From NCBI GenBank assembly GCA_029851415.1, contig CM056743.1:91052501-91116500 (forward strand): a stretch of DNA of 64,000 nucleotides, given 5' to 3'. Position numbers and translations under genes: made by a program. Below the pieces are notes generated by a model. It saw only the letters and a list, made by a program, of their open reading frames with translations, did not search any database and was not told the DNA's origin. Every line of letters begins with the position of its first letter. Position 1 is the first letter of the stretch. This stretch comes from Eretmocerus hayati (taxonomy: Eukaryota > Arthropoda > Insecta > Hymenoptera > Aphelinidae). This document shows positions 1 to 64,000 of this stretch, in pieces.

Positions 1-304
1 ATTGATCTTTGGTTCGAAAAAAATCAAATTATCGAGACCTTCCAGGATTAATTTAACGTACAAATACATTCGAAAATGTTTCCAACGATGCAAATTGAAT
101 GAGATAGAGGACTTGGTCTGAAGTTGCATATTAAAAGGGCTGCAAATATGATGTTCTGAAGAAGGTTCAAATTTCCATTAATGTACTTACGGAGCAAATA
201 ATAGTCACGCTCAAATCAAACCGATAGGTTCTATACGAATTCTCACTCACGTATCATCAAAATGCTTCAAACTAAACCGGGCCAATAATCATATTCTTCA
301 ATTT
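1..304. other. No feature recognised
   Basis: This AT-rich stretch shows no convincing open frame, tRNA or repeat boundary. It leads directly into the 37-bp minisatellite. Confidence 0.4.
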
Positions 305-526
305 ATACTCGAAAGGCGCCTATGGCTCAGCTCTCAACGCTACACTCGAGGTGCGCCTCTGGCACAATTCTCCGTGCTATACGAAAAGCGCGCCTATGGC
401 TCAGCTCTCAACGCTATACCCGAGGTGCTCCTCTGGCACAATTCTCCATGCTATACGAAAAGCGCGCCTACGGCTCAGCTCTCAACGCTATACTCGAGGT
501 GCGCCTCTGGCACAATCCTCCATGCT
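305..526. repeat. 37-bp minisatellite, left block (6 units)
   Basis: Six head-to-tail units of exactly 37 bp. Two variants alternate: one with the core GGCTCAGCTCTCAACGCT and one with GGCACAATTCTCC, so the higher-order unit is 74 bp. 37 is not a multiple of 3, so the open frames that run through the array are translations of the repeat in shifting frames, not genes. The array stops sharply at 526, where a TIR insertion begins, and resumes at 1118. Confidence 0.9.
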
Positions 527-528
527 AT

Positions 529-1117
529 TCGCTCCGAGACGCGCGCTTTTGAAATTCAAAACGGGCGATTGTGCGCGACCCGTGGCCACCGCATTCACTA
601 CAACTGGCGTACTGTGCAGCAGACGGCGAATCTTCGTAAGGGTCACACTCGAAAATCATCGCTCAAATGAGGCAACAATAAGCGAGAAAGTTGTAGAACT
701 TGTAGAAACGAAGAGTTTGAGTGGCCGTGAGCCTAAATCCGAGCAAATTTGAGCTAGTTGAGGTGATTTCGAGATTTGGCGTGCTTTTAGCATAGGCGTC
801 GCAGCCGCCACTCAAGCCGCGGGCTCGCATCCATTCTTTCGAGCTCCGTGAATCTTTCAATATTGCTCTGATTGATATCCAGAACAGCTCAAAATCTTCG
901 TAATTAGATTTCCAACAACTTTGTCGCTCACTGTTAGCAGGTTCAAGCCACGGTTTTCTCCTAAATTCACGAAAACCCCGTCTGCGCCTATGCTGTGCCT
1001 CGCTGTGCACGCTCAATATTGTCATTGGCATGGCGCAGCATGGCGTCACCCTAGCAGTACACCAGTTGTACTTCCAAAGTCAGCCACTACGTGGCGCTCC
1101 GCTGAATCTCGGAGCGA
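529..1117. mobile_element. Short TIR element (589 bp) inside the minisatellite, AT target duplication
   Basis: The 37-bp array is interrupted between CCATGCT and ACTCGAAG. The insert begins TCGCTCCGAG (529-538) and ends with its exact reverse complement CTCGGAGCGA (1108-1117). The dinucleotide AT lies on both sides (527-528 and 1118-1119); removing the insert and one AT restores the normal repeat junction. This is the signature of a cut-and-paste DNA transposon with a 2-bp target duplication. No transposase-like frame was found inside, so it would be non-autonomous. The superfamily is unknown. Confidence 0.65.
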
Positions 1118-1285
1118 ATACTCGAAGCGCGCCTCTGGCTCAGCTCTCCATGCTACACTCGAGGTGCGCCTCTGGCACAATTCTCCATGCTATACTCGAA
1201 GCGCGCCTATGGCTCAGCTCTCAATGCTATACTCGAAGCGCGCCTATGGCTCAGCTCTCCATGCTATATTCGAAGCGTACCTCGG
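1118..1285. repeat. 37-bp minisatellite, right block
   Basis: Continuation of the 37-bp array after the TIR insert. About four and a half units are present, mostly the GGCTCAGCTCT variant, decaying near 1275. Confidence 0.88.
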
Positions 1286-2000
1286 GCTAGGCTTTTGTGA
1301 AGTTGTGTGCGTAATATACGAATGATATAGGAGAAAGTCGAGAATTCTAGAAAGCTCTATATCAATAATTCCAAATATGTTAAAAGGAGTAAAATTGGAT
1401 TTTGGTGGGAGGTTTTCAGTTCTTCTGTGGAGGTTAATGTCACGAAATTTCGGTAATAGTTATACTTAATGAATACTTTCCTTGTTGAGAACTCATGTAC
1501 GAATCTTATTCATTCTCTGACTGTCACATGTGGATTTGAAGTTCATTCCAGGTATGTTTCCCGCGGACAGCTCTGTTAAATCTCTTGTGAAAGTAAGAAA
1601 AGGTCACATAATCTCATTGATTATCTGCAGTATCACAATGGAGTCACTTGCTCTTTTTGAATAATACTCAAATCTTGGATTCTCAAATAATAGGAAGTAG
1701 CTCATCTAGTTTTTTACTTGTTTCTAGTGATATGATAAAGCTACTCAGTATGTAAAAAGCATAAGAATTGAGTTGAGTTCTGACACTGGTTTCTCCAAAA
1801 GCAGTGATCCGAGAGCTTTGTACATATAATTTCCACTGTTGATATGAAGTACAATCACTTCTACAAACATGCTAGTTGCCTCTACACATAAATCTCAGAT
1901 TTGACTAAGATGACAGCTCAACCCAGATATCACTGCATCACAAAACATGTTTTGGTCAAAAAAAAAGTATGAAAGACAAATTTTTACAAAAATCAGTATT
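1286..2000. other. AT-rich sequence without recognised gene
   Basis: No gene-like frame, RNA gene or element boundary was seen. The last ~40 bp resemble the end of the ~350-bp satellite monomer that starts at 2001, so the array may extend slightly to the left in decayed form. Confidence 0.4.
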
Positions 2001-2580
2001 AGCTCAAAAGTGACCATACGACATCATTATCTAGGGGAATCTATACTACAATACAAAATTTCAACTCTCTAAGTTGAACAGTGGAGCCAGAACATCAATA
2101 TATTGCATGTTAGCACCGATCTCTTCGGAAAGTGCAGTTTAGGTCTTGGGAGACAGAATTGCTTTCAGAAGAGATGAGATCCTCGTCTGTACATAATGGA
2201 TTGCCTTGGAACATACTCTATTGGATTACAAAATTTGAGGATGATTAAATCAATTCCCAAGGAATTAGGGAGTCTAGCATTTTTCCTTACTCGTTCCCAA
2301 AGGGAAGTGAGAATGAGTCTGAGAGACAAGATTCTTGAAAATTCAGCGTTAGCTCAAGACTAACTATACTCCCTACTGGAAGAGGCCGAGTCGGTGACCG
2401 AGACGGTTGACCGAGTCGGTGTACGGAGTCGGTGACTGTTTCAGTTTACCGACTCGGTCACTTCGCATGGAATGGCCTGAAATGCCACGAAACGAACAAT
2501 AAATGATAAATTATCGTCAGAGGTTAATAGAAAAATTCTTAAAAAATAGAAAAAAACAGGCCCGGCTATTTTCACAATTT

Positions 2581-2652
2581 TGACGCGAGTGGGGTTCGAA
2601 CCTGCAATCTTTTTATTACGAGTCCAAGCACATGTGCCCGGGGCCAGCGAGA
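2581..2652 (-). tRNA. tRNA-like cassette (Thr-CGU-like), left arm of the 2371 foldback
   Basis: Read on the minus strand, it has a tRNA-like body with anticodon-loop context ACTCGTAAT and a perfect B box GGTTCGAACCC. The acceptor and T stems pair poorly and the A box region is degraded, so this is a tRNA-derived Pol III unit, not a working tRNA gene. The mirror copy is at 3247-3318. Confidence 0.5.
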
Positions 2653-3246
2653 CATGTTACGAGAGAGGGCTTAGTGAGCGTACTTGGAGTGTGACTCATA
2701 GGAAGTACATAAGATCTGTTTATCATCAGTTTTATCATGAGTTGATCATAAACTCCGGCGCCAGAGCACTGAGTCACGCCGTAGCTAGGATGGGACTTAG
2801 AATATTTCTAGATCTGGCTGCTTGACCGAGTCGGTTGACTGACTCGGTCAACCGAATTCAAATTCTCGCGGGAAAGCAACACGCATAAAACTAGGAAAAT
2901 TTTCAAAATTTGACTGGTTAACCGACTCGGTGTTACTTTCCCGTGAAAATTTGGATTCGGTTGACCGAGTCGGTGTACCGTGTCGGTAGTTAATCAGCCA
3001 AATCTCGGAAATTCCCAAGTCCTATGCGAGTTACTTTCCCGTGAAAATTTGAATCCGGTCAACCGACTCGGTCAAGCAGCCACATCTAGAAATATTCCAA
3101 GTCCCATCCTAGCTACGGCTTGACTCAGTGCTCTGGCGCCAGAGTTCATGATCAACTCATGATAAAACTGATGATAAACAGATCTTAGGTACTTCCTATG
3201 AGTCACACACTCCAAGTACGCTCACTAAGCCCTCTCTCGCAACATG

Positions 3247-3318
3247 TCTCGCTGGCCCCGGGCACATGTGCTTGGACTCGTAATCAAGAGATTGCAGGTT
3301 CGAACCCCACTCGCGTCA
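3247..3318 (+). tRNA. tRNA-like cassette (Thr-CGU-like), right arm of the 2371 foldback
   Basis: Inverted copy of the 2581-2652 unit. It has B box GGTTCGAACCC at 3297-3307 and is followed at about 3342-3360 by long T-runs that could end Pol III transcription. Transcription would run outward, through the element end at 3532. T-stem pairing is only partial, so tRNA function is unlikely. Confidence 0.5.
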
Positions 3319-4305
3319 AAATTGTGAAAATAGCCGGGCATGTTTTTTTTCTTTTTTTTAGAATTCTCCTATTAACCTCTGACGATAATTTATCATTTAT
3401 TGTTCGTTTCGTGGCATTTCAGGCCATTCCATGCGAAGTGACCGAGTCGGTAAACTGAAACAGTCACCGCGCGACTCCGTACACCGACTCGGTCAACCGT
3501 CTCTGTCACCGACTCGGCCTCTTCCAGTAGGGCTACATCATCTCTTATGAGAATCTACACTGTTATACAAAATTTCAGCTCTCCAAGTTGAACAGTGAGC
3601 CCAGAACATCAATATATAGCATTGCAGTTAGCACCGATATCTTCGTAAAGTGGAATTTAGATCTTGAGAGACAGAATTTCTTCCAGAACTAATCAGATGC
3701 TTGTCTGTACACAATAAGTTGCCTTAAAACATACTATACCAGGTTGCAAAAGTTGAGAATAGTTGGATCAATAATCAAAGAGCTAGGTAGTTTAACGTTT
3801 TTCTCTAATCGTTCCCAGAGGGAAGTGAGAATACGTGTTTACGACAACTTTTTGGAAAAATCAGCGTTAGCTCAAAGACTTACCATACTACATTATCTCT
3901 TATGGGGTTCTACGCTGTCATACAAAATTTTAGCTCTCCAACACGGAGAGACCAAAACGTACTCGCAAGGACGTCGCGCGGCCCCGCGTCCGGCTCGGCG
4001 TGCTCGCGGCGTGCAGCGCGCGACATCGGAGTGTCTGACCCGCCCCGATCATGTTGTGCATGTTACCGTGGCGACGCGCAGGACAACGACGTGACCGGCT
4101 CCTCGGAACTGTTTTGAGAGCCGCAGTGATGTTTCGACTTCCTTGTTCTCGTCTTAATATTATGAGAATGGAACCGCGTGTCTTTATCTCGATAATTGAT
4201 CACTCATTGGTTTCAGCGCCCTCCGCTCATGGAAAAAATTAATCGATTTGAGGCCTCTCCGAGAGGACTATTGTTCATATATGACTTCTTAAACAACATT
4301 TGTAA

Positions 4306-4376
4306 CCTGTTGATTAGCTTAATGGTAGGGCGCAAGCTTCGTAGTCCAAAGATCTTGGGTTCGAGACCCGAAAACC
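4306..4376 (+). tRNA. tRNA-like cassette, left arm of the TA foldback
   Basis: Contains an A-box-like TAGCTTAATGGTAGGGC, an anticodon-loop-like CTTCGTA and B box GGTTCGAGACC, followed by a run of ten T (about 4380-4390). Acceptor pairing is weak. The mirror copy is at 5297-5366. Confidence 0.5.
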
Positions 4377-4711
4377 ACAATTTTTTTTTTCTTCATGTGA
4401 GGTTCATAATTTTGCCTCAAATTTCTAAATTCTCCATCTTTTTTAGAATCAAAATATAGTACCCTATTGTCTGTTACAATTTTTCGGTACTATATTCTCT
4501 GTACAAGAAGAAACTTCGAAATATTTTCACTGTAAGTAAATCATGCATCGAATCTCTCCTATTTCAATGTTCGATCTTTATATACATTAGCTCACGTTAG
4601 ATGACGAATTCCATCGACACCTCGACTCCAAGCTAGATAAGTAGAGCCCAAGTGACTACCCGTAAGGGGATGTCGGAGTCCTATGAATGTTGTACAGTTA
4701 CCGGCATCGTC

Positions 4712-4848
4712 GAGTTTTCGGATTTCTCGATGAATTTTTGAGATATCAAAAATCTAACAGGTAACGCCGATTCTATGAGCCACACAGAATCGGCGTTACT
4801 TATTGAATTTGCGATATCTCGAAAATTCATCGAGAAATCCGAAAACTC
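4712..4848. repeat. Hairpin of ~65-bp arms at the centre of the TA foldback
   Basis: GAGTTTTCGGATTTCTCG at 4712 is mirrored by CGAGAAATCCGAAAACTC ending at 4848, and GTAACGCCGATTCT is mirrored by AGAATCGGCGTTAC. The loop is only a few bases. It may be a separate small foldback element. Confidence 0.7.
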
Positions 4849-5296
4849 AACAATGTTAGTATCCGATATCCTCTTAAGGCTTTGGAACTGATCTGCGTCG
4901 GATGATACTCTTCACGCGATTGAAATAGTTTGTTCTTCAAATGTATCTCCGTACAGAGTATTCAGAGAAATAAAAATTTATGAGATAAGTTTTGAATTCA
5001 TATTTATATAATCCATATTTATCCATATAATTCATATTCATATAATTTTTAAATCCATTATAAAATTAAAATTTATAATATTTATATTCAAATAATGAAT
5101 ATTGCAGAACTGAGGAGATTCATTGCATGAGCTATCTATTGTAAAATGATTTCAAAGTTTTTCCTTCTGCAAAGAGTATATTACCGGAGAATTGTAACAG
5201 ACTATAGGGTACTGCATTTTGACTCTAAAGAAGATGGAGAATTTAGAAAATTTGAGGCAAAATTATGAACCTTACATGAAGAAAAAAAAAATTGTG

Positions 5297-5366
5297 GTTT
5301 TCGGGTCTCGAACCCAAGATCTTTGGACTACGGAGCTTGCGCCCTACCATTAAGCTAATCTACAGG
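5297..5366 (-). tRNA. tRNA-like cassette, right arm of the TA foldback
   Basis: Inverted copy of the 4306-4376 unit with the same boxes. The adjacent A-run (5282-5291 on the plus strand) is the T-run terminator in the transcribed sense. Confidence 0.5.
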
Positions 5367-5715
5367 TTACAAATGTTGTTTAAGAGGTCATATACACCGT
5401 GTTTCAAAAGGTGTGTACATACCGTAACAGGGAGTTAGAAAAAATTTTGTATTTTCAGAAAAGTTTTTCTTGAAGTTTTGTAATAATTTTCAGATTTTGT
5501 AACTTTCAATAGAAAAAGTCACTTTTATCATTACATTTGTAATGTTTGAAATTTGGCGGCAATTGTTTGTTGTGTAATGATTCACCACTAATCATTACAT
5601 AAACAATATGTAATGATTAGTGTAATGCTTTCGAGGTTATGTGTATTGAATAGTGAAGAGAGCTCGAAATTATCCCGGCAGCATAATACGGCAAAGCCGG
5701 CAACGGCTGGTCACG

Positions 5716-6599
5716 CATAAACCGGTCTATTGCCAACTCGTGTATTGATGCGCCTCTCATTTGCGCAGAAGTCGTTATAGAGTTAACCTTGACCCATCAT
5801 CAGCGGCAATGCTTCAAAGCAGACGCCCGCAGAAGTCAAGACTTGCGTCGTCGGCTTTGTTATTGTTGCGACCCGGTGTGCATCAAATTACAAAATCAGC
5901 TCGAGAACTCGGCCACCGTTTGTGTCTAGGTCGCGCGATGTGTATTCGGCGGCGACGAAGAACCAGAGTGTCCATCCTTCGCGTGGATTATCTGTGGATG
6001 TGTCGACATTTTTTCTGCAGGGACGAGAGCCCGGCAACAACGGAAAGTGATTTCTACGAGTGTAACGTGTTGGGTGATTTTCAATTAATAGTGTTCCCGT
6101 GACTAGTTCAGCAGCATGCCACAATCACTCTGGTCGTTGCTCCTTCTTCCCTCGTCTGCAAGTATTGAGTGCACTCCACAACACTCATGAAGGGCTCACG
6201 TCCTTGCAGAATGTTTTTAGACATGTAGACCGGCCATTTGGAGAGGGATGGCGCTCTGGTGCATCATCGTCGTCGAGTACACATCGCTCATGCCGAGAGC
6301 TGGTGCACAGTACTCAGTTGGCAGCTAGCTGAGCCAATGACGCTAACATTTGGTGTCGTTGTCGTATGCTCTGCAATCGAATGCTCGTGATCACAGGTGA
6401 GCTTGAATGTAGTCGTACGCAGTAATACTGGCTGGGCGATGTCTTCTCGGCGATGATGGAGCACCAAAGTGCCGTTTTTCTCCCGAATCGCCGGTGAAAG
6501 AGTGAAAATCTGCTTGAAGGGGAGACAGCCTGGTACATGTCAGGAAGTGCTCGGTGTGAAGTGCCTACCACGATTACGGCCTAATCAGCGCAGGCGAGA
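5716..6599. other. Unrecognised interior segment of the 8.55-kb element
   Basis: GC-richer than its surroundings. Open frames of up to ~110 codons occur on both strands but match no family I recognise and lack clear composition bias. It may be a captured or decayed segment; no function is proposed. Confidence 0.35.
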
Positions 6600-8694
6600 C
6601 AGCCGTTTCGTGTACGCAAAATCCCATGAAAGGGAAATAAACCTTCTCTCGAGAGAGCCCAGGTGGATTTCTCGCGTGCGCGAGGCCCAACACCAGGAGC
6701 TCTTTTCGGCCGTGGTGAATTCTCGCGTGTGCGAGTTTCCAACTTGGCTCACGCGAGACCCTAGATCAGCCGGGGAAAATTCTCGCGCCCGCGAGAAATT
6801 TCCTAGCTTAGCATACGCGAGACCAAATTCGGGACTTAACTTCGACCATGGAAGAAATTCTCTCGCACACGCATCAGAAGCTTCTCTCGGCTGTGGGGAA
6901 TTCTCGCGTGCAAGGAAAGTATCCCAACTTAGCCTACGCGGGATCCGACATAAGAAGCTCCTCTTGATCATGGGAAATTTTCAGGTGCGCGCAAAATTTC
7001 CCAGCTCAGCGTACACAAGACCCAAGTTGGGTACTTCATTTCGATTATGGAAATTTAACGCGTGCGCGAGACTTTTCCGGATCAGCTTACGCGAGACGCA
7101 TTATTAGGAGCTGCTTCTCTTGGCCGTGGTAAATTCTTGCGTGCGCGGAAAGATTCGCAACTGAGCGTACGCGAGACCGAGATGAGCCTCAGATGTTGGC
7201 CTCGCACCCGCTAAGTTTGGAATTTCTCGCGCGCATTGAGCTCATGATTCCGGCCCTCGAGTACACTCAGTGTGCAATGTCCGTGCACACGAGAAATTCC
7301 CATGGTCGAGGTGGAATGCGAAAATTTTGATGTTGAGCCTCGCGCACGCTTAGTTGGGCATTTTCCGCGCACGCGACAAATTTCTACGTTTGAGGTAAGC
7401 CTCTGATGTTGGGCCTCGCGCACGTTAAGTTGGAAGTTCTTCGCGCACGCGAGAAATTTCCACGGCTGAGATACGATCATGTTCTCGAGCTTCGCGTACG
7501 CTTAGTTGTAGAATGCTCACGCACGCGAGGGATTCCCTTGGTCGAGGTGAACTGCTAAAGTTTTGATGTTGTGCCTCGCGTACGTTGAGTTGGGAATGTT
7601 CGCGCACGCGAGAATTCCCCATGGCCGACATGAGCTTATGATTCTGAGCCTCACGTACATTCAGTGTGGTCATCTTCGCGCACGCAAGAAATTCGTATCG
7701 TCAAGGTGGACTTCTGAAGTTTCGATGTTTAGGCTCGCGCACGGCAAGTTGGGAATTTTCCGCGCACGTGAGAATTTTCTACGACTGAGATAAGCCTCAC
7801 ATTCTGAGCTTTGCCCAGGTATTGTTCGGGAAGGCTCGCGCACGCGAGGAATTCCAATGGTCAAGTCGAACTGTTCGAGTCTTGATGTTGGGTCTCGCGC
7901 ACACTAAGCTGAGAATTTTTCGCGCACGCGAGAATTCTTCACGCCCGAAGTAAGCCTTTTATGTTGGGCCTCGAGCACGGTAATTTGGTCGATCTGAACT
8001 GTTAAAGTTTCGATGAGCCTCGCGCACGCTAATTTAGTGATTTCTCGCCATTTGATACTCGAGAAAAAAGAATTTCGCACGCGAAACAACCGAAAGGAGC
8101 TCCTGGTAATGGGTCTCACGCACGCGAGCAATTTTCTTGAGCAAAATGAATCCTGAACCTTGAGTTTCCCGTACGCTAAGTTGAGATTTTCTCGCGCGCC
8201 TCGAGCTTCTGATTTCAGGCCTTGCGTACAATTTGTGTGGTAATTCTCTCGTGCGCGGGAAATTCCCATGGTCGAGGTGAACTGCTGAAGTTTCGATATC
8301 GAGCCTCACGCACGCTGATTTTGGAATCTTTCGCACACGCGAGAATTTCCAACTTCCGAGGTAAGCCTCTGATGTTGTACCTCGCGTACGCGAAGTTGGG
8401 AATTGTTCGCGCACGCGAGGATTTCCGATGGCCGACATGAGCTTATGATTCCGGGCTTCGAGTACACTCAGTGTGCAATCTTCGCGCACACGGGAAATTC
8501 CTATGGTCGAGGAGAAATGCGAGAGTTTCGATGTTGAGCCTTCCGCACGGTGATTGGGGAATTCTTCGCGCACGCGAGAATTTTCTACATTCGAGGTAAG
8601 CCTCTCATGTTGGGTTTCGCGCACGTTTAGTTGGAAATTCTTCGCGCACGCGAGAAATTTCCACGGCTGAGATAGATAGATAGATAGATAGATA
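6600..8694. repeat. ~82-bp satellite of palindromic CGCGCACGCGAG words, left block
   Basis: Tandem diverged monomers of about 80-84 bp. Each contains a self-complementary-like word such as TCGCGCACGCGAG plus landmarks GGTCGAGGTGAACTGC and TTTTGATGTTG. It ends in a (GATA)n run at about 8669-8698 next to a LINE insertion. Open frames through it are repeat translations. Confidence 0.82.
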
Positions 8695-8721
8695 GATAGT
8701 TGTTTATTTCGACTATGGACT

Positions 8722-10203
8722 TTGGCTTCCGTAAGGGGCGCAGTACGATGCACGCAATAGAGAGCGTGCAAGACAGAGTTCACAGAGCGCATACAATGGC
8801 TCCCCAACCAGGTGGAGGGTTCTGTGCCATAATATGCCTGGATGTGAAGAATGCCTTCAACACGGCAAGTTGGGAACGGATCTATAGGTCCCTAGATGGA
8901 AGAGTACCCCCTTACCTGCTCGCAGTCATCAGCGATGGACTGCGCGACAGAGTCCTGGTGTGCGACACCGATGAGGGAAGGGTTGAGTTGGAACTCTCTG
9001 CAGGGATAGCTCAGGGATCCGTGTCAGGACCGTTTGAATGGAACACGCAATACGACGAGTTCCTGAACATGAGCATGCCAGATGGGGCGGAACTTATTGG
9101 CTTCGCGGACGATGCGGCATTAGTCGTGGTCGCCGAAACCGCGTGGCAAGTGGAGTGTGCGGCCAATGAAGCTCTTTACCGCATTGGTCAGTGGTTCCCT
9201 GAGAACGGGCTGGAGCTTGCCGAGCACAAGTGCGAAGCAATGCTAGTCACCAAGAGGAGGAGTTTCGAAACCCCCGTGTTCTCCATCAACGGGTACGAGA
9301 TCCCACTCAAGAGGGAACTCAAGTATCTTGGGGTTTGGTTTGACGACCGATGGAGCTACAAGGCCCAAGTTAGGGAAGCAGCGCTGAAGGCGGACAGGGT
9401 TGGTTGCGCCCTTCAACGGCTCATGCCAAACATTGGCGGCCCCAAGCCAAACAGGAGATCTTTACTTAGCACCGTGAGCTATTCCATCATGCTGTACGGT
9501 GCACCAATTTGGGGACGTGTAGCTAGAGGGTCTGTGATCGACGCGAAGCTAGGCCCAGTCCAGCGACGTTCCGCGCTCCGGACGATCAGCGCTTACTGCA
9601 CGGTGTCCGACCACGCAGCCTGTGTACTAGCAGGTACTCCACCTATTCGACTACTTGTAGCCGAAAGGGTGCGTGTATGGGAACGCCAAGAGACTCTCAA
9701 GAACGATGGAGTAGTACTAAACCCCACCCGGAAGGCCCTCATTCGAGATGTCGAAAGGGGGGGGGAACTGTCGAAGAGTGGCAGAAAGAATGGGATAGCT
9801 CAACGAAAGGGAAGTGGACGCGAAGATTGATCCCCAACATAGCCAGGTGGATCGATCGAGCTCACGGAGAGTTAGATTATTGGCTGACGCAGGCGCTCAG
9901 TGGTCATGGCTGCTTCGGGGAGTACCTAGAGCGGTTCCAGAAGAGGGAGACCTCGGTCTGTCAGATGTGTGAGGCAGACTGGGACGATGCGGAGCATGCA
10001 CTCTTCCAGTGCGTGAACACAGCGATGGAGAGAGCGGAACTCGTGGACTGGCTTGGGAATCAGATCACCCCTGAGACCCTAGTGCCGTCCATGCTCCGCA
10101 GCAAGAGACGTGGGATAAGATTGCCGCCTATATCAAGACGGCGATCACCCGAAAAGAAGAGCGAGAACGGGCATTGCAGCGCCAAGCAAGGGGCGCTGTA
10201 TAG
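8722..10203 (+). pseudogene. LINE ORF2 fragment: reverse transcriptase and C-terminal zinc knuckle, frameshifted
   Basis: The fragment encodes part of a non-LTR reverse transcriptase that would copy its own RNA at a nicked target. Visible RT motifs in order are FGFRKGRST, LDVKNAFNTASW (first catalytic Asp), GIAQGSVSGPFEWN (R1/Jockey-type, with an unusual S-G-P-F variant) and FADDAALVVV with the catalytic Asp pair. The frame shifts at a run of eight G (9758-9765) and continues in another frame to a CCHC-like knuckle (C-x2-C-x8-H-x4-C, about 9957-10012). A second shift near 10100 leads to a terminal segment beginning WDKIAAYIK that stops at 10201-10203. The endonuclease and ORF1 are absent because of 5' truncation. 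The 3' UTR runs 10204-10554. Non-functional copy; the clade is inferred from RT motifs only. Confidence 0.9.
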
Positions 10204-10579
10204 CGAACAACGACGACTTGAAGAGTGAACAAGGACGACGAAGAGAGAAGACAGGAGAGCGGACACACCAAAGAGGAACGCCCCTTGGCGCGCGATACGC
10301 CTCCCACCCTGAAGTAATGCTAACGCGGTTCCGGGGTGGGTTGGTTAGATAGTGGTTAGCTGCCCCCAGTTCTGCAATGATGGCTTGCCAACATCGTAGG
10401 GCTGAGAGCAGAAGGTTTTAGCCCCCAGGGCACACGGGCGTTGGATTCATGCTCATCCGGTTTACCGGGTGAGCAAAATGAAAGCGCTCATGGTCTGCCG
10501 GTGGGAGATCCATTAGGGATAGCCTGTCATCAGATTTTTCCTTATATTCCACTTAAAAAAAAAAAAAAAAAAAAAAAAA
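8722..10579 (+). mobile_element. 5'-truncated LINE, R1/Jockey group, with poly(A) tail
   Basis: A perfect 27-bp target duplication lies at 8695-8721 and 10580-10606. The body starts inside the reverse transcriptase domain and ends in a ~25-base A-run (10555-10579). The long target duplication, poly(A) tail and 5' truncation are hallmarks of target-primed reverse transcription. It landed at the GATA run in the ~82-bp satellite. Confidence 0.93.
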
Positions 10580-10606
10580 GATAGTTGTTTATTTCGACTA
10601 TGGACT

Positions 10607-11834
10607 CTCGGTCCAATCTAGCCGGGACATTGTACAAATTAGTGAGAATTTTCCCCGGCCGACTAGAGCTTCTGATTTTCGACCTCGCTTCCACTCTGTG
10701 CGGAAATTCTCTCGTGCGCGAGAAATTCCCATGGTCGAGGTGAACTGCTAAAGTTTTGATGTTGAGCCTCGCGCACGCGAAGTTGAGAATTTTTTGCGCA
10801 CGCCAGAATTTTCTGAGTCCGACGTAAGTTTCTGATGTTGGGCCTCACGCAGTTTGAGATGGAAATTTTTCGCGCACGCGAGAAATTTCCATGGTCGAGA
10901 TACCCTCATGTTCTTGAGCTTGCGTACGCTTAGTTGTAGATTGCTCACGCACGCGAGGGATTTCCTTGGTCGAGGTGAACTGCTGGTGTTCTGATTTTGT
11001 GCCTCGCGTACGTTAACTTGGGAATTGTTCGCGCACGCGAGAATTTCCCATGGCCAACATGAGCTTATGAATCTTGGCCTCACGTATATTCACTGTGGTT
11101 ATTTTCGGCACGCGAGGAATTCCTGTGGTCGAAGTGAATTCTAAAGTTTCAATTTTTGAGCTCGCGCTCGCGTTTGGGAATTTTCCGCGCACGTGAGAAG
11201 TTTCTACGACTGAGATAGGCCTCACATTCTGAGCTTCGCACACGTATAGTTGGGAAATGCACGCGCACGCGAGGAATTTTCTCGGTCGAGGTGAAGAGTT
11301 TTGATGTTGGGCCTCAAGTCCCCTAAGTTGGAAGCTTTTCGCGCACGTGAGAATTTCCCTCGGCCGACAAGAGCTTCTGATTGCGGACCTCGCGTACACT
11401 CTGTGTGAAAATTCTCTCGTGCGCGAGACATTCACATGGTCGAGGTGAACTGCTAATGTTTCGATGTTGAGCCTCGCGCACGCCAGAATTTTCCAAGTCC
11501 GACGTAAGTTTCTGATGTTGGGCCTCACGCAGTTTGAGATGGAAATTTTTCGCGCACGCGAGAAATTTCCACGGACGAGATACGCTCTTGTTCTTGAGCT
11601 CGCGTACGCCTAGTTGTAGAAAGCTCGCGCACGCGAGGGATTTCTATGGTCGAGGTGAACTGCTGGTGTTCTGATGTTGCGCCTCGCGTACGTTAAATTG
11701 GGACTTGTCCGCGCACGCGAGAATTTCCCATGGCCAACATGAGCTTATGATTCCGGGCTTCGAGTACACTCAGTGTGCAATTTTCGCGCACACGAGAAAT
11801 TCCTATGGTCGAGGAGAAATGCGAGAGTCGTTTT
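10607..11834. repeat. ~82-bp satellite, right block
   Basis: Continuation of the 6600-8694 array beyond the LINE. Local higher-order similarity is visible: the segment near 11750-11825 closely matches 8445-8525, and 10840-10990 matches 11500-11660. It ends where the right inverted arm of the 8.55-kb element starts. Confidence 0.82.
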
Positions 11835-12961
11835 TTTGACCTCCCGTTGCCGACTTTGCCGTATTATGCTGCCGGGATAATTTCGAGCTCTCTTTACTTT
11901 TCAATACACATAACCTCGAAAGCATTACACTAATCATTACATATTGTTTATGTAATGATTAGTGGTGAATCATTACACAACAAACAATTGCCGCCAAATT
12001 TCAAACATTACAAATGTAATGATAAAAGTGACTTTTTCTATTGAAAGTTACAAAATCTGAAAATTATTACAAAACTTCTTAAAAAACTTTTCTGAAAATA
12101 CAAAATTTTTTCTAACTCCCTGTTACGGTATGTACACACCTTTTGAAACACGGTGTATGAACGATAGTCCTCTCGGAGAGGCCTCAAATCGATTTATTTT
12201 TTCCATGGGCGGAGGGCGCTGAAACCAATGAGTGATCAATTATCGAGATAAAGACACGCGGTTCCATTTTTATAATATTAAGACGAGAACAAGGAAGTCG
12301 AAACATCACCGCGGCTTTCAAAACAGTTCCGAGGAGCCGGTCACGTCGTTGTCCTGCGCGTCGCCACGGTAACATGCACAACATGATCGAGGCGGGTCAG
12401 ACACTCCGAATGTCGCGCGCTGCACGCCGCGAGCACGCCGAGCCAGACGCGGGGCCGCGTGACGTCCTCGCGAGTACGTTTTGGTCTCTCCGTGAAGTTG
12501 AACAGTGAGGTCAGGACATCAATATATAGCATTGCAGTTAGCACCGATATCTTCGTAAAGTGCAATTTAGATCTTGGAAGACAGAATTCCTTCCAGAACT
12601 AATTAGATAATCGTCTGTACACGATGAGTTGCCTTGAAACATACTATATCATATTACCAAAGTTGAGAATAGTTGGATGAATGATCCAGGAGCTAGGCAG
12701 GTTAGCATTCTTCCTTACTCGTTCCCAAAGGGAAGTGAGAATGGGTCTGAGAGACAAGTTTTTTGAAAATTCAGCAGTAGCCCAAAACTAATCATATTAC
12801 ATTTTTTTCTATGGGGATCTATACTACCATACAAAATTTCAACTCTCTAAGTAAAAAATTGAGGCCAGGACACCCAGATATGGAATTGCCAGTACCACCG
12901 ATATCTTCGTAAAGTGCAGTTTAGGTCTTGGGAGTCAGAATTCCTTTCAGAAAAGATGAGA

Positions 12962-13233
12962 CCCTGCCTAAAATAAAAGGCTCATTTGAAATGACTCAGG
13001 GATTTGGGATATTTCAAATGACTGATTTGAAATGAGTCATTTGAAATATGTGTTTATAACTAAGTATTCTACGCCTGAAATGTAGAAAGGAATACTGAAT
13101 CAAACATTGATTTTCGGAATTTTTATCAAGTTTCCCAAATGAATCATTTCAAATGAGTCACATCAAATGAGTCATATTTCAAATATCCCAAATCCCTGAG
13201 TCATTTCAAATGAGTCATTTATTTTAGGTAGGG
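12962..13233. mobile_element. 272-bp MITE with CCCTGCCTAAAA ends, GA target duplication
   Basis: Starts CCCTGCCTAAAATAAA and ends ATTTTAGGTAGGG, flanked by GA (12960-12961 and 13234-13235). The first satellite monomer gives the empty site GATGAGATCCTCG. Both ends carry repeats of the palindromic word TCATTTGAAATGA / TCATTTCAAATGA and of CAGGGATTTGGGATATTT. It has no coding capacity. Confidence 0.87.
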
Positions 13234-13354
13234 GACCCTCGTCTGTACATAATGGATTGCCTTGGAACATACTCTATCAGATTACAAAATTTGAGGGTGA
13301 TAGGATCAATTTTCAAGGAGCTAGGCAGTCTAGCATTTTCCTCATTCGTTCCCA

Positions 13355-13954
13355 GCCACCTGACCCAAAAATTTGGATATTTTGGCAAGAAATTTTTGTG
13401 TCAGGGATTGAGGCTTTGTGGAGATCTTTACCTTGAAACGAAGGCTAAATTACACCAAGAGGACCCATAGATAGGTCCAACTGTGACATATTTTAGGTGT
13501 AACACAATTTACAAGACATGTGGAGAATTACCGAATAACCAGTTTTGAGGACAACTGTGTGGAAACACATTGAAAATGTGTTGAGAAATCCATCAAAGCA
13601 CATAAGATGAGACAATTTAGAATAAATTGAATATACAGAGAGTATTTGACATAAGTTCACAGTGGTGAATTAGTCTGAGGAAATTTTTAAAGTGAAACAA
13701 CAAAATATCAAATAATGGCAGAGGATACTTTAATGCCTCATTAGTATAGCGTCGTCACCTCATACTTGGACATTTTACTTGCGTTTCAGGGTTGGTAATA
13801 TACCATACCTAGTATACCATACCAGAATACCAGGTATAGTATACCTGGTATTCTGGTCTACTATACCTCGTCATTATACCTAGCAAGGTAGTTTGAAAAT
13901 CGCCGCACAGCGAGCCATAGGAAGAGCTTCCCACACAGCATGGAAATATTTCAA
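13355..13954. other. Unassigned spacer between satellite and copia element
   Basis: No gene recognised. It contains a perfect palindrome (13822-13856) and, near 13932, the motif CCCACACAGCATGG that recurs as a sharp sequence edge at 30752 and, inverted, at 41577. Confidence 0.4.
13822..13856. repeat. Perfect 35-bp palindrome
   Basis: CCAGAATACCAGGTATA is followed by one base and its exact inverse TATACCTGGTATTCTGG, within a TATACC-rich patch. It could form a 17-bp hairpin. Confidence 0.85.
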
Positions 13955-13959
13955 AGAAC

Positions 13960-14057
13960 TGTTAATTATCGTAAGATAATTGATCTAGATCGGGTACTGA
14001 ATAGAAGCTGTTTATTTGAATAAGTGAAAATTGAATATACATAAGGAGAGTTGATGC
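13960..14057 (-). repeat. Copia 3' LTR, distal piece
   Basis: First 98 bp (plus-strand order) of the left LTR. It ends with GTTGATGC, the 8-bp target duplicated by the hAT-like insertion; the LTR resumes at 21040. Confidence 0.93.
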
Positions 14058-15454
14058 CATGGTAGGCAGAATAAAATATATAAAAAAAATACCACAAGTT
14101 GTGATATTTTTTTCTGCACGAGAGGGGGCGCTCGCGGGAACCTAGCCGTTCCGTCCGTCGGAACGTGGAGCAGACAGGCAGCAGACTGCAGTCGAAATTG
14201 AAATGATGAAATTGCATTGCGAGAAAGCCAATCTTGCAGTTTTTCAGTGCGCTTGATTTTTCTGATGTTTCATGTGTTTCAGTTCTTAGAATAAGGCCGA
14301 TCTCGTCTTCATCGTTGCGCGACTCTGAATTCTCATCATTTCTTACAACTGCACTTTTGATTCTGCACCTGCCGACATAATCGAAGTTTTCTATAATCCG
14401 TAGTTTCAAGGAATTTCTTCAAATAATTTGACCAATTCATCGAATTTGATCAAATGTTTGATTTGATGAACCTGTTATCAACTGTAACAATTCTCAGATT
14501 TATAAACTCACATAACTTCATGAAATTATTGAAATATGGGATCAAGATTGCTGCTTTGCTCAGGCGAAAGAGGATGAGGAAGCATGCATGGCACAGGTAT
14601 AAAATAAAGCAGAAACTTGGAACTACAAATTCACCAAGCGAAGGGGAATTAGTTGATCAGAAATTGGAAATTCAAATCTAGATTCTATATTGAACGAGTG
14701 ATATTTATTTGAAGTTCCTCTGACTGTACTAGAATATGATCCACAAGCCATAAAGTTCAGAAAGTTGTCAGAGCACGGAATTAGTTTGTTGTGACAAGTA
14801 AGCAGTGATTTGTATATCCATAGCGGTGGCAAAGGTAGTGCTGATGATGTAATTGGTGAATGCTTGAGTAATTATGGTAATGCCAATATGACTTTGGTGA
14901 TGAAGATTAGAATGTGGTACTCATAGGGAATTGTTGGAAGATCAGCTATCTTGGAGAGATTTACAATTTTCGGGTTCACATCCTGATCTCCATCACAAAA
15001 CTTATAGCGGCATTACCATCATCACCCAAGCATCACCAATTGAGGGATCTGAATCATTCATCACCATCATCATCACCACCTTTGCCACCGCTCATATGGA
15101 TATACAAAAAACAGTTTACATTGTCACATCAAAGTGATGCCTCGCTCTGACAACTTTCAAACATTTGGCTTGTGGATCACATTCTGGTGGAGTAAGAGGT
15201 ACTTCAGACAAGTATCACCTGGTCAATAAAGCCTCTGAATTTTAATCTTGAGTTCCTGAACGTCTGATTTCCCATCATTTAGAGAATTTGTAGTTCCAAG
15301 TTATTGCCTATTATTCTGATGTGTCTGTGCCATCGTATGCTCCCTCATTCTCTTTCGCTTCAGCGAAGCAGAAATCTTGGTCCCATAACATCGAATACTT
15401 CCATCTAATTATTGGATATTCGACCCACAAATAACCGTATGCTCGTACTAAAAA

Positions 15455-16030
15455 TCCTATCGGGGGTGAAATCAACCCCAAATCCTAGGAGAGCAGATTA
15501 ACCCGCGAATGCCCGGATGCTTGGTCCAAAAATTCTGTCGGGGGAGAAAACAACCCCAAAACCTAGGAAGGCAGATTAACCCGCGAATGCCCGGATGCTC
15601 GGACCAAAAATTCCGTCGGGGGAGAAAAAAACCTCGAAACCTAGGAAGGCAGATTAACCCGCGAATGCCCGGATGCTCGGTCCAAAAATTCTGTCGGGGG
15701 AGAAAACAACCCCAAAACCTAGGAAGGTAAATTAAACCGCGAATGCCCGGATACTCGTACCAAGAATTCTGTCGGGGGGGAAAATCACCCCAAAACCTAG
15801 GAAGGCAGGTTAACCCGCGAATGCCCGGATGCTCGGACCAAAAATTCCTTCGGGGGAGAAAAAAACCTCGAAACCTAGGAAGGCAAATTAACCCGCAAAT
15901 GCCCGGATACTCGAATCAAGAATTCTGTCGGGGGGAAAAACAACCCCAAATCCTAGGAAAGCAGATTAACCCGCAAATGCCCGGATACTCGTACCAAAAA
16001 TTCTGTCGGGGGAAAAAGAACCCCAAACCT
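15455..16030. repeat. ~79-bp tandem array in the left hAT-like arm
   Basis: About seven units with landmarks GCCCGGATGCTCGG, AAAATTCTGTCGGGGG and AACCTAGGAAGGCAGATTAA. Inverted copies form the 18868-19640 array. Open frames are repeat translations. Confidence 0.9.
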
Positions 16031-16341
16031 GTTTTTATGGAATTAACGCCGTTTGAGGATTGGATGTTATCGTAGGCACAAGTTGACCCCAGAATCGTCT
16101 TTAGATGGTCATTTTTAGTCGAAAAAACATGTTTGTATTTTTATCCTATCCACTCGTCTCGTTTGTGGGCAAGAACCCGGGAAATCGCGTCTGGCTTGAG
16201 GCTCCTGTCTGGGAGTTTTTCTACATATTTGGGGGTACTTTGTGGAGTAAGTTCCCACACGCTCGCGCACACTAGTTCAGATGGGAGCCTATTTGAGCCA
16301 TCCTTATGGGATCATTTTCAGCAAAAGGTCACCAAAGGGTA

Positions 16342-17176
16342 CCGTCAAATCGGGTAACTTTTGTAGTGGGTGCAACTTCGGTCCCCCCTGAAAAATGACT
16401 TTCAAAGCTGCATTTGGCAAGGTGAATGATTCTATCGCTCTTAAATCTACCCTCTCTTCTAGGCACACACATAAACAATGTGTTAAGCCACCGTAGATCC
16501 CGTGTGGATGATTGTAATCGTTTATCGACGTTTTTTCCAAAAAGGTTGATTTAGCACCGATATGCGCGAGTGATCCAGTCACGATACCTGGCAAGAAGTG
16601 TTCCCGAAAGAACTACCCGTGTATGTTGCTGCATTTCCATCACATATATCACCATATTGAACAAATCATCGTTACATTAGAGTATTTACACCATTTGGAA
16701 TTTTAATGAATGAAAAACAGGTGGGAAAAACATGAAAAAACGTACCAAAGTTACCCTACTCAAGGTAAGAAGCATGAGGATACGGTAACTTCGGAACACC
16801 TCCATATGACAGCTTCTTTTCAACTTATCTTGAGTCGAGTGATGGTCTGTGAGGTTTTAAAATGTTTCAAACAGCTTAAGATGAAGCTTTTGAACGATTA
16901 AAATCAATTCACTCGCATGATGGTGGGTAGAACTGAGATATTCTGTAAGTGTACCAAAGTTGCTCCATCGGGGTCTAACTTTAGTACACTTCTTCAACTG
17001 CTAATAGCTCTGGCATTGACACATCAGATTGAACTTTGTAGCCCGTCAATCGAAAGATGAGACTGTAAGCTTTAGATAGACTACTAATAGGAGTGGGTTT
17101 TGTGAATGTATGTTGGAATGCCGAGCCAAAAAGATGAAAAGCACCGAAAACGTACCAAAATTACCCAATTTGACGG
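16342..17176. mobile_element. 835-bp TA-flanked MITE-like element
   Basis: Begins CCGTCAAATCGGGTAACTTT and ends with an inverted copy in ATTACCCAATTTGACGG, flanked by TA (16340-16341, 17177-17178). Internal copies of ACCAAAGTTACCC are scattered through it. Ends and TA target suggest Tc1/mariner-type mobilisation. No transposase present. Confidence 0.7.
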
Positions 17177-17245
17177 TACTCTAAACAGTCTACCGAAAAT
17201 CAGGAACCAAAAAAGCCACCCAGATTATTATTCTAATTGATAGTA

Positions 17246-18378
17246 CAGTATAACCTGTCTAAGTTGGACACTTTGGTTCCGAAAGAAAGTGTCCAACATA
17301 GCGAGGTGTCCAACATACAGAAACATGCCAAAAGATCAACTTTCCGTACCGTCAAGTCTGTCAATGAATAGATCTGATTATCCATGATATACACACTAAT
17401 TTATTGAAAAATTGATAGATAACTAAGTCATTTTTAAACATTCAAGATGTCGTATTCAAATATTTGTATAAAGAAATTGAGCAAAGCAATCACAAATTAT
17501 TTAGTTATTATTTATTTATTTTTTACAAGTACAATAACCGATTGACAATAAATGGTTGAGCCATATTCAAGAAATTAAGATATCGCATTCAAATATGTAT
17601 TGGTGTAAAAAAAGTTTCATCAAATATTTCATTCCTTCAACAAAAATTCATCGATTTTTGACTGTCTTGACAGAGCAATTTTCTTGTAGATCCTCTCCCC
17701 GACCCTGGCCCTCAACTTCCGTTTCCTTTTATCGCTACAGTTAGCTTCCCATATTTTAATAATCTTTTCTCTGCATTTTTCAATATTCGCAACTGTAGTC
17801 TTACTGATGCCAAACTGCTGAGCCACAGCTCTAAGGCTTGATCCTTGACTACGTAAATCGAGCACATTCTTCTTTCCATCAATGCACAATTCCACAGCAT
17901 TTTTTCGTTTGTTGTTCATTGCGACTAATTATTACGCACAATTGCAAGTGAAATATTGAAGAAAAGAGCTCTGCGAGCAATCAGCCGATTCTGACTTTAT
18001 TCGAAATTGAGCCAAGGTATATCGATTAACTCAGTACAAGCGCGGTTGTTTACATCTTGAACACCATGTATGTGTATACATCACATTATCTGATGGTCAT
18101 TAGGCTATACAAATATCTTTTCGTAAAGTCAGCTGGTGAAGATCTAGTATATGTTATATTTCCAAATGTCCAACTTTGAAGGTTTTCATACATTGAAATA
18201 CTATCTCTGGATTCCTAGAGAGGGGTAAAACTTAGCGAGGTGTCCAACATATAGAGTGTCCAACATACAGAGAAAAATTCCCATTTGAACAAATGTAATT
18301 TTTTTCGGTTCCGATGAAAAGGGTAAAACTTAAAGAGGTGTCCAACATAGGGAGTGTCCAACTTAACAGGTTCCACTG
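17246..18378. mobile_element. Pogo/Tigger-like element (1.13 kb), TA-flanked
   Basis: Begins CAGTATAACCTGTCTAAG and ends with the inverse CTTAACAGGTTCCACTG, flanked by TA (17244-17245, 18379-18380). Subterminal GTGTCCAACAT words are repeated near both ends. CAGT ends, TA target and the encoded helix-turn-helix fit the pogo branch of Tc1/mariner. It is internally deleted: only the transposase N terminus remains. Confidence 0.82.
17629..17919 (-). CDS. Truncated pogo-like transposase: N-terminal helix-turn-helix only
   Basis: A 96-residue frame starting MNNKRKNAVELCIDGKK. Residues ~1-55 match the psq/CENP-B N-terminal helix-turn-helix of pogo/Tigger transposases (pattern K-R-K..., L-R-A-V-A-Q-Q-F-G-I-S-K-T-T-V-A-N-I). 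In the family this domain binds the element's terminal repeats. The second DNA-binding half is only begun (RARVGERIYKKI) and the DDE catalytic domain is absent; the frame stops at 17629. The element is too short to encode more. If expressed, such a fragment could bind ends without cutting and act as a repressor, but that is inference. It may simply be a decayed remnant. Confidence 0.6.
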   Translation of the reverse strand: MNNKRKNAVELCIDGKKNVLDLRSQGSSLRAVAQQFGISKTTVANIEKCREKIIKIWEANCSDKRKRKLRARVGERIYKKIALSRQSKIDEFLLKE

Positions 18379-18867
18379 TATTTGGATCGGACAACATTCG
18401 CACAGGTTTGGGGTCGAAAGAAAAAAACGATTTTTTTAAATTGAGCTCAAAGTTTGGCATTTTCACGAAACTGCTCACCTTGTAACGACTGTAACTTCTA
18501 TAAAAAATACGATAATCGACTTCTACCGGTGGTCTAACTGTAGGTCTTTTCAAGACCTTTAAAATGACTACTGGTAAAATCGATTATCACATGTCTAGTA
18601 GGAGCTAGATCACTTGGAAGAAGACCCATAAATTGCTGAAATCTGCTACCAGCGAATTCAGAGACGAATTCAATATAAGGTATTATATTGGTTTGGCACA
18701 AGCGGTGTGCATTATATACACTGAAATCGGAATTATTTCGGTGGAGTGGTAGTGAGAATGTTCAGGATGCAATCGTTCATGAAAATTTCCATGATTCGAA
18801 TGCGATTTCCATAGCCAAAGTCGATTCCCAAAGAATTCCCTGATTTCCAGATCGCTAGACACCATAG

Positions 18868-19640
18868 AAATTAACCCGCTTTGCCCGGATGCTCGGACCG
18901 GAAATTTTGTCGGGGAAAAAATTAAGACCTTAAATCGTCGCCCTTAAGGGGCGTCGGGCATATGCGGGTTAATTTACCTTTCTAGATTTCGGGGTTGTTT
19001 TTCCCCCGACAGAATTTTGGTCCGAGCATCCGGGCATTCGCGGGTTAATTTTCCTTCCTGGGTTTTTGGGTTATTTTCTCTCCCGACAGAATTTTTGGTC
19101 CGAGCATCCGGGCATTCGCGGGTTAATCTGCCTTCCTAGGTTTCGAGGTTTTTTTCTCCCCCGACGGAATTTTTGGTCCGAGCATCCGGGCATTCGCGGG
19201 TTAATCTGCCTTCCTAGGTTTTGGGGTAATTTTCCCCCCGACAGAATTCTTGGTCCGAGTATCCGGGCATTGCGGTTTAATTTACCTTCCTAGGTTTTGG
19301 GGTTGTTTTCTCCCCCGACAGAATTTTTGGACCAAGCATCCGGGCATTCGCGGGTTAATCTGCCTTCCTAGGTTTTGGGGTGATTTTCCCCCCGACGGAA
19401 TTCTTGGTTCGAGTATCCGGGCATTTGCGGGTTAATTTGCCTTCCTAGGATTTGGGTTTGATTTTCTCCCCGACAGAATTTTCAGTCCGAGTATCCGGGC
19501 ATTTGCGGTTTAATTTACCTTCCTAGGTTTTGGGGTTGTTTTCTCCCCCGACAGAATTTTTGGACCAAGCATCCGAGCATTCGCGGGTTAATCTGCTTTC
19601 CTAGGATTTGGGGTTGATTTCACCCCCGATAGGATTTGTA
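18868..19640. repeat. ~79-bp tandem array in the right hAT-like arm
   Basis: About ten units, the inverted counterpart of 15455-16030. The copy number differs between arms, so the arrays have changed since the inverted arms arose. Confidence 0.9.
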
Positions 19641-21039
19641 GTACGAGCATACGGTTATTTGTGGGTCGAATATCCAATAATTAGATGGAAGTATTCGATG
19701 TTATGGGACCAAGATTTCTGCTTCGCTGAAGCGAAAGAGAATGAGGGAGCATACGATGGCACAGACACATCAGAATAATAGGCAATAACTTGGAACTACA
19801 AATTCTCTAAATGATGGGAAATCAGACGTTCAGGAACTCAAGATTAAAATTCAGAGGCTTTATTGACCAGGTGATACTTGTCTGAAGTACCTCTTACTCC
19901 ACCAGAATGTGATCCACAAGCTAAATGTTTGAAAGTTGTCAGAGCGAGGCATCACTTTGATGTGACAATGTAAACTGTTTTTTGTATATCCATATAAGCG
20001 GTGGCAAAGGTGGTGATGATGATGGTGATGAATGATTCAAATCCCTCAATTGGTGATGCTTGGGTGATGATGGTAATGCCGCTATAAGTTTTGTGATGAA
20101 GATCAGGATGTGAACCCGAAAATTGTAAATCTCTCCAAGATAGCTGATCTTCCAACAATTCCCTATAAGTACCACATTCTAATCTTCATCACCAAAGTCA
20201 TATTGGCATTACCATCATTACTCAAGCATTCATCAATTACATCATCAGCACTACCTTTGCCACCGCTATGGATATACAAATCACTGCTTACTTGTCACAA
20301 CAAACTAATGCCGTGCTCTGACAACTTTCAGAACTTTATGGCTTGTGGATCATATTCTAGTACAGTCAGAGGCACTTCAAATAAATATCACTTGTTCAAT
20401 ATAGAATCTGGATTTGAATTTCCAATTTCTGATCAACTGATTCCCCTTCGCTTGGTGAATTTGTAGTTCCAAGTTTCTGCTTTATTTTATACCTGTGCCA
20501 TGCATGCTTCCTCATCCTCTTTCGCCTGAGCAAAGCAGCAATCTTGATCCCATATTTCAATAATTTCATGAAGTTATGTGAGTTTATAAATCTGAGAATT
20601 GTGACAGATGATAACAGGTTCATCAAATCAAACATTTGATCAAATTCGATGAATTGGTCAAATTATTTGAAGAAATTCCTTAAAACTACGGATTATAGAA
20701 AACTTCGATTATGTCGGCAGTCGCAGAATCAAAAGTGCAGTTGTAAGAAATGATGAGAATTCAGAGTTGCGCAACGATGAAGACGAGATCGGCCTCATTC
20801 TAAAAACTGAAACACATGAAACATCAGAAAAATCAAGCGCACTGAAAAACTGCAAGATTGGCTTTCTTGCAATCCAATTTCATCATTTCAATTTCGACTG
20901 CAGTCTGCTGCCTGTCTGCTCCACGTTCCGACGGATGGAACGGCTAGGTTCCCGCGAGCGCCCCCTCTCGTGCAGAAAAAAATATCACAACTTGTGGTAT
21001 TTTTTTTATTTATTTTATTCTGCCTACCCTAGTTGATGC

Positions 21040-21196
21040 TTCGAGAGCTACCAACGAACCGAGCTCTCTGCTCGCGCGCCCTGCGCGCCTCGTCACGCTC
21101 GAGTGGCTTGAAGTGGAACGGTGGCGCCACGCTGTGGAGACTTATCAGTCTAAGATATATGATAAATACATAATGTAGCAATACAAGAATTCAACA
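21040..21196 (-). repeat. Copia 3' LTR, proximal piece
   Basis: Remainder of the split LTR, ending TTCAACA. It adjoins the polypurine tract, which on the minus strand reads AAATGAGTGGGAG (21197-21209). Confidence 0.93.
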
Positions 21197-21224
21197 CTCC
21201 CACTCATTTTGTATTTTTTTTGTT

Positions 21225-24200
21225 TTACATAATACTCAAATTATTTCTAAGTTTACAAAAAAGATCTGTACCCAAAGGCTTCGTGAATATGTCCGCCAAC
21301 TGCTGCTTGGTATCAATTGGATTCACTTTAATCTCTCCTCGACTTATAATGTCTCGTATGAAGTGATAACGTACATCAATGTGTTTTGTGCGGTTATGGT
21401 TATCATAATTTTTAGCAAGACTTATGGCTGATTCATTGTCTACGAAAATAGGGACATATTCGCATTCAATTTTCAATTCATTCACCATTCGTCGCAGCCA
21501 AATGGCTTCCTTTGTACCGTGCGCTAATGCTATATACTCTGCTTCTGTAGTAGACTGCGATACAACGTCTTGTTTCTTACTTGACCATGAAATCGGTGCA
21601 CCATTCAATGTGAAAACGAAACCGCTCCTTCACTCGCGATTCATCAAGCACCCAGCATAATCAGCGTCAGTAAAACCGTCAAGATTGAGATTGCTCCCAC
21701 TACCACCGAAAACTAGTCCTAAATCACGTGAACCTTTTAGATATCTCAAAATCCTTTTAGCAAACAGCCAGTGCTCCTCATTATCTGTATTTACAGCGTA
21801 ATCGATATCTGGGCGGCATACTCTAGCCGCGAATGAAACCGAACCAATTAACTCACGATACGGATAACTTGCACTTGTACTATTTTTATTGATCGTCAAA
21901 TAAAAACCAGGTTCCGCTGGCGTAACGCAGCTATTCGAATTTTCCATGCCAAATTCACGGAGAATTTTCTCAATGTAAGTAGATTGCTTTATTTTTAATG
22001 TACGGATTCCTCGATCACGCTCGATTTCAAATCCCAAAAATTCGTTAGCCTCATCGACCTTTATCTCAAACTGTGCACTGAGAGCCCCCAAGACTTCATC
22101 TATTGCCTCCTTCGATTTACTCAACAGAAGACCATCATCGACGTGCAATGCCAAATAGACAATAAAACCTAATATGATTCCAATAAACACGCATCTGTCA
22201 CTTTCGGTTGCCTTGAGATTGAATTTTTTGAGGAAACTAACAAATTTTTCGTTCCAACAATTCGACGCTTGTTTCAAGCCGTAAAGGCTGTGCAGAAGTT
22301 TCCACACGGAATTCTCATGACGCTGATCTATGAAACCTTCGGGTTGCTCAAGGTAAATTTCTTCCTTCAAATCACCGTAGAGGAAAGCTGTCTTTACATC
22401 AAATTCCTTGATTTCCAAATCATCGTGTGCCGCTATAGCCAATAGGATTCTGAGTGACTCGAGGGGTACAACAGGAGAAAAAGTCTCAAAATAATCTAAA
22501 CCTTTCCGTTGGGAGTATCCTTTGGCCACTAATCTAGCCTTATATCGAATGTTTTCCTTATCAAAATCATGTTTTATCGTGAAAACCCACCTATAACCCA
22601 CGGCTATTTTACCAAAAGGCAATTCTGTGAGACTGAAGACTTTATTCTGTATAAGTGCTTGCATCTCCTCGTTCATGGCTGTTAGCCATTTCTCAGCATC
22701 CGGACTCGCGATCGCCTCTTGATAATTCATTGGAAGGTTAGATGTTAATAAAGCTACTGCCGAACTCAGTTTGTCCGGATGCTTGATTAGATTTCGATCG
22801 CGTAAGACTCTCTGATTGGCTACACTCCCGATTTCTTCAACAACTGCGTGATCATGATCGTCATCTTTATCTTGAACAGTATATTCAACAGGAGCATCGT
22901 CACGATTCTCTTGATTATTCGCTTCTTGAATCGAGATTTGACTTTGATCGTCAGAATCAGTAAGACTAACATCACTTATTGGCTCAAAGGAAATATCAAA
23001 ACTATAATCATTCGCACCCTTTTCTGTCACACTCTTTTCATTAAAATCAACATCACTGCTAATATTGATTTTTCGTGAATTTGCATCCCATAGTCTATAA
23101 TTACGTAATTCGCCATCATATCCAACCATCATCATCTTTACACTCTTCGGTTCAAGTTTTGTGCGCTTCTCCTTTGGTACATTCAAATAAGCAGGAGATC
23201 CAAAAATTCTCAAATGATTCAGTTTAGGTTTGAAACCGAACCATTTCTCAAAAGGTGTCATGAGCTCATTTGGTTTTCGAATGACTCGATTCAACAAGTA
23301 GCAAGCTGTATTGATAGCTTCAGGCCATAATTCAGTATTAACTTCTCTACCAATCAGCAAAGATCGAGCACATTCGACAATTGTTCGCAGATCTCTCTCT
23401 GCGCGGCCGTTCTGTTCGTGGACATAAGGTGAGGAAAACTCTTGTATCACGCCCGCCTGTATCAAGTGTACTCGAAATTCTTGAGACTTGTATTCCAATC
23501 CATTATCCGATTTGAAAACTTTGATTTTATTCTTCGTCTGATTTAAAGAAGAAAATTCAAACTCCTTGAATTTTTGGAAAACTTCTGATTTGCACTTGAG
23601 GAAATAAACTTTTCGGAATCCTGATTTTTCATCTTTAAAAAGTACAAAATATTTCGACCGACTCGGTGATTTGACGTTGATTGGGCCACATACGTCAGAA
23701 TGTATTTTCTCTCCCACTTCGAAAGTGCTCTGATCTGAGCCGCTTACATGTGACTTTCGAATTTGCTTACCCATAATACATGCCTCACAGAAGAATTCAT
23801 CATCATTTTTGCGGGGACAGTTCAGATTAAAAGCTTCTACAGTAATCTTCATTGTTTGCAAATTCACGTGACCAAGCCTCTCGTGCCATAGTTTAATTTC
23901 ATTCATTTTGATATATGAGGGAGTTGCTACGTTACATTGAATAGGCTTGACGACTTCGAAGGATAGTTTGAATAAGCCTTCATGACGAGATCCTAAACCG
24001 ACTACAGTTCCGTCATGATCGCGAATCTCACATCGATTGCGATAACCATGGAACGAGAAGTTTTTGTCATTGATAACTCCGATCGAGAACAAATTGCGCC
24101 TCAACTCGGGAACAAGAAGTACATTTTCAATTTCTCTCACATACAATTTTCCTGCAATAGTTTCTTTGACTCTAATTATGCCTATCCCAGTTATGCGCAA

Positions 24201-25448
24201 TTTCTTATCATCGGCTACTTTCACATACATATGATCACCACTTACAGATTCAATTTTGATAAAATAGTCATTATGGAATGTCATATGCATACTCGCCCCT
24301 GTATCAGCAATCCAAATATTCTCATCATCGTCGCAAGTTTTCGAAAACAATACAACAATGTCACAGAAGTAAGATGAATCACTGCCTCGATTACCGCTAC
24401 TCAGCTGCTCAGCATTGGTGTTTGTGGACTCGATGCTGCAACTTCCGATACTCGGAACGCGTGCCGAAGCAGAGAGTTTCGCCGTAGTCTGGTTGAAGTC
24501 AGCTTGCTTCCGCTTATACACACCTTTTTCGTTCTCGTGCGTTGAGTTGCTCAGAATCGGTGAAACGAATTCAGCGTTCAAATTATTGGTAACATATTCG
24601 TCATTCACAACAGTGCAGATGAACGCACGCGCAAAATCAGAATTTTTTTGACTTGAACTTTCTTCAGATTTATTAGGGCACTCCCTGTGCCAGTGTCCTT
24701 TCTGCTTACAGATGCCACATTTTGTTCTTTTCTTCTGCTCTTCAATTTCTCGTCTTCTTTCATCGCGTTGCATCCTCGTATCCTTCTCACTACTCGGTTT
24801 CAGTCGCACACTTTTGACATTCAGGGCAAGGGATGCATCGACATCAAACTGGGCTGAGCGACGATCCTCACGAATTATTTTGGCTATCAGATTATCTTTC
24901 GTCTTTTCGTTCTTTTCAGTAGCTTCCCAAGTAAATCTGAAAGTTGAGTATTGCAACGGTAGGCTACTGAGGATTTTGAAAAGTACGGCATCGTCAGTAG
25001 GTTTTTCGCCGGCATTTTGGAGCTTTCTCAGTATGCATTCAAATACTTCGATCTGCTGCGCCATCGGTTCTCCTTCTTTAAGGCGGAACGTGTAAAATTC
25101 TTCATACGCCGTCTGCTTCGCATCTTCACTCTCGTATCCATATAGACTTTTCAACTTGTCCCACAGCTGTTTGGGTGAGGTGCAGTTGATCAGACTTGGG
25201 TGTAACGCTCTGTCAACAGAAGCGAGAAGGATAACAACAGCTTGCGATTCTCGCTTCGACCACTTTTTCCATTCTGCCAATTTTGTTGTTTTGTCTGGTT
25301 CCTCCTCGGCCCCCTCAATGTGACCATCCAGCTCTTTAGACTTCAACAGGAACTCAACACCAAACTTCCACAAGACATAATTAGTGCCGTCAAGTTTGAT
25401 CAAATCAACGATCTCTTTGTCTCCCATGGCGAAGAGATATAAATACAC
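21225..25448 (-). pseudogene. Copia Gag-Pol polyprotein with a single premature stop
   Basis: One frame encodes the full Gag-Pol of a Ty1/copia element. Residues ~18-200 are the Gag/UBN2-like region. The zinc knuckle C-x2-C-x4-H-x4-C is at ~244-257, and the protease motif ADTGAS at ~381-386. The integrase has WHERLGH with C554/C557 and catalytic Asp585, Asp648 and Glu684 (D-x35-E). RT spans ~950-1110 with FDVKTAFL and HVDD, and RNase H starts at DADYAG (~1262). A TGA at 21630-21632 interrupts RNase H, but the same frame continues to 21225 with the SQSTTEAEYIAL and TKHIDVRYHFIRD blocks. Apart from this stop all catalytic residues seen are intact. Met8 (MGDKE) is a likelier start than the first Met. 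Readthrough or a recent inactivating mutation are both possible; the latter is simpler. Confidence 0.93.
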
Positions 25449-25533
25449 AACAGTTCACTCAATTTTCACTCTCAATGCCCGGCACAAGCTCACTAAATAA
25501 ACAGACGATACACTTCCGCGCAGTGCAGGCGGT

Positions 25534-25547
25534 CTGGGCCCATAACC
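25534..25547 (-). promoter_or_regulatory. Primer-binding site matching the initiator tRNA-Met anticodon arm
   Basis: Immediately inside the 5' LTR the minus strand reads GGTTATGGGCCCAG. This complements the anticodon stem-loop of initiator tRNA-Met (CTGGGCCCATAACC), not its 3' CCA end. Priming by an internal tRNA fragment is known for Drosophila copia. Confidence 0.85.
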
Positions 25548-25805
25548 TGTTAATTATCGTAAGATAATTGATCTAGATCGGGTACTGAATAAAAGCTGTT
25601 TATTTGAATAAGTGAAAATTGAATATACATATGTAGAGTTGATGCTTCGAGAGCTACTAACGAACTGAGCTCTCTGCTCGCGCGCCCTGCGCGCCTCGTC
25701 GCGCTCGAGCGGCTTGAAGTGGAACGGTGGCGCCACGCTGTGGAGACTTATCAGTCTAAGATATTACATGATAAATACATAATGTAGCAATACAAGAATT
25801 CAACA
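25548..25805 (-). repeat. Copia 5' LTR (complete, 258 bp)
   Basis: TG...CA-bounded LTR, unbroken, flanked by AGAAC at 25806-25810. It contains a GC-rich stretch with alternating GCGCGCC motifs and an AATAAA-like sequence on the plus strand. It serves as the uninterrupted reference for the split LTR. Confidence 0.95.
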
Positions 25806-25810
25806 AGAAC

Positions 25811-26085
25811 GATTCAGGGAAATATTTCATTGCAATTTCCCGGGAATCTTGCAGGGATATTGCAGGTGATATTTCAAAATGTTCCGTGGCAATATTTCAG
25901 AGAAAGCTTCCCGGAAGCTCCCGTAAATATTTCAAAGAATCTTACACTCAATCTTTCAGTAACCTTGCACTGAAATATTTCTGAAAGATTCCTTGAAACA
26001 ATTCACTGAAACATTTCTGAAAGATTATCGAAAGCTTTCTGAAAGATGTAAAGCTGGTATTTTTAGTCGCAATCCGGGTATCGGG
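25811..26085. repeat. GAAA/TTTC-word repeat (short block)
   Basis: Dense in AATATTTC, CTTTCTGAAAG and GAAACATTTC. Similar blocks lie at 30752-31204, 35188-35350, 37690-38130, 40440-41577 and 57131-57344. The copia element landed in it. No clear monomer length could be set by eye. Confidence 0.55.
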
Positions 26086-26520
26086 ATTACCTAAGATGGG
26101 GCGCCACAATCTCCTAGCGAGTAGCCAATCTACCACTGCGAGCGACAGACTTATTTCATGACTGAGATGAGAGGAAGAGTTGATGTTTACGCGTTATGTT
26201 GGCATTCAATAAGATAGCTGTCTGCTTGTGTCTTCTGTATTAATTGAGAAAATGGAAAAATTAACGAATCCAAATGATTTGTGTCGTCTGATATCAGATG
26301 GAGCAACTTCAATGCACCCTGCCGATTGAATTTATTTTAGAACATCGCCAATTTTCATTGCTGTTGACTCAACATCCTGCCTTTTCTTAAAATTGTGATA
26401 TGGTGGTACTTTTTTAACGAAAACAACCATGTTTTGTGAAATATTATCAGTGATTGACACTCTTGGTTTTAATGCAGATTTGAAAACTTTCTACATATTA
26501 TCTGTGTATCAAGTCCTGAC
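26086..26520. other. Region upstream of the Harbinger-type gene
   Basis: No repeat or open frame recognised. It lies directly before the first proposed exon and could hold its promoter and 5' UTR; no core promoter element was identified with confidence. Confidence 0.35.
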
Positions 26521-27601
26521 ATGGATTTGGATGACCTGGAGGTGAGTATTTGTCTCTGAGCCCGTTGAAAAACAAAATCAGTTGTGGTGAAACCACAATT
26601 TCCACATAAATCCGTGAATCATTCAAGATCTTTTCAGGAGTCCTTTGTAATGGAAAATAGTTGCTTTAGCCTGTAGAAGTCGTTATGATTCAAATCTTCA
26701 ATGTTTCAATTTTTCTCATCTCTATCTTTGTGTTTGGTTCCAGAATATATTCTCCTTCGAAAATGTTGACAACTTGCATGACATGCATGGGGATGAAAAT
26801 GATGAAGACAGTAATAATCTGCGTGGCTTGAGAGTTCCTAGACTGATCAGAGATCTACAGAATCCTTTTAAAAAATACCGTGAGAATGAATTTATTGATA
26901 GATTCAGGTTCTCGAAATCTGTTGTGATGCATTACATCCTGCCGCTCATCAGGCATGCTCTGGATCATGATAGCAATAGAGGTCTACCTGTACCTCCAGA
27001 GATACAACTAACTGTAGGTCTCAGTTATTATGCATCAAATGATTTCCAAGTGAGTATCTTATTCACACCATAACAGCAAAGATTTTTTTGTTTAAAAACA
27101 TAGTCAGTCGATATCAAAGATTACTTGCAGAGCGCACTCGTAATCATATTTATCTCAAGTGAAATTATAATCTCATGTCCATTGATCAGATGAACTTTCC
27201 TTGGGTTTCAGAGAGTTGATGGTGATCTATTTGGACTGTCACAGCGAACTGTATCCATATGCATTAAGAGAGTTTCGTTCGCTCTAGCTGACCTAATGAA
27301 CCAGTTTGTACAAGTTCCTCTAGCTGCTGAAGAGCAAGCAACTAATGCTCAACTTTTTCATCTTGTTGCTGGCATGCGTAGCATTTGGGCTTTAATAGAT
27401 GGTTGTTTGGTCAAAATATCATGTCCTGGAGTAGCAATAGGAGAAATTTTTAGGTACCGCAAGAGCTACTATGCAATCAATGTCATGGTAAGGGAATGAG
27501 TCTGATTTTGTGCAACATGAAAAATATTGTCATTGAATCACAAACATACTAAAGAATGGAATCTTTTTAATTGAATTGCAGGCCGCTGTTGATGCAAAGG
27601 A
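26521..27601 (+). pseudogene. PIF/Harbinger (HARBI1-like) transposase gene, 5' part: exons 1-3 and start of exon 4
   Basis: Proposed exons are 26521-26541 (MDLDDLE, donor GTGAGT), 26744-27049, 27212-27487 and 27582-27601. All boundaries are GT...AG and all keep phase 0. The product is a PIF/Harbinger DDE nuclease, a cut-and-paste transposase that also gave rise to the domesticated HARBI1. Seen here are the N-terminal helical region with NPFKKY, the box GDLFGLSQRTVS and the first catalytic Asp in LIDGCLVKI, followed by the EIFRYRKSYYAINV block. Exon 4 is broken after the codons for AVDAK by an 11.4-kb insertion and resumes at 39013. The frame is otherwise open, so inactivation by insertion looks more recent than gene decay. 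Whether it was a transposon or a domesticated gene cannot be told; no Harbinger TIRs were identified. Confidence 0.85.
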
Positions 27602-27851
27602 CCCTGCCGGAAAAAATCGGGTGATTAATCAGCTGATTAAGCATGCCAAAATATCACCCAAAAAATCAGCTGATTAATCGGCTGATTAATCAGCCAACTT
27701 ATCAGGGGATCGTTCACCCAGAATTGCAAATTACAGAATATTCATTTTACTTCCTGGAACGCACCTGGAAGAGTCTGAAGGAGAAAAAAAAGATGAGAAT
27801 GGCTCAAAAATGAGAAAAAATTATCACCGGCCTTTCCACTGTCGACACCCG

Positions 27852-27925
27852 TGGCTGATGGTGGGACTCGAACCCACGACCTCTCGGTTAGAAGTCGGAC
27901 ACCTTATCCTCGTGGCCAGCGAGTC
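27852..27925 (-). tRNA. tRNA-like cassette (Arg-UCU-like), left arm of the 11.4-kb element
   Basis: Minus-strand unit with A-box-like TGGCCACGAGGATAAGG, anticodon loop CTTCTAA and a fully paired T arm (GTGGG and CCCAC around TTCGAGT). The acceptor stem does not pair, so it is tRNA-derived and not a canonical gene. It lies ~250 bp from the terminus with the 3' end outward. Confidence 0.6.
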
Positions 27926-28089
27926 AGGTTACCGGATGATCCATAAAAGCCATACTTGAAAGGGTTATTCCGATCCGTCGAAGATTTCGAATTGGACGAT
28001 TTTTCGATATTCCTTCCCGGTCTTGGTGAACAATAAGGGACCTTGAAAAATATATTCCAAAGCATCTACATGAGAGCCGCTCAATCCAA

Positions 28090-28552
28090 TGAAAAATTAT
28101 TTTTGGCCTTGGTGAACAATGGAAAAATGCGGAAAATTATATCTCGGGGGTTTTGAGGGTCCCTGAACTCGAATCCGGTGGAATTATTCCTTTACAATTA
28201 GTTTAAACAAAGTTGTGTAAACAATTTGAGCGGAAAAAATGTTTTCGGCCTTGGTGAACAATGGTAAAACCCGGAAAAATATAACTCGGGGGTTTTAAGG
28301 GTCGCTGAATACGAATCCGATGGAATTATTCCTCTACAATTTGTTTAAACAAAGTTGTGTAAACAATTGAAGCGGAAAAAGTGTAATCGGCCTTGGTGAA
28401 AAATGGAAAAATCTGGATAAATATATTTAAAGGGTTTTGAGGGTCGCGGAACTCGGATCCGATGGAATTATCACTCTACAATGTGTTTGAACAAAGTTTA
28501 ATTTAAGCGGAAAAATTCTTTTCGGCCTTGGTGAACAATGGTAAGATCCGGA
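28090..28552. repeat. ~134-bp tandem unit, left arm
   Basis: About four units with landmarks TCGGCCTTGGTGAACAATGG, CTCGGGGGTTTT and GTTTAAACAAAGTTGTGTAA. Inverted copies occur at about 38150-38520. Confidence 0.8.
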
Positions 28553-29318
28553 AATAGTATATTACGCAACAAGTGCGAGGAGGTCAATTTCCGCACAAGT
28601 TGCCAAACGAGGGCGAGAAGTTAATATTCACGCACACTTTGGAACTTCTCGCACAGCCAGAAGAACACATTTAATATTTTGCTGTACCCAAATCGCTTCG
28701 CGAGCGTGCGTAACTATGTACTTCTGGGTGTGCGAGAAGTTTCGAAGTGTGCGTGAATGTTACTTCTCGCGCGAGTTGGCAACGTGTGCGGAAACTTCTC
28801 GCACGTGTTGCGTATACTATTTTTTGCAACTGTGCGCGAAGTTGTAATTAAATGCACCACTGTCCGAGCAAGATCATCTTGAGAACGGAGTTTTCAAGAA
28901 AGGCCAAATTCAGAGGGATGACTTGACATCATATTTTGGAACTGTGCGTGAATGAAAATGCATTAGAGCGAGAAGTAACATTTACGCACACTTCACCAGT
29001 GCGTAAATGTAAAACTGTGCGAGAAGTCATTCACGCATTACTTCTCGCACTGTAAATAATGAAGAGAAGTCTCATTTTCTTACAACTTCGCGCACACAGT
29101 TGCAAAATAGTATATTATGATACAAGGGCGCAAACGATGGTTTTCGCACTTCGAGTGACTTGTTTAGGCCCGAGCCGCAGGCGAGGGTCTAAATAGTCAC
29201 GAGAAAGCGAAAAACATTGCGCCCGAGTGTCATACTATGTTTTTTGATCTTCTGTGAGCAAATAAAAAGCGAAAAACAGTGTGCAAATGACTCATTTGCG
29301 CACAGACGATCAAAAAAT
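28553..29318. repeat. Cluster of four adjacent hairpin (MITE-like) units
   Basis: Four back-to-back inverted repeats: about 28553-28823 (ends around GCAACAAGTGCGAG), 28816-29115 (TGCAACTGTGCGCGAAGTTG), 29117-29233 (GGGCGCAAACGATGG-like) and 29233-29318 (TTTTTGATC...). Junctions carry TATACTAT or TAGTATA-like motifs. All four are rich in TTCTCGCAC/GTGCGAGAA words. The cluster interrupts the 134-bp tandem unit. Confidence 0.7.
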
Positions 29319-29639
29319 ATAATTCGATGGTTTCGAGAGTCACGGAACTCGAATGAAATGAAAATATCTGAGCTCATTTGATTTGATTCGTGACTATAAA
29401 TACCAGTCTTTGAAGGGCATTAAGTGTTCCGGTTACTTACTATTTGTGTATAAGATAAAGATCTTCATTCATGTTTATGAGAATGATGAGACACTCTCTT
29501 TCGAACATTTGGAAAGGCTGGAACAACAAAACCACAGAGAATTGCATTGATTCTGATTGGTTTATGTAAAGATTGGACATTAGAAGGATCAGAATTCAAT
29601 CGCCAATTATCGATAGGGTCGTTGAGTTTTTAAAACAGT

Positions 29640-30310
29640 AAAAGAGATCTTCATCTGCATTAATATAGGTGAAGATGTCTTTTGAGTTATTCAAAAAGAA
29701 ATTCATTCAAAAACCAAGCGACGTACTCGATATTTTCCGATTCAATTTTTATGCTTCCAATGTCCCATCTCCACATAAACCAATCCAAATCAATGAATTT
29801 TTAGGTTCTTTTCGGAATGACTTTTGGGAATGTTCGAAGAAGAGGCTTTCATCATTCTTATGAATATCGATGAAGATGTCTTTTAGTTGTTTAAAAACTA
29901 AACGGCGTACTCGATACTTTTGATTGAATTTTCATCCTTCCAATGTCTGATCTTCACATAAACCAATCCAAATCAATAGATCAGTTTTTCATGGCTCGGT
30001 TGGGCTAACCTCTGTGAGTATTTTGAGGATAGTATCTCATCATTCTCATATGAATGTAGATGAAGATCTCATCATTTCTATAGATATAGATGAAGATCTC
30101 TTTTTGTTTCTCAAAGACTAAGCGACAAACTCGATATTTTTCGATTGCATTTTCACCCATCCAATGTCCGATCTTTACATAAAAAATGAAAATCAATGCA
30201 AACCTTTACGGTTCTTTTGGGATAATCTCTGGGAATGCTTCGTGGTCAGTAAATCATAATTCTCACAAATATAAATGAAGATGTCTTTTAGTTGTTCACA
30301 AACTACTCTG
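29640..30310. repeat. ~200-bp tandem repeat
   Basis: Three or four degenerate units sharing GATGAAGATGTCTTTTAGTT, AAGCGACGTACTCGATA and CACATAAACCAATCCAAATC. Confidence 0.65.
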
Positions 30311-30639
30311 GAAAAACTCCTTCCTGTTCTTCAGTACGATTAATACGACACAACAATACAATTTTGTGAAAAAATTCACAATACGTGAATTTTCTTACTG
30401 AATATATTGACTATTCAATGCGCAATATTGAATCATTCTTCAGCACAGCTGATTGAAAAGTAACAATTTATATTGAATATTAAACGGTTACGTCTCGAAT
30501 ACCGTGAAAGTTTGTAAAATGAACGTTTTTTATGTTAAAAAAGTAAAAATTTGGTTGAGCTTTTACGAATCTTACACTTCATCACCTGAAAGCGACGCCC
30601 TATCAATATTTCTCTCAAAAACGTATCTCAATTCTGCAA

Positions 30640-30720
30640 TATGTCGTTGGTGGGGTTTGAACCGGGGCACTTTGGTTAGTAGTCTGGAGACATGACCACT
30701 GCGTTACTGAAACACATGTC
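30640..30720 (-). tRNA. Isolated tRNA-like cassette
   Basis: Minus-strand unit with A-box-like TAACGCAGTGGTCATG, anticodon-loop context CTACTAA and B box GGTTCAAACCC, then a T-run ~40 nt on. No mirror copy was found in the window, so it may be an orphaned arm of a broken element. Confidence 0.42.
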
Positions 30721-30751
30721 TGGAAACCGGCCGGTCTCAAAACGCCAGTAT

Positions 30752-31204
30752 TCCACACAGCATGGGAGTATTTCAGAAAAACATTTCAATGAAATGTTCC
30801 AATGAAATCTTCGAGAAACCTCGCAGGAATATTTCAAGAAATGTTTTTGTAAAGTTTCATTGCAATATTTCAATGGAATATCACACAAACCTCGCAGAAA
30901 CATTCCAAGAAATGTTCTTGTAATATTTCTTTGCGATTCCATAAATACTTTCTGGAAACCTCCTGGAAACCTCGGAATGTTTGGCATATATTTATCTGAA
31001 TGATTTTTGAAAGGTTTCTGAAATATTTCAGTGCAGTGTTCCATGGATAGGCCTTCAAATATTTGTGGAATACTGCTCAACAGTTTCACATCAATCTTGT
31101 ATTTAAAGATCTTTGCGGAGTTACTGAAAGCTTTCTGTAAGATTTTCAAAAGTTTCCTGACAGCTTCCTCGGGAATTTCGGCCCAATCCGGAATTTCAAA
31201 AATA
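30752..31204. repeat. GAAA/TTTC-word repeat block behind a CCACACAGCATGGG edge
   Basis: Starts CCACACAGCATGGGAGTATT and continues as dense AATATTTC/GAAACATT words until the hAT-like element. The same edge is seen at 13932 and, inverted, at 41577. Confidence 0.5.
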
Positions 31205-31212
31205 TTTTAAAC

Positions 31213-34200
31213 CAGGGTTTGTAACGGAACTTATGTTTCGTTTCGTTTCGTTTATTTCGGTGAAATCTCAATAATGTTTAGTTTCGTTTCGTTTTTCAAT
31301 AACCATAATCAAAATTCCAGAATTTAGTTTAGTTTTTTCCATAAACGAAACTCAACTTAATAATTTGATTTGAATTACGTTTTTCATTCCGTTTATGAGA
31401 AACGAAACTAAACAAAAACGAATTATGGTTGAGCTAGAAACTTAATGAATCCCAACAAAAATGTCGGTGAGAGAAACGAAACAAAACGTTAATCATGCAT
31501 AATTACGGTTACAATAAACGAAACGAAACATAATCGATATGTTTCGTTAGAAAACCAAACGAAATCAAACGAAACTATTTCGTTTGAGGGGAGGAAAGTA
31601 AACGAAAGTAATTTCGATTATGATTATGATAAACGGAACTAAACGAAATTGATATGGATTATGTTTATTATGAACGAAACTAAACGAAATCGATTTGAAT
31701 TATGTTCATGATAAACGAAACTAAACGGAATATATTTCAATTATGATATAAGACATCAGACGTAATCAATATGAGTAAACATCGTTTGGAACGGAAGCCG
31801 AGCGTATTGATATACAGGAACGGTTGCATGAGCGAACGCAAATTTTCTCCTCCACCCCCCCCCCCCCCCCGCCTCTCATCCGCTTTCGGCAAGACTTCGG
31901 CAGAACAGTGGTAGGTAATGGACAACACCCATGCTAGTCGATCGGAATTTCTTTCGAAATGTCTCGACGTGCATGTCTGAGCATCCGAGAAATTTACAAC
32001 AACAGACGACGATGGTGGCGACGATCCTAACCCTATGACCCACAAGGCTTCGTGACGTGGGCACCCGAGTTTGCAAAAAAAATTATGGGAAACATACTAT
32101 CTGATTAGTATACTATCTAATAGTATTCCATTCAAACAAGGGCTGTCAAGTAAATGTGATGATTGGTGGAATCTCAGAAATTTTCTTCAACAGCGCGTAT
32201 GAGCTGCCAGCTCCCAGAGGAGTCTTTGGATTTGGGAATTTGGGGTTCACACAGACCTGAGTGCTTTGGGAACCAACAGTGAGGATAGGATATGGGATCA
32301 GTATTGGACACATTTCTATTATTTCAGCATTAATGCAGTTACGCGAATTTGCATTCCACTGCACCATCTCCGTTCGATCATTGCATTAGTAACGGCACAA
32401 CACTTGGTGGAGGCGAGGGTCTCTCTACCCTCCCTAGGCGAGAGGATTGAAGTCCACAGGCCAATAACGCAAAGAAGAAGGAGAGCAGAGACGGTGAAAG
32501 CGACCGGCCAATCTGCGAGCGCCCTCCGGGTTAGCCATGTTGGATTCCGGTGGCTGCGCGAGGAAGTGAGCTGAGTCTGAGCGCCGGAGTGGGCAGACCT
32601 TCTTCATATGATTGTGGTCTCAGTGAAACCACCTGACTGGACCTTGTATGATTTCGTGCTCCGCGGCAACTAATGAGCTTTTGTATCGAGCACCTCATAC
32701 AATAATGATCATTTTGGGGACATAAGAGAACTTACTTCACGGTAGCAGAAGTCTCGTACGGATAGGAACACCACGATTGCTGCAAAAAAAAAATCGCCCG
32801 AGTTTTCTTAGCACCTAAAAACTCCCCAATCTCTTTTTGAAAGAACTCAGGTGTGTACAAATTATGAAAAACTTGGTTTCCGATTGCGCTCAACGTGATC
32901 AGTTAGTCTGTATCGTTCCATCAATCTTTTAGTAACTTTGGTGTTACAGTTTCTCACAAGCCATATACGCAGCACGCCACAAAGACACAGGTCCGCCAGT
33001 GTCACAGGTGGCCGCCGCAATGTGCTACTGTGCTACTCGCATCCACTCACATCGTTATGCCTTCGTCAATTGCAGACAGATTACGTGACTCTCGTTACCT
33101 CAATTGAAAGTTTTGAGGGATACAAAAGTATCGGATGATCGAAGAATCCGTGAACTCCTGAGTGTAAAATCGATTCGAGGCATCGGACCAAGGCATCAGT
33201 TGTCAGAGTTCGCTGCAATGCGACGATAGCTTAGAAAACTATCAGTATAATAGGATTATACGATATTTCTTAGAAACGATATTTGCTGATTTGCTTTGGA
33301 TAGGTAAGTACAGTCACTACCAAAACTCCATCGAAAAATGGAATTGTGTTCTGCGGGTCTCTATCTGCTTCAACGTTGACATCAAGGCCTCCATATTGTT
33401 TTGAATTTTAGAGTTTGCTGTCTCATTTGCTCTCACGTGCTATAGTGTACATTACTTATTCATTGATGTCAACAGCAGAACGAGACTGACAATGTCGCAG
33501 CTCCAGCTACGCGTACTGTAAACATTCTCACAAATCTCGAGCAAGGTAGATATAACTACAATAGAGCGTTTCTTACATCCCACTTAGGTATTCCTGCACA
33601 ATAATTGTATCCGAGCAATATCGAACCTCACTGGCATACAGATCTACAAGTTTATTGATTGGTGGATGCATCAAGCTGATACCAGTTAAGCAGCTCTAAA
33701 AATTTCATTATGAGGTCAGTAACAACAATATTTGTATTTTCGTTGAAGAACTTATTTTCGTACTGTATCCCAATGTTCTGTCTTCCAGAAAATGTTGATT
33801 TGTCTGTAAATGTATCGTACTTGTAGAAGTTTGGGAGCAATTGAATATGAATAAATACGAGAAATCGGTGAAGTTATACAAAATCAATCATAATTCCCAC
33901 GACATTATCTAGGTTGACCCCTACATAACGCAGGAGTGCGTGGTTATGGCTCTTCGAATGAACCTCCAACCCTCTTCTTCCGAGAGATCTCAACTTGGAG
34001 TAGAATGTACCTGAAATCATTCGCATGAACCTAACTCTGCAGATTTTGGAACAAACAACAATATCTTCTATTATTCCATTGGATGGGAAGATTTTTGTCG
34101 CATCTAAAAGTGGCCCACCCCAAGGGATTCCTCTTTATCGTCGAACCCTATGACTACCCTAAAATAAATCAAAAAAATCCTTTGGATACACAAATCGATG

Positions 34201-35179
34201 GGATATCTTGCAATATGTGGGACGCTTCACTCAAGATTTTTTTCTAATGCCAAACCTCCTGAAAAAATCTCCGGTTTAATGGCCTTTGGAATGATACACT
34301 GTTTATGAAAGGAACTGTGCGGTCAAATTTGTTTGATGGAATTTCGATATTTTTCGTTTCTTAGTCAATGGATTGCTGTCTAACTCTCGGCTCGGTCCTG
34401 GGTGACCCCTCTTGGCTTACCTAAGCCCCCCAAATAATAGTTGTGTGCTAACGAAATCAGCACGAGCCTTTATCGAGGAAGGACTCCACAGCTATCACAC
34501 TGTAGCCTCCCAGTGCTCCCTATCCACCCCCCTCCCTACACACACTCACACAGACACACATTCGGCCATCCTCATTGTTCATACGATCTGGCCGAAATCA
34601 AACTGTATCACACGACACGTATATACTGTTCTTTACCGTTATTGCGCCGAAGTTTTGCACAGATTTGATGGAGGGGGGGGGGGTTGGCTTGGCTCAACGT
34701 TTTGAATTATGTTGATTTGTTTCGATTACGTTTAGTTTCGTTTATCATAACCATAATTAATTTTGATTTCGTTTAGTTTCGTTTATCATAAACATGATTA
34801 ATTTCGATTTCGTTTATTTTCGTTTATCTCAACAAAATTTCGGTTGGAATCAATTTCCATAACTAATGAATCGTAATTCCTCTCTGTTTGGTTTCGTTTC
34901 TCATCAACGACATCAGGATCAATTTCGTTTCGTTTCGTTTTTGAATGAACGAAACGAAACTCAATTGCTTTTGAATATGTTTTCATCTCTGTTCAACGAA
35001 ACGAAAATCAGAATGATTATGTTTTGTTTCGTTTACCTAATTCTGTGGATATAATGTTTACGTTTAGTTTCGTTTTTCATGAACGAAATTATGATTGATT
35101 TCGTTTAGTTTCGTTTTCCAATAAACGAAACGAAACATATTTAATAATTTCGTTTAATTTAGTTTAGTTACAAACCCTG
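31213..35179. mobile_element. 3.97-kb hAT-type foldback with TTTCGTTT-word arms
   Basis: Ends CAGGGTTTGTAAC and GTTACAAACCCTG, flanked by a perfect 8-bp duplication TTTTAAAC (31205-31212, 35180-35187); CAGGG ends and 8-bp duplications are typical of hAT. Arms of ~500 bp (31213-31740, 34695-35179) consist largely of AAACGAAACGAAAT words in both orientations. The centre has C-run and G-run tracts near 31855-31871 and 34672-34684 in mirror position, and no recognised gene. Confidence 0.85.
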
Positions 35180-35984
35180 TTTTAAACTGATTCTACAATA
35201 TTTCACCAGCAACCTGTCAAGAATCTTGATTCGGAGAAGTTTATTCCGTGAGGTGTATGAAAGGTTGCCAGAAAATTTCAGAACAGTATTCCAGAAGTAT
35301 GACTCTCAAATATCGCATCATTATCCCCTTGACAATTTGCAACAACCTCGCGCTTGAAAATACTCAAAGGTTTCTGAGGGCCTCTAATAAAAATTCCAGT
35401 GTCACATTCCTAATGAACCATTTCCAAACATCCTTGCAATGCTCAACCCAAGGGTGTTATCGCGATGACTTACCCGGAACGTGTTATGACCTTGCCATTC
35501 AACGAGCAAGCTCCAAATCACCCCACTCAAATTTTCCTACACATATGGTATTAAATATGCTTGGTTGTGAAGTTTCAGTTCGGCCCGTCAACTCATCTTT
35601 TTTATTTTTAAAGAATAATGGTCGAAATGTCAATTTCGTGCATTATTACATTAGCAGTTTGACGTATACCTCCGCCGCGCCGCGCGCCGCCAGCGTTGGA
35701 ATTAGAGTTGCTGGGGGTATCCTCGAATTCTTCCTTCAAAGTACAATATTGAACCAACAATTTTTCATAGGTTTCATGTCCAGAATGTTCAGTTTAGTCT
35801 CCAAGTTATGTGCCTCAATCTTTTTATAGGATTTTCACTGAAAATGAGACATTTTTTTAAAGTGCTCACCGCGCTTGGATTCACTCGAGCTCGCTTTGTC
35901 GCGGACGAAATTCCAAGGAAAGATTTCGAAGAATTAGATCGGAACTCGAGAAAATGCCCAGAGTCAAAGTTCTGAATACTGCAT

Positions 35985-37143
35985 GTACATTAGGGTGAGC
36001 CGAAGAAGGACTTTTTTCGAGAGTCTATACGCCCTATCGTGGAGATGTTGAGATTGTACATAGATATGTGAAAAAAATTTCGGCGGACGCTGAGGAATGA
36101 GATTTTAGGTCCCAGCAAGAGCCATCAAGCTTTTATCAAAATTAACACAGGTTTAAATGGGAATGTGCCTAAGTCGGCACTCTTTTCTTCCTAACTTTGC
36201 TCGCATTTCTGGCGTATCCAAGCATTTTTCAACGTACTTTAGCTCATTTCAAAGCTTGTTCCAGTTTAATTCCAGTCCATACAAAATGTGCTAAAGTACG
36301 TTCAATTTCAGACAACCAGAGGAAATCTATCTCAACTTCTCTAAAAAGTGATCATTATCAGAAATTCCAAAAATAGGGCGATTCTCTCTCCAAACTTTGC
36401 TTGTATTTCAGGTGCATCTGAACATTCTTCAACGTGTTTCAATCCATTTTAAAGCTTGTCACCAAACCTACAAAATGAGCTGAAGTACGTCCAATTTCGA
36501 CTAGCCCGAACCAATCTATCTCAATTTTTCTAAATAGTGATTGGTTTTGAAAAATCCGGAAATAAGCGACTTCTCCCCTCCGCCTCACTCCTTCGAAAAC
36601 TTAAAATGGAAAAATTGAGGTAGATTGGCTCGGATAAGTCGAAATGGGACGCACTTTAGCTCATTTTGTAGGTTTTGTGACAAGCATAAAAATGGATTGA
36701 AACACGTTGAAGAATGTTCAGATGCACCAGAAATACAAGCAAAGTTTGAACTGAGAATTGCCCTATTATTGGAATTCTTAATAATGATCACTTTCTGGAA
36801 AAATTGAGATAGATTCCCTCTGGTTAGTTGAAATTGGACGTACTTGAACACATTTTGTAGGATTTGGAACAAGCTTCAAAATGAGCTAAAGTACTTTGAA
36901 AAATGCTTGGATGCGCCGGAAATGCTAGCAAAGTTAGGAAGAAAAGAGTGCCGAATTAGGCACATTCCCATTTAAACCTGCATTAATTTTGATAAAAGCT
37001 TGATGGATCTTGTTGGGACCTAAAATCTCATTTCTTAGCGTCCAGCAAAATTTTTTCCCCATCTATATGTACAAACACAACATTTCCACGCTAGGGCGTA
37101 TCCATTTTCGAAAGAAGCCCTTTTTCGGCCAACCCTAATGTAC
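35985..37143. mobile_element. 1.16-kb foldback with TGTACATTAGGGTG-like ends
   Basis: GTACATTAGGGTGAGCCGAA at the left is mirrored by TTCGGCCAACCCTAATGTAC at the right. Arms of ~400 bp are visible, with internal repeats around AGCTCATTTTGTAGG and AAGCTTGTTCC. Half of its right arm is duplicated at 45434-45605. TGTACA is itself palindromic, so the exact target duplication cannot be fixed. Confidence 0.7.
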
Positions 37144-38130
37144 ATTCGTGACCGAAAATTAGCCATGTAATTAACTTTTTCACGATTTTGTCAGTTCATA
37201 CCATGTTACCCCCTAAAAGTCAATTCATCTAGGCGGAAACAACTTTCAAGTGTGATGGGAATAGATAAAATCTGCGCGAGGAAATTTCTACGTCAACTTC
37301 ATTATTTTTGCGGAAGAATGTAAGGGCAAAATTTCAGTTTCATGCATGTCAGTTCCGTGCATTCTGAAGTCGTCCCCTGGGATACTCAATAGCACGAAAA
37401 GGAGAAAGAAATGAAATTGTCTGCTCCAGAGCATGTATATCCTACTCAAACCAACCGCAAATGTCAGTTCCGTGTACTACTTTCCCGATGTCTTATACAT
37501 GTGAAAATGACATATACCGTTCTAGCTCGTTGCAAAAAAAATTCGGCATATGTTTCATCGCATATTATCACTCAATGGACGTAAAGGAATGTGACAAGTT
37601 GGGATAGACATGCGGGGCATCAATTTTCAACTTCTGAATTTTTGGGTACAAAACGGGTAAGTTATCGCGATAATACCCACATATAAACCTTTAGCAAGCT
37701 TACTTCGAAGCTTTTTGGAAAGTTCCTATGTGGAAAAGCTCCTTGGAATACTACTGAAAGATTTTCAAAAGGTTTCTGGCACGTTTTTGGAATGTTCCTG
37801 ATTTATTTCTGAAGTGTTTCTGAAACGTTTTTGGCAGGTTTCTGGGAGATTCCTAGGAGTTCTATCGTATAGCATCTTCGATTCAATATTATTCTCAACT
37901 ATTCCTGCAATATTTCACTGACAATATGTCATCAATCTTGATTCAGAGAAAATATTGTAAGGGTTCTGAAAGGTTGCTAGAAGATTTGAAAGCAATATAC
38001 CAAAAGGATGGCTTTCAAGTATCCCATAAATATTTGACTGGCAAGTTTAGCAACCTCGCGCTAAAAGATTCAGAAAGATTCCTCAAATTTTCCAGAAATA
38101 TTACAAATTCGTTTGAACAAATTATAGAGT
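37144..38130. repeat. Segment duplicated at 45606-46220 plus 57131-57344
   Basis: Same order of landmarks in both copies: CATTCGTGACCGAAAATTAG, GTTACCCCC, AACTTTCAAGTGTGATGGGA, GGGTACAAAACGGG, TTTAGCAAGCTTACTTCGAA. It supplies an empty site for the TTAA element at 46225. The right part merges into GAAA/TTTC-word repeat. Confidence 0.75.
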
Positions 38131-38149
38131 AATAACTTAATTCGATTCG

Positions 38150-38520
38150 TGTTCAGCGACCCTCAAAACCCCCGAGTTATATTTTTCCGGGTTTTACCAT
38201 TGTTCTCCAAGGCCGAAAAGAATTTTTTCGCTCAAATTATTTGAACAACTTTGTTTAAACAAATTGTGGAGGAATAATTCCATCGGATTCGAGTTCAGCG
38301 ACCCTCAAAACCCTTTGAATATATTTATTCAGATTTTTCCATTTTTTACCGAGGCCGAAAACATTTTTTCCGCTCAAATTGTTTACACAACTTTGTTTAA
38401 ACTAATTGTAGAGGAATAATTCCACCGGATTCGAGTTCAGCGACCCTCAAAACCCCCGAGATATAATTTTCCGCATTTTTCCATTGTTCACCAAGGCCAA
38501 AAATAATTTTTCATTGGATT
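38150..38520. repeat. ~134-bp tandem unit, right arm
   Basis: Inverted copies of the 28090-28552 units, with ACCAAGGCCGAAAA, AACCCCCGAG and TTACACAACTTTGTTTAAAC landmarks. Confidence 0.8.
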
Positions 38521-38677
38521 GAGCGGCTCTCATGCAGATGCTTTGGAATATATTTTTCAAGGTCCCTTATTGTTCACCAAGACCGGGAAGGAATATCGAA
38601 AAATCGTCCAATTCGAAATCTTCGACGGATCGGAATAACCCTTTCAAGTATGGCTTTTATGGATCATCCGGTAACCT

Positions 38678-38751
38678 GACTCGCTGGCCACGAGGATAAG
38701 GTGTCCGACTTCTAACCGAAAGGTCGTGGGTTCGAATCCCACCATCGGCCA
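38678..38751 (+). tRNA. tRNA-like cassette (Arg-UCU-like), right arm of the 11.4-kb element
   Basis: Inverted copy of 27852-27925. T arm GTGGG-TTCGAAT-CCCAC is intact, the B box is perfect, and a T-run follows at about 38781-38790. It reads outward to the terminus at 39012. Confidence 0.6.
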
Positions 38752-39012
38752 CGGGTGTCGACAGTGGAGAGGCCGGTGATAATTTTTTTTCATTTTTGAG
38801 CCATTCTCATCTTTTTTTTTCTTTCAGACTCTTCCAGGTGCGTTCCAGGAAGTAAAATGAATATTCTGTAATTTGCAATTCTGGGTGAACGATCCCCTGA
38901 TAAGTTGCCTGATTAATCAGCCGATGAATCAGCTGATTTTTTGGGTGATATTTTGGCATGCTCAATCAGGCGATTTATCAGCTGATTAATCACCCGATTT
39001 TTTTCGGCAGGG

Positions 39013-39435
39013 GAGAGATTTGTTTGTATAGATGTGAGACACCCTGGATCTGTCCACGACCAAACATGGTTTGATAGAAGCGCACTAAAAATGATTTTAG
39101 AAAGGAGGAATATTGTAGAAGCTAACGTAGGATATTATATTTCCTCTGAGTTCAGATTATCAATTTTTTCTTCACTTAAAGGAATTCTTTTGGGTTATCC
39201 AGGGTATGCTTGTGAGAGGTATTTATTCACACCTATTCCAACGCCATCAAATCAAGCACATGAAGCTTTCAATGAAAGTCTCATCACAACAAGAAGTTTC
39301 ATTGAAAGAGTCTTTGGGCGATGGAAGAAAAAGTTTCCCTGTTTGCAGGGAGTTCTACGCACCATGTTGGACACATCAATTGCTATCATCTGCGCAACAG
39401 CTGTGCTGTGGAATATCCATGTGAATCTGAATCGT
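39013..39435 (+). pseudogene. PIF/Harbinger transposase gene, 3' part of exon 4
   Basis: Resumes the broken exon in frame. The second catalytic Asp lies in VRHPGSVHD, the family's GSxHD box. The catalytic Glu lies in TTRSFIERVFGRWKKKFPCL, the RxxIE box. With the first Asp upstream, the complete DDE set is intact. The frame ends about 350 residues from the first Met, close to the usual length of HARBI1-type proteins, where a second CCCTGCCG-ended element begins after the codons for VNLNR. The natural C terminus was not located. Confidence 0.85.
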
Positions 39436-39830
39436 CCCTGCCGAAAAAAAGCAGCTGATTTCTCAGCTGAGAAATCAGCTGAGATCACAGGTGACTTCAC
39501 AGCTGAGATCTTAGCTGAGATCACAGCTGATTTCCCATGCCAAATTCACAGCTGAATTCTCAGCTGTGATCTCAGCTGATATTTTAAGATTTATTTATTA
39601 AAAATAAATTCCTCTCCAAGCTTACTAGACTAATTTTTCATGTTCTAGGTGGTTAAGTGTCGCACCTAGATTAAGAAAAAACGTATTTAAATCATTAAAA
39701 ATTTGCACTTACGGGGATTTGAACCTGGGCCCTTCACCTTACAGCAACTCACTAGCCACGACACTTAGCCGACTGCGCCATCGAGGATGTGTCAGTGGGA
39801 GATACAGAACAGGTATATCAGGATTTCGGT
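39436..39830. mobile_element. Second CCCTGCCG-ended element, one end visible
   Basis: Begins CCCTGCCGAAAAAAAGCAGC directly in the Harbinger exon. It continues with many copies of TCAGCTGAGATCACAGC-like words, then AAATTC/CATGCCAAA and a minus-strand tRNA-like unit ~270 bp in: the same order as the arm at 27602. The matching right end was not found in the window, so the right limit given is arbitrary. Confidence 0.7.
39703..39789 (-). tRNA. tRNA-like cassette in the 39436 element
   Basis: Minus strand: a near-consensus A box TGGCGCAGTCGGCTAAG, anticodon-loop context GCTGTAAG (Tyr-GUA-like), B box GGTTCAAATCC and T-runs further on. The body is longer than a standard tRNA and stems are imperfect. 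Confidence 0.5.
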
Positions 39831-40440
39831 CTGTCCTGGATAAGGTTCAGAGTGTAATAAAATAACTGTTATAATATTTGCTAACTCACTTGACTTGAAG
39901 TACTGCTATTTTCGTACTTTATATTTATTTCTATGAATGATCCAGAGAAAAAAATACTCCAAAATTAATGGAACAGGTGGAAGGGGGAAATCATTCATAT
40001 AGCTTTCGGTTTCCTTTTGTTGGGAGGAGAAAACCAACTTTCGGCCGATTGAGCCTTCTCCTTTCTCTCTTGTTGCTTTTACGGCCACGTATATATAAGG
40101 TAAGTGTACCTAATATCCCCCCTAAGCCGTTTTGCCCATAGTTTTTGTCCACTCGAATATTTTTCAACGTCCCTTAGCTTACTTTGAAGCTTGTTCCAAG
40201 GCCTTCAAAACGAGCTAAGGTAGGTTCAATCTCGACCGACTCGAGCTGGGCCATCACAGTTTTGCCAAGAAATGTTTTTTTGCGAGTTTGCAAAAGGGTG
40301 TACCCAACGTGCCCCCATTAGCAATTTCCTCAACAGCTCTGGTCTACCTCAACATTTTTTAATGTACTATGGCTCATTATGAAGCTTATTTTAAGACCTT
40401 GATTCCCAAAGATTCTCACAGTACAGCAGGAATATATGGC
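39830..40440. other. Unassigned sequence
   Basis: No gene recognised. The segment near 40110-40300 resembles the interior of the 35985 foldback (TTCAACGTCCCTTAGCT, AAGCTTGTTCC), so it is probably a decayed relative. Confidence 0.35.
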
Positions 40441-41577
40441 GATGATGAGATTCACGAAACATTATATTCCACTGAAATCTGTCAGAAAGCATTCAAAAAT
40501 CGTTCGGAATAAGATTGCTGGAATATTTACAATGAAATTTTTGAGAACAACTTCGGAATACTACTTTTGGAAGATCCACTGGAATCTTTCAGCAAACCTC
40601 CACGAACTTGGCCCGAATATTTTATTGGGAGGAAATTGAAGACAGACTGCCAGTGGATCATCGCAGGCATAATAAGATGTTTTTGGAGTATTGCACTGGG
40701 ATCTTTGGAAGAGCACTCAGGTACCGATCAACAGTGTTCCAGAAAGCATTCAGAAACTTTATCGAAAATCTTCCGATGCAAGATTGCTTGGATGTTGTCG
40801 TGCAATATTGCAGAAATATTCAGAAGTCATTTTTTTGCAATATTACACTGGAATCTTTCAGTAATCTTTCAGGAATCTTCCAAAAATCTTCCGGACCAGG
40901 ATTGCTGGAATGTTGTTTGTAGAATATTGCAGGGATATTTTGAAGTAATATCGCTAGAATATTGCACTGGAATCTCTCAGAAAGCTTTTAGAAATCTTTC
41001 AAGAGTTTTCTCCATCACAATTGCTGAGAAATTGTCAATTGATGAAATATATGAAAGCCATACTTTTGGGATATTGCAAAAATTCTTCAAAGGACTATAT
41101 ATTGGAAAACCTCTTGAGAATTTCTCCGAATCAATATTGCTGAAAGATTGTCAGGAATATTGCAAGAATGTTTGAAGATGATGTTTTGCAAATATTGCAC
41201 TGAAATCTTATCGAGGAAGCTCTCAGAAACCTCTCAAAAATCTTCCAGGAAGCTCCCAAAGACCTCCCAAAGACCTTCCAGTGCAAGGTTGCTGGAAAAG
41301 TGTCGTGCAACATTGCAGAAATATTCCCAAGTCAAACTCTTGGAATGTTGCACTAAAATCTTTCAGAAACCTTTCAGAAATCTTTCAGCGTAAGGTTTCT
41401 GAAAGATTGTTCGTAATATTTCATGAAATATTTCTGGGAGCTTCCTGGGGGATTGCTATGGAATATTCCAACGGAATATTATGAAATATTTCCTGAAATA
41501 TTCCTGGAAGATTTCTGGAAGATTCCATTGAAATATTCCAGTGAAATATTTTCTTGAAATATTCCCATGCTGTGTGG
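40440..41577. repeat. GAAA/TTTC-word repeat block (1.1 kb)
   Basis: Degenerate repeat of GGAATCTTTCAG, AATATTGCA and CTTCCAGGAA words ending in ATTCCCATGCTGTGTGGG at the break in the gypsy pol frame. Long open frames across it are side effects of stop-poor repeats. Confidence 0.6.
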
Positions 41578-42807
41578 GTACTGTCTGTTCATTCAATTTT
41601 CGAAAGTCTGTCGCGAATCGCCACCGTTTGTTGCCGTTCTTGTCGGGAGGTTTAGGCACAACCCAACAGTTTGCTGAGTATGGAGTCCTGGAGTGCTCTA
41701 TTATGCCTAAATCTAGTAATTTATCTATCTCTTCCTGCATGATCTTCTGTAATTTAGGCGGTACCCGGTATCTCTTGCATTTGATAGGCTTGTCTGTTTT
41801 TAATTTGATTCTATGTTTGAGAATATTCGTAGTCGTTGAAGGTTCTCCATCAAGAGCAAATCTCCAGGGGTTGATACTCAGCAAACGTCGTACATGCGCG
41901 ATTTCCTCATCTGTGCAACCTTCGACGTCTACAAGTTTCATCAATTTCTCAACGCGTTCTTCGGTTTCCTGCCGCGTATGCACATTTTTCGGTTGCTGCT
42001 CCGACTCAGCATTTAGTTCCCTGCGCATTCCCATTTTGCGGACTACGCAGTTCTTTTCTCGCTTCTTGCTGACCTCACCAGCAAATTTTCCATGAGGGAG
42101 AATCGTTTCGCAAGGTAGTATTTCAACACACGGCTCTGGAATTTCTATTGCATTGCTCCTTAAATTCAAAATTTCCGCATATGTATAACCATCGTGATTC
42201 TATGCTACAAAATTTCCAAAAAGAACTCCTGGTGCTAATTTCTTCAATGGCACCCATCCGACTTCCTCACTATTGTTCACTTTTACTCGAATAATACTCG
42301 TGGTTCCTGTTGGCAAATGGATTTTTTCTTCAGAATCAAAGGGAATTTCATATTTATTTATTCGTAGACATTTTTCTCTCGCGTCTACTATTGCTCCATG
42401 CTTCGTAGGAAAGTCCCAACCTATAAGGCCATCAGTTTTTACAGGAAATTCATTCGGCACAATATGGACCTCTGCGTCCCAACCATTTATCTTCATCATT
42501 ATTTTCCCCAAAGACTCGACTTTTCCATTTGTCACGCCCGTAATTGAAACCGTTTCTTCTCTGTCTATTTGAATTCGAGGGTGAACTTTGCTCTCTTTGA
42601 TTATACATATATCGGTTCCTGAATCCACATAAAATCTTGCGCGTGTACACTTTATTTCATCGCTAAAAATTGTTACTACTGGTGGGCATCTTCCCGTTTT
42701 CAAACACCTTATTGAAACGATTCTCTTGTCATTTTTCTTTCTACTCTCGATTTCTTTGAGCTGCTCGTCGCCTGAGGTTGCCGGCGAGCAGTCTATTGGT
42801 TTAAACG
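41578..42807 (-). pseudogene. Gypsy Pol fragment: protease and N-terminal reverse transcriptase
   Basis: This would be made as a Gag-Pol fusion by a -1 shift at the TTTAAAC site. The retropepsin motif FYVDSGTD lies near 42620, and GLIGWDF is the likely flap-to-C-terminal landmark. One in-frame TAG (42200-42202) interrupts the frame between protease and RT; the same frame then continues. RT start blocks are seen: KRYRVPPKLQKIMQEEIDKL, GIIEHSRTPYSANCWVVPKP and RFATDFRKLNEQTVP, ending just before the expected PLP block. RT catalytic YxDD is absent because of truncation. It is therefore dead. The family call rests on RT and protease motifs; the clade within Ty3/gypsy is not set. Confidence 0.87.
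42760..42806 (-). promoter_or_regulatory. -1 ribosomal frameshift signal at the gag-pol junction
   Basis: Minus strand: T-TTA-AAC in the gag frame (42799-42805), then 7 nt, then a stem CTGCTCG...CGAGCAG with extra GCC/GGC pairing. Gag ends in TAG one codon after the heptamer and pol is open in the -1 frame. Heptamer, spacer and stem all match the canonical arrangement. Confidence 0.88.
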
Positions 42808-44733
42808 ACCCTGTTCATTTTGACCCTGGTTTCCCCGCGGTTGCCCCGCGTCTTGGGAATTTTCCGACCTATCACCTCCCGCTCCGGTATTTCTGCTGTC
42901 GCTGCTATCCGATCTCTCATTTCCTCCCTTCGCCCTATTGCCTCTGAATTTTAAGAACTCTTCGCGTGATATTTTTTCTGTAGCAAAATCCTCCATCAAA
43001 CTTGAGCATAGCCATACTGGGTGAAATCCCTTCTTGCAGTATGCACATTCTACTCTCTTTGGGCAATATCTCGCAAAATGACCACTTCCATTGCACACTC
43101 GACATAGTAATCCGTTCGCGTTCTGTCGATTTTGATTGAACCTTCGATCATAATTATGACTGTTGTGTCGTGGATTTCTCTGTGCATTTGTGTGTGTATG
43201 TGTCTGTGTATTCGTTCGTTGATTCGTGTGTGTTTCTGTCCGTGGTTCTGTTTCCGTCCTTAGTATGCTTGCTTGATTTGATGTTCTCGCGTACATTTCG
43301 TTTTGTCTATATTTATTCCTTGCCTCAATCGCGTATATTCCGGCTTCTCTCAATGTTCTCGGTTTCTGTATCATTACTTCCATTCTGATTCTATCGTCCA
43401 GTAGACACAAAAATCTGTCCTTAGCCGCTTTTTCCACGTCTTTCCTTCTAACCTCTCTTACGCTCTCATCATCGTCCAACGCGAGTTTCATCATAATTTC
43501 ATATCGATCGGCTAACGTTTGTATTCTTCTTTGCAAATCTTCCGGCTCTTCGTTGGTTTTCACGCTCAAGGTTCTTATTTCGAAAATAATATTGTCCGGA
43601 GATTCTACGACCCTATACCTTTCAAAAATTGCGTTCAAATATTCTTCCACTGTTCTAAAATCCTCAAATTTATTGTAAAAGCCCGTCCTGGCGTTCCCTT
43701 TCAGTCTGTCTTGAATTCGGTCTAGTATATATCTTTGGTCATCCTCACACAGGTTTTTGGGTACCAACCTTCTGACTCTACTCATATAACTTGTTAACGT
43801 TAACGGTGATCCATCGAATTCCGGTATTCTAATCAAGTCTTTCTTTTCATCTTTCGTCAGTCGTCTATATTCTGAATTTACTATCGGTTGGTGTGCGACC
43901 CAAGTCGTATCCGGTGGGTCTGTCTGTCTGTATTGTCTCTGGTGTGAGTGGTTTATGTTTTGTGTGTTCATCTGGTCGTAGTGCTGGTCCCGGTCGCTTG
44001 TGTTTTGTGGTCTCATCGGGGATGAGTGAAAAATTGGCTCTCGGTTGCTATTAAATGAAGTATCATTTTGATTTTGAATGTAGCCCAAATCTGTTGGATA
44101 GTCTGGTGGCATGTGTCCCGGTCTGTACTGTGATAAATCGGGTGTATTATTCCGTGCATTATTTCCGTTGCTCGGTCCTGTTGAATAGTGTGGTGGTATG
44201 TGTCCTGGTCTGTATTGTGATAAATCGGGTGTGTTATTCCGCGCGTTATTTCCGTTGCTCGGTCTACACGATTCCGTTCGATTTTGTGTGTGTCTTTCTG
44301 GGGTCTGATCGCGTTCCGGGATAATGTTCCGTGGCGGTATGGGGCTATCTGCTCTGCTACCGTTTCGGAGTATTTGGAACATTCCATCTATCTGTGACTG
44401 GAGATTTTCATTGGTATCTCGAACGTATTGGAACATTGCTTTCAACGTATCACCAAAACTGTGTCCCGAATGGTTTGACCGCGGACGTGCTTGTTCTTCC
44501 CTGGGTGTGTTAGTGTCGTGTGTTTGTTCGTGTGATAGTAATTCTTGCATCTCTGTATCGTCAAATTCTGTTCGAAGATTTTCGGACTCTATGTCACTCA
44601 GTTCATTGTTCACAGGCAATAAGTCTTCGGGGTTCTCTTCCGTCCTCACGTCTCTCGTTGAATCTCTACTATTTCTTCTGCGTAAGTCCGTTGCAGATTT
44701 TGCTTTAACGAATGCTTTTACTTTTCCAAACAT
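42793..44733 (-). CDS. Gypsy Gag, 646 residues, intact frame
   Basis: Structural protein of the retrotransposon particle. The N-terminal third is acidic and Arg/Ser-rich and low in complexity. Residues ~90-260 carry a Pro/Asn/Arg-rich stretch with a duplicated ~33-residue block (SNGNNARNNTPDLSQYRPGH twice). A capsid-like region follows at ~285-480 (LIRIPEFDGSPLTLTSYMSR...). The C terminus has two zinc knuckles: CRVCNGSGHFARYC (C-x2-C-x4-H-x4-C) and CAYCKKGFHPVWLC (C-x2-C-x4-H-x4-C). The stop lies one codon past a TTTAAAC slippery heptamer. Frame and knuckles are intact although pol is broken. Confidence 0.88.
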   Translation of the reverse strand: MFGKVKAFVKAKSATDLRRRNSRDSTRDVRTEENPEDLLPVNNELSDIESENLRTEFDDTEMQELLSHEQTHDTNTPREEQARPRSNHSGHSFGDTLKAMFQYVRDTNENLQSQIDGMFQILRNGSRADSPIPPRNIIPERDQTPERHTQNRTESCRPSNGNNARNNTPDLSQYRPGHIPPHYSTGPSNGNNARNNTPDLSQYRPGHMPPDYPTDLGYIQNQNDTSFNSNREPIFHSSPMRPQNTSDRDQHYDQMNTQNINHSHQRQYRQTDPPDTTWVAHQPIVNSEYRRLTKDEKKDLIRIPEFDGSPLTLTSYMSRVRRLVPKNLCEDDQRYILDRIQDRLKGNARTGFYNKFEDFRTVEEYLNAIFERYRVVESPDNIIFEIRTLSVKTNEEPEDLQRRIQTLADRYEIMMKLALDDDESVREVRRKDVEKAAKDRFLCLLDDRIRMEVMIQKPRTLREAGIYAIEARNKYRQNEMYARTSNQASILRTETEPRTETHTNQRTNTQTHTHTNAQRNPRHNSHNYDRRFNQNRQNANGLLCRVCNGSGHFARYCPKRVECAYCKKGFHPVWLCSSLMEDFATEKISREEFLKFRGNRAKGGNERSDSSDSRNTGAGGDRSENSQDAGQPRGNQGQNEQGRLNQ

Positions 44734-45129
44734 TTTTCAAGAGACTTGGGGGCTTGGAAGAGAGAAATTTGATAGTGAGACCTATTAGATTAGACTTACT
44801 GCGACGCAGCTCGGAGGGCGATGGTGATAGCGATGATCACTGCGTACATTCCCTCCTGGGATTTTCGTTCTGCGTAGATACTCGTTGGATGCTACGGTGC
44901 GTCGCCCTGATGTTGGCGGGTGGGATGCGCTGCCTGGATGTTGTGCGGCTGCTAGTCTTCACCTGATGTTGATAGGTGGCTGGTTGGTCCACTCTTTACT
45001 TGTATCCCACGACGTCTGTAGCGATGTTGAATTGCAGCTCTTGTATCGTATAATTCACTCGCCCGAGTCTACTCACGGATGTTTTCGCGAGAAAAAAATT
45101 GTTTCTAAGTCGTACATACCTAGCACCAC
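44734..45129 (-). other. Gypsy leader and probable primer-binding site
   Basis: Between 5' LTR and gag start. Next to the LTR the minus strand reads GTGGTGCTAGGTATG; starting one base in, TGGTGCTAGGTATG would pair with a tRNA 3' end of TAGCACCA type. The tRNA was not identified. No gene otherwise. Confidence 0.5.
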
Positions 45130-45430
45130 TGTTACGTGGGGTGTCGGCGACAAAGAAAGACTCAGATATATATATATATATATTAAAATGAGGTGAACTA
45201 TAAATATGCTGTGTAATTGATGTAAAGAGTGGGTGAGCAGTCTGACGCGGCGCGCGCGAGTCGAGGATTATATATCCTCGGCTCGATGCGCGTCGTGTAC
45301 AGACACAAAGTGCAAAGTTCGGCAAAACGTGATCGCGCGATGCATTCCTTCAGGTGTGCATCGGCGATCGGTTTTGCAGAACCGGCGACAGGGTGATTGC
45401 TTAATGAGAGCAATCACCTATGTCGTCACA
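45130..45430 (-). repeat. Gypsy 5' LTR
   Basis: Minus strand TGTGACGACATAGG...CCACGTAACA. It contains a TATA-like GATATATAATCC and a plus-strand TA run (about 45168-45184). No second copy was seen in the window, so the boundaries rest on TG...CA, the neighbouring PBS-like site and the break with the duplicated flank. Confidence 0.7.
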
Positions 45431-46224
45431 CATTTAAACCTGCATTAATTTGAATAAAAGCTTGATGGATCTTGTTTGAACCTAAAATCTCATTTCTTAG
45501 CATCCAGCAAAATTTTTTTCCCATCTATATGTACAAACATCACATTTCCACGCTAGGGCGTATCGATTTTCGAAGAAAGCCCTTTTTCGGCCCACCCTAA
45601 TGTACATTCGTGACCGAAAATTAGCCATGTAATTAACTTTTTCGCGATTTTGTCAGTTCTGTGCATACCATGTTACCCCCCTAAAAGTCAGTTCATCCAG
45701 GTGGAAACAACTTTCAAGTGTGATGGGAATAGATGAAATCTGTGCGGGGAAATTTCTACGTGAACTTCATTATTTTTGCGGAAGAATTTAAGGGCAAAAT
45801 GTCAGTTTCATGCATGTCAGTTCCGTGCATTCTGAAGTCGTTCCCTGGGATACTCAATAGCACGAAAAGGGGAAAGAAATGAAATTGTCGGCTCCACAGC
45901 ATGTATATCCTACTCGAATCAAACATATAAATACGAATTTCTAGGCCATTTGGTCCCATTGCGTCAGGATTTCTCGCTAGACAACAAATTGTTAAAAACC
46001 GCAAATGTCAGTTCCGTGTACTACTTTCCCGATGTCTTATACATGTGAAAATGACATATACCGTTCTAGCTCGTTGCAGAAAAAATTCTGCATATGTTTT
46101 ATCTTATATTATCACTCAATGAATGTGGAGGATTGTGACAAGTTGGGATAAACATGCGGGGCATCAATTTTCATAATTTTTGGGTACAAAACGGGTAAGT
46201 TATCGCGATAATACCCATATTTAA
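45431..46224. repeat. Second copy of the 36966-37690 segment
   Basis: Nearly collinear with the first copy, apart from ~75 extra bases around 45915-45990. It is broken at TTAA (46221-46224) by a 10.9-kb element and continues at 57127. Confidence 0.8.
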
Positions 46225-46529
46225 GGGCATGTGAAAGCCGACTTTTACCGACCGAGCGGACCGTCCTAAGAGTAAGGGAGGTTGGGTTAGATATCCTATA
46301 TATGTCATAAGGAAGGGGGCGGAGGGGTGTTGTGAATAGGAGAGAATGTAAATCGACATTCAGCCAACTTATCAGTCGCAATACGACCTGATATGTATAA
46401 ATAGCTGAATCTCCATACTCGAGTCTATGCTTATTGATACATACATAGACTCATGACTGAAAAGCTATCTGCAAGGTATACTGATGATGGAGATGAATGT
46501 ATACTGGCGCGAAAAATAAAGGTTCCCGT

Positions 46530-46775
46530 TCACATTTTTTATATACCTTCAAGTATATTTTTCATGTGACATCTAGTGATAATTCTGTTGGGGCTCACAT
46601 TTTGTATATACTTGCATTCAAGTATATTTTTTATGTGACATCTAGTGGTAATTCTGTACATTTTGTATATATTTGCATTCAAGTATATTTTTTATGTGAC
46701 ATCTAATGATAATTCTGCTGGGGCTCACATTTTGTATATACTTGCATTCAAGTATATTATTTATGTGGCATTTTT
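46530..46775. repeat. ~90-bp AT-rich tandem array
   Basis: Three to four units sharing TTCAAGTATATTTTTTATG, GTGACATCTAGTGATAATTC and GGGGCTCACATTTTG. Confidence 0.8.
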
Positions 46776-47589
46776 GTTGAACTATCACTTTCACTCTTAA
46801 AAACACATTTTTGTACTATGTGTATTCATTCTGAGTGAAGTGATTTTTGCAGGAATATTTCCCTCGGTAACTTCTTCTCCAAGCAATCACTCGTATGCAC
46901 ATCTCTACACATCCTTGAGCAATTCTGTCAGTTGCAAGAAGAGAAAACCTGTTCAAATCTGTTTTGATTTTGACACCTAGCTGCCTCTCGTAGGCCAAAG
47001 TCATGTATTCATGTTACCGCTGTACCTAAAAGGAGTCATGATGATAGCATCACTACTCATGTTTTAGAATACATTCAGATTCCCTGCTGCAAAAGATCGA
47101 TTGGGATAGATTAGAAACCAATCGGATCCTATCGGAATCAATACATTTCAATCGGTTCTATCATTCAACCGGCGAGAGCAGTATTGAGATTCAATGCAGA
47201 TCAATCGAACATAGACCCAATCTAGCTGAATCCTGAATTGTAGATTTGAGATCACAACTGCCAATCGAATTCTATACTGTTGATGAGGATTGATGTGAGC
47301 GAATATAATCCAATACCAGTATTCAGCATAGGATGGGATCCGGATGGATGAATGAAAGATCTTTGCTGGTTCAATATGGTTGAATGAACCAATACAGTAT
47401 TGGAATCAATCTAATTGAATGATGGATCCCGTCTCCCACTGCTCTATCGAGATCAATGCTTCAGAAACTGATTCCAATCGCGAAACGATACTAATCATCT
47501 ATCCTAACCAATCCCGAATGACAGGATTGAATTTCACCTTTTGAATACTATTGTTGCAACATTCCTCAATCGAACCAAATAATTCTCTG

Positions 47590-49880
47590 CAGTACTGGTG
47601 TATAATAGCCTTGCTCATCCCTATCTGTCTCAATCATGAATGGAGAGATTCAAGTCATTAGCCCTGGATCGATTCCAATCATCTCCCAATCACCTATTGC
47701 GTGATTGACCAATCGAGATGAATACTAGAGAATTGAATTGAAACCGTGGGTGCATGGTTACTCTATCCCTCTCAATACTCACAATCAGTATTGAACTCTT
47801 CTAGATTTTAATGAATTGCAATCGAATTCAATACTGCTGAGCAAGATTGGAACGGCCTGAAGATGAGTTTTGCTATGGGTCTGAATCCTGCCAGGCGGCA
47901 TTGAATTGACGGTGTGAATCTATTTCAATGATAACCCAATCACTCGATGCGCCATTGACTAATCGAACTGAATACCATAGAATGGAATTCAAATCGTGGA
48001 AGCATGGTCTCTATCCTCCTGAATATTTACAATCGCTATTGAACTCCTCTGAATTCCATGTATTTCAATCGAATTCAATACTGCTGAGCAGGATTGGTAC
48101 GCTCTCAGGATAAGCTTTGCTATCGGTCTGAATCCTGCCGGGCAGCATTGAGTCGACTGCGTCAATCGATTTCAATGATGACCCAATCACTCATTGCGTG
48201 ATTGACCAATCGAGATGGATACTACAGAATCCGATTGGAATCGCGGATGCATGGTTATTCTATCCTTCTCAATACTCGATATCAGCATTCAACTCCTCTA
48301 GGTTTCATATATTCAATCGAATTCAATACTGCTGAGCAGGATTGGAACGGCCTGAAGATAAGTCTCGCTATCGGTCTGAATCCCGCCAGGTGGTATTGAA
48401 TTGACGGTGTAAATCTATTTCAATGATAACCCAATCACTCGTTGCGTCATTGACCAATCGAGCTGAATATTACAGGATGGAATTCAAATCGTGGGAGCAT
48501 GGTCTCTATCCTCCTCAATACTCACAATCAGTATTGAACTCCTCTAGGTTTCGGATATTCCAATGGAATTCAATGATGCTGAGCAGGATTGGAACGGCCT
48601 GAAGATGAGTTTTGATATCGGTCTGAATCCTGCCAGGCAGCATTAAACCGACTCCGTCAATCGATTCCAATGATGACCCAATCACTCATTGCGTGATTGA
48701 CCGATGGAGATGAATACTACAGAATCGGATTGGAATCGTAGGTGCATGGTCATTCTATCCTCCTCAATACTCACGATCAGTATTAAACGCCTCTAGGTTT
48801 CATATATTCCAATCGAATTCAATACTGCTGAGCAGGATTGGGAGAGCCTGAAGATGAGTTTTGCTATCAGTCTGAATCCTGCCAGGCAGCATTGAGTCGA
48901 CTGCGTCTATCGATTTCAATGATGACCCAATCACTCATTGCGTGATTGACCAATCGAGATGAATACTACAGAATCCGATTGGAATCGCGGATGCATGGTT
49001 ATTCTATCCTTCTCAATACTCGATATCAGCATTCAACTCCTCTAGGTTTCATATATTCAATCGAATTCAATACTGCTGAGCAGGATTGGAACGGCCTGAA
49101 GATAAGTCTCGCTATCGGTCTGAATCCTGCCAGGTGGTATTGAATTGACGGTGTAAATCTATTTCAATGATAACCCAATCACTCGTTGCGTCATTGACCA
49201 ATCGAGCTGAATATCACAGGATGGAATTCAAATCGTGGGAGCATGGTCTCTATCCTCCTCAATACTTACAATCGGTATTGAACTCTTCTGAATTCCATGT
49301 ATTCTAATCGGATTCAATACTGCTGAGCAGGATTGGTACGCTCTGAGGACAAGTTTCGCTATCGATCTGAATCCTGCCGGACAGTATTCAGTCGGCTCCG
49401 TCAATCGATTTTAATGATGAACCAATCACTCAATGCGTGATTGACCGATCCAGATGGATACTACAGAATCGGATTGGAATCGTGGGTGCATGGTCATTTT
49501 ATCCTCCTCAATACTCACGATCAGTATTGAACTCCTCTAGGTTTCATATATTCGAATAGAATTCAATACTGCTGAGCGGGATTGGTGAGACCTGAGGATG
49601 AGTTTTGCTATCGGTCTGAATCATGCCAGGCAGCATTGAATTGACGGCGTCAATCGATGCCAATGATGAACCAATCACTCTTCGCGTCATTGACTAATCG
49701 AGATGAATACTACAGGATCGAATTGAAATCGTTAGTGCATGGTTATTCTTTTCCTCTCAATACTCACTATCAGTATTGAACTCTTCATGATTTCATATAT
49801 TTGAATCAAATTGAATACTGCTGGGCAGAATTGGAACGGCCTGTAGATGAGTTTTGCTATTGGTCAGGTGAATGGGTTAT
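47590..49880. repeat. Satellite A, ~248-bp monomer with trimeric higher-order unit
   Basis: The landmark ACTGCTGAG recurs at 47833, 48080, 48328, 48575, 48824, 49072, 49319, 49568 and (as ACTGCTGGG) 49817, giving a 247-249 bp period. The segments at 48202-48399 and 48946-49143 are nearly identical and 744 bp (three monomers) apart, so trimers were amplified as a block. Confidence 0.92.
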
Positions 49881-52800
49881 AAGGTCTGCAATGCTGGAAA
49901 TCAGGTAGAAATCGATTCGGGTGGATTGAGATCTCGATGTTTCCGATACTGGGAGACGGTACTGGAATCGATCGGGGCAGATAGGATACTATGTCCTCAA
50001 TACTAACAATCATCATTCAGGTATATCGACGTAGATAGAATATACTGTCTCCAATGTTGGGGTCAGTATCTCCACCATTGAGGCAGATAGGACTTCCCAT
50101 CCCCAATCTGATACACAGCATTCTAATCGATTCGGGCGAATGGGTTATAAGGCCTGCAATGCTGAAAGACAGTATTGAGATCGATTGAAGCGGATTGAGA
50201 ACCCGATGTTTCCAATACTGAAAAACAGTTCTGGAATCGATTGGGGTAGATAGGATTTCAAGTCCTCAATACTGATATCCAGCATTCAGATCGATTCGGG
50301 TAGATATGATATGAGGTCTGCAATGCTCAAAGTCAGTATTGAGATCGATCAAAGCGGATTGAGATCTCGATGTTCCCGAAATTGAAAAATAGAACCGGAA
50401 TCAATTGGGTCAGATAAGATCTCAAGTCCTCAATACTGATATTCAGCATCCAATCCGATTCAGGTGAATATGATATGAGGTCTGCAATGCTAAAAGTAAG
50501 TATTGAGATCGATTGAAGCTTATTGAGAACTCAATGTTCCCGATACTGGAAAACAGTACTAGAATCGATTGGACAAGATGAAATCTCAAGTCCTTGATAC
50601 TGGTACTCAGCATTCAATTCGCTTCAGATGAATACCATATGAAGTCTGCAATGCTGAATATCACCATTGAGATCGACTGAAGCAGATTGAGATCCCGATG
50701 TACCCATGACTGAAAAACAGTACTGGAGTGGATTGGGGCAGATGAGATCTCAAGTCCTCAATATTGATGTTCAGCATTCTATTCGATTCAGGTGAATAGG
50801 AGATAAGGTTTCCGATGCTGAAAATCAGTATTGAGATCGATCGAAGCGGATTGAGATCTCGATGTTCCCGAAATTGAAAAATAGAACCGGAATCGATTGG
50901 GTCAGATAAGATCTCAAGTCCTCAATACTGATATTCAGCATTCAATCCGATTCAGGTGAATATGATATGAGGTCTGCAATGCTAAAAGTAAATATTGAGG
51001 TCGATTGAAGCTTATTGAGAACTCAATGTTCCCGATACTGGAAAACAGTACTAGAATCGATTGGAGAAGATGAAATCTCAAGTCCTTGATACTGATACTC
51101 AGCATTCAATTCGCTTCAGATGAATACCATATGAAGTCTGCAATGCTGAATATCACCATTGAGATCGACTGAAGCAGATTGAGATCCCGATGTACCCATG
51201 ACTGAAAAACAGTACTGGATTGGATTGGGGCAGATGAGATCTCAAGTCCTCAATATTGATGTTCAGCATTCTATTCGATTCAGGTGAATAGGATATAAGG
51301 TTTCCGATGCTAAAAATCAGTATTGAGATCGATTGAAGCGGATTGGGATCTCAGTTTTCCCAATACTTGGGAACGGTATTGGAATGAGTTGGGGCAGAAA
51401 GGATATCAATTCTCCAATACTAATTCTCAACATTCAAGTCGATTCAAGTAGACAGGATATTAAGAGGTTCCTTATGCTTACATTCAGTATTGTGATCGAT
51501 TGGATTGGATTGAGATAGCGATCTACCGGATCATGAAAGACAGTACTTGAATCGATTCAGGTTATTGAGATATGAAGGCTCCAATACTTACAGTCAGTAT
51601 TGAGATCGATTAAAGTGGGTCGAGATGCCGATGTTCCCACTACTGGAGAACAGTACTGAAATCGATTGGGGCAAATAGGATTTCAAGTCCTCAATACTGA
51701 TATTCAGCATTCAATTCGATTCAGGTGAATATCATGTAAGGTCTGCAATGCTGAACATCAGTATTGAGATCGATTGAAGCGGATTGAAAATCCGATGTTT
51801 CTAATACTGAAAAACAGTTCTGGAATCGATTGGGACAGATAGGATTGCAAGTTCTGAATACTGATATCCGGCATCGATTTTGATTCAGGTGAATGGGATA
51901 TAAGATCTGCAATGCTGAAAATCAGTATGTATCGAGATCGATTGGAGCAGACTGAGTCTCGATGTTTCCAATACTGAAAAACAGTTCTGGAATCGATTGG
52001 AGTAGATAGGATTTCAAATCCTCAATACTGATATCCAGCAGTCAATCCGATTCAGGTAAATAGGAAATAAGGTCTGCAATGCTGGAAATCAGTATTGAAA
52101 TCGATTGAAGATGATTGAGATCTCGATGTTTCCAATTCTGAAAAACAGTATTGGAATCGATTGGGACAGATAGGATTGCCAGTTCTGAATACTGATATCC
52201 GGCATCGATTTTGATTCAGGTGAATGGGATATAAGATCTGCAATGCTGAAAATCAGTATGTATCGAGATCGATTGGAGCAGACTGAGTCTCGATGTTCCC
52301 AATACTGAGGAACAGTTCTGGAATTGATTGGGGCAGATAGGATTCCAAGTCCTCAATACTGATTTTCAACATTCAAATCGATTCAAGTAGATAGGATATA
52401 ATAAGGTCACTTATGTTTTCATTTAGTTTCGAGATCGATTGAAGTTGATTGAGATAGCGATCTACCCAATACTGAGAGACAGTACTCGAATCGATTCAGG
52501 TTATTGGGATAAAGGGCTCCAATACTTACAGTCGGTATTGAGATCGATTAAAGTGGGTTGAGATCTCAATGTTCCCAATACTAGAAAACAGTAAGGAAAT
52601 CGATTGGGCAGATAGGATTTCAAGTCCGCAATACTGATATTTAGCATTCAATTCGACTCAGGTAAATATCATGTAAGGTCTGCAGTGCTGAACATCAGTA
52701 TTGAGATCGATTGAAGCGTATTGAGATCCCGATATTCCCAATACTGAAATACTGGACTGGAATCGATTGGGGCAGATAGGATTCCAAGTCCTTAATACTG

Positions 52801-54380
52801 ATATTCAGCATTCAATTCGATCCAGGTAAATATCATATGATGTCTGCAATGCTGAAAATCAATATTGAAATCGATTTAAGATGATTAAGATCTCGATGTT
52901 TTCAATTCTGAAAAACAGTACTGGAATCGATTGGGGCAGATAGGATTGCAAGTCCTGAATACTGATATTCAGCATTCAATCCGACCCAGGTAAATATGAT
53001 ATAAGGTCGTCAATGCTGAAAAGCAGTATTGAGATCGATTGGAGCGGATTGAGAACCCGATGTTTCCAATACTGAAAAACAGTTCTGGAATCGATTGGAG
53101 TAGATAGGATTTCAAATCCTCAATACTGATATCCAGCAGTCAACTCGATTCAGGTCAATAGGATATAAGGTTTCCGATGCTGAAAATCAGTATTGAGATC
53201 GATTGAAGCTGATGAAGATCTCGATGTAACCAATACTGAAAAACAGTACTGGAATCGACTGAGGCAGATAGGATTCCAATTCTCCAATACTGATTTTCAG
53301 CATTCAAATCGATTCAAGTAGATAGGATATGAGGTTTCTAATGCATACTTTTAGTATTGAGATCGATTGAAGTGGATTGAGATAGCGATCTACCCAATAC
53401 TGAGAGACAGCGCTGAAACCGATTCAGGTTATTAGGATATAATGACTCCAATACTCACATTCAGTATTGAGATCGATTGAAGTGGGTTGAGATCTCGATG
53501 TTCCCAATACTAGACAACAGTACTGGAATCGACTGGGACAGATAGGATTCCAAGTCCTCAATACTCTTATTCAGCATTCAAATCGATTAAGGACGATGAA
53601 TAAACTCGTCAATGCTCATAGTCAGTATTGAGACCGATTGACGTCGTGTGAGATATCGAGATTCCCATTCCTGGAAGTTAGTATTGGAATCGATTGAGGC
53701 CGATGAATTCGAGTGGCTGACGCTAGGTGGCGTTTTGATGACCATCTCAGTTTGCATCCAAATATCATGGGATTGCTTTCTCGCAAGCGGCGAACCATCT
53801 CTCCTGTTCCTATATAAGACTGATGAGTGATAGAACCTCCAAATAGCGTTTAGTTATGTAGTGCGATGATATGTTAATGCGATCATGATTAGAATAAGTA
53901 TTGGATTGTATTGAAACCTTAGCTGTAATGTGAGTGATGTATATGTGAGACGTTGATTTGTAATAATGACTGAAAGTCAGTATTGAGGTCGATTGAGGGG
54001 GATTGAGTTCTCGATGTTCCCAATACTGAAAAACAGTATTCGAACCGATTGAGGCAGATAGGATTTCGGATTTCTAATAATAATATACAGCATTCAAATT
54101 GATCCAGATAAATACGGCTTAAGGTCTCCAATGCTTCCAGTCAATATTGAGGTCGATTGAGGCGGATTGAGATCTCGATGTTTCCAATACTGGGAAACAG
54201 TATTGAAATCGATTGAGGCAGATAGGATTTCGAAATTCCAATAATGATATCGAGTATTCAAATCGATCCAGATAAATAGGGTTTAAGGTCTCCAATGCTT
54301 CCAGTCAGTATTGAGGTCGATTGAGGTGGATTGAGATCTCGATGTTTCCATTACTGAAAAACAGTGTTGGAATTGATTGA
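49880..54380. repeat. Satellite B, ~164-bp monomer with trimeric higher-order unit
   Basis: About 27 diverged monomers with landmarks CAGTATTGAGATCGATTG, CAATACTGAAAAACAGTACT and CAAGTCCTCAATACTGAT. A 492-bp (three-monomer) block is repeated: AATAGAACCGG-containing segments start near 50371 and 50863. A less regular stretch with unrelated sequence lies at about 53700-53930. Confidence 0.9.
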
Positions 54381-54859
54381 AGTAGATAAGACACATAACA
54401 TGTCAATGCTTTATTGACACAGATTGGAATCGCGATATCCTATCAAGGGAATCAGCATTCATACAGATAGAACATCGACTTCCGAATACTGGCAGTAAGT
54501 ATTGAGATTGATTGGCGATCTTACTTTCAATGCGAAAAGTCTGCATTGGTGAAGATTGGTCTATACTGTTCGAATCATGATCACCATCATTGATCGTTAT
54601 TGAACTCCAATCTTCTTCAATCCTGAAAGTCATGTTTCAAATTCATCATGAGTTTCTAGATTCCGAACGATTGGATGTATTTCAATCGAATCCAATCGAA
54701 CTTTTGCAGCAGGGTTGTACACTCAAATTTGACTCTATTTGAGACTCAAAACAATTCCAGAATTTCATGTGGAGCAACTCGACGAAGACAACTTGTTCCA
54801 AAAATTTTGGGATACAAAGTTAATTATTTACTAATAAACAATTAGAAATCAGTAAATAC

Positions 54860-56030
54860 AGATAGAAGCTATGCAGATCTTATTCGAATACATACATTCA
54901 TGGCATTCCTTGAAATGAAGATGAAATCACACCGCTGGAATATAAATATCTCAACAAACATAATTGGGAGTTCGTGGCATACTCAAGATCAGCTTTCGCT
55001 CTCGAAGTCACTCAATAGCAAGCTATTCTGAACAAATATTTCAACGTACTCTTGTTGAAACCATGAAAAGAATGATCAGATTGATCAGAGATAATCTAAG
55101 GGCACACAAATAACAATGAGATTATGAATTCCACCAATAAATACATGGTATCATAGAATTTACCATGTAAGATTCCAATTCCAAATTACAAAAGCTCCAC
55201 AGCTGGGCAAATTTTCAACAGATTGAAACAAATGAATATGAGATCACTCCTGTGAAATCTAGGGATCTCAGCAAACACAAATTGGAGCTCACTGCAATGT
55301 CCACTAATTCACTTTCGCTCTAAAATTCACCCGGGCGCTCCATTTGGACCAGGCGATTACAAGATATTCTGGTTGGATCCTAGAGTGGTATGGTAAAATC
55401 AATCAAACATGATTCAGAAATCAACTCATAACAATGAGATTCTAAATTTCATCAGTAAATCCTTTGTGGAATGACCATGTAACTTTTCAATTTCAAGTCA
55501 CAAAAACTCCACAACTAAGCCAATTCTCAATAGATTCAAAAGTGTGAATATGAGATCACCCCTCTAAAATACAGGGATCTCAGCAGACAAAAATTGAAGC
55601 TTATATAGCAATGACCACTCATTTACTTTTGCTCTAAGAGTCACCCGGGTGCGCCATTTGATCTAGGTAATTTTAAGATATTCTAGTTGGAACCTTCAGT
55701 AACATGGTGAGATCAATCAAATATGTTCCAGAGGTCAACTCATGACAATAAGATTCTAAATTTTATCACTTCATTCTTTGTAGAGTGGAATCCACCTTGT
55801 GACTTTTCAACTTTGAGTCACAAAATCTCCACGACTAAGCTCTAATTCTCAATAGATCTGAATGAATGAATGTGGATTCACCCCTCTATAATACAGGGAT
55901 TTTAGTAAACACAAATTGAACCTTATAGCAAACTCCAAATATTCACTTCTGCTTTAAGACTTACCCGTGCTCACTATTTGGACCAAGTATTTTGACATAT
56001 TGTAGTTGAAACATCAAATACATAGAATCA
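54860..56030. repeat. ~315-bp tandem repeat
   Basis: Three to four units with landmarks CTCCAC[A/G]ACTAAGC, CAATAGATTCAAA, AGGGATCTCAGCAAACA and AGATATTCT[G/A]GTTGGA. Confidence 0.7.
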
Positions 56031-56809
56031 TTAGTTTGCTCGTAAATCATCTGAAGGCCTTCATATTATAGGAACATTCTGAAATACCTAGTTCGGTGAG
56101 ACCGAAAGGTTGTAAACCTATCTGATGAGCTATCTCATGTATCTGTATAGAGAGGGTATTTTTTGCAATTTTGGTGGATGCATGCCTTTCCTTTCGGTTT
56201 ATCAATCTAGTGGTTTTTCTTCTGATCTGTTTTCAAGTATGTAACTTCATCTATATCTTGGGTAATGCTAACTCCACATTCTGTATGAAGATTTCTGATG
56301 TCCACGAAAGACAATTTCATACCTCGAGAGGCTTAGATTTGGATGTCAATATCAATAAAGCCTTGCCTCGTTGATTACTATTATTGTTAATTATTTAGTC
56401 ACTTCAAGGCTCAGAATGATTATTATCACTGTCACTCTTATATATATTCACTGCTTTTCAAATCAAGGAGCGAGTAATTGCCTCAAGAAACAGGATTGTC
56501 ACTCAGATTGTCAATACTTGGATTGGTTCTCCTCAGATATGAACAAAGTTATTACTATTTTTCATAAAGTTTTGCCAACGAATGAATTTTCTGTCCCTGA
56601 TTTTTATTATGTGCAAGTCAAATATGAGTACCGCGCGACAACTCACGACAGTCCATCATCGTTCATTCAAAACAATAACAACAGCTGGTGTGGGCGGTAG
56701 ATGACCTAACCCAACCTTGCCTCGACTCAGCCAAAATCACAGCTCATGGGCCTTCCGCAATGTCATACTTCTGATCATTTTCTGAACTATTCGAGGACAA
56801 TCTCGGGAA
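56031..56809. other. Unassigned sequence in the TTAA element
   Basis: Two open frames of ~70 and ~110 codons on the plus strand were examined. They have no recognised motif and no family match from memory, so no gene is called. Confidence 0.35.
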
Positions 56810-56814
56810 AAGTA

Positions 56815-57045
56815 CTTCCAAGTAAGAAAGCTTTCGGATGCGATCTATCATTTAAAAAAAGAATCGATTTAATTGATTGGATATTGCCTTCGAACTTTGG
56901 TTTCGAAGTCAGGCGTGTGAGTATTTTTTCAGGCAATGGTCAACTTCGAAACCAAAGTTTGAAGGCAATATTCAACCAATCAACTCGATTCTTTCTTTGA
57001 ATGATAAATCTGATCCCAAAGCTTCCATACTTGGGATCACTTTTT
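56815..57045. repeat. Hairpin with ~105-bp arms next to the TTAA element right end
   Basis: TTGCCTTCGAACTTTGGTTT is mirrored by AAACCAAAGTTTGAAGGCAA, and AAGAATCGATTTAATTGAT by the partner near 56980. Arms are diverged by several bases. Confidence 0.75.
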
Positions 57046-57130
57046 CTAGATTCACCTCAGATCTCGGGAGAAAAATCGATTTGTTAATGGTTTGAGGTGC
57101 CGGTAAAAGTTGGCTTTCACATGCCCTTAA

Positions 57131-57344
57131 ACCTTTAGCAAGCTTACTTCGAAAATTTTTGGAAGTTCCCTGAAAGTGTTTTGGAAAGTTCCTATGTGAG
57201 CAAGCTCCTTGGAATATTACTGAAAGTTTTTTAAAGGTTTTTGGCACGTTTTTGGAATGTTTCTGATTTGTTTCTGAAGTTTTTAAAAAATATTTCTGAA
57301 ATGTTTCTGGAAAGTTCCAGAAATGTTCCTGGAATGTTTCTGAA
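57131..57344. repeat. Continuation of the duplicated segment, GAA/TTC-word rich
   Basis: Joins the 45431-46224 copy across the TTAA element. The last ~60 bp are an almost regular alternation of GAA and TTC spaced by two or three bases. Confidence 0.7.
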
Positions 57345-57435
57345 GCGCTGCTGATAACTAACTCCTCACACATTCATACACTACCACATTCATACATATG
57401 CGCGCGCTGGTAGATCCAGACGGGCATGTGTTATA
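57345..57435 (-). repeat. Partial gypsy LTR, left palindrome arm
   Basis: Mirror of 62340-62430. The LTR start has mutated from TGTAACAC to TATAACAC. Confidence 0.65.
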
Positions 57436-57774
57436 TCTTCCTTTTTTTGAAATCAAGTTACATACTCATTCAGATAAAATGGCTTTCTTATTTCTCGGCC
57501 ACTTCTTGTGACTGTTCTACTAGCTTCTGAGTTCTGGCTTATATTTAGCTGGCTATCGGCGACCTGCGTATTGCCTATAACGTTTCCTTGGCTCCTGCAC
57601 CTTGGATATTGGCTTCAGTAGCCTCACCTTGCAAGCTCTGAGAGTTCAGATCGTCATAGTCACTATTCGGTTTAAACTTGAAATGACAACCTTTATCTAC
57701 ATTGAGTTGACTCCATTTCTAGTTATTATATTTCCATGTTCATTATTTATCTGATATGATCTAGGGGTTTTCCC

Positions 57775-58770
57775 CTTTTTCTGCACTTGAGCTGGTTCCC
57801 AACTATTTCCGTGTTTGTACCTTACAAAATCGTTCTCTCTCAGTTCCGGAAGGTTTTTGTAGCTTCGGTCATGGTTGTCTTTCTAACAGTTTTTCTCTGA
57901 AAGTTGAATCTTTTTTGTTCGCTTCAAAAAATTCCGGCAACACTCCTCTTACATTCCTGCCTAGCATTGTCATGTTTGGTGACTGTATCTCTTTTGAAAT
58001 TGGCATGTTACTCAGTTCTAGAAGCGCCAGATAAGGATCTTTTCCGTCATACAATGCTCTCTCCATAACTTTTTTAACTGTTTGAATACATCTCTCTACC
58101 ATGCCGTTGCTTCTAGGGTGATATAGACTGGATGTTACATGATCAAAATTCCAAGCTTGACTGAATTTTTTAAAGAGCTGGCTATCAAACTGTGGACTAT
58201 TATCTGATTTTACCTTTTTAGGGACTCCGAATCTTGGAAAGTAGGATTTTCAGGCCACTATCACAGACTCAGTGCTTTCATCTTTCAATAAACCCACTTC
58301 CACATATTCAGAATAGTAATCTGTGACAAGAATATGTGCTAACCGATTGATGTAGAATATGTCCACTCCTACTTCTTCCCAGCAGTTGTGAGGTATTTCA
58401 TGCGGGATTAGACTTTCTTGAGTGTTGTTCCTTTGAAATTTTCGACAAGCTTCACATTTTGCTATCATGGCTTCAATCTCCCTAGTTATGCCTGGCCAAA
58501 ACACAACTTCTCTTGCTCTGTATTTGGTTTTTTCTATGATGTCATTATAGTGCAGTTTTGCTAATACATCTTTCCTCAAATTATTTGGTACAACGATTCT
58601 CTCATCTTTATATAGCAAACCCTCATGTTCAAACATACTACCCTGAAAGGTATGAAATCCTTTACAGTTATCAGGGACGTCTTTGATTTCTGCCGGCCAA
58701 CCTTTTTGCTTTCTCTAAAGAGAAAGCTTTGTTTTCGACACAGCAAATTTTTGATCAATTTTTCCATTTA
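57775..58770 (-). pseudogene. Gypsy integrase, left palindrome arm
   Basis: Minus strand. The main blocks are 58250-58636 and 57869-58102. The N-terminal zinc-binding region keeps C-x2-C (CEACRKF) and WPGI, but one expected His is not seen. The core shows catalytic Asp in VGVDIF, Asp in KSDNSPQF (Ser where Gly is usual) and Glu in HPRSNGMVER. A GPY-type C-terminal region follows with WEPAQVQKKGK. A TGA interrupts the core at about 58250; the right arm has TAA at the matching codon. Frameshifts follow the last block. Non-functional. Confidence 0.82.
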
Positions 58771-58920
58771 AGTCAATATTTTCTTCAACATAATTCATCT
58801 TATCACAAAAGTGCTTCAACCATCTCATTCCTCTCGCCAAAATCTAACGATTGTAAGTAACACTTTTCTCCTTATAATCCTCAAAAACCCTCCAGTGACT
58901 CATCTCTCCGGCCCTTTGTC

Positions 58921-58945
58921 TGTGTGTGTGTGTATGTGTGTTTTT
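58921..58945. repeat. (TG)n microsatellite in the palindrome arm
   Basis: Interrupted TGTG run, mirrored as CACA at about 60837-60856. Confidence 0.8.
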
Positions 58946-59656
58946 CTTTTGCGCCACGCTTTCTCTTCTACACTTCACTTTATCGATTTTTGCTTTTCTA
59001 CAAGTTGTAGAGAATCACTCAGAGATGAGACCAGTGATTTGTCTGGTCTCCTCTCCAAATCGAATCTGATTTAAACGTTTTTGGAGGTAAAATCGCTGAA
59101 ATTGTGTACTTTCATACTAAAATATCTCTTTCTAACTTCACCTTACCCCAATTTTGATTACCTAGGCTATGGTTTTTTTGGCTCAATCTATCTTTTGGTT
59201 AATACCGAAATTCCATTCCAACTCCATCAACGTGAATTTTTATAAAAAAACCAAAATTTCCAACAAAAACAGCAATTTGAGCATGTTTAGACCTATTCTA
59301 TCGAAATTCTGTTTCAACCAAATTACACGTTTTGCTAAAAAAACCTCACTTTAGGTAGCCCAAATCCCGATAACTATTTTCCTCAAAAAAATATCTCAAA
59401 ATATACAAAAATATTTTTTTCAATATTCATACTTTCCTCATATCTCTCCTCTAAATTACTTTATTCAAATTTTACTCAACTGAGTTGATATTTTTCCATC
59501 GTTCTAAATCGATTGGTTGATACCGAATTTCCTCAAAATCCATTTTAATACATCCAAAATCCGATTTATTCCCGAAAAATCCAAATTTTTTCAAAATACT
59601 CCATTTTCATAATCCTTCCACCAACTATATTAAAATTTGCCCTCAACCATACTACA

Positions 59657-60127
59657 TATCGTCGCCCCCGAAGAAGAAAAACACCTCCCATTGTTCTCCC
59701 AATGCATTCTTAAATGGGGACGTGTTTTTTTTCGTCGGGGGCGACGATATATTCCATGGAAAACTCTAGTTCAGGTCATCTGAATTCCCCTAAAATAATC
59801 CTTACACCAACTATATTAAAATTTGCCCTCAACCATACTACATATCGTCGCCCCCGAAGAAGAAAAACACCTCCCATTGTTCTCCCAATGCATTCTTAAA
59901 TGGGGACGTGTTTTTTTTCGTCGGGGGCGACGATATATTCCATGAAAAACTCTAGTTCAGGTCATCTGAATTCCCCTAAAATAATCCTTACACCAACTAT
60001 ATTAAAATTTGCCCTCAACCATACTACATATCGTCGCCCCCGACGAAAAAACACGTCCCCATTTAAGAATGCATTGGGAGAACAATGGGGGGTGTTTTTC
60101 TTCTTCGGGGGCGACGATATGTAGTAT
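59657..60127. repeat. Triplicated hairpin unit at the palindrome centre
   Basis: A ~100-bp unit begins ATATCGTCGCCCCCGA and ends TCGGGGGCGACGATAT, so it is itself a hairpin. Two direct copies (about 59657-59750 and 59843-59936, 186 bp apart) and one inverted copy (about 60028-60121) surround the centre. Confidence 0.85.
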
Positions 60128-61004
60128 GGTTGAGGGCAAATTTTAATATAGTTGGTGTAAGGATTATAAAAATGGAGTATTTTGAAAAAATTTGGATTTT
60201 TCGGGAATAAATCGGATTTTGGATGTATTAAAACGGATTTTGAGGAAATTCGGTATCAACCAATCGATTTAGAACGATGGAAAAGTAGCAACTCAGTTGA
60301 GTAAAATTTGAATGAAGTAATTTAGAGGAGAGATATGAGGAAAGTATGAATATTGAAAGAAATAGTTTTGTATATTTTGAGATATTTTTTTGAGGAAAAT
60401 AGTTATCGGGATTTGGGCTACCTAAAGTGAGGTTTTTTTAGCAAAACGTGTAATTTGGTTGAAACAGAATTTCGATAGAATAGGTCTAAACATGCTCAAA
60501 TTGCTGTTTTTGTTGGAAATTTTGGTTTTTTTTATAAAAATTCACGTTGATGGAGTTGGAATGGAATTTCGGTATTAACCAAAAGATAGATTGAGCCAAA
60601 AAAACCATAGCCTAGGTAATCAAAATTGGGGTAAGGTGAAGTTAGAAAGAGATATTTTAGTATGAAAGTACACAATTTCAGCGATTTTACCTCCAAAAAC
60701 GTTTAAATCAGATTCGATTTGGAGAGGAGACCAGACAAATCACTGGTCTCATCTCTGAGTGATTCTCTACAACTTGTAGAAAAGCAAAAATCGATAAAGT
60801 GAAGTGTAGAAGAGAAAGCGTGGCGCAAAAGAAAAACACACATACACACACACAGACAGAGGGCCGGAGAGATGAGTCACTGGAGGGTTTTTGAGGATTA
60901 TAAGGAGAAAAGTGTTACTTACAATCGTTAGATTTTGGCGAGAGGAATAAGATGGTTGAAGCACTCTTGTGATAAGATGAATTATGTTGAAGAAAATATT
61001 GACT

Positions 61005-62080
61005 TGAATGGAAAAATTGATCAAAAATTTGCTGTGTCGAAAACGAAGCTTTCTCTTTAGAGAAAGCAAAAAGGTTGGCCGGCAGAAATCAAAGACGTCC
61101 CTGATAACTGTAAAGGATTTCATACCTTCCAGGGTAGTATGTTTGAACATGAGGGTTTGCTATATAAAGATGAGAGAATCGTTGTACCAAATAATTTGAG
61201 GAAAGATGTATTAGCAAAACTGCACTATAATGACATCATAGAAAAAACCAAATACAGAGCAAGAGAAGTTGTGTTTTGGCCAGGCATAACTAGGGAGATT
61301 GAAGCCATGATAGCAAAATGTGAAGCTTGTCGAAAATTTCAAAGGAACAACACTAAAGAAAGTCTAATCCCGCATGAAATACCTCACAACTGCTGGGAAG
61401 AAGTAGGAGTGGACATATTCTACATCAATCGGTTAGCACATATTCTTGTCATAGATTACTATTCTGAATATGTGGAAGTGGGTTTATTGAAAGATGAAAG
61501 CACTGAGTCTGTGATAGTGGCCTAAAAATCCTACTTTCCAAGATTCGGAGTCCCTAAAAAGGTAAAATCAGATAATAGTCCACAGTTTGATAGCCAGCTC
61601 TTTAAAAAATTCAGTCAAGCTTGGAATTTTGATCATGTAACATCCAGTCTATATCACCCTAGAAGCAACGGCATGGTAGAGAGATGTATCCAAACAGTTA
61701 AAAAAGTTATGGAGAGAGCATTGTATGACGGAAAAGATCCTTATCTGGCGCTTCTAGAACTGAGTAACATGCCAATTTCAAAAGAGATACAGTCACCAAA
61801 CATGACAATGCTAGGCAGGAATGTAAGAGGAGTGTTGCCGGAATTTTTTGAAGCGAACAAAAAAGATTCAACTTTCAGAGAAAAACTGTTAGAACGACAA
61901 CCATGACCGAAGCTACAAAAACCTTCCGGAACTGAGAGAGAACGATTTTGTAAGGTACAAGCACGGAAATAGTTGGGAACCAGCTCAAGTGCAGAAAAAA
62001 GGGAAAACTCCTAGATCATATCAGATAAAAAATGAACATGGAAATATAATAACTAGAAATGGAGTCAACTCAATGTAGAT
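61005..62080 (+). pseudogene. Gypsy integrase, right palindrome arm
   Basis: Plus-strand mirror of the left copy: blocks 61139-61525 and 61673-61906, then a GPY-type segment up to ~62030. The 128-residue N-terminal block differs from the left copy at only two residues (K/Q and I/T), and the 77-residue block is identical. A TAA at 61523-61525 matches the left arm's TGA, so the frame was already broken, or broken independently at the same codon, when the arms formed. No RT lies upstream. Confidence 0.82.
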
Positions 62081-62326
62081 AAAGGTTGTCATTTCAAGTT
62101 CAAACCGAATAGTGACTATGACGATCTGAACTCTCAGAGCTTGCAAGGTGAGGCTACTGAAGCCAATATCCAAGGTGCAGGAGCCAAGGAAACGTTATAG
62201 GCAATACGCAGGTCGCCGATAGCCAGCTAAATATAAGCCAGAACTCAGAAGCTAGTAGAACAGTCACAAGAAGTGGCCGAGAAATAAAAAAGCCATTTTA
62301 TCTGAATGAGTATGTAACTTGATTTC

Positions 62327-62339
62327 AAAAAAAGGAAGA
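62327..62339 (+). promoter_or_regulatory. Gypsy polypurine tract
   Basis: AAAAAAAGGAAGA directly before the TGTAACAC LTR start, the expected place for plus-strand priming. Confidence 0.7.
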
Positions 62340-62430
62340 TGTAACACATGCCCGTCTGGATCTACCAGCGCGCGCATATGTATGAATGTGGTAGTGTATG
62401 AATGTGTGAGGAGTTAGTTATTAGCAGCGC
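62340..62430 (+). repeat. Partial gypsy LTR, right palindrome arm
   Basis: Starts TGTAACACATGCCCG after the PPT. The paired part stops at 62430; unpaired sequence beyond (with a TTTATAAC motif near 62451) may be more of the same LTR. Confidence 0.6.
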
Positions 62431-62620
62431 TTGGCGCGGAGCACATGCCTTTATAACATGCTTGTAATCTACGCTTGAAACATGAGTAATGAATGAGTCT
62501 ATGGTAAAATAGTGACTATAATTGCATAACAATCACCCAAACGTGACAAACAGAGCTGCGGAGTACGTTCTTCGCGAATGAGTATGCAACCAACCCAAAA
62601 GCTCCCTGAACGGGGTAATG

Positions 62621-62933
62621 ACCTGCTAAAAATAATCCTGTGGTGAACCATGGGGATCATCCTCACCGAAAACCGTGGGGTTTGGCCCTGGAGGAATCCT
62701 CGATCATGATATTCGACCAAATTTGGCATCAAAGACGTGCATCATACTAATTTCCACCATAATCAACCAAATTCGACCATGTTCGGAGAAATAATGGTCG
62801 AAATTTGTATGCTGCACATCTTCGATGCCAAATTTGGCAAGGAATTAAGACTGAACATTTCCCTAGGGCCAAACCCCACGGTTCACCATGGGGACGATCC
62901 CCATGGGTGACCACAGAATAATTTTTGGCAGGG
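62621..62933. mobile_element. 313-bp MITE with CCCTGCCAAAAA ends, TG target duplication
   Basis: Right end, read inward, is CCCTGCCAAAAATTATTCTG; the left is ACCTGCTAAAAATAATCCTG. TG lies on both sides (62619-62620, 62934-62935). Subterminal words are ACCATGGGGAT and ACCGTGGGGTTTGGCCCT in both arms, with a central TTCGACCAT/ATGGTCGAA pair. Non-coding. Confidence 0.83.
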
Positions 62934-62939
62934 TGTGCT

Positions 62940-64000
62940 TGACTCTCTTGAGATCAAATGCGTATCTCAGGCTTGAATTGCTCATCCACGGTGAATTTTC
63001 CAAATCGGTCTCATATGGATATTTCGACATCTTCCTCCATGGATGACACACCATATCAACTCCCGAAAAACAGTCTCAATAATATCCGAGAGGGTCGATG
63101 TATCACCCTATCCCTTTTTCTGAAGGTTGAGAAAAAATTAAGATATGATTCAATGCAATATCCAGGGGATCCGGAATATGAACCCGAATACTGGGATCTG
63201 TCATCTATGGAATCGATGATTTGCCATTCATGAAACTGATCTTCCGAAGTCTAGAGAAGCACCTCTCATTTGAAGAGCGCAATACTCACATAAGGATACT
63301 TGCTCTAGAAAATAGAGAATGAGATTGCTGATAATTGGGGTCTTGCATTTTTTTGACGCCCTCGAGGAAATGTCAGGCAAATTCGAGCAAATTGAGATAA
63401 GCATTGCGCAATTTGGAAAAAAATTCGCAAAATTTTTTTGACCGTGCGCAAATTGTTCAACGTAAGGACAACTTGCCCTGCTGACGTCTCAGGGATACAG
63501 TCGTCGATTGCTACCATTCTGAACAATGTTCAAAAGAAAAAGGAAAAAATCAATATAAGGTTGAGTAAACTCGAGCAAATCAAGTCAAGTGATGTCAGAA
63601 TCCCCGTATAGCAATGCATATTACAGATATAAGTGAACATTCGTTTGATCAGAAAGAGACCCCAAAAGGTGAATCCACAACTGATCTATACTTGTTGAAC
63701 AAATCATACATTATTTTTGGATTCACTCAGGTATTAATCGTATCCCACAGTCATGTTTGAACATCAATGACATCCTCCGATCGCCAATTGGGATATTAGA
63801 ACTTCTCATGTGTCACCTTCTTTTGTTGTGAGCGCTCTCTCGACTTCCCCAGTTACCAACTTACCACCTCCCCCCTTCTTCGTGACAACTCCGAAACTCT
63901 TTTAGGGTGAAAATTCCACTCATGCTCGAGTAAGTCTCAGTCTTTCCAATTTGCCACAACGAGAGGGAAGGTGGCTCACTCAGAAAGGATAAGAGAGCGG
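62940..64000. other. Unassigned right edge
   Basis: A 91-codon open frame at 62958-63233 was considered but has no recognised motif. Otherwise mixed AT-rich sequence with no repeat boundary seen. It may be host intergenic DNA or the start of another decayed element. Confidence 0.35.

Follow-up and report, generated by a model that had tools for sequence, protein, structure and literature searches.

The internal A and B boxes of SINEs reflect an origin from tRNA. A tRNA-related region is reported for the heads of SINEs such as those of Helicoverpa (PMC3272025), but comparable units in the elements considered here (E1, E2 and E3) lie in both arms of DNA transposons, where neither a SINE body nor a tail was noticed. 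The CMC-NA MITEs (CMC standing for CACTA-Mirage-Chapaev) share with E1 to E3 a 2-bp target site duplication (TSD), a short conserved terminal word, terminal inverted repeats (TIRs) and a lack of any coding capacity found. In the paper describing them, the CMC terminal motif is given as CAC...GTG; E1 to E3 differ in their CCC ends, in their long palindromic arms with tandem arrays, and in the tRNA-like unit in each arm (PMC6004678). The foldback-like Galileo of Drosophila also has long, internally repetitive inverted arms, and some of its copies contain little beyond them, but it belongs to the P superfamily and is flanked by duplications of 7 bp rather than 2 bp; unlike E1 to E3, its arms are not described there as carrying tRNA-like units (PMC3573991). 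A literature search of partial coverage, using crude terms, found nothing comparable to tRNA-like units in transposon arms.

The window analysed here is a 64,000-nucleotide stretch of the Eretmocerus hayati genome (GCA_029851415.1, contig CM056743.1, positions 91,052,501 to 91,116,500 of the forward strand). It contains E1 (2371..3532), a palindromic foldback element with TIR CCCTACTGGAAGAGGCCGAGTCGG and TSD CT; E2 (27602..39012), an 11.4-kb foldback element with TIR CCCTGCCGGAAAAAATCGGG and TSD GA; and the left arm of E3 (39436..39830), with TIR CCCTGCCGAAAAAAAGCAGCTG, which is the sole E3 end recognised, no right end having been seen within the window. The structures given in the first-pass annotation stand, while its ends for E1 and E2 are corrected to 3532 and 39012. 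E1 elements are near-complete palindromes, E2 arms measure about 0.9-1 kb and contain 142-bp repeats, and the one full E3 element fetched from elsewhere in the genome is about 8.8 kb long with arms of 2181 bp that are 99.4% alike. Arrays of 174 bp are found at locus L029. Foldback elements are marked by long inverted arms that frequently contain tandem repeats, and such arms are present in all three families.

The termini of E1, E2 and E3 start with CCCT[A/G]. Duplications of 2 bp flank 16 of the 19 E1 elements with two ends, 9 of 10 E2 pairs, and the single E3 element fetched (read by eye), with empty sites inferred by eye from the flanks. Such duplications are those of CMC or CACTA-like elements, and the CCCTA and CCCTG ends fit the CMC terminal motif CMCWR, but not CAC...GTG. 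The three families are presumably CMC-like. No CMC-group DDE transposase was detected by Pfam in two E2 ORFs scanned, and visual inspection of the ORF lists of L029, L066 and L088, and of L009, L011, L014, L015 and L027, did not reveal one either. E2 adjoins a DDE_Tnp_4 coding stretch, which we take to be HARBI1-like. The CCCT ends would also fit piggyBac, which is rejected because the TSD is not TTAA. A search of viral_contigs with the E1 terminus gave no match.

A strict scan, demanding a B box matching the consensus GGTTCRANNCC at 9/9 and an A box matching TRGYNNARNNGG at 5/8 or better, returned 8 units for the window, compared with an average of 0.9 (maximum 2) for 20 Markov-1 sequences. 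Seven of them are those of the first-pass annotation, placed at 2602(-) and 3297(+) in E1, 27874(-) and 38729(+) in E2, 39725(-) in E3, and 4358(+) and 5314(-) in an independent TA-flanked foldback (4280..5392), with the eighth at 30663(-), internal to E2. With an A box of at least 6, there remain 6 units against 0.2 in the Markov-1 controls, E1 being lost because its A box is weak; when loosened to a B box of 8/9 and an A box of 6, the scan shows no enrichment (13 against 10.15, maximum 15). As first proposed, the 3' end of the unit faces the nearer terminus in E1, E2 and E3, the complete elements E1 and E2 have it in both arms, and the paired units of the TA foldback point inward.

In E1, the left-arm unit (2592..2646, minus strand) has its B box at 2592-2602, a weak A-like box at 2635-2646 and T-runs starting at 2556, 2546 and 2535; the right-arm unit (3253..3307, plus strand) has a weak A-like box at 3253-3264, its B box at 3297-3307 and T8 runs starting at 3343 and 3352. 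The E2 units occupy 27864..27918 (minus; Arg-like by eye, with TCT at the anticodon position) and 38685..38742 (plus), and the E3 unit 39715..39780 (minus), with A box TGGCGCAGTCGG, B box GGTTCAAATCC and a T5 starting at 39701. Those of the TA foldback lie at 4309..4379 (plus) and 5304..5357 (minus), with T10 runs starting at 4381 and 5291. The A box match is weak in E1 (5/8), moderate in E2 (6/8) and complete in E3 (8/8); the A-B spacing is 43-44 nt, except in E3, where it is 55. The first T-run is 5-10 long and starts 12-43 nt past the B box, and in the E1, E2 and TA units it is 6-10 long; T8 occurs in 0.8% and T5 in 16% of random 60-nt stretches. Judged by its letters, each unit has the layout of a Pol III transcription unit, with an A box, a B box spaced much as in tRNA genes, and a T-run.

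The units are not functional tRNA genes by either test applied, as none is above the Rfam tRNA cut-off of 29 that, together with an acceptor stem, would mark one, and ARAGORN at default settings finds no tRNA in them. The best, in the right arm of E2, scores 26.3 bits over positions 8-63, followed by the left TA unit at 17.4 bits over positions 1-71, while the E1, E3 and left E2 units are not reported as tRNA. The Thr-, Arg- and Tyr-like isotypes suggested at first are thus not confirmed by Rfam or ARAGORN; the Tyr label for E3 is unsupported, as the unit has no Rfam score and its spacing argues against a plain Tyr. With lowered thresholds, ARAGORN yields dozens to hundreds of matches across the window (40 at -ps80); two fall on E2 units, which is the level of noise. 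Matches to the MIR family at the units fall below gathering scores and were taken as hairpin effects. The T-runs sit 164-265 bp inside the terminus, and outward transcripts should therefore stop short of it. We accordingly reject as unlikely the suggestion that transcription runs outward through the terminus; the units, if still transcribed, would give short RNAs terminating inside the element.

Copies were surveyed throughout the 692-Mb genome, with the window's own copies included in the counts. An outward B box at 9/9 is present in 36 of 40 E1 arms, among them the right arm of L018, which is not a true second arm, and in 26 of 29 E2 arms, one of the 30 E2 arm loci (L061) being without a recognisable terminus; as the copies were chosen by best similarity to queries containing the unit, both figures are biased upward. 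At each of the 40 places scored, the best 40 of 319 candidates, almost the whole 395-bp E3 arm is matched at 96-100%. In 69 of 155 cases an exact CCCTGCCGAAAAAAA terminus is followed, at an offset of 262-292, by an outward B box; this is a lower bound for termini bearing the unit, and the reversed-pattern control gives 0. The contrast in orientation is based on this control and on 20 sampled arms, in one of which an inward B box at 8/9 overlaps the outward one. This sample was drawn from C1 and part of C2, from termini not previously matched only; since some A boxes extend beyond its 351-bp stretches, the count was confined to B boxes. A B box of at least 8/9 is retained in 12 of 17 E2- and E3-type termini chosen regardless of the unit. 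The steady place and outward orientation described in the first-pass annotation thus hold across the examined copies of E1, E2 and E3, with some drift of the offset in E2 and E3.

Random placement, which that annotation had named as evidence against its reading, was not seen; absence of the unit, another such pattern, was seen in the few other CCCT families examined. Strict units are missing from at least three CCCT palindromes. The counter-examples include a small CCCTGCC palindrome (12962..13233; TSD GA) and a small (C)CCTGC palindrome (62622..62933), in which the first C has apparently changed, the TSD being TG if so. A fourth may be a possible further CCCTGCTGC element (47082..54714), paired by the terminus detector with 26/30 TIR matches and TT flanking both sides. 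Other CCCT-word pairings from this detector (4462-5209, 36032-37096, 36032-45558 and 58641-61134) were dropped as lying inside or across other palindromes. Strict A/B units are scarce in random sequence from the genome: six 5-kb stretches contain none, and the E1 loci hold 7 outside E1, 5 of these in one locus.

Within the arms, the unit shows no extra constraint over the neighbouring spacer. Across 40 E1 arms, substitutions per 10-bp bin run at 0.3-3.5% in the first 100 bp and at 1-6.5% over the unit, similar to the remaining arm. In 29 E2 arms, the unit bins (281-380) show 0.7-2.6%, positions 81-220 0.5-1.0%, the first 80 bp, where repeat number varies, 1.3-4.2%, and the inner arm 0.7-2.4% with one bin at 4.1%, a mixed picture from which E2 alone does not show the subterminal repeats to be the best-kept part at shallow depth. 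The diverged copies comprise 4 E3-like and 5 E2-like among the 20 sampled termini, L108 being excluded. Their identity to the reference arm, for subterminal region, spacer, B-box arm and rest of the unit, is 86.8, 83.4, 82.6 and 82.6% in the E3-like copies and 92.8, 87.3, 89.1 and 85.4% in the E2-like copies. Single copies have a deletion within the unit (L105), a broken B box (L103) or a paired T-stem change (L102). The two arms of one element resemble each other slightly more than do arms re-paired between elements, at 0.9627 against 0.958 for E1 (18 elements; reached in 1 of 2000 permutations) and 0.9805 against 0.9762 for E2 (10 pairs; 17 of 2000), a small difference calculated with the L018 right arm excluded.

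E1, E2 and E3 are probably non-autonomous, CMC-like foldback transposons whose tRNA-derived units are passengers inherited within each family, with the likeness of the arms preserving the symmetry. They would represent three families, each with its own subterminal repeats, in whose ancestors a tRNA-derived Pol III-type unit joined the arm and then multiplied with it. The unit would stand in both arms because these are close copies of one another, its place and outward orientation would be inherited, and the drift in E2 and E3 would come from expansion and contraction of the subterminal repeats. After capture, the unit would have decayed about as fast as the arm around it.

It is possible, if unlikely, that a single unit was captured once in a common ancestor of E1 to E3 and then diverged to resemble three sources. 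The equal relative place and orientation in the three families suit this idea, as do the alignment of E2 and E3 termini over 35 bp (score 40 against a best of 28 in 100 nulls), the alignment of E1 with E2 units at z 6.2-8.2, and the stretch GTAAC[A/C]TG.CTCGCTGGCC that these two share, by eye, upstream of and over the A box. However, the spacing is 44 in E1 and E2 against 55 in E3, the local match between E1 and E2 arms is only borderline (reached by 2 of 100 nulls), and E1 and E3 arms are not alike. The E2 unit also aligns with the TA unit and with that at 30663 at z 4.5-7.1, so tRNA-likeness alone can yield such values, and it scores higher against the genome's real Ser-GCT and Arg-TCG genes (12 of 17 fetched tRNAs being used) than against E1. 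As to the earlier proposal of repeated capture rather than one SINE, the arms do not form any single recognisable SINE, but repeated capture, while possible, is unproven: a 5' stretch common to the E1 and E2 units is of borderline significance.

Rather than being passengers, the units might be selected as a functional Pol III module, with Pol III factors or short RNAs aiding the element through open chromatin at its ends, boundary activity or evasion of silencing. The A box, B box and T-run layout recurs in several families, and the B box is intact in E3-like copies at about 78-80% identity (L096 and L106); three CCCT families and one TA family with units in one window are also a lot for pure hitch-hiking. 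The long T-runs of the E1, E2 and TA units, the B box kept in 12 of 17 termini and the paired T-stem change of L102 likewise count against the passenger reading. We nevertheless regard selection for a Pol III unit, which was raised at the outset, as very doubtful, given that the unit is no better kept than the spacer, broken copies exist, no strict unit occurs in three of the CCCT palindromes, the orientation is reversed in the TA foldback and the T-runs lie inside the terminus. The functional reading of the units is therefore weak. An extended form of it, in which CMC-like foldbacks of this genome acquired Pol III units repeatedly, at a favoured position and in a favoured orientation behind the subterminal repeats, and bound TFIIIC or Pol III would keep the ends accessible or stop silencing of the hairpin arms, seems quite improbable. 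Least plausible of all is that the units are SINE remnants inserted into one arm per family and copied to the other before the tail was lost: tRNA-like sequences may abound (38150 loose first-look RF00005 candidates, with 27 matches among the 63 scored) and L085-L087 form a dispersed tRNA-like family with conserved flanks, but 38 of the 40 places scored with the E2 unit alone as query (the best 40 of 191 candidates, with 151 unscored) are by eye E2-type arms or termini, the other two lying outside that check, and neither a SINE tail nor an insertion duplication was noticed around the units.

The present evidence indicates that tRNA-derived sequence can travel and multiply within foldback arms with no selection visible on it. 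This is relevant to the annotation of tRNAs and SINEs in genomes of this kind, in which loose tRNA-like candidates seem to abound. If recurrent capture were true, it would mean that DNA transposons too, and not retroposons alone, can acquire Pol III promoters, and it would become testable whether TFIIIC-type boundaries play a part in the survival of transposons.

A strict A-box/B-box scan returned eight tRNA-like units, each an A box with a B box, in the window against a null mean of 0.9, an enrichment that was gone under looser settings. All seven units proposed in the first-pass annotation were recovered. Three foldback elements with CCCT[A/G] ends carry five of them, E1 (2371-3532) and E2 (27602-39012) in both arms and E3 (from 39436 on) in its left arm; the other two sit in the two arms of an independent TA-flanked foldback (about 4280-5392). 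The eighth lies inside E2 at 30653-30706 on the minus strand (A box TAACGCAGTGGT, B box GGTTCAAACCC, spacing 43). As originally described, units of E1 to E3 have the 3' end toward the nearer terminus, unlike those of the TA foldback, which point inward.

The E1 ends read CCCTACTGAAAGAGG, and most E1 copies form near-complete palindromes about 1160 bp long; 2-bp TSDs of varied sequence flank 16 of 19 two-ended copies. E2 ends in CCCTGCCGAAAAAAATCGGG, with paired arm matches separated by a few kb to 28 kb and 2-bp TSDs in 9 of 10 pairs. E3 ends in CCCTGCCGAAAAAAAGCAGCTG; the sole full E3 element fetched, L088, is about 8.8 kb long with TSD CA and carries units in both of its 2181-bp arms, which are 99.4% identical. 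Tandem repeats are present within element arms. In a 10-kb E1 relative, L029 (C1:126869400-126879399), repeats of 174 bp form long arrays that might act as a satellite seed. The copies examined yielded no transposase: Pfam was applied to seven ORFs of the window, including two in E2, and the ORF lists of L029, L066, L088 and five shorter loci were read by eye. The 2-bp TSD together with C-rich ends points to the CMC group; CACTA-type elements share the 2-bp TSD but are described with CAC ends (PMC6004678), which E1 to E3 lack.

The 692-Mb genome assembly, in which the window occupies C3:91052501-91116500, was searched for further copies. Among 40 E1 arms, one of which (the right end of L018) is not a true second arm, an outward B box matched at 9/9 positions in 36, 8/9 in two and 7/9 in two. 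Thirty E2 arms were fetched, one without a recognisable terminus; of the 29 scored, 26 had a 9/9 B box and three an 8/9 box, at 262-312 bp. The E3 arm was matched at 96-100% identity over nearly all of its 395 bp at the 40 places scored out of 319 candidates. The exact terminus CCCTGCCGAAAAAAA occurs at 155 places (reversed control, 0), and in 69 of these an outward B box follows 262-292 bp in (control, 0). When 20 termini were sampled regardless of unit, 17 were E2/E3-type and three were not E2/E3-like; the outward B box scored at least 8/9 in 12 of the 17 (offset 183-310), 7/9 in three and lower in two. The fixed place and outward orientation thus hold as family traits, with drift, in the copies surveyed.

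The best Rfam tRNA score, 26.3 bits over positions 8-63 only (cut-off 29), came from the right unit of E2; the left TA foldback unit reached 17.4 bits, the Rfam search reported no tRNA for the E1, E3 and left E2 units, and ARAGORN at default found none. In comparison with 12 of 17 real tRNA genes fetched from this genome, the E2 unit was closest to Ser-GCT (26.5), then Arg-TCG (22.6-23.6), the top-scoring partner of the E1 unit was the E2 unit (21.3), and the E3 unit reached 13.8 at most; different real tRNAs average 15.9 among themselves. By eye, the anticodon positions agree with the proposed Arg (TCT, E2) and Thr (CGT, E1) isotypes. The Tyr assignment of E3 is unsupported, an A-B spacing of 55 being a poor fit to a plain Tyr unit. 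A dispersed tRNA-like family (L085, L086, L087) scores 37-39 bits with Rfam tRNA, has flanks conserved on both sides and may be a SINE or another transposon arm.

The units may derive from several captures or from one ancient capture. E2 and E3 have homologous termini (35 bp, score 40, null maximum 28), and deeper arm sequence of E1, E2 and E3 shows no recognisable likeness except a borderline E1-E2 match in the 5' part of the unit, which 2 of 100 nulls reach. The E1-E2 unit alignment gives z of 6.2-8.2, but the E2 unit also gives 4.5-7.1 with the eighth unit (30663) and the TA unit. An A-rich stretch common to E2 and the TA foldback barely exceeds nulls (31 vs 30). By eye, GTAACCTG lies upstream of both the E2 and TA units.

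Arms are more alike within elements than on random re-pairing by a small margin only (E1, 0.9627 vs 0.958, reached by 1 of 2000 re-pairings; E2, 0.9805 vs 0.9762, reached by 17 of 2000), and the remaining E3 copies scored match the E3 of the window at 96-98% identity, below the likeness of L088's own arms. Arm copying or common descent of the arms would account for paired units without selection. In 40 E1 arms the subterminal sequence has the fewest substitutions, and the unit has an ordinary number. Across 29 E2 arms they are 0.7-2.6% in unit bins, 0.5-1.0% at positions 81-220 and 1.3-4.2% in the first 80 bp; the unit is not specially kept, nor are the outermost repeats at such depth. In nine diverged copies the unit is about as conserved as spacer, and subterminal sequence somewhat more so. 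In L105 the middle of the unit is gone, and the B box of L103 is broken. In L102, a single case, a paired G-to-A and C-to-T change preserves the T-stem of an E2-type unit, possibly by chance. No strict unit was found in the CCCT palindromes at 12962-13233, 62622-62933 and L017 1878-2514, or in a possible element at 47082-54714. The suggestion that outward transcription through the terminus makes end-derived RNA is disfavoured by T-runs 164-265 bp inside the terminus in E1 to E3, at which outward transcripts should stop short. On this sequence evidence, the bolder Pol III-functional reading is weakened and has a low probability.

Within 27590-39435, E2 and E3, about 420 bp apart, adjoin the same DDE_Tnp_4 coding stretch (HARBI1/PIF-Harbinger-like). 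One arm of a 5.1-kb palindrome at 57343-62432 (96% over its length) contains a Pfam match to an integrase zinc-binding (H2C2) piece, and the opposite arm has the same ORF; a 7-kb inverted repeat at 14061-21028 has 1.7-2 kb arms at about 95-97% with more repeats within. Other palindromes of 300-1130 bp lie close to E1 copies (L013, L019, L020, L023, L024, L025), and foldback elements seem abundant in this genome.

tRNA-derived units are genuinely associated, in a well-ordered way, with these CMC-like foldback transposons, and the units in the arms are best read as inherited passengers. So far as our literature search reaches, such an association is a new variant.
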